Virus record (IMG/VR): IMGVR_UViG_3300042987_002090
Coordinates: 1-39,669 of that record
Length of the DNA: 39,669 nucleotides
Origin: a virus
Direction: 5' to 3' (one strand)
Part shown: piece after piece, positions 1 to 39,669 of the stretch
Layout: the number at the start of each line of letters is the position of its first letter
How positions within the stretch are numbered: position 1 is the stretch's first letter
Made by a program: the position numbers and the translations under genes
The notes under the pieces: generated by a model
Told to the model about the DNA's origin: nothing
The model's input: the letters and a program-made list of their open reading frames with translations, nothing else
Database searches by the model: none

Positions 1-1173
1 CCTGCTGCTACTGGTGCAACTATCACTTTGACTCTTGCTTCTGGTTATCACTACAACAATGGAACTGAAGCTCCATTGCGTCCTGGTGAAACTGTTCGTG
101 TTGCTTCTACAAACGTAGAAGGTCAAATCCTTGCAATCACTGGTACTACTGCTTATGGCTTTACTTTTACAGTAGCTCCTAAGCAAACTGGTCAATCTTT
201 AGCATCTGCGGGTAGCTCAAGCTTCCTTGCTACAGACGCTTTGATTTTCGGTGGTATCATGGATGCTGGTGAGGCTTCTTCAACTAATCAACCAATGATT
301 CAGTTGGATCAGAAGTACACAAACAGCATTACAGAAATGCGTGAAACTTGGAGTGCAACTGACCTTGCAGAAATGACAGAGGTTTACTACACAGGTGGTT
401 TCTCTGGAGATGTTCCTGCTGGTGGAGCGCAAGCTGGCACTTCCCTTTTCACATTAAAAGGTCTTGTAAAATCAAACGTACGTTTCAAAGATGACGTTGA
501 AATGAAATTGATGCGTGGTAACACAGTTAACAACACAGCTGTTAACTCTACTACAGTTGGTACTCAAGGTATCATCCCTCAAGTTCTTTCAAACGGAGAA
601 ACTGTTGGTTACACTCCTGGTAACTTAGACATCGCTAAATTGCACGAAATCACTCGTGTAATGGATGTTAACGGTTCTACTTCTGAGAACATCTGGTTAC
701 AAGACATCTATCAAAACCAAAACTTCTCTGACGGATTGTTTGCTGCTTACCCTGCTGGTGCTTGGGTTTGGGGTTCAAACGAAAAATCAGAAGAAGCAGC
801 TATCAATTACGGTTGCAAGTCAATCTCAATTGATGGTTATCACTTCAAGGTTAAGAAGTATCGTCCGTTTAACACAGAATATCTTTCTGGTGTTACACCT
901 ACTACAGACTACTTCCGTAATTTCGGATTAATCTGTCCTCAAGGTGAAACTCGTGATGCAAAAGATGCTTCTAAGCTTTACAAGAATATCACTATTACTT
1001 ATCAGCAACCTCCAAAAGGTGGTACTGTGGGTAACGGTATCCGTGTATGGCAATGGGGTGGTGCATCTCAGAACCCAACAACTGGAACAATGAACGACAA
1101 CGTGGAAATGATCACGTACCGCGGCGCCCGCGTAGTGGCAGCCAACCAGTTTGTTATAGTTCAGAGTGCTTAA
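1..1173 (+). CDS. major capsid protein, 5' end outside window
   Basis: The reading frame is open from base 1 without a proper start (the first in-frame candidate is a TTG at 28), so the gene begins upstream and at least 390 residues of the C-terminal part are seen. The protein is rich in Thr, Gly, Asn and Ala, has no membrane segment, and contains the segment ITEMRETWSATDLAEMTEVY at about residue 110. Its codon use differs from its neighbours: it uses GGT, CGT, ATC and AAC much more, as expected for a very highly expressed gene. It lies first in a run of structural genes and has its own terminator directly behind it. Position, expression-type codon use and composition together suggest the major capsid protein. 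Another abundant head protein is the alternative. I infer the family; no catalytic motif is available to confirm it. Confidence 0.62.
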   Translation, partial: PAATGATITLTLASGYHYNNGTEAPLRPGETVRVASTNVEGQILAITGTTAYGFTFTVAPKQTGQSLASAGSSSFLATDALIFGGIMDAGEASSTNQPMIQLDQKYTNSITEMRETWSATDLAEMTEVYYTGGFSGDVPAGGAQAGTSLFTLKGLVKSNVRFKDDVEMKLMRGNTVNNTAVNSTTVGTQGIIPQVLSNGETVGYTPGNLDIAKLHEITRVMDVNGSTSENIWLQDIYQNQNFSDGLFAAYPAGAWVWGSNEKSEEAAINYGCKSISIDGYHFKVKKYRPFNTEYLSGVTPTTDYFRNFGLICPQGETRDAKDASKLYKNITITYQQPPKGGTVGNGIRVWQWGGASQNPTTGTMNDNVEMITYRGARVVAANQFVIVQSA

Positions 1174-1210
1174 TTTCAATAAGTTATAACAACTTGTTAG
1201 TCACAAATAG

Positions 1211-1236
1211 GGGGTGGGAAATCCCACCCCTTTATT
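1211..1236 (+). terminator. Rho-independent terminator after the capsid gene
   Basis: An 8-bp GC-rich perfect stem (GGGGTGGG at 1211-1218, CCCACCCC at 1223-1230) with loop AAAT is followed by TTTATTT. It sits 38 bases after the capsid stop codon and just before a homing endonuclease gene, so it probably ends most capsid transcripts. The arm contains the GGGAA word that is enriched throughout the window. Confidence 0.85.
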
Positions 1237-1244
1237 TAAAAAAA

Positions 1245-2159
1245 ATGGGTGTAATATATAAAATAAAAAGTCCAAGTGGTAGATTATATATAGGTAAAAC
1301 TTATGATTTAAGAAAAAGAGTTAATGCCTATAAGTGTGATGTGAGAAAGGGAAGTAAAAATTTAAAGCTTCATAATAGTTTAAGAAAGTATGGGTGGGAT
1401 GCCCATGTTTTAGAAGTTGTTGAAGAAGTTTCGGATGAATTACTAAGTGAAAGGGAGATGTATTGGATTGAATATTATAAGACTTATTGTTATGAAAATC
1501 CGAAAGGATTAAATATGACAAAAGGAGGAGACGGACAAAGATCAACATGGATGCATGATGTAGAAAGGAGAGAAAAGCAGTCAGAAGTTTTTAGTGGGGA
1601 GGGAAATCCTTTTTATGGCAAAAGTCATACGGAAGAAACTAAAAAATTGTTATCTGAAAAGATAAGCAGAATTAATAAAGAACAGGGTAAAAAAATTCCA
1701 GAGTGGGGTGTTGAGAAGGGCAGGGAAGTCGTGAGACGACCTATTGTAATGTACGATTTAAAAGGTAAATTTGTAAAAGAATTCAAATCTTTAGCAGAAG
1801 CCTCAAAGGAATTAAAAATAAGCCATGCAAGTATTTCGGAAAATATTTCAGGCAAAAAGAGTCAAGCTAAAGGATATATATTTAGATATAGAGAAGAGAA
1901 TTACCCATTAGTTATTAGTGTGGGGGAAGTGAAGAAACAAACAGTAAAAAGAGAAGTTGTGGGTGTGTATGCGGGGGAAGTGATGACGTTCCCTTCAGCA
2001 TTAGAAGCATCAGAGTTCTTTAAAATACCAAAGACAACAATTAATAGGGCGGCTATGTATAATGGGGGAAGACCTATTAGAACAGGCCACCAATTTTATT
2101 ATAAAGATTTTTTTATTAAAAAACAAAACCGCCCGCATATTGCGGGGTGTGCAACTTAA
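1245..2159 (+). CDS. GIY-YIG homing endonuclease with NUMOD DNA-binding modules
   Basis: A 304-aa protein. The start ATG at 1245 is chosen because the GIY-YIG domain begins immediately there (GVIYKI, then LYIGKT at about residues 16-21). The upstream in-frame extension only overlaps the end of the capsid gene in another frame. The catalytic Arg (DLRKRVNAY), Glu (SEREMYWIE) and Asn (GLNMTKGGDG) of the family are present. A NUMOD3-type motif follows (GNPFYGKSHTEETKK), then a NUMOD1-like helix-turn-helix (PIVMYDLKGKFVKEFKSLAE) and a second, more diverged copy. It is a free-standing selfish gene inserted just behind the capsid terminator; the family cleaves intronless alleles to spread its own gene. 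Unlike the other three homing genes here it carries four GGGAAGT words, which suggests longer residence in this phage. Confidence 0.9.
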   Translation: MGVIYKIKSPSGRLYIGKTYDLRKRVNAYKCDVRKGSKNLKLHNSLRKYGWDAHVLEVVEEVSDELLSEREMYWIEYYKTYCYENPKGLNMTKGGDGQRSTWMHDVERREKQSEVFSGEGNPFYGKSHTEETKKLLSEKISRINKEQGKKIPEWGVEKGREVVRRPIVMYDLKGKFVKEFKSLAEASKELKISHASISENISGKKSQAKGYIFRYREENYPLVISVGEVKKQTVKREVVGVYAGEVMTFPSALEASEFFKIPKTTINRAAMYNGGRPIRTGHQFYYKDFFIKKQNRPHIAGCAT

Positions 2160-2182
2160 ATGGTAATTAAAAACAAACAGCT

Positions 2183-3076
2183 ATGTCAGCTTCATTAAAT
2201 CATGTAAATTTCTCCTTAAATGGGGAACAAGCAAATTCTCAAGGTTTATCTCTTGGGGAACAATCAGTTGTATCAGAATTACAACAAAGTCAACACGCAG
2301 GGGTAAAGTATCACATTTTCAAACTTGTAAATAATACAAGGCAAGGTGGTGTCCATGTCCCAGGAATTGATGATGTTATTAATCCTGCTACAGGAAAAGT
2401 AGAAAGAGTTAGACTTCTTGCGGGAGTTGATACTATTTGGGTAAAGGAGCAAAAAGACCTTACTCCTGAATATATTAAAAACAACCAAAGAAGTTTACAA
2501 TTTATTAGGGGTTCTAAGATATTACGAATTCCCGATTACGACCATACAGCTCTTGAATTTGCAAGGATTACAAAACACAATATTGGAAGTCCAAGCAACA
2601 AGACAGGTAGTAATTTTGAATTTTATGAGTACAACCCAGCAAAAGAGCAAGAAGAAGCATTAAGAAGAGAGGAACTTGAAATAGAAATGGCTATCTTAGC
2701 TAAAGGAATGCCTTTAGAGAAAATGAGAAAGCACGCAGCGTTTTTGGGGCTTAGATTAATTGATGATTTGGGAATTCCTAAAACAGAAGATGGAATTCGC
2801 AGAGAGTATATGGTATACGCAAAGCGTAATCCTGCTTATTTCCAAAAAACGGCAGATTCTAAAGAGGTTGAACTTGCTTGGTTAGTGAAAAGAGCTATCT
2901 TAGATTCTAAGATTGAAATTGGAAGAGAGCCAGGTAAAATTTATTGGGCAAACGGTGGAGGACTTATAGGAGTAGTTCCCCGTACAGAAAACCCAGAAAG
3001 ATACCTCGTTAATCTTGCATTAACTAATAGCGAAGAAGGTGCAGCATTTAAAGATCAATTACAAAAAATATCATAA
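2183..3076 (+). CDS. unknown structural-region protein (297 aa)
   Basis: I do not recognise a family. The protein is soluble, with no membrane segment or signal peptide. The middle has a charged, probably helical stretch (KEQEEALRREELEIEMAILA, about residues 154-173), followed by a compact C-terminal part (AWLVKRAILDSKIEIGREPG). The N-terminus is Asn/Ser/Gln rich. It is the first gene after the capsid gene and the inserted homing gene, and six bases separate it from the next structural gene. This suits a head-completion, scaffold-like or decoration role, but that is only from context. The start ATG has an A-rich leader (TTAAAAACAAACAGCT) typical of this genome. Confidence 0.6.
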   Translation: MSASLNHVNFSLNGEQANSQGLSLGEQSVVSELQQSQHAGVKYHIFKLVNNTRQGGVHVPGIDDVINPATGKVERVRLLAGVDTIWVKEQKDLTPEYIKNNQRSLQFIRGSKILRIPDYDHTALEFARITKHNIGSPSNKTGSNFEFYEYNPAKEQEEALRREELEIEMAILAKGMPLEKMRKHAAFLGLRLIDDLGIPKTEDGIRREYMVYAKRNPAYFQKTADSKEVELAWLVKRAILDSKIEIGREPGKIYWANGGGLIGVVPRTENPERYLVNLALTNSEEGAAFKDQLQKIS

Positions 3077-3082
3077 TAGAAA

Positions 3083-3763
3083 ATGGCCTACACAATTGAT
3101 GATGTATATAAATTAACCCTCTATATTGTAGGGAAAAATTTGACACAAGGTTACGTTAGTCCCGAAGATTTCAATCTGGCGATTAATGAAGCCCAAATCG
3201 GGTACGCCTCATATTTGTTAGGCTCATTTCAACAATATCAACCTGGGAGACCCGAAGCAAGGGTTCAATTTGGGCAGAACTCAGTGATTCGTACAAGGTT
3301 AAAACCAATTATTTATAATGCGGATTTATCTATTGACAGCACTGGGTTTTCCCCATACCCAAGTGACTTTTTACAGACAGATGCAATGTGGACTTATTAT
3401 GGATATGAGAGGGTGAGGGAAGTGCAGCAGAACTATTTTTACTCAATCTATAATAGCAAAATAGACCCAATAGGAAGTTGGCCTGTGTATATGTTAGAGT
3501 GGGACGGATTTCGCTTCTTCCCTACCAATCAAGGACAAGCTAAAATGTCCTATGTAAGAAACCCTCCAGAAATGAAGTGGGCTTACACAATTGACCCAAT
3601 TACAGATAATCCTGTTTACGATTCAGCAAATAGTATTCAACCTGTCTGGGGAGATGCAAGTTTGTTGGAAATTATTGTTAGAGCATTACGAATAATTGGC
3701 GTAAATTTGGATTACAATACTGTAAGCGGATACGCTGTTCAAATTGAAAATCAAGGACAATAA
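3083..3763 (+). CDS. probable head-tail adaptor / ring protein
   Basis: A 226-aa soluble protein, rich in Tyr, Pro and Asn and mostly of mixed fold, with N-terminal helices (YTIDDVYKLTLYIVGKNLTQ) and then beta-rich segments. Its size, its place behind the capsid genes, and its similarity in layout to the 256-aa product at 4673 (short helical start, then PSDFLQTDAMWTYYG here and PEDYINYTKVGILD there) suggest a connector or tail-adaptor protein like T7 gp11 or the ring proteins of crAss-like podoviruses. This is inference from pattern and context. The stop codon overlaps the start of the next gene as TAATG, so the two are probably translationally coupled. Confidence 0.62.
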   Translation: MAYTIDDVYKLTLYIVGKNLTQGYVSPEDFNLAINEAQIGYASYLLGSFQQYQPGRPEARVQFGQNSVIRTRLKPIIYNADLSIDSTGFSPYPSDFLQTDAMWTYYGYERVREVQQNYFYSIYNSKIDPIGSWPVYMLEWDGFRFFPTNQGQAKMSYVRNPPEMKWAYTIDPITDNPVYDSANSIQPVWGDASLLEIIVRALRIIGVNLDYNTVSGYAVQIENQGQ

Positions 3764-4395
3764 TGACAAGGAATCAATTTATAGAACAAATTCTTCGCCA
3801 AATTTATGGTGGTTATGTATCTGAGGATGCATCAATTACTCCAATGTTGGTGAATCAATATATAGACCAAGCTGTAGCATTTGCAGCAAAATCTAATTAT
3901 ACAGATAATATTAAACTTGAAGGCGTATCTTTTGTTAACAATTCATTTTATACTACTTTTAAAGGTCTTGTGCCTTCAAAGGATGAACAAGGTTTATGGA
4001 AAATAACACTTCCCCAAGTTCCTGTTGGTATTGGTGTAAGTGAGGGAATTTCTACCCTTCAATTTAAAGATGATAAAGGAGTGCTATCTTACCCATGTAT
4101 TCCCCTATCACAAAATCAAAAAACATATTTTCAAACAATGACTCCTTTACCAAACAAAACATTGTTCTATGTAGAAGGAGATAGTTGTTATGTAGTTACT
4201 AATATCCAACTTAAAGATTACACAGCAAGTGTGACTATGGTAAGCGCAGGGAACTCACAAGACTTAAATAGTACTTTAAATGTTCCAGGCGACTATATTC
4301 CACTTATGATTGATTATATACAAAAACAATTACTACTTGAAAAAACAACGCCTAAAGACCTTGCAAATGATGGCCAGGATTTAGCACAAAACTAA
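3763..4395 (+). CDS. unknown structural-region protein (210 aa)
   Basis: The gene starts at an ATG overlapping the previous stop (TAATG). The N-terminal 45 residues look helical (NQFIEQILRQIYGGY, QYIDQAVAFAAKS) and the rest is beta-rich, ending in another helix (DYIPLMIDYIQKQLLLEKTT). The same helix-beta-helix plan is seen in the adaptor-like proteins on either side. I cannot name a family. A head-tail joining or neck protein is the most economical reading. The phage GroES gene follows after four bases. Confidence 0.58.
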   Translation: MTRNQFIEQILRQIYGGYVSEDASITPMLVNQYIDQAVAFAAKSNYTDNIKLEGVSFVNNSFYTTFKGLVPSKDEQGLWKITLPQVPVGIGVSEGISTLQFKDDKGVLSYPCIPLSQNQKTYFQTMTPLPNKTLFYVEGDSCYVVTNIQLKDYTASVTMVSAGNSQDLNSTLNVPGDYIPLMIDYIQKQLLLEKTTPKDLANDGQDLAQN

Positions 4396-4399
4396 AACG

Positions 4400-4663
4400 A
4401 TGATACCAGTAAAAAATCAAATACTTTTTAAGCCTTTTCCGCCAGATATTATGAGCGAGGGTGGTATTTTTGTACCTGAATCAGCGAGAGAAGAGAGTAA
4501 TAGAGGATTAATAGTGGCCGTGGGAAATGGTAGTTCACATAAAAAAATGACCTTAAAACCTGGGCAAGTAGCTTATAGAGTAAAGGCATGGGGTACTCCC
4601 GTGGAGATTAATGGTGAAATGCATTACTTAATGGAAGATGCTGCAATAATTGCAACTGAATAA
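4400..4663 (+). CDS. phage GroES-like co-chaperonin
   Basis: An 87-aa protein that aligns with the Cpn10/GroES pattern from end to end: an N-terminal strand (VKNQILFKPFPP), then the mobile-loop region (SEGGIFVPESAREESNRG, where GroES has GGIVLP..A.E...RG), AVGNG, LKPGQVAYRVKAWGTPVEIN and the C-terminal LMEDAAIIATE. GroES normally has about 95 residues. In T4 and some other phages such proteins cap host GroEL so that the phage capsid protein fits in the chamber. Its place among capsid and neck genes fits that use. It is co-directional with its neighbours and 9 bases from the next gene. I am confident of the family; the substrate is inferred. Confidence 0.87.
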   Translation: MIPVKNQILFKPFPPDIMSEGGIFVPESAREESNRGLIVAVGNGSSHKKMTLKPGQVAYRVKAWGTPVEINGEMHYLMEDAAIIATE

Positions 4664-4672
4664 AAATAAAAG

Positions 4673-5443
4673 ATGAGCGCACAAAACAGACAATGGATTT
4701 CTATAGATGAGTGTATTAACGCTTACATGGATGAATCTGAACAAGGTAACCATAAGTATTTTAAATTATGGAATTTAGCTTATAGAGCTATGACAGAACT
4801 CGGATTGGACTTTTTCTATTCTGTTAAATCTGTGAAGCTCCCTGTAAATCCAAACTTAACGGTAACAATTCCCGAAGATTACATAAACTACACAAAAGTA
4901 GGCATCTTAGATGCTCAAGGGCAAATCATACCATTAAGCGTAAATAATAATTTAACAACTGCATTTGATATGCAGCCATCAAGATTAGCTCAGACTCAAG
5001 ATCCAACCGTATTCACGGGTTATAGTCCCTATGGTATTGTTTGGTGGAACTACTGGAATGGATATGGTCTGAGTAACTTATATGGATTACCTTCGGGAAG
5101 TCCTTTCGTAGGTAGTTTTAAAATAGATAATAAAAACGGAGTTATCGTTCTTGACGAATACTTCGCATTTGATTATATTATGTTGGAGTATATATCTTCC
5201 CCTCAACAAGGGCAAGACTATTATGTTCCAATTCAGTTTAAGGAAGCCGTAATTGCATATTTAAGATGGAAAGACATCATTTCCCTCCCAACATCAAGAA
5301 AAGGTAGCCTTGGAGATAAAAGAGATAGAAGAGCAGATTATTACAACGAAAGAAGATTAGCTGTTGCTCGTTATGACGCAATTAATCTAACTGACTTGTA
5401 CGAATGGAATTTGAAAAATCAACGTTTAGCGGTAAAAGGATAA
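4673..5443 (+). CDS. probable tail adaptor protein (256 aa)
   Basis: A soluble protein starting with a helical domain (ISIDECINAYMDESEQGNHKY), then a beta segment with PEDYINYTKVGILDAQGQII, a Gly/Tyr/Trp-rich loop (WWNYWNGYGLSNLYGLPSG), and a C-terminal Arg-rich helical part (GDKRDRRADYYNERRLAVAR). This plan is common in podovirus adaptor proteins next to the portal. It lies immediately before the 1352-aa tail protein with only three bases between, as T7 gp11 lies before gp12. Function is inferred from order and layout. Confidence 0.6.
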   Translation: MSAQNRQWISIDECINAYMDESEQGNHKYFKLWNLAYRAMTELGLDFFYSVKSVKLPVNPNLTVTIPEDYINYTKVGILDAQGQIIPLSVNNNLTTAFDMQPSRLAQTQDPTVFTGYSPYGIVWWNYWNGYGLSNLYGLPSGSPFVGSFKIDNKNGVIVLDEYFAFDYIMLEYISSPQQGQDYYVPIQFKEAVIAYLRWKDIISLPTSRKGSLGDKRDRRADYYNERRLAVARYDAINLTDLYEWNLKNQRLAVKG

Positions 5444-5446
5444 TAA

Positions 5447-8400
5447 ATGATTGACGTAAAAAGATTTTCAGGAGTAATGAATTTGGATGACAAGCCTGAA
5501 AATGTGCTTGCCCCTCAACATATTCAAGCTACCAATTTGCGCTTCTACGGAGGTCAAAATGGACTAACAGCTCAGAATGTGAAAGGTAACTATGTTATTG
5601 ACAATAACGAATTGCCTTCTACAGGGACTAATATATGTATAGGTTCTTTTTACGACCAAATAAATCAAAAGATTTATTTTTTTAATTATAATACAGAGGG
5701 AAATAATGGTATCTATTGTCTTGATGTAAAAACTGAGACAGTAACAACTATCTTTCTTTCTGGCACAAATAGTGTTGGAGATGTATTAAACTTCTCTCCT
5801 GACTTCCCTATCCATTCGGTAGTAATGGTATACAGACCTGCTGAAGATGGAAATTTGCTTTATTGGGTAGAGGGAACTCATAATAGACCAAGATATTTAA
5901 ATGTGGATACCGTGACTTCCCTGTCACCATTCACATCAGATATGTTAAACGCAGGTAAAAATGCGCCTTTAACGCCACCAATTCCCATTTATCAAAATGA
6001 CACAACTGTAAATGTAAACAACCTAAGAAAGAAACTTTTTAGATTTTCTTACAGATGGGTTTACAAAAACGGAGAAAGGTCTACTTTTTCTCCTATATCA
6101 AAAGTTCCCTTACCTATTGATGGATATAGCCCAGATGTTCAAGCTTCTCCTACAACTAATAACTACATAAGACTTGAAGTTTATAGTGGTGGAGCAGATT
6201 GTCAAGCTATTGAAATAGCTGGTCAGCAAAATATAGATAATACGTGGGGAGACTTTTTTTTAATAACTAAATTAGATTTAGACCAATATAATATTGCCGA
6301 TAATTCAGCGGCCATTTATAATTTTTATAATGATGGAGCTTATGTTGCTATAGATCCTGTAGAAACAGATTTATACTTCAGTTGGCTACCTGATTATGCA
6401 AATACGCTTGAGCTTTTAAATGGTAACGTATTAATTTACGGAGGATTAACGGACGGATATGATCCTTTAAAGAGAGATCAAGTAGATGTGATAGTTACAT
6501 CTGGTTTGGGAAATGCTAATACACCAAGTATTTCTTTTTCTTATTCAGGCCCTAATCAATTTACTCTTGTAGTAGGATCAACTGTAACTGTTGGAGCTAC
6601 CTATACTGTTTCTTTTGATTATGTTTCGGGAACTTCTGGTGATGCTTCCCCTAAAAACGTAACCTATACTACAATAGTAGGAGATGATGCAGAGAGCATC
6701 GCTACAGGAATTGGAGCTTTGCTTAATGGAAATAATATATCTATAGACAATTTGGGAAATGGAGTTATAAGAGTTTACACTTCTACTAACTCAGGAACTA
6801 TAACAAACGTTGCAGTTAATACTTCTGTTTCAGGAAGTCAAACTGCTTCAGCGGCTTGGAAATGGAGTTGTCCAGAAAGATTAGGACTTGTATATTTTGA
6901 TAATAGAGGAAAAACTAATGGAGTGGTTTCTTTCGTTTCAGATTCGGCATTAGATACAACAGACTTTGCTGTAACTACTCCCGATTTCAATACCGCTTCA
7001 TCTGGTACAATTTTACAAGTTCCATTTTTATCAGCTACAATTAATCACACCCCTCCTGATTGGGCTACTTGTTATCAATGGGTAAGAGCTGATTTAAAGC
7101 CAACGAATTTTTTATATTGGATTACAAATGACTATCAAGATCCGAGTGATGGTTATTTATACTTTGGGATACAAAACTTAACTACTCAACAAACTAAAAA
7201 TACTGGGTTTGTTCCATCTTATGAATTTACGCCAGGAGATAGAATTAGAGTGGTTTCTGCATATAGTGCAGGTGTATTTACTCCTTATGCTTCTCAACTT
7301 GATTTTGAAATAGTGGGAACTGAAGAGCTTACAATGCAAGCTCCAAACGATACCACTAAAAAAGGTACTTATATAAAAGTTCAAAAACCAACAGGATCTT
7401 TCCCAACTTATACAGCCCCTCAAATATTAATTGAACTCTACACTCCAAAAGCAAGAGTTTCAGAAAACTCAGAATTGTTTTACGAGTGGGGGCAGAAGTA
7501 TGATATTTATACTTTAGAGGGTGCAAGATACCATAAAGGACAAACAGGAAATCAAACAGCTTCTCAACCTGCAACTTTCCAATGGTTTGACGGAGATGTA
7601 TATTTATTAGAAAGAGGGTTTTATCCTTACAATAACTCTACCTCTGTAACTAATGAATATTTTGAAGCTCCTAATTATAATGATTATTGGATTAGTTCTG
7701 TAAATTCAAATGGAAGGGCTTGGGTAATTGATGAGAATGCTCAAACTTATTATAATCCTACAATTTCAAGATGGGGAGGGAACTATCAGCAAGGAACTAC
7801 AATTAATAATTTAAATATATTTAAAGCTATTAACTACGATGAAATTGACAGGTCTAAAGGATCTATTCAAAGATTTGTTGTAGAAGATAGGGTTTTATAC
7901 GTATATCAACAAAGGGCTGTAGGAGTTTACGGAATTTACGCTAAGTTTATTCAAGACAACTCAGGTTCAGATGTATTGACTACTACAGATAAAATTATTA
8001 CAGATAATAATATTAAATACCTTGAAGGGCAATATGGATTGGGCGACCAACCTACAAGCTTGGTTAGAGGTAAAAACGTACACTATTTTGTAGATCCTGT
8101 TAGGGGTTATCAAGTTAGGCGTGCGGGAAATGGACTTACTCCAATTTCTGAAATTTTCAAAGGTCAGTTTTATATTCGTGATTTGTTGGTAAAATATAAC
8201 AATAATTATCGTCTTCCTGATTTTACAAAATCTAAAATACTTGGAACGTATAATTTCTTTGATGAAGAGTACGTATGTGCTTTGCAAGGAGGTTCTTTAT
8301 ATGGAGAAGATCCATTAAAGTTTGTAAAAAACCAAGTTATTACAAATGGAGATATTAATAGTCCGTCTACTTTTTCAATAGTATTTGCGGGAAATTACGG

Positions 8401-9505
8401 AAGTCCATTTACGTATATTACTTCGTTTACGGGTACTCCAACAGAGGGTGATGTTGTTCATTTGATACTAAAGAATAGTGTATATCCTGCATTTGATTAT
8501 CCTTATTGCGTACAAGCTGGAGATACTATTGCAGATGTGATTAATTATTTTGTGACGGGAATTACTGGTTCAGGATTTTTCACAGCAGTATCTACTACCT
8601 TTGGTGGAAATCCCGCAATTTCAATTACTACAGGTGTAGGAACTGGAGTTGTTAGTGGACAGTCTTCAATTGAGTTTCCTGCGTATTTGGCGACATTTAC
8701 GGGAACTCCTTCTGTAGGAGATATTGTTACTATAAGCGTTTCTCCTAATCCTCCTTCGCCGCCACTTCCCTATTTTAATTACAGCTATACCGTTCAGGCA
8801 GGAGATACCATATCTGATATAATAACAGCACTTGTTAATGAAATTAACTTATCAGAAGAATTTACGGCTACGGCAGTAACTTATGAAGGTTTTTCAGGAT
8901 TTACGGTTAGAAAACTTTCAAGCATATACATATACGGAAGCGGGACTATAGAATTAGTACCCGTTGTTGGTTCTGAAATAAACCCTTACACATTCTCTTT
9001 CAATGAGTTAAGAAATGGGTATGTTTCATTCTTTGACTATCATCCAGAGTGGTTACAAAGTGCTGAAGATATGATATATACGTTTAAAAACGGAAATATC
9101 TATAAGCACAATAATACTACCGAATATTGTAATTTCTACGGGAATCAGTATGGGGCAAATATCACTCTTGTATTTAATCAAAATTACCATACTAAAAAGT
9201 CTTGGAACAGCATAGCTGAGGTTGCGTCTACTGTATGGTCAGTTCCCGCAATCCAAACAAATACCTACAGCTTTAAGAAAGTAACTCAGTTTACAGACCT
9301 AAAAGAAGGGGAATTTGAGCTATTAGAGTCTATGCCTTCCGCATCCATAAAAAGAGACAAAAACTCTTCAGGGGGCAAAACTAATGGGGATTTTATGAAA
9401 GGGAACTATTTAATTACAAAATTAGAGAAAGAAAACGCAAATAATTTAATAACTTTGTCAGAGGTAAGTTGTAGATTTACAGATAGTCCTCTGAATGTAA
9501 AATAA
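5447..9505 (+). CDS. large tail protein (nozzle or stabilisation type, 1352 aa)
   Basis: A very long, almost wholly beta-rich protein with high Asn, Tyr, Thr and Gly and no membrane segment. It starts with MIDVKRFSGVMNLDDKPENV and has WVEGTHNRPRYLNVDT near residue 143, a pattern I associate with the large 'stabilisation' tail proteins of crAss-like phages and with T7 gp12-like nozzles. Residues about 361-450, 990-1075 and 1080-1160 hold related beta modules; the last two are clear copies (both with TFTGTP or SFTGTP, then VQAGDTI). The C-terminal 200 residues look like a separate domain (FNELRNGYVSFFDYHPEWLQ). Tight spacing to its neighbours puts it in the structural operon. The family is moderately likely; a role as tail tube nozzle is inference. 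Confidence 0.6.
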   Translation: MIDVKRFSGVMNLDDKPENVLAPQHIQATNLRFYGGQNGLTAQNVKGNYVIDNNELPSTGTNICIGSFYDQINQKIYFFNYNTEGNNGIYCLDVKTETVTTIFLSGTNSVGDVLNFSPDFPIHSVVMVYRPAEDGNLLYWVEGTHNRPRYLNVDTVTSLSPFTSDMLNAGKNAPLTPPIPIYQNDTTVNVNNLRKKLFRFSYRWVYKNGERSTFSPISKVPLPIDGYSPDVQASPTTNNYIRLEVYSGGADCQAIEIAGQQNIDNTWGDFFLITKLDLDQYNIADNSAAIYNFYNDGAYVAIDPVETDLYFSWLPDYANTLELLNGNVLIYGGLTDGYDPLKRDQVDVIVTSGLGNANTPSISFSYSGPNQFTLVVGSTVTVGATYTVSFDYVSGTSGDASPKNVTYTTIVGDDAESIATGIGALLNGNNISIDNLGNGVIRVYTSTNSGTITNVAVNTSVSGSQTASAAWKWSCPERLGLVYFDNRGKTNGVVSFVSDSALDTTDFAVTTPDFNTASSGTILQVPFLSATINHTPPDWATCYQWVRADLKPTNFLYWITNDYQDPSDGYLYFGIQNLTTQQTKNTGFVPSYEFTPGDRIRVVSAYSAGVFTPYASQLDFEIVGTEELTMQAPNDTTKKGTYIKVQKPTGSFPTYTAPQILIELYTPKARVSENSELFYEWGQKYDIYTLEGARYHKGQTGNQTASQPATFQWFDGDVYLLERGFYPYNNSTSVTNEYFEAPNYNDYWISSVNSNGRAWVIDENAQTYYNPTISRWGGNYQQGTTINNLNIFKAINYDEIDRSKGSIQRFVVEDRVLYVYQQRAVGVYGIYAKFIQDNSGSDVLTTTDKIITDNNIKYLEGQYGLGDQPTSLVRGKNVHYFVDPVRGYQVRRAGNGLTPISEIFKGQFYIRDLLVKYNNNYRLPDFTKSKILGTYNFFDEEYVCALQGGSLYGEDPLKFVKNQVITNGDINSPSTFSIVFAGNYGSPFTYITSFTGTPTEGDVVHLILKNSVYPAFDYPYCVQAGDTIADVINYFVTGITGSGFFTAVSTTFGGNPAISITTGVGTGVVSGQSSIEFPAYLATFTGTPSVGDIVTISVSPNPPSPPLPYFNYSYTVQAGDTISDIITALVNEINLSEEFTATAVTYEGFSGFTVRKLSSIYIYGSGTIELVPVVGSEINPYTFSFNELRNGYVSFFDYHPEWLQSAEDMIYTFKNGNIYKHNNTTEYCNFYGNQYGANITLVFNQNYHTKKSWNSIAEVASTVWSVPAIQTNTYSFKKVTQFTDLKEGEFELLESMPSASIKRDKNSSGGKTNGDFMKGNYLITKLEKENANNLITLSEVSCRFTDSPLNVK
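8425..8930 (+). repeat. two tandem domain copies inside the 1352-aa tail protein
   Basis: The encoded segments starting SFTGTPTEGDVV (near 8425) and TFTGTPSVGDIV (near 8690) are about 88 residues apart, and each continues to VQAGDTI followed by a helix and a beta strand. A more distant third copy (TYTTIVGDDAESIATGIGAL) lies near 6660-6720. The DNA copies are clearly diverged, so the duplication is old. Such modules are often carbohydrate-contacting or decoration domains on tails. Confidence 0.7.
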
Positions 9506-9512
9506 TAAAAAT

Positions 9513-10241
9513 ATGCCAGGAATATCAGATTTATCATCGTCAGCAACAAAAGCAGCAGGTAACTCATTACCTTGGGCCGCTATTGCACAAGGAGCAGTAG
9601 GACTTGGACAAACAGTTGCTGGAATGATTCAAAGAGCAAAAGGTTTAAAAGAAGCTAAAAAAGCTATTGCTGGACTTGGCCCTAACCAAGGAATTCTTGA
9701 TTATTACAACCAAGCCCTTAATAGATATAATGTTTCTCCAACAGAAAGTGCTTTGTATAAAAGACAACAGCAAACAATTGGAAGAAATGTTGCAACGGGA
9801 ATTGGAGCTTTACAAAGAGAAGGAAATGTTTTAGGTGGCGTTTCTTCATTAGTAAGAGGAGCAAGTGATGCAGCATTAAATGCTGAAGTAGCAGCAGAAC
9901 AACAAAGAGCGCAAAGATTTGGACAACTTGCTTCAGCGACACAAGCAAAAGCTGCTGAAGAATTAAGACCTAAACAATTAGAGTTTCAATTAGCTGCGCA
10001 AAGAGCAGCAGGTGGTTCTCAACTTGCAAATACAGGAATGAGTAATATTTTTGGCGCTGCTCAAGGATATGGAACTCAGCAATTGTATAAAGATATTTAT
10101 GGCACTCCAAAAGAATATGGTAGCTCAACTCCTATTAATTGGAGAGTGACTGATTATCCTGTTCAAGGGATGGGAACAAATGCAATTCGTGGTTTAAGCC
10201 CAAGAATTAGTTCAGTACCAACAGGAATTAGAAGAGGATAA
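9513..10241 (+). CDS. probable internal/ejection virion protein (242 aa)
   Basis: The protein is Ala, Gly and Gln rich and mainly helical. It has a glycine-containing amphipathic stretch near the N-terminus (LPWAAIAQGAVGLGQTVAGM, about residues 19-38) and long low-complexity helices (ALNAEVAAEQQRAQRFGQLA). This resembles T7 gp14-type ejection proteins, which enter the host envelope during DNA injection, in size and composition, and it is followed by two longer proteins as in the gp14-gp15-gp16 order. I see no sequence motif that proves it; the call rests on composition and gene order. Confidence 0.55.
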   Translation: MPGISDLSSSATKAAGNSLPWAAIAQGAVGLGQTVAGMIQRAKGLKEAKKAIAGLGPNQGILDYYNQALNRYNVSPTESALYKRQQQTIGRNVATGIGALQREGNVLGGVSSLVRGASDAALNAEVAAEQQRAQRFGQLASATQAKAAEELRPKQLEFQLAAQRAAGGSQLANTGMSNIFGAAQGYGTQQLYKDIYGTPKEYGSSTPINWRVTDYPVQGMGTNAIRGLSPRISSVPTGIRRG

Positions 10242-10265
10242 TAAAAATTAATAAGACTAATTAAA

Positions 10266-11513
10266 ATGGCAGTATCAATCCCAGCGGGTATTTATAGTCT
10301 TGGAAATGTAAGAATTGATGATTCGCAAAGACTTGCGAATTTAGAAGGTCAGTTACTTGCTAAAAAAGCAGCTAAACAACAAGCTGAACAAGATGCTATC
10401 AATAAATATATTGCAGACCAAGCAGGAAAAGTTACTTCTACAGGAGTAAGAACTGTTGACCTACCAGGTTTTGAAAAAAGAAGACAGCAATGGATGCAAT
10501 TTGGAATGCAGAATAAAGAAAAGATTTTAAAAGATCCGATGACTCGTGTTTCGTTTGATAAAATGGGACAAGAGTTAATGTCATATATACAACAAAGTAA
10601 GGCCGAAGAAGAAAAAGCAAAGCCTATAAAATCTCTTATTGTAGATCCTACAAAAAGAAAAGAGCTTAATACTGATAGAGTGATGTTAGATATAGACTAT
10701 CACGATTTACCATTAGATGATCCAAGAAGAAGAAGTATAGATTATAATGCTTCATGGTATAAAGCTCCAACATTTGATTTTGTAAAAGAATTTGATTCTG
10801 CTGCTAAAGGGCAACAGAAATCTTATTTAGGGGAAGTGAAGGGAAGCTTTAATCCTAAGTCTGGAAAATATTTAACAGAGCAAGGATTTGCCCCAAAAGC
10901 TATTACGCAAATAGCATCTAATTTTGTTAGAGCAGTGCAAGAAAGTCCTGACAAACAAGATTATTACGAAAGAAAGGCTCAGAATATGGATGCAAGGGAA
11001 ATCGCTGATTTGAATACTTACTTCAGTCGTTACTTCCCTGACCAACAAGTAGAAGCAGACAATCCATTAACTATTGCGGCAGCTGAAGCAATTAGACAAG
11101 CTGAATCAGCAAGAGATATTGTTCCTGAAACAGATGTTAGATATGCAAGTTCTTTAATATCTTCAAGACAAAGAGGTGGAGAAACTGAAACTCCTGTTAG
11201 AGATGTGTATGGGGAAATTATAAGTAAGGCAGCTAATAAAGCTCCAAATAAAGGAGTTCCTTTGAATGAATTGTCTGGTACTGCTCAGTCACAAATATTA
11301 AAAACAGTAAATGCTACAACTGGAGGAGGATATACTCAGTCTGATATTTTTGTAATGAAAGATAGAAATGGCGATTTGGTTGCTATAGATGATGCAACCA
11401 AGCAGGTTATTACTCCTTTGACTTATGAAGACATAAATGTTCCTTTACAGCCAGGTGCAAAAGAAAAAAGAGCTGTGATTGTGAAGGGAAGTAGTAAAAA
11501 GAAATTATATTAA
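10266..11513 (+). CDS. probable internal virion protein (415 aa)
   Basis: A soluble, charged, mostly helical protein of no family I recognise. The N-terminus contains a coiled-coil-like stretch (LEGQLLAKKAAKQQAEQDAI). The middle is rich in Asp, Arg and Tyr (DIDYHDLPLDDPRRRSIDYN). It lies between the Ala-rich 242-aa protein and the giant 2107-aa protein, three bases before the latter, so all three are probably co-translated and packaged together. An ejection-complex role is inferred from order only. Confidence 0.55.
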   Translation: MAVSIPAGIYSLGNVRIDDSQRLANLEGQLLAKKAAKQQAEQDAINKYIADQAGKVTSTGVRTVDLPGFEKRRQQWMQFGMQNKEKILKDPMTRVSFDKMGQELMSYIQQSKAEEEKAKPIKSLIVDPTKRKELNTDRVMLDIDYHDLPLDDPRRRSIDYNASWYKAPTFDFVKEFDSAAKGQQKSYLGEVKGSFNPKSGKYLTEQGFAPKAITQIASNFVRAVQESPDKQDYYERKAQNMDAREIADLNTYFSRYFPDQQVEADNPLTIAAAEAIRQAESARDIVPETDVRYASSLISSRQRGGETETPVRDVYGEIISKAANKAPNKGVPLNELSGTAQSQILKTVNATTGGGYTQSDIFVMKDRNGDLVAIDDATKQVITPLTYEDINVPLQPGAKEKRAVIVKGSSKKKLY

Positions 11514-11516
11514 TAT

Positions 11517-14500
11517 ATGCCAGATCCAAAAGAAAAACTTAAAAAGTTACACGCAAATCTTATTAAAGATGGCTATGATTTGCCATCTTTTGATGTATTT
11601 GATAAAGATATGTCTGATGTAGCTAAATTAAGTAAACTTAGAGATAATCTTGTGAAGGAGGGCTATGATTTGCCTGACTTGAATACGTTTCAAGCAGATA
11701 TGGGGTTTTCTCAAAAAAAAAGTCAAGTCGGTTCTACAAATGGTGGTCAAGCTGGTATTTCAGAAGCCCCATCGGGTTTAACAGAAGTAAAGGTTAGTGG
11801 AGGTCTTATACCTGAGTATAAGGGTGTGGTTGGGGAAGTGAAGGTAGACAAAATTGATCCTGTTAAATCTTATAGGAATCAATTAAATACTCAAGTAGAT
11901 AAATCATTAGAAAAATTATTACAAAGAGAAAGACAGCCAAAAATTTCTACTACGGCTGTCACTCTAACAGCTCCTGTAGCTGCTGAGAAAATAAAAGAAG
12001 AAAGAAAGCAATTTGTAGAAGAGCAGAAAGAAAAGAAGGAAAAGAAATTATTATCTCCTGCTGAGATAGATAAAAAATTTAAAGAAGCTAAAAGAGTATA
12101 TTCTGAAGACCAAAACACTTCAGTTGCTCATTTAATGGAATCTTCTGGATTGAGTGCAAATGAAATATTCAATCTCCCAAAAGATAAATTACAGAGTCTT
12201 GTCCGTCCTGGTAATGAAACAGATGAATTAGCTGTTAAAGCTATTTCGGATTCTCAAGATGTAAAGAATTCATTAAAAAATGCAACATCTTTACCAGAAG
12301 CTGCTATTTATTTTGCAGCTAAACAAGACCCTCAATTACAAGAACAAATAGATAGGAATATTATTCCTGGAACTAATAGAGTTAATATTGAAAGTATTTT
12401 AAAAGAGGGAAGTATTGGTACGAGAGTAGCAGAATTTTTATTTAATCCAATTGTAGAAAAAGAGATTAAAAATAATCTTGGCTATCAAAAAGAATTTGAG
12501 GCAACACTTCCCGTACTTATAAATAAATATCCTGATTTTGGTAAAGCATATTTGGGAAATAAAATATCCCAAAAAATGGAGGATATGGGAATAACAAATT
12601 CTTTAGTAAATGTTACTACGGAAGAAGAAACTGATAAAGCAGTTGAAGAATTAGAAAAAGAAAATAAAATTACACCAAATGAAGTGCAATTTTATAAAGA
12701 TAATTTAAGAGGAGAAGGTGGTTATAAAGATTTTTTTAGAAATATTATTGGTAAGGGATATTACAAGACTCCAGGTTTTATAGAAAATACACTTGGGGGA
12801 GCTGTTAGAGGAACATTAGCTATTGGTAAAGGAGCTTCAGAGAAATTAGGCTTGAGAAAAGCTTTGCTTGGAGAAACTGAAGTTACAGCAAGAGATTTTT
12901 CAGATAGAGATTTAGCGGTAAATATTGCACCAAGGGGAATTACCCATGAAATAACAATGAGTGGCGGTGAAACTATTGGGCAATTAGCTCCATTTATTTT
13001 TGGAGGAGCGGAATTAATGGCTGCAAAAGCGGCACTATCTCCTGAAATTGCAAGTGGTCTATTATTTGGGTTACAGACTTATGGTAACAATATTGCTGAA
13101 GCAAGAAGATTGTTTCCAGGTAATGAACTTAAACAAAGAGGGTTTGCGACAACTGCATCGCTGATAGATGCTGTTTTGTTAAATAAATTGGGGAGTAGTA
13201 ATATAGCTAAAAGCCTTTCAGGAGAAATGAGACCTGCTGTTCAAGAAATTATAGATAGCTACGCTTCTAAAAAGATTTCAAAAGAAACAGCACAAGAAGG
13301 TATTAAAGGCGCATTTTTAAATGCTGTAAAAAAAGTTCCTCAAGCCGCAGAATTATTTGCAAGACAGACTGGTAAAAATACAGCTATTATGACTGCGATG
13401 GATTTAGCCCATCAAGTTAATGAAGGTGTATTTGAAGGGAAAAAAGTAAAAGATTGGATTAATGGTCAAAAAACTTTTGAAAACGCGAGGTCGGCTGCTA
13501 TTGCAAGTACATTTTTATCTGGTCTTGGGACAGCAGCAACTTTAAAAAATAAAGGCGTAATATCAAAATTACATTATCAATATGCAGAGCAACCTGATTT
13601 TTGGGAAGCTGAAATACGAAAAGTAGGAGAAGCTAATGGTGAGCCTAAAGCAGATATTGAAGACAAGGTAGATAATGTAAAATATGCAGCTAAAGTTTTT
13701 CAAGATTTGAAGGGAAGTACTGATATGAGCGAAAAACAAAAAATGAAATTTCTTATTAATTCCCTTATTCAGAGAGCGAAATTAAAAGAAGTTGAAAGCA
13801 TAACTGACCCTGTACTTAAACAAAGAGCTACAACAGAAGCTAAAAAAATACAAGAAGACCAAGAAGCATTATTAGATGGTAAAGATGATGGTACTATAGA
13901 AGGAGATGTTTCAGATGTTATTGAAGGGGAAAATCTCATAGATAAAAAAAGAGCTGAAGAAGCTCCACTTCCCGTAACTGAAAAACCATCAAAAGAACAA
14001 CAAAATAAAGAAATATTAGAAGGCAATACAGTTACTTATACTTATGAAAAAGAAAGTGATGTACCTGAAGTATTTAAAGATAATATAGTAAGTAGGGGAG
14101 ATGTAAATGGTAAACCAAGAATAAGCGTTATTGTTGCTAAATCTTTGTCTGACTATGAATTAGGTAAGAAAGAAGCTCTAATTCCAAAAGAAGAAAAACC
14201 ATCAGATGAACAACAATTTAAAGATATACAAGAAGGAAATGTAGTAACCTTTACTTATGAAAATGAAAGCCAAGTTCCTGAAGTATTTAAAGATAAAATA
14301 AGTAGTACAGGAGAAACTAATGGTAAGCCATTTGTAAGAGTTACTGTTGCAAAGTCTTTAGCTGATTATGAATTAGGTCAAAAAGAAACTCCATCACTTC
14401 CCGAAGTTAAAGAAGAAGTTAAGGTTGAAGGGGAAGTCGTGCCTAAGTTATCAGTTTCCGAAGCAGAAAAAACAGCTATACAAGATTTAGAAAAAGAAGA

Positions 14501-17500
14501 AAAAAGTAAAGTTGATTTAAAAGGAGAACCAAGAGAATTATGGCAATTACCTTTTTCAGAAGGTGAATCAAAAATTAAAACAGGAGATTTAGGAGTAACA
14601 GAAAAAGGAGAATTAGGTAAAGGCGTAAATGTTTCAGAACTTCAAAAGCGATTAATTGAAGATGCTTTAAAAGAAGGGAAATATGAAAAAGCAATTGAAG
14701 AAGGTAGTATGTCTCCTGCTTATGCAAGAAAAATAATAGAAAGCGCAGGATTGGAAGTTCCTCAAGATATTTTAATTGATGCAGAATTGCAATTAAAACC
14801 AAAAACAGAGGCAGAACTTCCCTCAGAACAAAAACCAATAACAGAAGAAGAAATAAAAACACAACAATATGCCATACAAGAGCCAAGCACAGGAGAAGTA
14901 CTTCAACGTCCACAAGAAGGAGCTGGAGAAGCAGGGGGTAAACGTGGAGGAATGGAACAAGGAGTCAAAGGGACTAAAGTTACCGAAGAAGGTAAAGTTG
15001 AAGGTAAAGAAGGGGAAGAAGTAGTACCGCCAGTTCCCCCAACAGAAGCAAAAGTATTCAAAGAAGAACTACCTTCTGAAATGAGCGGAATAGCCCATGC
15101 AGAAACAGAAAGAATGCGTACAGCATTAGGTCTTCCTGAATACGAAAGAGTTACTGGTAAGTCTGACAGGGAATTGGATGCAGAGGCCCAAGAACAAATT
15201 AAGAAAGGGTACAATGTAGAAAAACTAATAAAAAGCATTGAAGAAGGAAACCCTCCTACAGGAGTAGAAAACTACATCCTTGCAAGATACAAAGGCGCAT
15301 TAGAAAAAGAGTTTGAAAGAACTCAATCTGATGATGTATTAAATAAATTAAAAAGACTTTCTGATGCTACGGATTTTATTGGTACAAAGCAATCAGAATC
15401 TTTTAGAACAAGAAAGGCTTTAGTTCCAAAAGAAGAAACTCTCTCTCAGTATTTCTTAGATGAAATGGCTGACGCAGGAGTAGATAAATTAACTGAACAG
15501 CAGAAAGCAACCGTCACAGAAGAGTACAAAGCAATTAATGATGCTAAAGAAGCTCTTCAAAAGAAAGTAGAAGAACTACAAGCTGAAAATGCTAAGTTAA
15601 AAGCAAACGAAGAAATTGCTAAAGATAAAAAAGCTGCAAAAAGAGTTAGAAAAACAGACCAACAGTTTGCAGAAGAAAGAAAACAAATCATTACCGACAT
15701 TAGAGCAAAGCTTAAAAAGGCAAGAGGTCAAGCTCAGATGGCGGCAGTTCCCTACGCTAATGAATTAATCGCCATAGCTCCTGATGTAGCTAAATTAGCT
15801 AAGAGCTTAGTAGAGCAAGGAATAGTAAAGTTAGAGGCGCTTGCAGCAAGGATTAAAGATGATTTAAAAGAAGAAATCCCAGATATAACAGAAAAAGATG
15901 TTATTGATTTATTGGCAGGGGAATACACGCAAAAGAAAAAAACAAAAAATCAATTAGCTGAACAGCTTAAAGATTTAAAAGACGAGGCTAAGTTAATTAA
16001 CAAGTTAGCTGCTTTAGAAGCTGGAGAAGAACCAAAAACAGAAAGAAAAAAAATTGAAAGAAACCGTGAAATAACAGACCTTAGAAATAGGATAAAAGAT
16101 TTAAAGAGAGCTAAAAAAGAAGAATTAGGAGAAGAAAAAATTTCTAAGTCTGATTTAGAAATTGCTAAATCAAAAATAAAAACTCAAATTCAAAGAGTTG
16201 AAAAAGATTTAAAAGAAGGAAATTTTGATAAAGAACCAGAAAAGAGAGAGATATTTCTTGATGAGGAAGGAAGAAAACTAAGAGCAAAATTGTTAGATTT
16301 AAGAAGAGAAAGAGAAGTTAGAAGATTAAAGCTTCAATATGAGCAAAGAACGAAGAAAGAAAAAGCTATTGACAAAATTGTTGATGTGTTTAATATTCCT
16401 CGTTCTGTGATGGCATCAACAGACTTTTCAGCTCCTTTAAACCAAGCTTTTGTTGCTACAATAAACTATCCAAAAGAAGCTAAAGCGGCAGCAGAACAAA
16501 TGATAAAATCTGCTTTTTCTCAAAAAGCTTTTGACGAATGGTTTTATGAATTAAAAGAAGAACCTCGTTATGAGTTGATGAAAGAATTGAAGTTGGGAAT
16601 TTCTGACCCTCATAGTCCATTTTTGACTGCAAGGGAAGAAGCGTTTATGAGTGGTATGGCTGAAAGAATACCAGTTGCGGGAGAATTTATTAAAGGATCT
16701 GAAAGAGCTTATGTTCAATATTTAAATAAATTAAGGGTTGACTTATTTAATCGTTTTATAGACAGATTTGAAAGCCAAGGTAAAACTTTTAGAAATAGCC
16801 CTAAATTATATGAAGCAACAGCGAAGTATATTAATAACATAACAGGTAAGGGTGATTTAGGTAAATTAGACCAATTTGCTCCTGTGTTTAATGCTTTGAT
16901 GTTCTCGCCAAGATTAATGGCATCAAGAGTTAATTTGCTTAACCCATATTATTTTGCTAAACTTCCAAAAGAGTTAAAGATTCAATATGGTAAAGATATG
17001 GGAAGTGCGCTTGCTCTTGGTTCTACGATATTGAGTTTATTTGCTATTTATGGAATGACTCAAAAAGATGATGATAAAAATAAAATAACTGTAGAGACAG
17101 ACCCAAGAAGTACAGATTTTGGAAGAATTAGACAAGGGAATACGAGATGGGATATATGGGGCGGTTTTCAACCTTATGTAAGATTAGCTGCACAAGTTGG
17201 TTATGGAGAAAGAAAATCTTCAAACACAGGACTTATTCAATCTTTAGATGGAGAAGGAGCTTTTGGCCAAACGAGAGGTGATGTACTTACTACTTTTGCA
17301 AGAGGAAAACTTGCCCCAATACCTGCGATGGTTATTGATTTAATACAAGGCCGTAATGCAATGGGAGAAAAAGTGGAATTGAAAGATGAGCTTTTAAGCC
17401 ACATAATTCCTCTTTCTTCTCAAGCAATTGCAGAAGGAGTCAAAGAGTATGGCCCTAAAGGTGTTGCGGTAGCTGGTCTTCCTGCTGTATTTGGTATTGG

Positions 17501-17840
17501 AGTTCAATCTTACGAGCCAAAGCAAAAAGAAGTTAAAGGGGAAATAGAGTGGCAAGACAGAAAGATTAAATTAAGTGACGAAGAGAAGAAGTTCTTCCAA
17601 AATAAATATGATGAATTATCTAAGGCAAATGTAGATAAACTGTCAAAACTTCCCGAATACAAACAATTAGACCTTGAAACACAAGTAGCTCTAAAAGGAT
17701 TAGTACAAAAAGCCTCTATGAGAGATGCGGAAGATGTATTGATAAAAAGATACAGAGCTAAGTTTAGACAAGTCAAAAGAGAAAGAGGGGAAGACGACAA
17801 AAAGATAGATATTATAAAAAGGAAGCTACGATTAAAATAA
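11517..17840 (+). CDS. giant internal virion protein (2107 aa)
   Basis: This is the longest gene in the window. The product is very rich in Lys and Glu. Two tandem 32-residue units open it (LHANLIKDGYDLPSFDVFDK and LRDNLVKEGYDLPDLNTFQA). Residues about 420-670 are more hydrophobic and glycine-rich (GGAVRGTLAIGKGASEK, IGQLAPFIFGGAELMAAKAA). A 71-residue unit is duplicated near residue 822. Long charged coiled coils fill residues about 1350-1620. A probable membrane-spanning helix lies near residue 1830 (SALALGSTILSLFAIYGM). No lysozyme or transglycosylase motif is evident. Size, place and a late membrane segment fit a DNA-ejection protein like T7 gp16, or a crAss-like capsid cargo protein. The rare charged-repeat sections look fast-evolving. 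Confidence 0.58.
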   Translation: MPDPKEKLKKLHANLIKDGYDLPSFDVFDKDMSDVAKLSKLRDNLVKEGYDLPDLNTFQADMGFSQKKSQVGSTNGGQAGISEAPSGLTEVKVSGGLIPEYKGVVGEVKVDKIDPVKSYRNQLNTQVDKSLEKLLQRERQPKISTTAVTLTAPVAAEKIKEERKQFVEEQKEKKEKKLLSPAEIDKKFKEAKRVYSEDQNTSVAHLMESSGLSANEIFNLPKDKLQSLVRPGNETDELAVKAISDSQDVKNSLKNATSLPEAAIYFAAKQDPQLQEQIDRNIIPGTNRVNIESILKEGSIGTRVAEFLFNPIVEKEIKNNLGYQKEFEATLPVLINKYPDFGKAYLGNKISQKMEDMGITNSLVNVTTEEETDKAVEELEKENKITPNEVQFYKDNLRGEGGYKDFFRNIIGKGYYKTPGFIENTLGGAVRGTLAIGKGASEKLGLRKALLGETEVTARDFSDRDLAVNIAPRGITHEITMSGGETIGQLAPFIFGGAELMAAKAALSPEIASGLLFGLQTYGNNIAEARRLFPGNELKQRGFATTASLIDAVLLNKLGSSNIAKSLSGEMRPAVQEIIDSYASKKISKETAQEGIKGAFLNAVKKVPQAAELFARQTGKNTAIMTAMDLAHQVNEGVFEGKKVKDWINGQKTFENARSAAIASTFLSGLGTAATLKNKGVISKLHYQYAEQPDFWEAEIRKVGEANGEPKADIEDKVDNVKYAAKVFQDLKGSTDMSEKQKMKFLINSLIQRAKLKEVESITDPVLKQRATTEAKKIQEDQEALLDGKDDGTIEGDVSDVIEGENLIDKKRAEEAPLPVTEKPSKEQQNKEILEGNTVTYTYEKESDVPEVFKDNIVSRGDVNGKPRISVIVAKSLSDYELGKKEALIPKEEKPSDEQQFKDIQEGNVVTFTYENESQVPEVFKDKISSTGETNGKPFVRVTVAKSLADYELGQKETPSLPEVKEEVKVEGEVVPKLSVSEAEKTAIQDLEKEEKSKVDLKGEPRELWQLPFSEGESKIKTGDLGVTEKGELGKGVNVSELQKRLIEDALKEGKYEKAIEEGSMSPAYARKIIESAGLEVPQDILIDAELQLKPKTEAELPSEQKPITEEEIKTQQYAIQEPSTGEVLQRPQEGAGEAGGKRGGMEQGVKGTKVTEEGKVEGKEGEEVVPPVPPTEAKVFKEELPSEMSGIAHAETERMRTALGLPEYERVTGKSDRELDAEAQEQIKKGYNVEKLIKSIEEGNPPTGVENYILARYKGALEKEFERTQSDDVLNKLKRLSDATDFIGTKQSESFRTRKALVPKEETLSQYFLDEMADAGVDKLTEQQKATVTEEYKAINDAKEALQKKVEELQAENAKLKANEEIAKDKKAAKRVRKTDQQFAEERKQIITDIRAKLKKARGQAQMAAVPYANELIAIAPDVAKLAKSLVEQGIVKLEALAARIKDDLKEEIPDITEKDVIDLLAGEYTQKKKTKNQLAEQLKDLKDEAKLINKLAALEAGEEPKTERKKIERNREITDLRNRIKDLKRAKKEELGEEKISKSDLEIAKSKIKTQIQRVEKDLKEGNFDKEPEKREIFLDEEGRKLRAKLLDLRREREVRRLKLQYEQRTKKEKAIDKIVDVFNIPRSVMASTDFSAPLNQAFVATINYPKEAKAAAEQMIKSAFSQKAFDEWFYELKEEPRYELMKELKLGISDPHSPFLTAREEAFMSGMAERIPVAGEFIKGSERAYVQYLNKLRVDLFNRFIDRFESQGKTFRNSPKLYEATAKYINNITGKGDLGKLDQFAPVFNALMFSPRLMASRVNLLNPYYFAKLPKELKIQYGKDMGSALALGSTILSLFAIYGMTQKDDDKNKITVETDPRSTDFGRIRQGNTRWDIWGGFQPYVRLAAQVGYGERKSSNTGLIQSLDGEGAFGQTRGDVLTTFARGKLAPIPAMVIDLIQGRNAMGEKVELKDELLSHIIPLSSQAIAEGVKEYGPKGVAVAGLPAVFGIGVQSYEPKQKEVKGEIEWQDRKIKLSDEEKKFFQNKYDELSKANVDKLSKLPEYKQLDLETQVALKGLVQKASMRDAEDVLIKRYRAKFRQVKRERGEDDKKIDIIKRKLRLK
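13980..14392 (+). repeat. tandem 71-codon duplication in the giant protein
   Basis: The unit beginning EKPSKEQQNKEILEGNTVTY (13980) recurs as EKPSDEQQFKDIQEGNVVTF (14193), 213 bases later; both continue with PEVFKD and end AKSL.DYELG.KE. The copies differ at many positions, so this is a stable internal domain repeat, not a recent slip. Confidence 0.85.
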
Positions 17841-17855
17841 ACGGAAAAAAAATTG

Positions 17856-17863
17856 TATTTTTG
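17856..17863 (+). promoter_or_regulatory. possible promoter for the fibre region
   Basis: TATTTTTG matches the Bacteroidetes -7 box TAnnTTTG and lies 24 bases before the start of the 176-aa gene, in the only gap of note since 11513. No good -33 TTTG is visible at the right distance, so the match may be chance. Confidence 0.4.
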
Positions 17864-17887
17864 GTTAACATTTTAATATATTAAGAA

Positions 17888-18418
17888 ATGAGTTTTACTC
17901 CTAATTTTACGACATACCAATTGGCTGGTACACCAGGTACGATATATGTTGAGGATATATCTACGGGAAGTGATGCCGCTATAGTTAGTAGGAGGGTTTA
18001 TCTTACTGATTATGAGGGAAATTATGTTGTCCCTTCGGGAACAACCACTGACTACATCCCATTCCCCTTAGCGCCTGGAAACACAATTGCCATAGATTGC
18101 TTAACAGAAGATATGGCTTTAAATATAGTCTGCGAGTGGCTGGATGTAGCGGACGTGCCATTATACACAAAATCAAAGCTATCGGGTTTTACAGCGTTTA
18201 ATGAAACATTTTACTATTCTTTAACGCAAGGGCAAGCTGCGGTTTCTAATCCATCGTACATTCTACAAGACAATACTTACTTTCAAAATAAGAGTAAGTT
18301 GCGTGTCCTCTTAGATAGTGGTAACCAAGCAATTGTATTAGGTTATGATATAACTTCAGCACAAAATTGCTATGACCTTGCAACATTCATGACAAATAAT
18401 CAAAATCTTTACTTCTAA
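17888..18418 (+). CDS. small structural protein, fibre region (176 aa)
   Basis: A beta-rich protein of no named family, rich in Thr, Asn and Tyr, without signal peptide or membrane segment. It begins with MSFTPNFTTYQLAGTPGTIY and ends NNQNLYF. It is the first gene after the 2107-aa protein, behind a possible promoter, and is separated by two bases from a second small beta-rich protein and then the giant fibre. I infer a fibre-base, fibre-adaptor or assembly role from this place. Confidence 0.55.
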   Translation: MSFTPNFTTYQLAGTPGTIYVEDISTGSDAAIVSRRVYLTDYEGNYVVPSGTTTDYIPFPLAPGNTIAIDCLTEDMALNIVCEWLDVADVPLYTKSKLSGFTAFNETFYYSLTQGQAAVSNPSYILQDNTYFQNKSKLRVLLDSGNQAIVLGYDITSAQNCYDLATFMTNNQNLYF

Positions 18419-18420
18419 CC

Positions 18421-18942
18421 ATGTTGACTGTAGCACAAATTCTGGATATTGCCAAGATAAGCCAATTTTTGGCTACGCTTGATATTGAGAAGGGAAGTCT
18501 TTACTCTCCAAGAGTAATTCCCCAAACTCCTCAAATCCTATACAATGAAACGGCAGCCGTTCAGTGGATGTACGAGCATGATCCTGCAAACACTTCCCTT
18601 GTAGAAACATCAAACTACCTTTACTCATTATGTAGAGGGTATAATCTACAGGCTCAGAGTATTTCAGGTACTGGGGGAAGTATTACCCCTGTAAATCCTA
18701 CAGAGATACCAGACCCTTACAACTTTGAAGTATCAGGAACTTCTATAATTCCATCGGGAGCAACTAATGCTACCCTTTCGGCTTTTATAGGGTTCAATGT
18801 TCTATTTGTGAGAAATGGTATACCTCAAAGTAGCTTGAACTTAAATGGAGATAGTTATTTTTCTTGGAATAAAGCATTGGGAATTATTACTATTCATCCA
18901 GCAGCGATAACTGGGGAAGTGTTCCAGATATATCCGATTTAA
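18421..18942 (+). CDS. small structural protein, fibre region (173 aa)
   Basis: It has a helical N-terminal half (VAQILDIAKISQFLATLDIE) and a beta-rich C-terminal half of about 70 residues starting near IPDPYNFEVSGTSIIPSGAT. That layout fits a fibre-attachment domain joined to a small tip or adaptor domain. No family is recognised. It sits directly before the fibre gene. Confidence 0.52.
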   Translation: MLTVAQILDIAKISQFLATLDIEKGSLYSPRVIPQTPQILYNETAAVQWMYEHDPANTSLVETSNYLYSLCRGYNLQAQSISGTGGSITPVNPTEIPDPYNFEVSGTSIIPSGATNATLSAFIGFNVLFVRNGIPQSSLNLNGDSYFSWNKALGIITIHPAAITGEVFQIYPI

Positions 18943-18962
18943 ATTTTTTATAATATATACTT

Positions 18963-21900
18963 ATGATGAAGAAGATATTTGCGTTAGTACTCTTTTTAGT
19001 GCTTGGGAAGATAGGATACTCTCAATATCCCTTGCAACAAAATTTGGGAAGTGACAGTACAGTAGTTATTTCAAAGGGCGCTCTTCAGAGTCGCCTTTTG
19101 CCTATAGTAGTGGCCGATACGAATGCGGCCAATGCCCAACGTATGCGTCAGTATCCTGGAGCGCAGTTGTATACTACTAATGGGAACTTCTACTTAAGAA
19201 ATTCTAATGCAACTAAATGGATTTTAGTGTCGGGAAATGGTGGTGTAGTGGCCGACAATATCTACAATAGTAATGGAACTTTAACGGGAAATCGTACTTT
19301 AACGGGTGCGAATTATCGTTTGAACTTTAATGGTGTGAAAGAATTTGGGGTTGATGCAGCCGACTCGGTTATCATCACTTCCCCTTTAACATATATAACA
19401 TCTCCTTTAACAGGAGTAGTGATTAATACTACAGCAAGTGGAGTAGGTGCAAATGCAAGTCTTAGACTTAAGACTGATGTAGATGGGGAATGGTTAATAC
19501 ATACGGGAAATGATGGTACTACATCAGGAGATTTAAACTTCTATAGTCAAAGCAACGTAAGCCCTTATGCTAAATTCAAATCAACAGGGGGCATTCAGTT
19601 CCCAGCACTTCCCTCAGCATCAACAGATACAACAACCTATAAGCCTTTAGGTATTAGCTCAACAGGAAATCTTCAGCCAATGACTAATTGGCCAGGTGGC
19701 GGAGCTGGTACTGTAACTTCGGTTGCTACAAATGATGGAACGGGAATTAAAGGTGGAACAATTACAACTTCGGGAACTCTTTACATTGATACTACTTTAA
19801 TTTCAACGAGAGCCTATGCAAATAATGGTCTTGCAGGGAAGTTGAACATCTCAGATACAGCTTCTATGCTTGCACCCTATCTTCGCAAGGCAGACACAAC
19901 AGCCATGCTTAGTCCTTATTTCAGGACAGCAGGGGTTGGACTTGTGGGAAGTGGTCACACAGTCTCTGCAGATACGCTATTACTTTCAACAAGGGCGTGG
20001 CGTCAAAAGGGTGTTGATAGTGTTGCGGCTTTGGTAACAAATGGTTATGTACCCAATTCCCGCACCATAACAATAAATGGCAATACTCAAGACTTATCTG
20101 CTAATAGAACGTGGTCGGTGGGAACTGTTACCTCTGTGGCTACAAACTATGGTTTAACAGGTGGGACAATTACAAGTTCGGGAACTCTTAGCGTTGACTC
20201 CGCTTCCCTCTCAAATTATTATCTAAGACGTAAAGACTCTCTTACCTCTACTAATCCATTAGGATATGTAACTAAGAAAGTACTTGCAGATACAGCTTCA
20301 GCTATCAGAGGTGCTTTAACGGGGGGAACTGTTACCAGCGTGGCTACAAACAATGGAACAGGTATCACAGGGGGAACGATTACAAGCACGGGAACTCTTG
20401 CTATTGACACTTCCCTCATCTCCACAAGAGCATGGCGTCAAAAAGGTGTAGACTCAGTAGCGGCTCTTATTGGGGCAGGTTATATTCCTTATACAGGAGC
20501 TACGCAGAATGTTGACTTGGGAAATTATGGTATCACAACAGGATATGTAGGATTAGATTTGACTCCTACGGGAACTCCTACTACTCAAGGTACAATTTAT
20601 TGGGACGGCTCTGAAGAAACAGCAGCCTTAATTATGAATGGTACTATCCAAAGGGTAGGACTTGACCAATTCTATAATGTTAAAAACAGCTCAGGAGCTA
20701 CAATTCCAAAGGGTACTGCGGTGAGATTTGCGGGAACTGACGGTGCAAGCGGTCATATTTTAATTTTACCTTTCCTTGCAAATGGTACTTACCCTTCAGC
20801 ATATTTTATGGGAGTAACTTCCGAAGATATTGTAAACGGAGGATTTGGTAAGGTATCATCATTTGGTAGTGTAGAAAAGCTTAATACAAACGCATATAAT
20901 GCGGGAGACCTTTTATATGTTTCTACAACTGTAGCGGGAGGCTTTCAGACAACAATTCCCCAAGCACCAAATAACATCGTATTAACAGCAGCCGTATTAA
21001 CGAAGAGTGCTACTAATGGTAAGATAATTGTAAGACCAACAATAGGATCAAATATCAATAATGATGAAGGAGTTAAGATTACTTCTCCTACGAATGGGGA
21101 AGTCCTGGTATACAACTCTACTTCAGGACTATGGGTGGATTCTACTATTGCAGCAGCAGGTATTGCGGTGACAAGTGTCGCTACAAATACGTCAACTGGT
21201 ATTACTGGGGGAACTATTACCACTACGGGTACATTGGCTATTGACACTTCCCTTATTTCAACAAGATTATGGAGACAAAAGGGAATTGATAGTGTTCAAG
21301 CTAACCTAACAGCAGGTCTTGCTCTAAAGCTAAACATTAGCGATACAGCAAGTATGCTTTCCCCTTACAAAACATACTACCCAAGAAATGCTATTAGTTT
21401 GACTACTACGGGAAGTAGTGGTGCTTCAACATACAACTCATCAACAGGGGTACTAAATGTTCCCGTTTACACAGACCAATATGTAGGTACAGTAACATCT
21501 GTGGCTACCAATAATGGTACGGGTATAACAGGGGGAACTATTACCACTACGGGAACTCTTGCTATTGATACAACAGTTATCTCTACAAGGGCTTGGAGAC
21601 AGAAGGGAATTGACAGCGTAGCATCACTTGTAACAAGTGGCTATGTACCGACTTCCCGCACCCTAACAATAAATGGAACAAGCTATGACCTATCTGCAAA
21701 TAGATCTTGGAGTGTGGGAACTGTTACTTCAGTAGCAACAAACACATCAACAGGTATCACAGGTGGTACTATCACGGGAAGTGGTACTATAGCAGCCGAT
21801 ACCCTACTTCTAAGCACAAGAGCTTGGAGACAGAAGGGTGTGGATAGTGTTTCGGCTATCTTTGGCTCATATCTTCCCCTCACCCTAACATCAACACAAA

Positions 21901-24143
21901 GAATTGTAAACATCAACGGACAAACATTTGAGGTCTATGGCACAACGGGTGCGCTTTATAATTCAGGAAGACTTATTGTAGATCCAAACTATGGAGCAAT
22001 TGGATACCAAACATCGGGTATATTTAGTGGTTTACAAATCAGTCGCGTAACCAATGAGGCAACATTCAGTCAGTCAGGAGCTACTAAGATATTGAATTCA
22101 GGTTCTCTTGAAATAGGATATTCAGCTACCCAAGGGCTTTATAAATTTGATGTTTTAGGTACGGGAAGATTTACTGGTATATTGACTTTAGGTTCAACAC
22201 TTTCAAACGGAACTTATCAGTATACACTTCCCTCAGCAACAGGAACACTTGCACTAACATCCGATATTCCAAGTTTAAGTGGTTATGTTCAAGGAAGTGG
22301 TACTACAAACTATATTCCTAAGTTTACAGGAAGTAATACAATAGGTAACTCAAATCTTCAGACAGATGCCTCTGGCAACTTAGGATTAGGAGTAACTCCA
22401 AGTGCGTGGAGTACTATAATTCCTTTAGAAGTTGGTGGGACTGGGGGAAATTATGTTGGCGGATATAGTAAGCAACTTTATTTAGGTGCTAATCATTATT
22501 ACGATGGGTCAAACTATGTTTATAAAACTACTGGATATGCATCACAAATTCAGTTAATTAATGGAGGAGCTGTATTTAATACCGCTCCTTCAGGAACAGC
22601 AGGTAATGCTATCTCCTTTACACAAGCAATGACCTTATTTAGTACAGGTAATTTAGCTGTGGGAAATACTACCGATGCAGGCTACAAACTTGATGTAAAT
22701 GGTACAGGAAGGTTTAGTGGGAATTTATCAAGTAATGCAACTATTATTGCAAGTACAGGATTAAGAGTAAGAAAAAATACTACATCAGATGGGGCAACAG
22801 ATTTAGGAATATTTTATTCAAATAGTGGAGACATATTTTATTTATATGATTGGAATACTGCAACAAAAGGATTAGCATTAAATACAGGTACAGGAGCAGC
22901 TACCTTTTCAAGTAGTGTAACACTTAATGCAAGAGCATCAAATTTAGCATTAAGAATGCAATATCCTGATGACCCTAATTATAGATTAGATATTAATCAA
23001 GTTGTAACAAGTGGTCTTGTAAAACATTCTTTTGATGTAGTTAATGCAGGAACAAGTTATGCTAATAATTTAGTATTAGATAGGGGAAATGTTGGTATAG
23101 GTACGAGTTCCCCAAGTTATAAATTAGACGTAAACGGAAACGTTCATGCAGGTACATATTTCTTTAGTGAAGCAACAGGAAATGTAGGATATGCTTTAAA
23201 TAGTTCAGGAGCTAATGTAGGACAAATTAACAATGTTAATTCTACAACTTGGTCTTTAGGATATGGTGGACTTAGTTCAATAGGAACAAATGTTTTATCT
23301 TGGAATACTTCGGGAAATGTTGGTATAGGTACGACTTCCCCTTGGACTACTCTTTCAATTGGTACAACTGCTGGTATAGGAACTGCAAATGATGCTTTAG
23401 GTGATATAGTAGGAAAAGTAGGATTGCAATTTCAAAATTCAATTGGAGGATATTCTGCGGCTGGAATATATAATTTAACAAGTGGTAGTTTTGGGGGGAA
23501 TCTTTTATTTGCTACAAAAGCAGATGGGGGAAATGAAATTAAAGAAAGAATGAGAATAACATCAGGGGGAAATGTTGGTATAGGTACGACGTCGCCAGCA
23601 GTAATTTCTGGATATACAATTGTTGGCATTAATAATGCTACATACGGGGGAATATTAGATATAATGAGCAATGGTGCGACAATTGGTAGATTTTGGACAT
23701 CTGGGAATGCTGCTAACTTATGGTCTGTACCGTCAGTACCTTTGACATTTGGTACTACTGATACTGAGCGAATGAGAATAACATCAGGGGGAAATGTACT
23801 TGTGGGAACAACAACAGATGATGGAACAGGTAAAGTACAAGTATCTGGTAATGTATCTCTTAATAATGAAGGAATTTTTTTGGGAAGAAATTCTGTAACG
23901 GTTTCTGCTTTAAATACTGACTATGTTTTAATTAATAGTGTTCCAAATGGAATAATTGTAATTAGAGATAATACTTCAGGTGGAACTGGTTGCTATTTAT
24001 TAGACCCAAATGCTGGTGTTATAACAATAGCTACAAATGTTAATGGAACTTTAGTTTTCACCTATAGTGGTGGTAAATGGTATATTAAAAAAACATCAGG
24101 AACTGTTGCAACAAATTATACTTGGGCTTTTGTAAGTGGATAA
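18963..24143 (+). CDS. repeat-built tail fibre with signal peptide (1726 aa)
   Basis: The N-terminus is a textbook Sec signal peptide: MMKKIFALVLFLVLGKIGYSQ, with charged Lys, a hydrophobic core and likely cleavage before Gln. Residues about 250-970 hold six copies of a unit like VTSVATNNGTGITGGTIT, mixed with STRAWRQKGVDSV segments. The rest carries the fibre motifs YKLDVNGTGRFSG, NVGIGTTSP and MRITSGGNV that are typical of Bacteroidetes fibre-like surface proteins. The usual C-terminal S74 auto-chaperone is missing: the protein ends with a short beta domain (TYSGGKWYIKKTSGTVATNY). It should form a trimeric receptor-binding fibre, but a signal peptide is unexpected for a protein assembled in the cytoplasm. 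Confidence is high for fibre-like, moderate for virion fibre. Confidence 0.82.
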   Translation: MMKKIFALVLFLVLGKIGYSQYPLQQNLGSDSTVVISKGALQSRLLPIVVADTNAANAQRMRQYPGAQLYTTNGNFYLRNSNATKWILVSGNGGVVADNIYNSNGTLTGNRTLTGANYRLNFNGVKEFGVDAADSVIITSPLTYITSPLTGVVINTTASGVGANASLRLKTDVDGEWLIHTGNDGTTSGDLNFYSQSNVSPYAKFKSTGGIQFPALPSASTDTTTYKPLGISSTGNLQPMTNWPGGGAGTVTSVATNDGTGIKGGTITTSGTLYIDTTLISTRAYANNGLAGKLNISDTASMLAPYLRKADTTAMLSPYFRTAGVGLVGSGHTVSADTLLLSTRAWRQKGVDSVAALVTNGYVPNSRTITINGNTQDLSANRTWSVGTVTSVATNYGLTGGTITSSGTLSVDSASLSNYYLRRKDSLTSTNPLGYVTKKVLADTASAIRGALTGGTVTSVATNNGTGITGGTITSTGTLAIDTSLISTRAWRQKGVDSVAALIGAGYIPYTGATQNVDLGNYGITTGYVGLDLTPTGTPTTQGTIYWDGSEETAALIMNGTIQRVGLDQFYNVKNSSGATIPKGTAVRFAGTDGASGHILILPFLANGTYPSAYFMGVTSEDIVNGGFGKVSSFGSVEKLNTNAYNAGDLLYVSTTVAGGFQTTIPQAPNNIVLTAAVLTKSATNGKIIVRPTIGSNINNDEGVKITSPTNGEVLVYNSTSGLWVDSTIAAAGIAVTSVATNTSTGITGGTITTTGTLAIDTSLISTRLWRQKGIDSVQANLTAGLALKLNISDTASMLSPYKTYYPRNAISLTTTGSSGASTYNSSTGVLNVPVYTDQYVGTVTSVATNNGTGITGGTITTTGTLAIDTTVISTRAWRQKGIDSVASLVTSGYVPTSRTLTINGTSYDLSANRSWSVGTVTSVATNTSTGITGGTITGSGTIAADTLLLSTRAWRQKGVDSVSAIFGSYLPLTLTSTQRIVNINGQTFEVYGTTGALYNSGRLIVDPNYGAIGYQTSGIFSGLQISRVTNEATFSQSGATKILNSGSLEIGYSATQGLYKFDVLGTGRFTGILTLGSTLSNGTYQYTLPSATGTLALTSDIPSLSGYVQGSGTTNYIPKFTGSNTIGNSNLQTDASGNLGLGVTPSAWSTIIPLEVGGTGGNYVGGYSKQLYLGANHYYDGSNYVYKTTGYASQIQLINGGAVFNTAPSGTAGNAISFTQAMTLFSTGNLAVGNTTDAGYKLDVNGTGRFSGNLSSNATIIASTGLRVRKNTTSDGATDLGIFYSNSGDIFYLYDWNTATKGLALNTGTGAATFSSSVTLNARASNLALRMQYPDDPNYRLDINQVVTSGLVKHSFDVVNAGTSYANNLVLDRGNVGIGTSSPSYKLDVNGNVHAGTYFFSEATGNVGYALNSSGANVGQINNVNSTTWSLGYGGLSSIGTNVLSWNTSGNVGIGTTSPWTTLSIGTTAGIGTANDALGDIVGKVGLQFQNSIGGYSAAGIYNLTSGSFGGNLLFATKADGGNEIKERMRITSGGNVGIGTTSPAVISGYTIVGINNATYGGILDIMSNGATIGRFWTSGNAANLWSVPSVPLTFGTTDTERMRITSGGNVLVGTTTDDGTGKVQVSGNVSLNNEGIFLGRNSVTVSALNTDYVLINSVPNGIIVIRDNTSGGTGCYLLDPNAGVITIATNVNGTLVFTYSGGKWYIKKTSGTVATNYTWAFVSG
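19710..21890 (+). repeat. degenerate fibre repeat array
   Basis: The unit encoding VTSVATN starts near 19712, 20124, 20326, 21168, 21487 and 21717. Several copies are followed about 80-100 bases later by the segment encoding STRAWRQKG.DSV (near 19989, 20427, 21261, 21590, 21820). Copies differ mainly at third codon positions, and nearly all keep ACGGGAACT or TCGGGAACT. Such arrays allow copy number, and so fibre length, to change by recombination. Confidence 0.85.
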
Positions 24144-24145
24144 TA

Positions 24146-24202
24146 CAAGAGCTTAAAACTGAAATAGAAGCCCTTAAAAAACCAGGTAATTCTAATAATT
24201 AA
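24146..24202 (+). pseudogene. remnant of an S74-type fibre C-terminus
   Basis: Directly after the fibre stop codon, in a different frame, the DNA reads QELKTEIEALKKPGNSNN then TAA. This is the usual end of the coiled coil that closes peptidase S74 (intramolecular chaperone) domains on fibres. No start codon serves it. It looks like the stub left when the S74 domain was replaced by the present C-terminal beta domain, or was lost by frameshift and deletion. Confidence 0.7.
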
Positions 24203-24213
24203 CAATAAGGGGA

Positions 24214-24240
24214 GGGAAGTCGTGGTAGCCATGACTTCCC
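24214..24240. repeat. 12-bp inverted repeat built from GGGAAGTCGTGG
   Basis: GGGAAGTCGTGG at 24214-24225, a 3-base loop TAG, and CCATGACTTCCC at 24229-24240 form a 12-bp stem with one G.T pair. No T-run follows on either strand, so it is not a standard terminator. Both arms contain the enriched GGGAAGT word. It lies between the fibre stub and an exported-protein gene. Confidence 0.85.
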
Positions 24241-24288
24241 TGCTCCAAAAAAAATAATAAAAAATAACAAACAATTAAAAAAAACAAT

Positions 24289-24296
24289 TAACTTTG
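24289..24296 (+). promoter_or_regulatory. possible -7 box, nearly leaderless transcript
   Basis: TAACTTTG fits TAnnTTTG and ends only four bases before the ATG at 24301. If used, the transcript would have almost no leader. The -33 region (A-rich) is poor. Confidence 0.4.
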
Positions 24297-24300
24297 GTCT

Positions 24301-24711
24301 ATGAGAAAATCAATTTTATCCTTAGTATTAGTATTTGCTTTCCTTGCAGGTAAAGCTCAAACTCCAGTTATAGATACAGCTGCGCATAACATAACTTGCG
24401 CTAAAATTGTCCCAGTAAAGGGTCAATTTTCAGACTCTACCCTTTCGTATTATTTAGGTGCTTATGCAATAAATGATAACCTAAAGAATAGTGCGACTTT
24501 TTATTGGTGTCTAATGTACGGAGTTACTGATTCTACTGGAACAGTAGTTAAACCAGGTGGTGTTTCTGCTCAAGGAAACTATGTTTTAACAGGGGAAAAT
24601 TACCAAAAATGGTGCAATTCCGAACCGTGTGACAGTTGGCCTCTACAAGTTATTGGTCAAGCTTACGGGTTGGTTTTCCCTCCAGTAACAGGAAAGCCTA
24701 ATAAAAACTAA
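24301..24711 (+). CDS. exported protein of unknown function (136 aa)
   Basis: A clear signal peptide (MRKSILSLVLVFAFLAGKAQ, cleavage before or after Gln) is followed by about 115 residues with four Cys (ITCAK, YWCLM, KWCNSEPCDSW), which could form disulfides outside the cytoplasm. No family is recognised. It directly follows the signal-peptide-bearing fibre gene and may work with it at the cell surface or on the virion; a moron that alters the host envelope is the alternative. A homing endonuclease gene begins five bases after its stop. Confidence 0.65.
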   Translation: MRKSILSLVLVFAFLAGKAQTPVIDTAAHNITCAKIVPVKGQFSDSTLSYYLGAYAINDNLKNSATFYWCLMYGVTDSTGTVVKPGGVSAQGNYVLTGENYQKWCNSEPCDSWPLQVIGQAYGLVFPPVTGKPNKN

Positions 24712-24716
24712 ATAAT

Positions 24717-25889
24717 TTGGCATACGTTTATCTTCATACAAGGCTTGACAAAAACGAGCCTTTTTACGTTGGTATAGGTAGTGATGAATATAAGTATGGG
24801 GGAAAATATGCCAGATCTAAACACACAATACAAAGAAATAGACATTGGAAAAATATAGTAAAATTAACGGATTACACAATAGATATACTCTTTGATAATC
24901 TTTCTTGGGAAGAAGCTTGCCAAAAAGAAATAGAACTAATTAAATTTTACGGGAGGTCGGACTTAGGTCTTGGGCCTCTTTGCAATTTAACGGATGGAGG
25001 AGATGGAGCAATTGGGAGTAAACATACAATTGAACAATTAGAAAAAATGAGAAGAAAAGTTGTTCAATGTACTTTAGAAGGGGAAATGGTGAAAGTATGG
25101 GACTATGCAAGACAAGTAAGTGAAATTGGGTATTCTCACGCTGGGATCGTAAAATGCTGTAATGGTAAAGTAAATTCTGCTTATGGGTTTAGGTGGCATT
25201 ATTTTGGGGAAGAGTTAAAGCCATATATTCCCCCAAAACCAAGAAAAGTTCCTGCTCCAAGAGTTAGATTTAAAAGAAAAGTTGTTCAAAAGAATTTAAG
25301 GGGAGAACCTATTAAGATATGGAATTCTTTTGCTGAAATTGAAAAAGAAACTGGGTTGTTAGCTTGTAATGTGTGTGCTGGCTGTACTAAAAGAGGTGTA
25401 GTATATGGTTATAAATGGGAATATTTTGATGAAAATAAAGAATATAATCTTGTAGAAGCGGAGTATTCAAAAAAATTTACATCTAAAAAAAGAATAGTTC
25501 AGAAAACAGAAAACGGTGATGTTTTAAGAATATGGGAAGGAATAGCTGAAATTGAAAAAAATACCGATTTTAAAAAAAGTCATATTTATAACTGTTGTAT
25601 TAATAGACATGTAAAACCAACTGCGTATGGATATGTTTGGGAATATGTGGATGTAAACAAAAATTATGAAATAAAAAATTTGGGAATTGATTGCACTAAA
25701 AAATTAGTTCCTTACGGGAAAATAATACAAAAATCAATAGACGGGCAAGTCATTAAAATTTGGGATTGTGCAAGATTTATAGAACAAGAAATAGGCATCC
25801 CAAGAAATGCAGTATATCAAGTTTTAGGGAAAAGGTATCAAGAAAGAGGTTGGAATAAAGCTCATGGTTATCGTTGGTCTTGGGCTTAA
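24717..25889 (+). CDS. GIY-YIG homing endonuclease with four NUMOD1-like repeats
   Basis: A 390-aa protein. The start is TTG at 24717; it is supported because the paralogue at 29479 starts with ATG at the same point (AYVYLHTRLDKNEPFYVGIG here, AYLYRHIRLDKNEPFYIGIS there). The family Tyr pair, an Arg in the RNRHW region, the Glu (CQKEIELI) and the Asn (LCNLTDGGDG) are present. After residue 110 come four units of about 65 residues, each starting like KVVQKNLRGEPIKIWNSFAE and ending YGYKWEYF: NUMOD1-type helix-turn-helix DNA readers. It contains no GGGAAGT word, unlike the phage core. A selfish gene inserted between the exported protein and the lysis cassette. Confidence 0.88.
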   Translation: MAYVYLHTRLDKNEPFYVGIGSDEYKYGGKYARSKHTIQRNRHWKNIVKLTDYTIDILFDNLSWEEACQKEIELIKFYGRSDLGLGPLCNLTDGGDGAIGSKHTIEQLEKMRRKVVQCTLEGEMVKVWDYARQVSEIGYSHAGIVKCCNGKVNSAYGFRWHYFGEELKPYIPPKPRKVPAPRVRFKRKVVQKNLRGEPIKIWNSFAEIEKETGLLACNVCAGCTKRGVVYGYKWEYFDENKEYNLVEAEYSKKFTSKKRIVQKTENGDVLRIWEGIAEIEKNTDFKKSHIYNCCINRHVKPTAYGYVWEYVDVNKNYEIKNLGIDCTKKLVPYGKIIQKSIDGQVIKIWDCARFIEQEIGIPRNAVYQVLGKRYQERGWNKAHGYRWSWA

Positions 25890-25895
25890 ATAAAA

Positions 25896-25929
25896 TTTGG
25901 CTGAATTATTGAAATTATTATTATATTTG
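25896..25929 (+). promoter_or_regulatory. Bacteroidetes-type promoter of the lysis cassette
   Basis: TTTGG at 25896-25900 and TATATTTG at 25922-25929 are separated by 21 bases, an excellent match to the Bacteroidetes housekeeping consensus. The expected start of transcription falls just before GGGAAGTTATGAGTTCCCC, an imperfect inverted repeat in the leader, and the first lysis gene starts at 25973. Confidence 0.82.
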
Positions 25930-25972
25930 TCATGGGAAGTTATGAGTTCCCCTTAACCTAAAAATTAAAAAA

Positions 25973-26218
25973 ATGAAAAAAACACTTGCAATTATCGGAG
26001 TTCTTGGACTATTATCATTCACAATTGAGAAGTATGTGGTAGTAAAATTTAAAGAAGATCAAATCAACTACCATTGGCAGAACTTGAATACAATTAAAAA
26101 TGTTGTAAATCAATCTTCCCTTCCTCATAACCAAGTTGTGTTTATTTATCAGTCCATAGACAGCCTACAAAAAGACATACAAGCAAGCGCAACAATTGAC
26201 AGCACAGCTAAAAAATAA
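25973..26218 (+). CDS. small membrane-anchored protein, lysis cassette (81 aa)
   Basis: It has an N-terminal hydrophobic segment (KKTLAIIGVLGLLSFTI, residues 2-18) and then a polar, helical tail rich in Gln, Asn and Asp (YQSIDSLQKDIQASATIDS). It is probably anchored with the tail in the periplasm. It is the first gene behind the promoter at 25896. An accessory lysis or regulator role (antiholin-like) is possible but not shown. Confidence 0.6.
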   Translation: MKKTLAIIGVLGLLSFTIEKYVVVKFKEDQINYHWQNLNTIKNVVNQSSLPHNQVVFIYQSIDSLQKDIQASATIDSTAKK

Positions 26219-26241
26219 AAAAATGTAAAGTGCAAAAAGCA

Positions 26242-26448
26242 ATGGAACATAACACAGGTTCTTTTAATGCAGGAAATGGACATATTAATTTTCTAATTTC
26301 CGTAATATCGGGTTCTTTTGTGTGGCTCGGTGCTGCTGATGTTGATATGATTTTTAAGACAATAGCTTTTCTTTTGTCTGCGACTACTTCGGTATTGGCA
26401 AGTATAAACTATTTAAAATCTATCAAAAAATTAAACCGTAAAAACTAA
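26242..26448 (+). CDS. putative holin-like protein (68 aa)
   Basis: Two predicted membrane helices (FLISVISGSFVWLGAADVDM and FKTIAFLLSATTSVLASINY) with a basic C-terminal tail (KSIKKLNRKN). The ATG at 26242 is chosen over an upstream GTG at 26230 because an ATG is usual here and the extra residues add nothing recognisable. Small two-helix proteins with a positive tail next to another holin-like gene are typical class II holins or holin partners. Confidence 0.62.
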   Translation: MEHNTGSFNAGNGHINFLISVISGSFVWLGAADVDMIFKTIAFLLSATTSVLASINYLKSIKKLNRKN

Positions 26449-26452
26449 TTAT

Positions 26453-26689
26453 ATGAAGCAATCTGTATTTGGTACTTTGGGAACTCGTGACCTTGTAAAT
26501 GGTCTTGTAGTTGCTTTCCTGTCTTCATTTTTGACAGGTCTTGTTGCTACATTAGAAGCGGGAACACTTCCCACTTTAGCACAATTAAAATCAAGCCTAC
26601 TTGTAGGACTTGCTGCTGGTGTATCTTACCTACTTAAAAACTTCTTGACTAACTCTCAGGGACAATTAATGACTACTGAGGGTAAGTAA
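26453..26689 (+). CDS. putative holin (78 aa)
   Basis: It has two membrane segments (LVNGLVVAFLSSFLTGLVAT and LLVGLAAGVSYLLKNFLTNS) and a polar C-terminus ending in GQLMTTEGK. The motif AG.SYLLKN.LTNS.G is one I associate with holins of Bacteroidetes phages. It would form the inner-membrane lesion that releases the endolysin encoded at 27787. It lies four bases after the other holin-like gene. Confidence 0.68.
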   Translation: MKQSVFGTLGTRDLVNGLVVAFLSSFLTGLVATLEAGTLPTLAQLKSSLLVGLAAGVSYLLKNFLTNSQGQLMTTEGK

Positions 26690-26707
26690 GGGAAGTACTA
26701 CTACCCA

Positions 26708-27226
26708 ATGAAAAGACTGCTACTACTTATCATAACCGCATCCCTCATTGCAGGGTGCTACACAGAAAGAGCTAACGAAAGGCGACTGAATAAAGCAGTC
26801 GCCTTAGTCACATCAAGGCCTCTCCTTTTGTCTAAGCTTTGCGGAGATGCTTACCCCGTAAAAGACACCATCATTATTCGCAAAGACTCAATAACATTAG
26901 ATACAATTTATGAGTTGCCTTTTAATGATACGATAGTATCACATGATACTATATATATTGTAAAAACACTTCCCTCAAAGACAATCACAAAAACTATCTA
27001 TAAGGAAAGGGAAGTCGTGAAAGAGAACACAGCCAAAATAGAACAGCAAAAAGAACTGTATATCCAATGCGAAGACAAATACCAAAAGCTTTATTTCAAA
27101 TGGGAAGAGGCGGATAAGAAAGCCAAAAGCCGTTTCTGGTGGCTGTTGATCCTAATAGCCCTATTCACAGGTTTTATCCTACGCAAGCCCATAGCTTCCC
27201 TCATACTAAAAACACCTATCAGATAA
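26708..27226 (+). CDS. single-gene spanin (u-spanin)
   Basis: A 172-aa protein with a lipoprotein signal (MKRLLLLIITASLIAGC, Cys17 as lipidation site), a periplasmic stretch with beta and coiled-coil character (KTITKTIYKEREVVKENTAK) and a C-terminal membrane helix (FWWLLILIALFTGFIL, about residues 143-158) with basic residues after it. An outer-membrane lipid anchor joined to an inner-membrane helix in one chain is the u-spanin design known from phage T1 gp11. It would fuse the two membranes in the last step of lysis. The neighbours (holins, endolysin) agree. A GGGAAGTCGTG word lies inside at 27009. Confidence 0.75.
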   Translation: MKRLLLLIITASLIAGCYTERANERRLNKAVALVTSRPLLLSKLCGDAYPVKDTIIIRKDSITLDTIYELPFNDTIVSHDTIYIVKTLPSKTITKTIYKEREVVKENTAKIEQQKELYIQCEDKYQKLYFKWEEADKKAKSRFWWLLILIALFTGFILRKPIASLILKTPIR

Positions 27227-27229
27227 AGT

Positions 27230-27601
27230 ATGTTCTACCTATCCGAAATAATATTACTTATCATTAACGTAATTATGGCGGAGTGGCATACTCATCTAAA
27301 GGATAAAAATATCCGTTACAATAAAGATGTTTATGTAATAGGGTATGTGGGAATTGCTCTTATCCTAACCGCAATAAGCAGGTCTATCCTACTTGTACCA
27401 ACTGCTTTTTTACTCCATAAAGTAGCTTACGACTTCGCTTATAACATATTTAGGGGACTTCCATTATTCTTTGTCAGCACTTCCCCTATGTCACTAATAG
27501 ACAGAATTCATTTTTATTTTTTAGGGAAATACTCAGAAATATATCAAGTAGTATATCTATTACTTATTCTAACAATAAATGGCGCAGAAGCAAATTTATG
27601 A
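27230..27601 (+). CDS. membrane protein of unknown function, lysis cassette (123 aa)
   Basis: Three or four hydrophobic segments: LSEIILLIINVIMAEW, YVIGYVGIALILTAISRSIL, YNIFRGLPLFFVSTS and YQVVYLLLILTI. No family is recognised. It starts four bases after the spanin stop and is followed by two ATGA-coupled genes ending in the endolysin. It may be another holin-related or envelope protein. Confidence 0.6.
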   Translation: MFYLSEIILLIINVIMAEWHTHLKDKNIRYNKDVYVIGYVGIALILTAISRSILLVPTAFLLHKVAYDFAYNIFRGLPLFFVSTSPMSLIDRIHFYFLGKYSEIYQVVYLLLILTINGAEANL

Positions 27602-27610
27602 TAGAGGGAG

Positions 27611-27790
27611 ATGAACGAAAAAATAATAGCAAAGGAGTTGTATCGCAAGATACTCTACGCAGGGACTAAGAAAAACACCCCTGAACACATAGCCAAAGTA
27701 TGTGCTATCGTTGCTATTAAGGTCATCACTTCCCACGACAACATAAATTGGGAACAAGTAATAACAGAAATAAAGCTAATAAAGAAATGA
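27611..27790 (+). CDS. small unknown protein coupled to the endolysin (59 aa)
   Basis: ATG at 27611 with a purine-rich leader (ATAGAGGGAG) that looks like a real Shine-Dalgarno region, unusual here. The product (MNEKIIAKELYRKILYAGTK...) is basic and helical. Its TGA overlaps the endolysin ATG as ATGA at 27787-27790, which supports both starts. No family is recognised. Confidence 0.68.
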   Translation: MNEKIIAKELYRKILYAGTKKNTPEHIAKVCAIVAIKVITSHDNINWEQVITEIKLIKK

Positions 27791-28311
27791 TTGACAACCT
27801 ATCATTAAGCAGATTAAAGCTATTGCACCCAATAATCAGGGAGCAAGCTATTGATATTTATACCAATAAGATAGTACCAGCCTTAACGGGAGAATACTTC
27901 TGTAGAGTAGCCTATACCTATAGAAGCTTTGAAGAGCAAGATTTGTTATATGCGCAGGGAAGAACTAAGCTATTTGATAATAATGGTAAGCGTTTGGGAA
28001 TTGTTACCCAAGCAAAAGGTGGGTTATCCTTTCATCAGTACGGACTTGCCTTAGACATTGTGCTTGTCAGCGGCAAGACAGCTTCTTGGGATATAACAAA
28101 GGATTGGGATAAAGACGGGAAGTCAGATTGGTTAGAAGCCATTGATAAGTTTAGATTGGCAGGTTGGGAGTGGGGAGGGAACTGGAAGTTCAAAGACTAC
28201 CCCCATGTCCAATTCCCTGTCAAATACACCATAAAAGAATTATTAAAAAAATACGAGAAAGGAGATACTTTTGTGGATAATGAAAACGGAATTAAATATG
28301 TAAATCTGTGA
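27787..28311 (+). CDS. M15-family peptidase endolysin (174 aa)
   Basis: This fits the D-Ala-D-Ala / L-Ala-D-Glu peptidase family M15 (VanY, CwlK and T5 endolysin type). The zinc motif SFHQYGLALD is at residues 81-90 (His83, Asp90), the catalytic Glu is probably Glu128 in AGWEWGGNW, and the third zinc ligand is His140 in DYPHVQF. Upstream, TYRSFEEQDLLYAQGRT matches the usual T.R....Q..LY..GRT region. It would cut cross-linking peptides of host peptidoglycan. No signal peptide, so it depends on the holin. The ATG at 27787 is chosen because it overlaps the preceding stop; an upstream in-frame TTG is unlikely. Confidence 0.9.
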   Translation: MIDNLSLSRLKLLHPIIREQAIDIYTNKIVPALTGEYFCRVAYTYRSFEEQDLLYAQGRTKLFDNNGKRLGIVTQAKGGLSFHQYGLALDIVLVSGKTASWDITKDWDKDGKSDWLEAIDKFRLAGWEWGGNWKFKDYPHVQFPVKYTIKELLKKYEKGDTFVDNENGIKYVNL

Positions 28312-28487
28312 AAACCCACATAGTATCATACAAAGGTTACAATATTTACTATTACGAACCTCTTTACAAAGTAGAGGACAAGTGGTTCATATCATTTCCC
28401 CAAGCACAAAAATATGTAGACGAATTAACAAAAGATGACGATAATAACTATCAAATAATAACTAACCCAAAAAACAAAAACAAATGA
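28308..28487 (+). CDS. small unknown protein (59 aa), GTG start
   Basis: The GTG start overlaps the endolysin stop (GTGA, 28308-28311) and the stop overlaps the next ATG (ATGA, 28484-28487), so the frame is held between two coupled genes. The product begins (V/M)KTHIVSYKGYNIYYYEPLY and is acidic near the end (DDDNNYQ). It is soluble and unrecognised; the Tyr-rich strand pattern suggests a small beta-containing fold. Confidence 0.62.
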   Translation: MKTHIVSYKGYNIYYYEPLYKVEDKWFISFPQAQKYVDELTKDDDNNYQIITNPKNKNK

Positions 28488-29479
28488 CAAAATCTGACAT
28501 CGCAAGAAAATACCGAAATGAGTACGGTATGGAAATGCCTACGACAAAGCTTGCTCGCATTATGTACGAAAAAGAGAAACTTAGCTTTAAAGATGTAGAA
28601 GACGCAAGAACATTTTTAAGAAGAATTGAGGGGAAGACAGGAAAGGATAATAAAGTGTATAAATACAGCAAGACCCACGACTTCCCTGACAGACCAAAAA
28701 ACCCATACAGCCTACCAGAAAGCCACCAAGAAAAAAGAGAGCCATTGGTACTACCAACACAATGTAATAACATTCTGTTGATGTCGGACTTGCATATCCC
28801 ATACCATGATATTGACGCAGTAACTATTGCCCTTCAGTATGGAATAGAGAACAATGTAAATACCATAGTGATTTTGGGGGATTTGATTGACTTCCATAAG
28901 GCAAGTAGGTTTCAGCCAGACCCAAAGAAACGTAGTATCAAACAAGAGTTTGACGCTACAAAGGAGTTCTTAAGAGTTTTACGTCAGCTCTTCCCAACGC
29001 AAGAAATTTATTGGTTAAAGGGAAATCACGACGTCCGTTATGAGAAGTTTTTGCTGACTAAAGTTCAAGAGATTTGGGATGACCCATATTATCATCTTGA
29101 AGAAAGATTAAGGCTGAATGAAGAGAGAATTCATTTAATTGATGACAAGGTATTAATGAAAGCAGGAAAGTTGGCTATGACTCACGGCCATCACATTTTC
29201 AAAGGCATATTTTCCCCTGTATCACCAGCAAGAGGTGCTTGGATGAAAGCAAAACAAAGTGTAATCGTAGGTCACCTACACAGAAGTTCATATCACCCAG
29301 AGGTTGACATGGAAGGTAAAGTTACGGCAGGTTTTTCTCTTGGTTGTTTGTGTGAAAAATTACCTGATTATCAGCCACTTGTATCAAACTCTCAACACGG
29401 ATTTGCTCATGTGCTTGTTGATAAAAGCGGAGACTTCACAGTTAAGAATTATACAATAATTAATGGTAAATTGCATTAA
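28484..29479 (+). CDS. calcineurin-like metallophosphoesterase with N-terminal helical domain
   Basis: A 331-aa protein with all metal-binding motifs of the family: SDLH (Asp102, His104), GDLID (132-136), GNHD (180-183), THGHH (234-237) and GHLH (263-266). Such enzymes hydrolyse phosphodiesters or phosphomonoesters, including nucleotides and nucleic acids; phage members include DNA-repair-type nucleases and nucleotidases. The first 55 residues form a small helical domain (KSDIARKYRNEYGMEMPTTK) that resembles a helix-turn-helix and may contact DNA. It overlaps the preceding small gene (ATGA) and the following homing gene (TAATG). The substrate cannot be read from the sequence. Confidence 0.88.
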   Translation: MTKSDIARKYRNEYGMEMPTTKLARIMYEKEKLSFKDVEDARTFLRRIEGKTGKDNKVYKYSKTHDFPDRPKNPYSLPESHQEKREPLVLPTQCNNILLMSDLHIPYHDIDAVTIALQYGIENNVNTIVILGDLIDFHKASRFQPDPKKRSIKQEFDATKEFLRVLRQLFPTQEIYWLKGNHDVRYEKFLLTKVQEIWDDPYYHLEERLRLNEERIHLIDDKVLMKAGKLAMTHGHHIFKGIFSPVSPARGAWMKAKQSVIVGHLHRSSYHPEVDMEGKVTAGFSLGCLCEKLPDYQPLVSNSQHGFAHVLVDKSGDFTVKNYTIINGKLH

Positions 29480-30483
29480 TGGCGTATCTCTATAGACATA
29501 TTAGATTAGATAAAAATGAACCATTTTATATAGGTATTTCAAAAAAAGATGATGCGGGTTTCAAGAGAGCATATTCTGCCGCAAAATCTAAAAGAAATAA
29601 AATATGGATGTCTATAGCTGAAAAAACAAAATATGAGGTAGAAATACTTTTTTATGATGTTGATATAGAATTTGTTAAAAAGAAAGAAATAGAACTTATC
29701 CAATTGTATGGAAGAATTTGTTGTAAAACGGGAACTTTAGCTAATATAGGAGGAGGTGGAGAGCCTTTGTTTGATCCTCCAGATTATATCAGAAAAAAAT
29801 TAAGTGAAAATAACAAAGGAGAAAAAAATTATTGGTATGGGAGAACTCATAGCGAAGAAACAAGGAGAAAAATATCAGAAGCGCATAAAGGGAAGAAAAG
29901 ACCTTTAAAAGAAGAAACTAAAATAAAAATCGGATTAGCCAACAAAGGAAAAACTACTTGGACTAAAGGAACAAAACAAACAGAAGCAGGGTTAAAAAGG
30001 TCAGGTGTAAATCATCCGACCAATAAAGGCCCAATTCTATGTTATGATTTGAAAGGGGAATTCATTAAAGAATTTTCTTCCACAAGGGAAGCTGTAAATC
30101 ATTTTGGATATAAAAATACAAATGATATTACAAGAGTTTTAAAAGGAGAGCGTTTGTCTTGGCATGGGCATACTTTCTTTTACAAAGATGAAAGGTATGC
30201 GGAAGCGGCTGAAAAGACAAAGCAAATGAGAGTAAAAATGAGGGAAATGACTCCTAAGAAAAAAAGTGCCACGATATTTGCTGGAGGGGTTAACCACCCT
30301 TCTTATAAAGGCCCTATCCTTTGTTTTGATATGGAAGGTAATTTTGTGAGGGAATTCGTAACAACGAGAGAATGTGCAGATTATTTTGGGGCTAAGAAAA
30401 CAGGAAATGTTGCAAGAGTTTTAAAAGGAAAGTCGTTAAGCTGGTTAAAACATAAATTTACATACAAAAACATTGACAAATGA
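29479..30483 (+). CDS. GIY-YIG homing endonuclease with NUMOD3 and two NUMOD1-like units
   Basis: A 334-aa paralogue of the enzyme at 24717; the first 20 residues are almost the same (AYLYRHIRLDKNEPFYIGIS). The catalytic Glu (VKKKEIELIQLYGR) and Asn region (LANIGGGGEP) are present. NUMOD3-type motifs follow (EKNYWYGRTHSEETRRK), then two NUMOD1-like units near residues 185 and 272 (GPILCYDLKGEFIKEFSSTR and GPILCFDMEGNFVREFVTTR). It is inserted with a TAATG overlap to the metallophosphoesterase and an ATGA overlap to the Nmad1 gene, so it fits without breaking either. It contains no GGGAAGT word. Confidence 0.88.
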   Translation: MAYLYRHIRLDKNEPFYIGISKKDDAGFKRAYSAAKSKRNKIWMSIAEKTKYEVEILFYDVDIEFVKKKEIELIQLYGRICCKTGTLANIGGGGEPLFDPPDYIRKKLSENNKGEKNYWYGRTHSEETRRKISEAHKGKKRPLKEETKIKIGLANKGKTTWTKGTKQTEAGLKRSGVNHPTNKGPILCYDLKGEFIKEFSSTREAVNHFGYKNTNDITRVLKGERLSWHGHTFFYKDERYAEAAEKTKQMRVKMREMTPKKKSATIFAGGVNHPSYKGPILCFDMEGNFVREFVTTRECADYFGAKKTGNVARVLKGKSLSWLKHKFTYKNIDK

Positions 30484-30818
30484 CAACCTCAGAACTACCT
30501 GACTTTGTGGAACACTTCTTTGTAGAGGTGTTAGAAACAATAAAAGATAAGAATAAAGATTATAGTGGAGGGGGAAGTGACGCCTTCCGAAACTTCAAAA
30601 GGTGTGAAACCTACGGGATTAGGACTGAGGTAGGTATGTTTGTCAGGCTCTTGGACAAGGTAGGAAGACTTAGTTCCTTCTTGGAAAAGGGGGAACTGGT
30701 GGTTAAAGACGAAGCAGTTGAGGATACCCTGAAGGATTTGGCGGGCTACACAGCGATTTTGGCGGCCTTTTTAGCCTCTAAAAAGCAAAAAGAGTACTTC
30801 CCGCCCCATAAACACTAA
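30480..30818 (+). CDS. Nmad1 (DUF1599) protein
   Basis: A 112-aa protein with the pattern of nucleotide-modification-associated domain 1: KDKNKDYSGGGSDAFRNFKR near residue 19, VGMFVRLLDKVGRL near residue 52 and the C-terminal DTLKDLAGYTAILAAFL. Members are common in phages and are linked by comparative genomics to genomes with modified DNA or with nucleotide-related enzymes, but their reaction is not established. Here it follows a metallophosphoesterase, with a homing gene in between; the two may have been adjacent before that insertion. The start overlaps the previous stop (ATGA). Confidence 0.8.
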   Translation: MTTSELPDFVEHFFVEVLETIKDKNKDYSGGGSDAFRNFKRCETYGIRTEVGMFVRLLDKVGRLSSFLEKGELVVKDEAVEDTLKDLAGYTAILAAFLASKKQKEYFPPHKH

Positions 30819-30841
30819 AAGGGTCTTAAAGGGGCTTAAAA

Positions 30842-30878
30842 TTGATTGTCGTCACTTCCCTAAAAATACCTAACTTAG
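30842..30878 (+). promoter_or_regulatory. weak promoter candidate
   Basis: TTG at 30842 or 30846 and TAACTTAG at 30871-30878 approach the Bacteroidetes consensus with one mismatch in the -7 box. It ends four bases before the ATG at 30883, like the boxes at 24289 and 31370. An ACTTCCC word lies between the two elements. Confidence 0.35.
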
Positions 30879-30882
30879 CTAC

Positions 30883-31098
30883 ATGAATGAGGAAATAGAG
30901 GTAAACTCAGATCCAATAGGATTTTCCCCTTATGAAGACATAGGCGCTTGCTCAATGGCAATAGGGGCATTAGCAGAATTTGATAGTGGAATGTTGGGAA
31001 GTGATGAAAGGGAACTCATAGCCGAAACTCGTTCAATGTGCCTTAAAATAATACATACTGCAATAAAAGAAATCTACGAGTCCAACTGCTACGAATAA
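30883..31098 (+). CDS. small acidic protein of unknown function (71 aa)
   Basis: An acidic helical protein (MNEEIEVNSDPIGFSPYEDI...) with three Cys and no membrane segment. No family recognised. The following HExxH gene starts immediately at the next base, so the two are probably a functional pair or at least co-translated. Confidence 0.6.
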   Translation: MNEEIEVNSDPIGFSPYEDIGACSMAIGALAEFDSGMLGSDERELIAETRSMCLKIIHTAIKEIYESNCYE

Positions 31099-31362
31099 AT
31101 GAAAAAGAAACCCATAACAGTTAAATTCAGTAAACTTGGCAAATACAAAGCTGATGGCTTGGCTTATGCTGAGAAAAGAAAGATTTTAATTGATATGAGG
31201 CTAACTGGAGTTGAACTCCTTGAAACGATAATCCATGAAATAATCCACGTTCAACAGCCTGACTTGTCAGAAGAAGCCGTATTAGAGTACTCAAAAGAAA
31301 CGGCAGACCTCCTTTGGAAAATAGGTTATCATTTAACGGATAGCAGAAGTAAGAAAGGGTAA
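31099..31362 (+). CDS. small HExxH metalloprotease-like protein (87 aa)
   Basis: The motif TIIHEIIHVQQPDLSEEAVL (about residues 43-62) has the zinc-binding HExxH and a downstream acidic residue. Before it, ILIDMRLTGVELLETI resembles the strand-helix of minimal zincin folds found in many phages (described there as putative metallopeptidases). Full proteases are much longer, so it may be a minimal peptidase or a zinc-binding relic. Start directly after the previous stop. Confidence 0.68.
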   Translation: MKKKPITVKFSKLGKYKADGLAYAEKRKILIDMRLTGVELLETIIHEIIHVQQPDLSEEAVLEYSKETADLLWKIGYHLTDSRSKKG

Positions 31363-31369
31363 ACTTTAG

Positions 31370-31377
31370 TATATTTG
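31370..31377 (+). promoter_or_regulatory. -7 box in front of the HNH gene
   Basis: TATATTTG is a perfect TAnnTTTG box, three bases before the ATG at 31381; a good -33 box is not visible. If active, it would give a leaderless message for the homing endonuclease. Confidence 0.4.
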
Positions 31378-31380
31378 TTT

Positions 31381-32307
31381 ATGCAAAGGCCTAAAGATTA
31401 TATCATATATGATGTTGTAAATAAAAAAGACATTCATATTAAAGTTGGATCTATAGTTGAAACTTGCAAACAACTTAATTTTGACGCTACTTCTTTGCCA
31501 AAATTAAATCCTAAAACACATATTTCCCATAGGTATATCTTCCCCGAAGCAAAAGAAAGAATATTTACTCTTGTAGATATAGAAACAGAAAAAGAGTACG
31601 ATTGTATAACCAACGGTACAATATTTCAGCATTTTAATATTCCTTATTCTGAAAATGAAGCTAAATATATTTATGAATTAAGAAAGGGGAGACAAGGGAA
31701 AGCTTCTGTTTGCGGTAAATTGTTTTATTTAAAAGGAGGAAGAAAGTCAAAAGCAGTAGCAACAGTAAAGGTTGTTCCAAGTTTAATTAAAAAAGAATTA
31801 GAAAATTACAAATTAAAGAAAATTATAAAAGCCCGTATTCAAGCAAGAATAAGTGCGGCTTTATCCGTTCATAAAATTTGTAAAAATGTAAAAACGGAGG
31901 AATTATTAGGTTGCAAAATATCTTCATTTAAAGAATATATTGAGTCAAAATTTACAAATTTTATGGGTTGGCGCAACAGACATTTGTGGCATATAGACCA
32001 TATTATCCCATGTAATTCTTTTGACCTTACAGATTTTGAACAACAAAAAAAATGTTTTAATTATACTAATCTGCAACCAATTTGGAAAACAACAAAAGTG
32101 GCTTGTAAAATGGGAGAAACAGATTATCAAGGGAATATAGATAAAAAAGATAAAGGACCGCAATATGATTATTTTCTTGCAAGTAAAATATGCAAAGAAT
32201 TCCCAGACGAAGTAACTAATTCAGAAGCTAAAGAGTTGGCATCCAACCTTTTCGGTTTTGGTCTCAGAAAAATTTTGCCAGAACATCTACATCTCTACGA
32301 CAAGTAA
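31381..32307 (+). CDS. HNH homing endonuclease (308 aa)
   Basis: The C-terminal half has the phage HNH pattern: LLGCKISSFKEYIESKF, then HLWHIDHIIPCNSFDLTD with the catalytic His pair, and the final FNYTNLQPIW (about residues 176-237). The N-terminal 140 residues contain segments (FTLVDIETEKEYDC, FQHFNIPYSENEAKYIYELR) that look like a DNA-recognition module similar to NUMOD-type units. ATG 31381 is chosen over a TTG six bases upstream that is part of the -7 box. It is the last + strand gene before the convergent early block. No GGGAAGT word is present, so it may be a recent arrival. Confidence 0.87.
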   Translation: MQRPKDYIIYDVVNKKDIHIKVGSIVETCKQLNFDATSLPKLNPKTHISHRYIFPEAKERIFTLVDIETEKEYDCITNGTIFQHFNIPYSENEAKYIYELRKGRQGKASVCGKLFYLKGGRKSKAVATVKVVPSLIKKELENYKLKKIIKARIQARISAALSVHKICKNVKTEELLGCKISSFKEYIESKFTNFMGWRNRHLWHIDHIIPCNSFDLTDFEQQKKCFNYTNLQPIWKTTKVACKMGETDYQGNIDKKDKGPQYDYFLASKICKEFPDEVTNSEAKELASNLFGFGLRKILPEHLHLYDK

Positions 32308-32321
32308 CACTTCCCTCCCCC

Positions 32322-32354
32322 AAAAAAAACTCCCAGCGTAAATACGCCAGGAGT
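32322..32354 (-). terminator. strong terminator ending the early block
   Basis: Read on the - strand, ACTCCTGGCGT and ACGCTGGGAGT form an 11-bp stem with two G.T pairs and a 4-base loop (arms at 32344-32354 and 32329-32339), followed by a run of eight T. It ends transcription of the - strand block before it runs into the + strand late genes. Confidence 0.88.
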
Positions 32355-32389
32355 AAACTTACACCATGAAATCCAAACCTATGAAACCT

Positions 32390-32530
32390 TTAATTCGCTT
32401 TTCTAATTTCGTAACCTGCTACTTTTAATTTAGTACTATCCTTTACTACCTTCCCATCAGTATAAACCTTTTGTATTGTGCATGATGTCAGGGAAGTGAC
32501 AACAGCCAATGCTAATAATAATTTTCTCAT
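32390..32530 (-). CDS. small lipoprotein (46 aa)
   Basis: The frame starts at ATG 32530 and reads MRKLLLALAVVTSLTSC, a lipoprotein signal with lipobox LTSC (Cys17), then a 29-residue mature tail (TIQKVYTDGKVVKDSTKLKV...). It would be exported and anchored in a membrane. Small phage lipoproteins can act in superinfection exclusion; that is only a possibility. It is the last gene before the terminator at 32322. GGGAAGT is present in antisense within the signal region. Confidence 0.68.
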   Translation of the reverse strand: MRKLLLALAVVTSLTSCTIQKVYTDGKVVKDSTKLKVAGYEIRKAN

Positions 32531-32539
32531 ACCACAAAA

Positions 32540-32758
32540 TTAGGAATTTTCCCCGTATGTTTCATTGTAGTATTGTTCTGCGTCAAATTTGTGAAACAAT
32601 CTTGTTCCATTATCGTATGCCTCAATTATCTGTGCTTCTTCTATTTGTTTGGCTTGTTTTATTTTATCCTTATATAATTTTCTCAATTCTTCAGAATCGA
32701 AAGAAACTAATCCAAGTAAATTTATATCCAACCATTCTACTGTTGTTTGTTGTTTCAT
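32540..32758 (-). CDS. small phage protein of the QYYNETYG type (72 aa)
   Basis: The product begins MKQQTTVEWLDINLL and ends DAEQYYNETYGENS, with a helix carrying IKQAKQIEEAQIIEAYDNGT between. This is a family often seen in Bacteroidetes phages and prophages, without known function. A paralogue lies at 33507 (QQTAVDYIAK..., EQYYNDVYG). It has the common A-rich leader ending AAACAAATAAGCTATG. Confidence 0.7.
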   Translation of the reverse strand: MKQQTTVEWLDINLLGLVSFDSEELRKLYKDKIKQAKQIEEAQIIEAYDNGTRLFHKFDAEQYYNETYGENS

Positions 32759-32761
32759 AGC

Positions 32762-33109
32762 TTATTTGTTTTTAATGTTAGGGGAAGTGGTGTCAGGAGT
32801 TCCCTCCACAACCTCATAAGTAGTTTCAAATATATCTTTATCAACAAGCCATCTTTCACCTTTTACTCCTACACATAGATATTCTCTACCAAATCCATGA
32901 CTTAAATGTTTTTGGTTTTCTAATGTACTTATATATGGCACTTTGATTTCGTGTTCTCCACAAATACCAGAAGTATGTATGCATCCATCTTCATCATTGT
33001 AATATCTACTTATAAATCCATCTTCATCTCCTTCTTCAAATAGTTTAGCTTGAACGGTAGTTATTTTTCTGTAAGTTATTTTTCTGTAAGTTTTTGTTTG
33101 TTGTGCCAT
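32762..33109 (-). CDS. unknown early protein (115 aa) with shared ends
   Basis: A soluble protein with several Cys/His (DGCIHTSGICGEHEI) that might bind a metal. A 15-base tandem repeat (33061-33090) duplicates TYRKI near the N-terminus. The first five codons (MAQQT) and the C-terminal VEGTPDTTSPN are the same as in the unrelated gene at 33507. No family recognised. Confidence 0.65.
   Translation of the reverse strand: MAQQTKTYRKITYRKITTVQAKLFEEGDEDGFISRYYNDEDGCIHTSGICGEHEIKVPYISTLENQKHLSHGFGREYLCVGVKGERWLVDKDIFETTYEVVEGTPDTTSPNIKNK
32777..32810. repeat. 34-bp repeat, copy 1 (3' end of the 115-aa gene)
   Basis: This copy is identical to 33513-33546. It contains GGGGAAGT, 11 other bases, and GTTCCC, so it carries the GGGAA word in inverted orientation. 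It encodes the tail VEGTPDTTSPN. Confidence 0.95.
33061..33090. repeat. perfect 15-bp tandem duplication
   Basis: TTATTTTTCTGTAAG occurs twice head to tail; it keeps the reading frame and adds five residues to the 115-aa protein. The perfect identity points to a recent slip event. Confidence 0.95.
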
Positions 33110-33113
33110 AGTT

Positions 33114-33491
33114 TTATTTGTTTTTAGCTATTTCAATTAGTTTCTTAAGACAAGCAAGTTCTGCCTCTTCGTAGGTGGTAAAACTTCCATCATATTCATC
33201 TTTAAAATCTTCAAAATCTGTTATAGAATAACTATGTCTATTCCATAGACGTGATGGTAAACTGTGTCTTAAATTATACTTTTCTCTAAACCATCTAAAT
33301 GCTTGTTGGTATAGTGGTGCTGCAACCATTATTGATGTAGAATTAAAATGAAAAGCATTAACCTCTTCCTTCATTGGCGTTGGTTTCAATTTATATGAAT
33401 CCTCAATGTCATAATAACAAATACACGCTTCATCAAAACCTAATACTTTAACTTCTAATGCTTGTTCGTAGGGGATAAATTCTTTTTTCAT
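33114..33491 (-). CDS. conserved phage/prophage protein, unknown function (125 aa)
   Basis: The pattern FIPYEQALEVKVLGFDEACI near the N-terminus and PLYQQAFRWFREKYNL near residue 59 is one I recognise from many Bacteroidetes phages and prophages, where the protein has no assigned role. It ends in a helix (YEEAELACLKKLIEIAKNK). Soluble. Leader AAAAAACAAATAAAACTATG. Confidence 0.75.
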   Translation of the reverse strand: MKKEFIPYEQALEVKVLGFDEACICYYDIEDSYKLKPTPMKEEVNAFHFNSTSIMVAAPLYQQAFRWFREKYNLRHSLPSRLWNRHSYSITDFEDFKDEYDGSFTTYEEAELACLKKLIEIAKNK

Positions 33492-33506
33492 AGTTTTATT
33501 TGTTTT

Positions 33507-33752
33507 TTATTGGTTAGGGGAAGTGGTGTCAGGAGTTCCCTCCACACCATAAACATCATTGTAGTATTGTTCAGTTGTTTTTGGTGTATGGTCAAATGAA
33601 TGATATGTACATCCTTCTTTGTATCCATCCATATTAGCTTTCATTATCTGCTGTTTTTCAAGCTCTTTAGCTCTTTCGTATAAACCTGAATCTACATACC
33701 CAAGTTCTATTGCAATTTTTGCAATATAGTCCACTGCTGTTTGTTGTGCCAT
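33507..33752 (-). CDS. small phage protein of the QYYNETYG type (81 aa), shared C-terminal tail
   Basis: It is a paralogue of the gene at 32540: QQT.V start, a helix with AKELEKQQIMKANMDG, then TTEQYYNDVYG. After that family end it carries an extra tail, VEGTPDTTSPN, encoded by a 34-base sequence also found at the end of the 115-aa gene. The tail therefore looks added to an existing gene end. Confidence 0.72.
   Translation of the reverse strand: MAQQTAVDYIAKIAIELGYVDSGLYERAKELEKQQIMKANMDGYKEGCTYHSFDHTPKTTEQYYNDVYGVEGTPDTTSPNQ
33513..33546. repeat. 34-bp repeat, copy 2 (3' end of the 81-aa gene)
   Basis: Identical to 32777-32810, 736 bases away. A shorter relative (GGTTAAGGGAAGTGGTATTT) lies at 33771-33790 between two other genes. 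Confidence 0.95.
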
Positions 33753-33795
33753 AGTTTATTTGTTTTTATTGGTTAAGGGAAGTGGTATTTCCCAA

Positions 33796-33993
33796 TTAAT
33801 CTAATCTATCCCACAATATCTCTTTCACTTCTTTCCAGTAGTAATACTCTTTCTCATAGAACTCACAAGTTTGATAGGCTCTTTCAAATGCAATATAACT
33901 TGCAAGGTCTTTATTCTTACTCATTACGCCTTTTAATTCATTTAAGATTTCTTCTGCTTTTTCGTTGGGAAGTAGCTGTTCTCTGTCAATCAT
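33796..33993 (-). CDS. small early protein, unknown function (65 aa)
   Basis: ATG at 33993 is chosen (MIDREQLLPNEKAEEILNEL) because the leader directly upstream, TTAAAACTAAAAAAT, fits this block; the longer frame begins with a non-ATG codon inside a terminator. The product is helical and charged and ends VKEILWDRLD. The type is common in Bacteroidetes phages, without known role. Confidence 0.68.
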   Translation of the reverse strand: MIDREQLLPNEKAEEILNELKGVMSKNKDLASYIAFERAYQTCEFYEKEYYYWKEVKEILWDRLD

Positions 33994-34009
33994 ATTTTTT
34001 AGTTTTAAG

Positions 34010-34047
34010 TTTTTTAAAATAAGCCCCTGATGTAGAAACAACGGGGC
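34010..34047 (-). terminator. terminator between early genes
   Basis: On the - strand GCCCC (34047-34043) pairs with GGGGC (34027-34023) over a 15-base loop, followed by TTATTTTAAAA. The stem is short but the tail fits. It separates the 112-aa gene from the 65-aa gene. Confidence 0.55.
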
Positions 34048-34085
34048 GATGACCCTATATTTGAAACCAAACGCATATAAATTTT

Positions 34086-34424
34086 TTATTCTTCGTGTAG
34101 GAAAGATTTTGTTCCATCAGGGTTTTCTTTTGCTGAGTAGAAATGTATCTTTTTAGGTACGGGGAATTGCTTGTCAAACTCCCTTGCACTTAGCCACTTC
34201 CCTTCAACCATAGTCCTCATTACCCCCTCAGAAGTAAGTTGCCATACCCTATTATTCCTAAACTCTTTTGCTTTAAGCCAATCCGATACTGGTGTATTGC
34301 TTACTTTTTTCTTTGACATACGCTTTAATTTTCGGGAAAAATTAGGTTTGTTACCTTGTTTAGAATAGTCAAGCCGATAGCTAATGCTACCCAAATAATC
34401 ATCATGTTTGTCATATACTTTCAC
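34086..34424 (-). CDS. unknown early protein (112 aa), GTG start
   Basis: The frame begins at GTG 34424 behind an A-rich leader (CATTAAAAAATTAAAAA). The product is basic at the N-terminus (KLKRMSKKKVSN) and then has VSDWLKAKEFRNNRVWQLTS and KWLSAREFDKQFPV, two similar tryptophan-helix units with K or S-A-(K/R)-E-F that may be a small repeat. No family recognised; nucleic-acid binding is possible from the charge. Confidence 0.62.
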   Translation of the reverse strand: MKVYDKHDDYLGSISYRLDYSKQGNKPNFSRKLKRMSKKKVSNTPVSDWLKAKEFRNNRVWQLTSEGVMRTMVEGKWLSAREFDKQFPVPKKIHFYSAKENPDGTKSFLHEE

Positions 34425-34455
34425 TTTTTAATTTTTTAATGGGTGGGAAATGGTG

Positions 34456-34695
34456 CTATTGATTGTTATCACTTCCCGTTTCATACACTAATCCTGAACT
34501 ATTCAAATTAAGTTCAACCCACCTTGCGCTTTCTAATGCCTCTTTATATGTTTTATCTTTACCCCATACTTCTGGATTTTTGGAGTGATCGTAAATGTGT
34601 GTGCTTACAATTTTTTCTTCTCCATTTTCATCTACGGAAAATACTTGAAATTGAGTTAGTCCGTTTTTTGCTACATCATAAATTCTTGCTTTCAT
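34456..34695 (-). CDS. unknown early protein (79 aa)
   Basis: ATG at 34695 (MKARIYDVAKNGLTQFQVFS) is chosen: it has the leader AACATTAAAAACAAAACAACT, while the longer frame runs back into the promoter at 34724. The product is a small mixed fold ending in LVYETGSDNNQ. Unrecognised. Confidence 0.66.
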   Translation of the reverse strand: MKARIYDVAKNGLTQFQVFSVDENGEEKIVSTHIYDHSKNPEVWGKDKTYKEALESARWVELNLNSSGLVYETGSDNNQ

Positions 34696-34723
34696 AGTTG
34701 TTTTGTTTTTAATGTTAGGAAAA

Positions 34724-34755
34724 TAAAGGTAGATACTAATTATCAACCTACCAAA
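34724..34755 (-). promoter_or_regulatory. early promoter with GGTTGATAATT operator-like motif
   Basis: On the - strand TTTGG (34755-34751), a 19-base spacer and TACCTTTA (34731-34724) match the Bacteroidetes promoter layout, with one mismatch in the last base. The spacer holds GGTTGATAATT (34748-34738), also found at 36358-36368 and 39006-39016. It drives the 79-aa gene at 34695. Confidence 0.68.
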
Positions 34756-35032
34756 TAAAGTTTAAATAAATATCGGATAATGTTTTTTTCTTTTCAGGGT
34801 TTTCGTTTAGGACTTCCAAGTTAGTGTACCCTTGTTGTTTTAGTTCTTCTAATAAGGGGAAGTACTCATTGAGGGTCGCCATTTCCCTGCCTATCAAATA
34901 CTCTTTACTACAAGCCGAATGTTGTCCATTATGGGAATAACTGGTCTTATTACCCCTACTATCTGCTGTCAGGTCAGGGAAGTATGCAAACACTTCCCCG
35001 TCTTTCTCCTTGAAAAAAATTACTTTGGGCAT
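34748..35032 (-). CDS. conserved small phage protein (94 aa)
   Basis: MPKVIFFKEKDGEVFAYFPD then YSHNGQHSACSKEYL and a C-terminal LKQQGYTNLEVLNE match a family common in Bacteroidetes phages that has IIFF..K.GE..A.FP and Y.H.GQH..C; its role is not known. The 3' end overlaps the promoter motif at 34748. Confidence 0.76.
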   Translation of the reverse strand: MPKVIFFKEKDGEVFAYFPDLTADSRGNKTSYSHNGQHSACSKEYLIGREMATLNEYFPLLEELKQQGYTNLEVLNENPEKKKTLSDIYLNFIW

Positions 35033-35040
35033 AATCGTTA

Positions 35041-35136
35041 CTAATGTTTAAAGATTAAGAAATACGTTTCCATTATGGCATAAACCCAGTAAGCAAGTAT
35101 AAAGCCACTTACTAAGATGATATGTATTATTCTCAT
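35041..35136 (-). CDS. 31-aa membrane peptide
   Basis: ATG 35136 overlaps the stop of the preceding gene (ATGA). The product, MRIIHIILVSGFILAYWVYA then IMETYFLIFKH, is a single membrane helix. The overlap and the hydrophobic composition support a real gene despite its length. Confidence 0.55.
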   Translation of the reverse strand: MRIIHIILVSGFILAYWVYAIMETYFLIFKH

Positions 35137-35411
35137 ATTGCTAACCAGTTATCCCAATTCTCTTGTTTTTTAAGGTTTGCCAGTTCCCTTTCTAAATATT
35201 TAATTTTATTTTCAAGGGCATAGGGGTTTTTAACTTGTTCTGTTTTAAGTTTCTTTTTTAATACTCTTATTTGTGCCTCTAATTTTGTTTTGTTTGGTTG
35301 GGGAAGTCGTGAGGATTGCTCACACTTGTCCGCCACTTCCCTTGCCCAATTATTAAAATGTTCTGGGGTATCTTTATACCCTTCGGGATAAATTGTTTTT
35401 GCTATTCTCAT
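35133..35411 (-). CDS. unknown early protein with coiled coil (92 aa)
   Basis: The N-terminal 40 residues (MRIAKTIYPEGYKDTPEHFN) form a small domain, and residues 43-82 a Lys/Glu coiled coil (LEAQIRVLKKKLKTEQVK). Its start overlaps the stop of the 58-aa gene (ATGA) and its stop overlaps the next start (ATGA). A GGGAAGTCGTG word lies on the opposite strand at 35301. Unrecognised. Confidence 0.66.
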   Translation of the reverse strand: MRIAKTIYPEGYKDTPEHFNNWAREVADKCEQSSRLPQPNKTKLEAQIRVLKKKLKTEQVKNPYALENKIKYLERELANLKKQENWDNWLAI

Positions 35412-35584
35412 ATATCAAGGTTTAAGAATTGTTTAATGCTATCAGGTTGAAATCCTGCCCCTAATAGTAATTGCTCTACTCCTATCATCACTTCCCCTAA
35501 TTCTGTTAAAAATTCACTATCATTATCCACTTCAATAGTTGTTGTCTGCCCCGATAATGTCAGGGATAGTTTAAATGTTGCCAT
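35408..35584 (-). CDS. small early protein (58 aa)
   Basis: ATG 35584 has the leader AAAAAAACAAAACAATT. The product begins MATFKLSLTLSGQTTTIEVD and ends in helices (GEVMIGVEQLLLGAGFQPDS). The TGA overlaps the next gene's ATG. Proteins of this look are common in phages of this group; no known function. Confidence 0.66.
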   Translation of the reverse strand: MATFKLSLTLSGQTTTIEVDNDSEFLTELGEVMIGVEQLLLGAGFQPDSIKQFLNLDI

Positions 35585-35599
35585 AATTGTTTTGTTTTT

Positions 35600-35851
35600 T
35601 TAATTTAATTTAGTTATTGATTTTATTATTTGATAGTGTCTATCCGATACCCCCGATAATTCAAGGTTTTCTTTTAGAAATCTATCGTGTACCTTTTTTC
35701 TTTTTGCGTTAGTTGTATCTCTTAGATAATGCCGATATTCGTATGCCCAAAAGTATGCTACGCCCATATAGTTATCACTTCCCACAAATCCAAAATCCAA
35801 TTCCATAATATCCGTAAATGCTCTTAATGTAATAGTATTTAAGTTTAACAT
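35600..35851 (-). CDS. unknown early protein (83 aa)
   Basis: A basic, Tyr-rich helical protein (MLNLNTITLRAFTDIMELDF, AYEYRHYLRDTTNAKRKKVH). No membrane segment. No family recognised. It follows the terminator at 35874 and therefore probably has its own promoter, which I could not identify with confidence. Confidence 0.6.
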   Translation of the reverse strand: MLNLNTITLRAFTDIMELDFGFVGSDNYMGVAYFWAYEYRHYLRDTTNAKRKKVHDRFLKENLELSGVSDRHYQIIKSITKLN

Positions 35852-35873
35852 ATAAAATTATTTTTAAGGTAAG

Positions 35874-35918
35874 GGAAATAAAGCCCCTTAAAAAACCACT
35901 TCGGATAAAATCAGGGGC
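35874..35918 (-). terminator. terminator-like hairpin between early genes
   Basis: On the - strand GCCCCT (35918-35913) and AGGGGC (35888-35883) pair over a long A/T-rich loop and are followed by TTTATTT. The same GCCCC/GGGGC arm is used at 34023-34047. Confidence 0.5.
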
Positions 35919-35941
35919 AGTCGTTTTTCGTGTCAATTATT

Positions 35942-36142
35942 TTAATCTGCAAGCTCGTTCCAATCTCTTTTAATGTACCCCCTTACTCCGAACCATACCA
36001 ATACAACCAAATGGAAGAAAGGAGCAGTAAAAAATAGGACTAACTTACTAAGCAACTGGTTTTCTTCTTCGTCAATTCTAAATTTGTAGATAGCAATAGT
36101 CCAGAGTAATAGCCAAAAGGCGAAGCAAAATAATACTAACAT
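35942..36142 (-). CDS. small membrane protein (66 aa)
   Basis: Two membrane helices (LVLFCFAFWLLLWTIAIYKF and LVLFFTAPFFHLVVLVWFGV) around a short charged loop (RIDEEENQL), with a basic-acidic tail (YIKRDWNELAD). Leader CTTAAAACAAAACACTATG. An early inner-membrane protein such as a superinfection-exclusion factor is possible but unproven. Confidence 0.62.
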   Translation of the reverse strand: MLVLFCFAFWLLLWTIAIYKFRIDEEENQLLSKLVLFFTAPFFHLVVLVWFGVRGYIKRDWNELAD

Positions 36143-36159
36143 AGTGTTTTGTTTTAAGG

Positions 36160-36306
36160 TTAAGAATTAAATTCATTTTTATACCAAAGTGCTGACTCAA
36201 TTATTTTTTGTATCAATTCTTCATTGGTTAGGTAAACTAATTCCGAGCTATCAAATTCATCGGATAGTAATTCTTCCAATGTTTCAACTAAATACTTTCT
36301 GTCCAT
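36160..36306 (-). CDS. small acidic protein (48 aa)
   Basis: ATG 36306 (MDRKYLVETLEELLSDEFDS) is chosen because of the leader CCTAAAACAAAACACT. The product is a short acidic helical protein ending ALWYKNEFNS. Unrecognised. Confidence 0.58.
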   Translation of the reverse strand: MDRKYLVETLEELLSDEFDSSELVYLTNEELIQKIIESALWYKNEFNS

Positions 36307-36345
36307 AGTGTTTTGTTTTAGGGTGTTTGTTAATTTGTTTATGCA

Positions 36346-36377
36346 ATAATAACTGATAATTATCAACCTTATTGCAA
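36346..36377 (-). promoter_or_regulatory. early promoter region with GGTTGATAATT motif
   Basis: GGTTGATAATT (- strand, 36368-36358) is followed six bases later by TATTATTG, one mismatch from TAnnTTTG, and preceded by TTTG (36377-36374). It probably drives the 48-aa gene and those after it. Confidence 0.55.
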
Positions 36378-36407
36378 ATGGTTTGTTAAAGGTTTGTTAA
36401 TGTGGTT

Positions 36408-36671
36408 TTATATTTCTTCTAATTTAATTGGGTATTCTCTTTCTGCACTTCCCTCATCTTCACTACTTACCAATTCTTTAGATAGGGAAATGGTGTAAAG
36501 CTCATACCCGTCAGTTCCCCCGTCATTATCTAATAACTTTGTGTAAAATTCAAGGGCGTATCTTTTGTTATTTTCTTCGGTATCGTCTGCAAATCTATGC
36601 CAATAATCTACAAAGGTGTTAGGGGTTTCATTATGTTTTAGGGTGTATGCTACAATATAGGTGCTATTCAT
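36408..36671 (-). CDS. unknown early protein (87 aa)
   Basis: A soluble acidic protein (MNSTYIVAYTLKHNETPNTF, then RYALEFYTKLLDNDGG, then YELYTISLSKELVSSEDEGS). A strand-helix-strand plan is likely. The start overlaps the stop of the 62-aa gene as ATGA. Unrecognised. Confidence 0.62.
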   Translation of the reverse strand: MNSTYIVAYTLKHNETPNTFVDYWHRFADDTEENNKRYALEFYTKLLDNDGGTDGYELYTISLSKELVSSEDEGSAEREYPIKLEEI

Positions 36672-36856
36672 TTTGTTTTGTTTTTAGGGTTTTTTAATAA
36701 TTCACTTACAATTATATCCTGCACTTCAAATTCGCTTTCATTATCCGTATCGGTGCAATCGGGTACATATCCTAATTTTACCAATTTATCGGTAATTCTT
36801 ATGGATATATCGTTAATATCGTCATAAGTTAATACTCCAAAGTTTACGTTTTCCAT
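36668..36856 (-). CDS. unknown early protein (62 aa)
   Basis: An acidic protein beginning MENVNFGVLTYDDINDISIR and ending LLKNPKNKTK; its last codons (AAA ACA AAA) double as the A-rich leader of the next gene, with the ATGA overlap. Unrecognised. Confidence 0.6.
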   Translation of the reverse strand: MENVNFGVLTYDDINDISIRITDKLVKLGYVPDCTDTDNESEFEVQDIIVSELLKNPKNKTK

Positions 36857-36867
36857 TTTGTTTTGTT

Positions 36868-37074
36868 TTATAGGTTTATTAATTTAAAATTTGGTACATT
36901 TTCGTTTAAATAATCTACCATACAGCTATATTCGTCTTTTTTGGGGTTATCGTAGGGAGATTTTAAATAATCTTCGTACATTCTGCATACTTCTTCAAAT
37001 AAAAAATCGTAAGGAGTTTCAGTAGGATAAAAATTATCAAATAATTTACTGAACAGGTAAAAGGAGTAATTCAT
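36868..37074 (-). CDS. unknown early protein (68 aa)
   Basis: Rich in Tyr, Phe and Asp (MNYSFYLFSKLFDNFYPTET). No membrane segment is long enough to be sure. The leader is CTTAAAAACAAAACAAA, preceded by the TTCCC word. Unrecognised. Confidence 0.6.
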   Translation of the reverse strand: MNYSFYLFSKLFDNFYPTETPYDFLFEEVCRMYEDYLKSPYDNPKKDEYSCMVDYLNENVPNFKLINL

Positions 37075-37105
37075 TTTGTTTTGTTTTTAAGTTTGGGAAT
37101 TGGTG

Positions 37106-37300
37106 TTAATCAACTTGTAAATTCTCTAAAAAATTAGTGTATTTATCGTATAAATCATTGAAAATATCTTGTGCTTGTTCGGTGTAGCGACTTCCCCCCT
37201 CCTCATCATCTTCATAAATTTCTAAATTGGGGTTATCTTTTACTAATTCCATTTCAGCCAATTCGCTGGCTACTTCTATTAAATTGATAGTAATGTTCAT
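37106..37300 (-). CDS. unknown early acidic protein (64 aa)
   Basis: ATG 37300 (MNITINLIEVASELAEMELV) is chosen over an upstream in-frame ATG that lies in the promoter region. The product is strongly acidic (NLEIYEDDEEGG). Small acidic early proteins often imitate DNA, but nothing here proves it. Confidence 0.58.
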   Translation of the reverse strand: MNITINLIEVASELAEMELVKDNPNLEIYEDDEEGGSRYTEQAQDIFNDLYDKYTNFLENLQVD

Positions 37301-37332
37301 TTTTTTGGTTTTTAGGTGTTTGTTAATATGTA

Positions 37333-37357
37333 GCAAGTTAAATGATAATTGTAAACT
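37333..37357 (-). promoter_or_regulatory. early promoter candidate, AGTTTACAATT motif
   Basis: AGTTTACAATT (- strand, 37357-37347) is followed by TAACTTGC in the place of a -7 box. It aligns with the motif at 34738, 36358, 38603 and 39006, but its boxes are weaker. Confidence 0.45.
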
Positions 37358-37397
37358 TTGCTTGTTTTAGGGTGTTAATGTTTTGTTAAAATGGGAA

Positions 37398-37700
37398 TTA
37401 CCAATACACAGGACTTCCCGAAATATCCTCGCCCCAATAATCGTGCATTATTCCGTTAATTTCTATATATTGGGTATTTTCTTTTTCGTCCTCACTCCAA
37501 TCAGTCCAATAACAAGCCCCGTCCTCGTATGCTTCTTTATAGTCCTTATATCCTAAATTTTGCGCTAATTTATTCGCACTTTCTTCGTCCTTTGCGTATT
37601 CATTGCCTTCATTAAATACCCAACCTTGCCACATTCCTTGACCAGTTATTGAGCAAATACGAGCATATTTTATCCCTTGTTGTGTGTTTTGTTGTGTCAT
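37398..37700 (-). CDS. unknown early protein (100 aa)
   Basis: Begins MTQQNTQQGIKYARICSITG and contains QGWVFNEGNEYAKDEESANK and GACYWTDWSEDEKENTQYIE. It is acidic and rich in Trp and Tyr; the ARICSITG and GMWQGWVF segments suggest a small binding domain. No family assigned. Confidence 0.64.
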   Translation of the reverse strand: MTQQNTQQGIKYARICSITGQGMWQGWVFNEGNEYAKDEESANKLAQNLGYKDYKEAYEDGACYWTDWSEDEKENTQYIEINGIMHDYWGEDISGSPVYW

Positions 37701-37711
37701 TTTATTAGGTT

Positions 37712-37900
37712 TTATTTTGTTTTTAAATAATTCTTTTTTAGCCAGTCAATTAATACTTTTGCACTTTCTTCATTCAGGGAAAGGTGCTTCGTATCTTTCC
37801 CGTTACCATTACAAAAAACTTTTATAGTTGGTGCATATGGAGTTAAATTAGGCCTAACTTTTGTTAATTCGCTTTTATAGTAGTTTTGTTGTGTGTTCAT
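37712..37900 (-). CDS. unknown early protein (62 aa)
   Basis: MNTQQNYYKSELTKVRPNLT then TIKVFCNGNGKDTKHLSLNE and a final helix (AKVLIDWLKKNYLKTK). A small basic protein; unrecognised. The leader is AACATTAAAAAAATAAACCA with the TTCCC word before it. Confidence 0.6.
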   Translation of the reverse strand: MNTQQNYYKSELTKVRPNLTPYAPTIKVFCNGNGKDTKHLSLNEESAKVLIDWLKKNYLKTK

Positions 37901-37928
37901 TGGTTTATTTTTTTAATGTTTGGGAATT

Positions 37929-37957
37929 GGCGAGGGTGTACCTTGACTTCCCTCGCC
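37929..37957. repeat. 8-bp inverted repeat in an early intergenic gap
   Basis: GGCGAGGG (37929-37936) and CCCTCGCC (37950-37957) can pair over a 13-base loop that contains ACTTCCC partly in the arm. There is no T-run, so it may be an attenuator or mRNA-stabilising hairpin after the 198-aa gene. Confidence 0.7.
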
Positions 37958-37968
37958 TTATAGTTAAT

Positions 37969-38565
37969 TTATAGGGTAATATAGCCGCCTTCTAATTCTT
38001 CCAATATTTCTTCCTGCGACATATATTCGGGCAAAAATTCGCTTTCGTTCTCGTCATATTTAAAAAGTCGGGCATTGGTGTAACCCCCTCTAACATCACA
38101 ACCTCCGTGAATTTGCAACAAAAGATAACTTTCGCCCTCAATTTCAAGCCACGAACCTTGTAAAACTTGCGAAAGGTCGCTATCGTGGTTGTATGTATTG
38201 AATGTTCTTAATATTTTAACATCAAAAAATGCCGTTAGCACTTCCCACGCCTTACCACTTACTCCATATACTTCAGCGTTAGCGTCCCAATCGTTAGCGT
38301 CCTTATTTATTTTATTGAATTTATTGCAAATTTCGTCTAATTCAAGCCCCATTGATAAAATGTAATGAAATACACTTACTCGCCTATCAATGTAGTCATT
38401 CTCTTTTGTGTAAGATACTGGGCTTTCGTTTCTAAAATCTTCAATCGTCTTTTTAGCGTTCCTTTCGTGGTTTCTTCCGTAATGGTCGCCACTATCTAAA
38501 AAATGGTTTCCAGTATTTTCGGTTAACATTTCAAAGATTGCTTTTTCAAGTTTTGTTGATTTCAT
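37969..38565 (-). CDS. conserved phage protein of unknown function (198 aa)
   Basis: The N-terminal pattern TGNHFLDSGDHYGRNHERNA (about residues 17-36), then RRVSVFHYILSMGLELDEIC, is one I have met in proteins of many phages and plasmids from diverse hosts; no role is established. The C-terminal half (QGSWLEIEGESYLLLQIHGG) is beta-rich and has GGCDVRGGYTNARLF. It is the largest product of the early block and has its own upstream promoter motif at 38589. Confidence 0.75.
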   Translation of the reverse strand: MKSTKLEKAIFEMLTENTGNHFLDSGDHYGRNHERNAKKTIEDFRNESPVSYTKENDYIDRRVSVFHYILSMGLELDEICNKFNKINKDANDWDANAEVYGVSGKAWEVLTAFFDVKILRTFNTYNHDSDLSQVLQGSWLEIEGESYLLLQIHGGCDVRGGYTNARLFKYDENESEFLPEYMSQEEILEELEGGYITL

Positions 38566-38588
38566 AATTGTAGTTTTTTAATGTTTGA

Positions 38589-38613
38589 TAAAATTAGGGT
38601 ATAAATGTAAACC
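38589..38613 (-). promoter_or_regulatory. early promoter candidate, GGTTTACATTT motif
   Basis: GGTTTACATTT (- strand, 38613-38603), six bases, then TAATTTTA, near the TAnnTTTG box. CATTAACAAA is found upstream, as at the other early promoters. It drives the 198-aa gene at 38565. Confidence 0.5.
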
Positions 38614-38648
38614 TTGTTAAATTAGTTTGTTAATGTTTTGTGAAAGGT

Positions 38649-38674
38649 AGGGAATTGATAGCGACCAATTCCCT
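38649..38674. repeat. 9-bp inverted repeat AGGGAATTG / CAATTCCCT
   Basis: A perfect 9-bp stem over an 8-base loop just after the 28-aa gene. Each arm carries the GGGAA word. No T-run is present. Confidence 0.8.
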
Positions 38675-38681
38675 GACCATA

Positions 38682-38768
38682 CTACCATAAATTAGTACTA
38701 TTTACGAAGCCATCGGAATTGATCCAATTAGTAAATTTTGCAAATAGTTTTTTTAGTGTGTTTTTCAT
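38682..38768 (-). CDS. 28-aa basic peptide
   Basis: ATG 38768 begins MKNTLKKLFAKFTNWINSDG and the frame ends VNSTNLW. It is preceded by AATAATAAAACA and lies seven bases after the stop of the 59-aa gene, whose first codons (MKNT) are also the same. An amphipathic basic peptide; a longer upstream frame overlaps the 59-aa gene and is rejected. Confidence 0.5.
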   Translation of the reverse strand: MKNTLKKLFAKFTNWINSDGFVNSTNLW

Positions 38769-38775
38769 TGTTTTA

Positions 38776-38955
38776 TTATTTTTTAGTAATTGAATAGAAA
38801 TAATTAAAAGAGGCAAGGCCTGAAATACAAGATAAAAGACAAGACAAAAAAAGATTTTCTTTTGAGGGGTTAGTAACTGCAAAAAACATAACAGGAATAA
38901 AGAAAGTCATAAAAGCATAAAATAAGCCGATAGCGAAATAAATTGTGTTTTTCAT
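38776..38955 (-). CDS. small membrane protein (59 aa)
   Basis: ATG 38955, product MKNTIYFAIGLFYAFMTFFI then PVMFFAVTNPSKENLFLSCL and SFNYFYSITKK: two membrane helices around a short loop. It is the first gene behind the best early promoter (38991), so it is probably made at once after infection; early membrane proteins often alter the host envelope or block superinfection. That role is inferred. Confidence 0.66.
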   Translation of the reverse strand: MKNTIYFAIGLFYAFMTFFIPVMFFAVTNPSKENLFLSCLLSCISGLASFNYFYSITKK

Positions 38956-38990
38956 TGTTTGGGGTTTTTAGTGTGTTTGTTAATTGAGTG

Positions 38991-39023
38991 CAAATATACG
39001 TTTGCAATTATCAACCTTCCAAA
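38991..39023 (-). promoter_or_regulatory. strong early promoter of the - strand block
   Basis: On the - strand TTTGG (39023-39019), a 20-base spacer, and TATATTTG (38998-38991), the best consensus match of the block. The spacer contains GGTTGATAATT (39016-39006). It reads into the 59-aa gene. Confidence 0.78.
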
Positions 39024-39029
39024 TTTAGC

Positions 39030-39419
39030 CATACGTATTTTTGAAAAAATAAACCCCTAATTTTTCGTAAGTATAAACCCTTACCACCACTTCCCCCCTT
39101 ATAAAAAAATATAAAGAGAGAGAGAATAAAACAACTGCCCCCTTGATACTTACCACTTCCCGCCATAACATAACAACTCACTAACAACTGAATAACAAGT
39201 AAGCCCAACCAGATAGGCAACACTTCCCGCCAATTAACCCAACACACAAAGCAAAAGAAAGGAACACCAACCAACCTACAACCGCAACACAAGGCATTAA
39301 ACCGCCTTACGTTGCCATTTCCCCAACCCAACCAACCGACAACAATTCCCTGAACACACAGGCATAAAACAAAAAAAACAGGGGTACGGGGTAAAGGAAA
39401 GCTAAACCCCCAAAAACCA
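39030..39419. other. non-coding, strongly A/C-rich stretch
   Basis: The + strand here is very rich in A and C (for example GCAAAAGAAAGGAACACCAA) and poor in G and T, unlike the rest of the window. The only long frame (- strand, 39011-39331) needs a TTG start, has odd composition (Gly, Cys, Phe) and no A-rich leader, so I do not call it. It carries ACTTCCC three times (39088, 39153 and 39223, approximately). It lies upstream of the first early promoter. Confidence 0.6.
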
Positions 39420-39442
39420 ACCGCCCCAATTTTTGGGGCGGT
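39420..39442 (-). terminator. 10-bp hairpin, possible - strand terminator
   Basis: ACCGCCCCAA and TTGGGGCGGT pair perfectly over a 3-base loop. On the - strand TGGTTTTTGGGGG follows, so it may end a transcript that enters from beyond the right edge. On the + strand no T-run follows. Confidence 0.6.
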
Positions 39443-39531
39443 CTCCTAAGACATCAAGCATCCAACAAAAAATCGTATCTTAGCATAGATAATGCAGTCG
39501 TTTTTCGTTTTGTTAATGTTTTAAGGTAGGT

Positions 39532-39563
39532 AGCCCCTTGTTTCCACAGGGGGCTATTTTTTA
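39532..39563 (+). terminator. Rho-independent terminator, + strand
   Basis: AGCCCCTTGT (39532-39541) and ACAGGGGGCT (39546-39555) form a 10-bp stem with one G.T pair and loop TTCC, followed by ATTTTTTAT. It points to the right edge although no + strand gene lies before it, so it may end a small RNA or shield the iterons behind it from transcription. Confidence 0.82.
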
Positions 39564-39598
39564 TCCATAAAAAAATATTTTTTTATTTAAAACAATTT

Positions 39599-39668
39599 GT
39601 ATTACATTTGTATTACAGCCGTATTACAGTATTACAAGTGTATTACGAGCGTATTACAACCGTATTAC
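39599..39668. repeat. seven GTATTAC iterons, 11-base spacing
   Basis: GTATTAC starts at 39599, 39610, 39621, 39629, 39640, 39651 and 39662, so the spacing is 11, 11, 8, 11, 11, 11. The four bases between copies vary (ATTT, AGCC, AAGT-type). The spacing is near one helical turn, so all copies but the shift at 39629 face one side. The array reaches the window edge and probably continues. This is the layout of initiator or repressor iterons; it follows an A/T-rich stretch (39562-39598). Confidence 0.93.
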
Positions 39669-39669
39669 A

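Follow-up and report, generated by a model that had tools for sequence, protein, structure and literature searches.

What makes a short DNA word recur, on both strands and inside and outside genes, along a stretch of phage DNA at some thirty times its chance frequency? The question is raised by a viral sequence of 39,669 nucleotides (IMG/VR record IMGVR_UViG_3300042987_002090), analysed here at its full length and referred to as the window, in which the heptamer GGGAAGT and its complement ACTTCCC are strongly over-represented. An initial annotation, made by eye, estimated about 37 and 41 copies (about 80 together) and about 250 copies of GGGAA/TTCCC, where two to three and about 45 were expected, that is, an excess of about 30-fold. 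It proposed as possible causes a Chi-like recombination signal of the host, a binding site for a phage nucleoid, packaging or segregation protein, or the target of a protective DNA modification. An exact count over the 39.7-kb window came very close to these estimates, with 258 pentamers (164 GGGAA and 94 TTCCC), zero-order expectations of 2.6 for the heptamer (30.5-fold exceeded) and 45.9 for the pentamer, and heptamers distributed as follows:

439-39228, both strands: 80 exact copies, GGGAAGT 38 times on the plus strand and 42 times on the minus strand (read as ACTTCCC), mean spacing 491 bp

A second-order Markov model predicted 6.4 heptamers against the 80 observed (z 28), and GGGAAGT/ACTTCCC surpassed all other 7-mers of the window by z, with runners-up that overlap it. 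The maximal-order model predicted 64, but that model already includes the 6-mers of the motif itself. The 105 distinct rearrangements of the same letters had a median count of 4, and the best 7-mer free of GGGA, GGAA, GAAGT and AAGTG reached a z of 6.4; z-scores and E-values are used here as descriptive only. The count is thus far from the Markov expectation and unrelated G-rich words do not share the excess, the two outcomes that the initial annotation had named as removing the signal. The longer repeat GGGAAGTCGTG was likewise confirmed, with five direct copies (1723, 14431, 24214, 27009 and 35301) and an inverted one (28676).

Protein sequence had been dismissed as the cause, and this was borne out. 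The heptamers of the window lie 36 times in sense, 30 times in antisense and 14 times in intergenic position, and in all reading frames, with gene starts set by hand from open reading frames. A shuffle of synonymous codons that preserved both protein and codon usage gave 5.8±2.1 copies, compared with 66 seen in coding sequences (z 28.5). Chance or a codon artefact is ruled out by base composition, the Markov model, the codon-position correction and the synonymous shuffle. The density of GGGAAGT is 4.5 per kb in noncoding and 1.8 per kb in coding DNA, a 2.5-fold difference in the direction expected if coding constraint restrains a signal that is favoured everywhere. Sites are found on either strand, both along and against the genes and also between them, so the signal works through DNA rather than through transcripts. 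The heptamer shows no strong strand bias over the window as a whole, a point that the initial annotation had proposed to test; one-sided orientation was found only in the last 4 kb (0 versus 8), both orientations occurring across nearly all parts, a distribution without the polarity of KOPS or SRS elements. No Rfam family was found. Copies are especially dense in two regions:

32310-39331: early region of short minus-strand genes, 22 GGGAAGT, 3.1 per kb
18963-24143, plus strand: large tail-fibre-like gene, 44 GGGAANT, 8.5 per kb, about twice the window average

GGGAA is frequent even in four homing-endonuclease-like genes (29 copies, about 4 expected by composition), although the full GGGAAGT is missing from three of them:

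1242-2159: homing-endonuclease-like gene with GIY-YIG and NUMOD domains (Pfam)
24717-25889: homing-endonuclease-like gene, GIY-YIG-like as judged by eye only
29479-30483: homing-endonuclease-like gene with NUMOD domains (Pfam)
31375-32307: homing-endonuclease-like gene, HNH-like as judged by eye only

Among the other genes of the window, a GroES-like co-chaperonin gene (4400-4663, PHROG 3188) is situated amid the virion genes.

The initial annotation undersold the signal, as the heptamer is only the core of a graded motif of about 30 bp, present at about 200 places. Because an unanchored EM motif search drifted into codon periodicity, the core was held at GGGAA and the flanks were compared with codon-position-specific expectations. 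With this correction, GGGAAGT lies in the middle of a larger asymmetric motif whose flanks extend from about -15 to +16. Upstream, a tract from about -15 to -8 is rich in T and poor in C, most clearly at positions -12 to -8, with a weaker depletion of C out to -17, and G is preferred at -5, -4 and -1. Downstream, the GGGAA sites prefer G at +5, T at +6 (73% of sites), G at +7, T at +9 and G at +10, followed by C or T at +12, A at +13 and a base other than T at +16. The pattern holds in each of the three subsets, sense, antisense and intergenic, and is sharpest in the last (96% T at +6). One-mismatch forms of GGGAA within GGGAAGT are at background (50 seen, 47.6 expected), and several substitutions at +5 to +7 are still enriched; recognition of the GGGAA core is close to all-or-none, and the best form of the signal is GGGAAGTG. 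The cores are summarized as follows:

1-39669, both strands: 258 GGGAA/TTCCC cores, about 199 of them (77%) assigned by a mixture model to T-rich(-15 to -8) ... GGGAA-G-T-G-N-T-G-N-Y-A

The word was also looked for in related phages, as the initial annotation had proposed, and was found enriched in eight long contigs, G001 (57 kb), G002 (71 kb), G406, G007, G408, G009, G010 and G407, and in many shorter ones. These relatives come from metagenomes and may be incomplete; the eight were examined over 40-70 kb each. In them the heptamer is enriched 9- to 16-fold and GGGAA 2.7- to 4.5-fold, and GGGAAGTG is divided between strands 16/14 in G001 and 19/19 in G002. The motif profile was rediscovered independently in two groups, which use two dialects: that of group A (G001, G002, G406 and G007) is close to the profile of the window, and in that of group B (G408, G009, G010 and G407) the core is preceded by TGGTGG and followed by TGGC. 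In the parts of the window that align with G001 and G002 (about 71-72% DNA identity), 44-55% of GGGAA words are kept, compared with 21% of all 5-mers, a conservation that marks the GGGAA sites as selected positions with turnover. A signal selected at the DNA level is supported.

The signal is restricted to this lineage. Sister lineages with many genes in common lack the GGGAAGT enrichment, and their GGGAA sites have no such flanking motif. Megablast found no match for 20 kb of the window among 50,697 phage records, a scan of viral contigs with a 16-base motif returned contigs without strong enrichment, and in the papers searched, whether by the word itself or by phage motifs of genome-wide spread, the signal is not described. 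Some other phages have frequent words of their own. The sister phage G412 (L254-L255), devoid of the GGGAA signal, has 108 GGCGG (35 expected) and 28 TTGGCGG (4.5 expected), with no flanking motif around GGCGG. TTCGGG/TTCGGGT is over-represented in the more distant relatives G415 (L258-L261), L221 and L224, and ACCCGAA occurs 16 times in L221 and L224, where about 2 are expected. The Maribacter phage Panino (L262) has TGATAGTG (23 versus 1.3 expected; GATAGTG has 25 of its 27 copies on one strand, perhaps a set of promoters or operators) and GCTGTGG (23 versus 2.4). GGCGG, TTCGGGT, CAGGA and the Panino word TGATAGTG were rejected as instances of the same signal, being without T-tract flanks.

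The initial annotation had also suggested a test for even spacing, and evenness was rejected: heptamers of the window are spaced at random (coefficient of variation 1.09 versus 0.98±0.11). At short range, sites on the same strand are depleted below about 40 nt and every type of close pair is scarce below 20 nt, while convergent pairs (GGGAA...TTCCC) exceed expectation about 1.5- to 2-fold overall at 20-60 nt. The window has 33 such pairs (15.6 expected) and group A 105 (71 expected); in group B (41 versus 17.3) the excess occurs at 20-40 nt only, and, as these counts pool related genomes, some pairs are inherited and not independent. Pair-distance counts in non-enriched phages revealed no comparable exclusion or convergent-pair pattern. 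The arrangement looks like a footprint in which inverted pairs are weakly preferred, although the compositional demands of the flanks may explain part of the same-strand exclusion. Examples of convergent pairs are:

32782-32804: convergent (inverted) pair GGGAAGTGGTGTCAGGAGTTCCC, outer distance 23, repeated at 33518-33540
24214-24240: convergent pair GGGAAGTCGTGGTAGCCATGACTTCCC in the gap that follows the tail-fibre gene, forming an inverted repeat around three central bases
34977-34998: convergent pair GGGAAGTATGCAAACACTTCCC, within an early minus-strand gene

The inverted repeat at 24214-24240 could double as a terminator.

The host of these uncultured phages is probably a member of the Bacteroidota, because the endolysin resembles Flavobacteriaceae genes and phage Panino of Maribacter is a distant relative. 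A scan of genomes with the endolysin found only moderately similar genes, mostly from Flavobacteriaceae (up to about 54%), and a scan of bacterial genomes with the profile of a structural protein found no relative. The search for the word in host chromosomes, as suggested by the initial annotation, was made in 395 Bacteroidota genomes, of which none has it at phage density: there GGGAAGTG occurs at about 5-115 per Mb, whereas the window has about 1160 and G002 about 540, though the actual host may lie outside this set. The highest value, about 114 per Mb, is that of G195, and the flanking motif is absent from 100-kb samples of two of the top outliers, G195 and G384.

The window is a fragment without replication or recombination genes. 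Among the proteins of the lineage are a RusA-like resolvase and a RecE-like exonuclease, so that it carries out recombination-type DNA processing; also encoded are a TOPRIM primase-helicase, a Lin1244-type initiator and a DUF932 protein. Among loci retrieved by way of recombination and terminase proteins, enrichment is common to contigs with the RecE-like exonuclease at at least 64% identity, a limit that holds for all enriched contigs where the exonuclease was found, and to contigs with the terminase at at least 76%. In non-enriched sisters the exonuclease is 36-39% and the primase 62-71% identical. The exonuclease split is confounded with lineage, as capsid and terminase divide likewise, and the recombination module is a lead for the reader, a correlation within a lineage and not an identification. 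The primase was rejected as reader, since enrichment does not track its gene: it is 71% identical in non-enriched phages (GC 0.30-0.32) and 66-69% in enriched ones, and G408 carries the motif with a primase only 32% identical. In another contig, G409 (L232-L235), the RecE-like exonuclease gene is mirrored at both ends (1447-2082, minus strand, and 70346-70981, plus strand), suggesting an inverted terminal duplication or an assembly artefact.

Distributed binding sites for a DNA-acting factor of the phage lineage are favoured because the signal ignores transcription, has a strict core, is genome-wide and lineage-specific, and forms dialects. The preferred reading, held tentatively, is that the sites work with such a factor much as Chi does, in recombination, in the protection of ends or in replication coupled to recombination. 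GGGAAGTG would then be the core of an asymmetric recognition site of about 30-35 bp, present every 200 bp or so on average (about 200 in 39.7 kb). A sequence-specific factor, which we infer to be a protein encoded most likely by the phage lineage and less likely by the host, would read it; GGGAA would be indispensable, recognition would be strengthened by T at +6, by G at +7 and by TG at +9/+10, and the upstream T-rich, C-poor tract of about 8-10 bp would set the context. Such a distributed cis-signal may, as Chi does, protect ends and/or direct how the phage genome recombines and how it replicates by way of recombination. Enrichment of Chi, the site of RecBCD/AddAB, is documented in recombination-dependent phages, and Chi is likewise short and asymmetric, with a strict core, occurring in coding and noncoding DNA and selected in recombining phages (PMC3784561). 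The phage motif differs from Chi in its graded T-tract flanks of about 30 bp, its same-strand exclusion and convergent pairing, and its lower density in candidate host chromosomes. Its own density also counts against the Chi-like reading, as GGGAAGT at 1.8-4.5 per kb and motif sites at about 5 per kb are far above the 0.2 per kb of E. coli Chi (PMC3784561), 10 to 25 times denser.

The strict 5-bp core, graded flanks and footprint-like exclusion fit an architectural protein about equally well, which also counts against a Chi-like role. An architectural or packaging protein (nucleoid, segregation or condensing) that binds asymmetric sites of about 30 bp whose T-tract can bend, and so organises or packs the genome, is a doubtful but serious alternative. 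About one site per 200 bp on both strands, the random spacing and the upstream T-rich tract would suit it, as would the exclusion and the preferred convergent pairs, reminiscent of a footprint and a dimer arrangement. Architectural proteins usually tolerate core mismatches, contrary to the background level of one-mismatch cores, and none of the proteins searched, which included some of the small ORFs, is a candidate. Gbn of Streptomyces provides a precedent, being a nucleoid protein that binds specifically to a short consensus (PMC9239103). From the proposals of the initial annotation, a recombination, nucleoid or packaging site of the phage lineage is retained and preferred.

It is unlikely that the motif is the Chi site of a host AddAB or RecBCD enzyme, adopted by the phage against degradation. 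The Chi of B. subtilis AddAB has five bases, which makes the strict 5-base core similar to it, and the group-B dialect shares with E. coli Chi a TGGTGG, there upstream of the core. Lambdoid phages without RecBCD inhibitors over-represent Chi, but Chi densities are alike in phage and host in E. coli (PMC3784561), unlike those found with the 395 Bacteroidota genomes and the two outliers devoid of flanks. The Chi-like proposal of the initial annotation is kept as a recombination site of the phage lineage, a Chi shared with the host being disfavoured. Phage-directed endonuclease or nick sites, comparable to the single-strand interruptions of T5-like and Pseudomonas phages, are quite improbable. 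Such phages do carry lineage-specific enriched motifs, such as WACTRTGAC, present inside and outside genes and conserved beyond sequence similarity in 61 Pseudomonas phages, but that motif occurs about 13 times per genome on one strand (PMC11780129), compared with about 200 sites on both strands here. If all of these were nicked, the over-represented convergent pairs would be at risk of double-strand breaks. A protective sequence-specific modification is very unlikely as well. Phages with such modification are known, and modification enzymes typically recognise an asymmetric core of 5 bp in an all-or-none manner. The proposal is possible, but in its plain form it leaves the graded flanks and same-strand exclusion, unexpected for a methyltransferase, unexplained, and no DNA modification gene was found in the subset of G002 and window proteins searched. 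Recognition by the phage primase/helicase for lagging-strand priming has almost nothing left in its favour: primases read short words and the lineage encodes a TOPRIM primase-helicase, but the distribution of the primase gene given above largely refutes it.

Two other types of repeated site deserve comparison. Stoperators number a few dozen, are for the most part placed in the short gaps between genes and follow the direction of transcription, whereas the phage motif has no gene-strand preference (36 sense, 30 antisense) and is only 2.5 times denser in noncoding DNA. Haemophilus uptake sequences (USS) have T-rich flanks, and we know of no uptake role for phage genomes; unlike the phage motif, uptake sequences belong to the chromosomes of naturally transforming bacteria. 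The likenesses are that the stoperators of Cluster A mycobacteriophages are asymmetric repressor sites also repeated across the phage genome (PMC9283540), and that Neisseria DNA uptake sequences (PMC2397512), like USS, have a short genome-wide core in coding and noncoding DNA.

It is quite possible, though short of probable, that these tailed phages have a Chi-like or chromatin-like system of their own, with a genome-wide cis-signal (T-tract plus GGGAANTGNTG) about once per 200 bp, read by a phage protein whose specificity diverged between subclades to give the two dialects. If the true host shares the motif, the signal would count as a form of Chi rather than as a new system. Short genome-wide signals are a hallmark of chromosome organisation, repair and protection in cells, while the phage cases known to us either take over a word of the host, as with Chi, or consist of a few dozen sites, as with stoperators and nicks. 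If the reading is true, about 5 sites per kb were reshaped at a cost in codon choice, which would imply strong selection by an undescribed DNA-reading factor. The two dialects and the non-enriched sisters would make this reader findable by genetics or pull-down, and the question of whether a phage can own its Chi or chromatin code would become directly testable.
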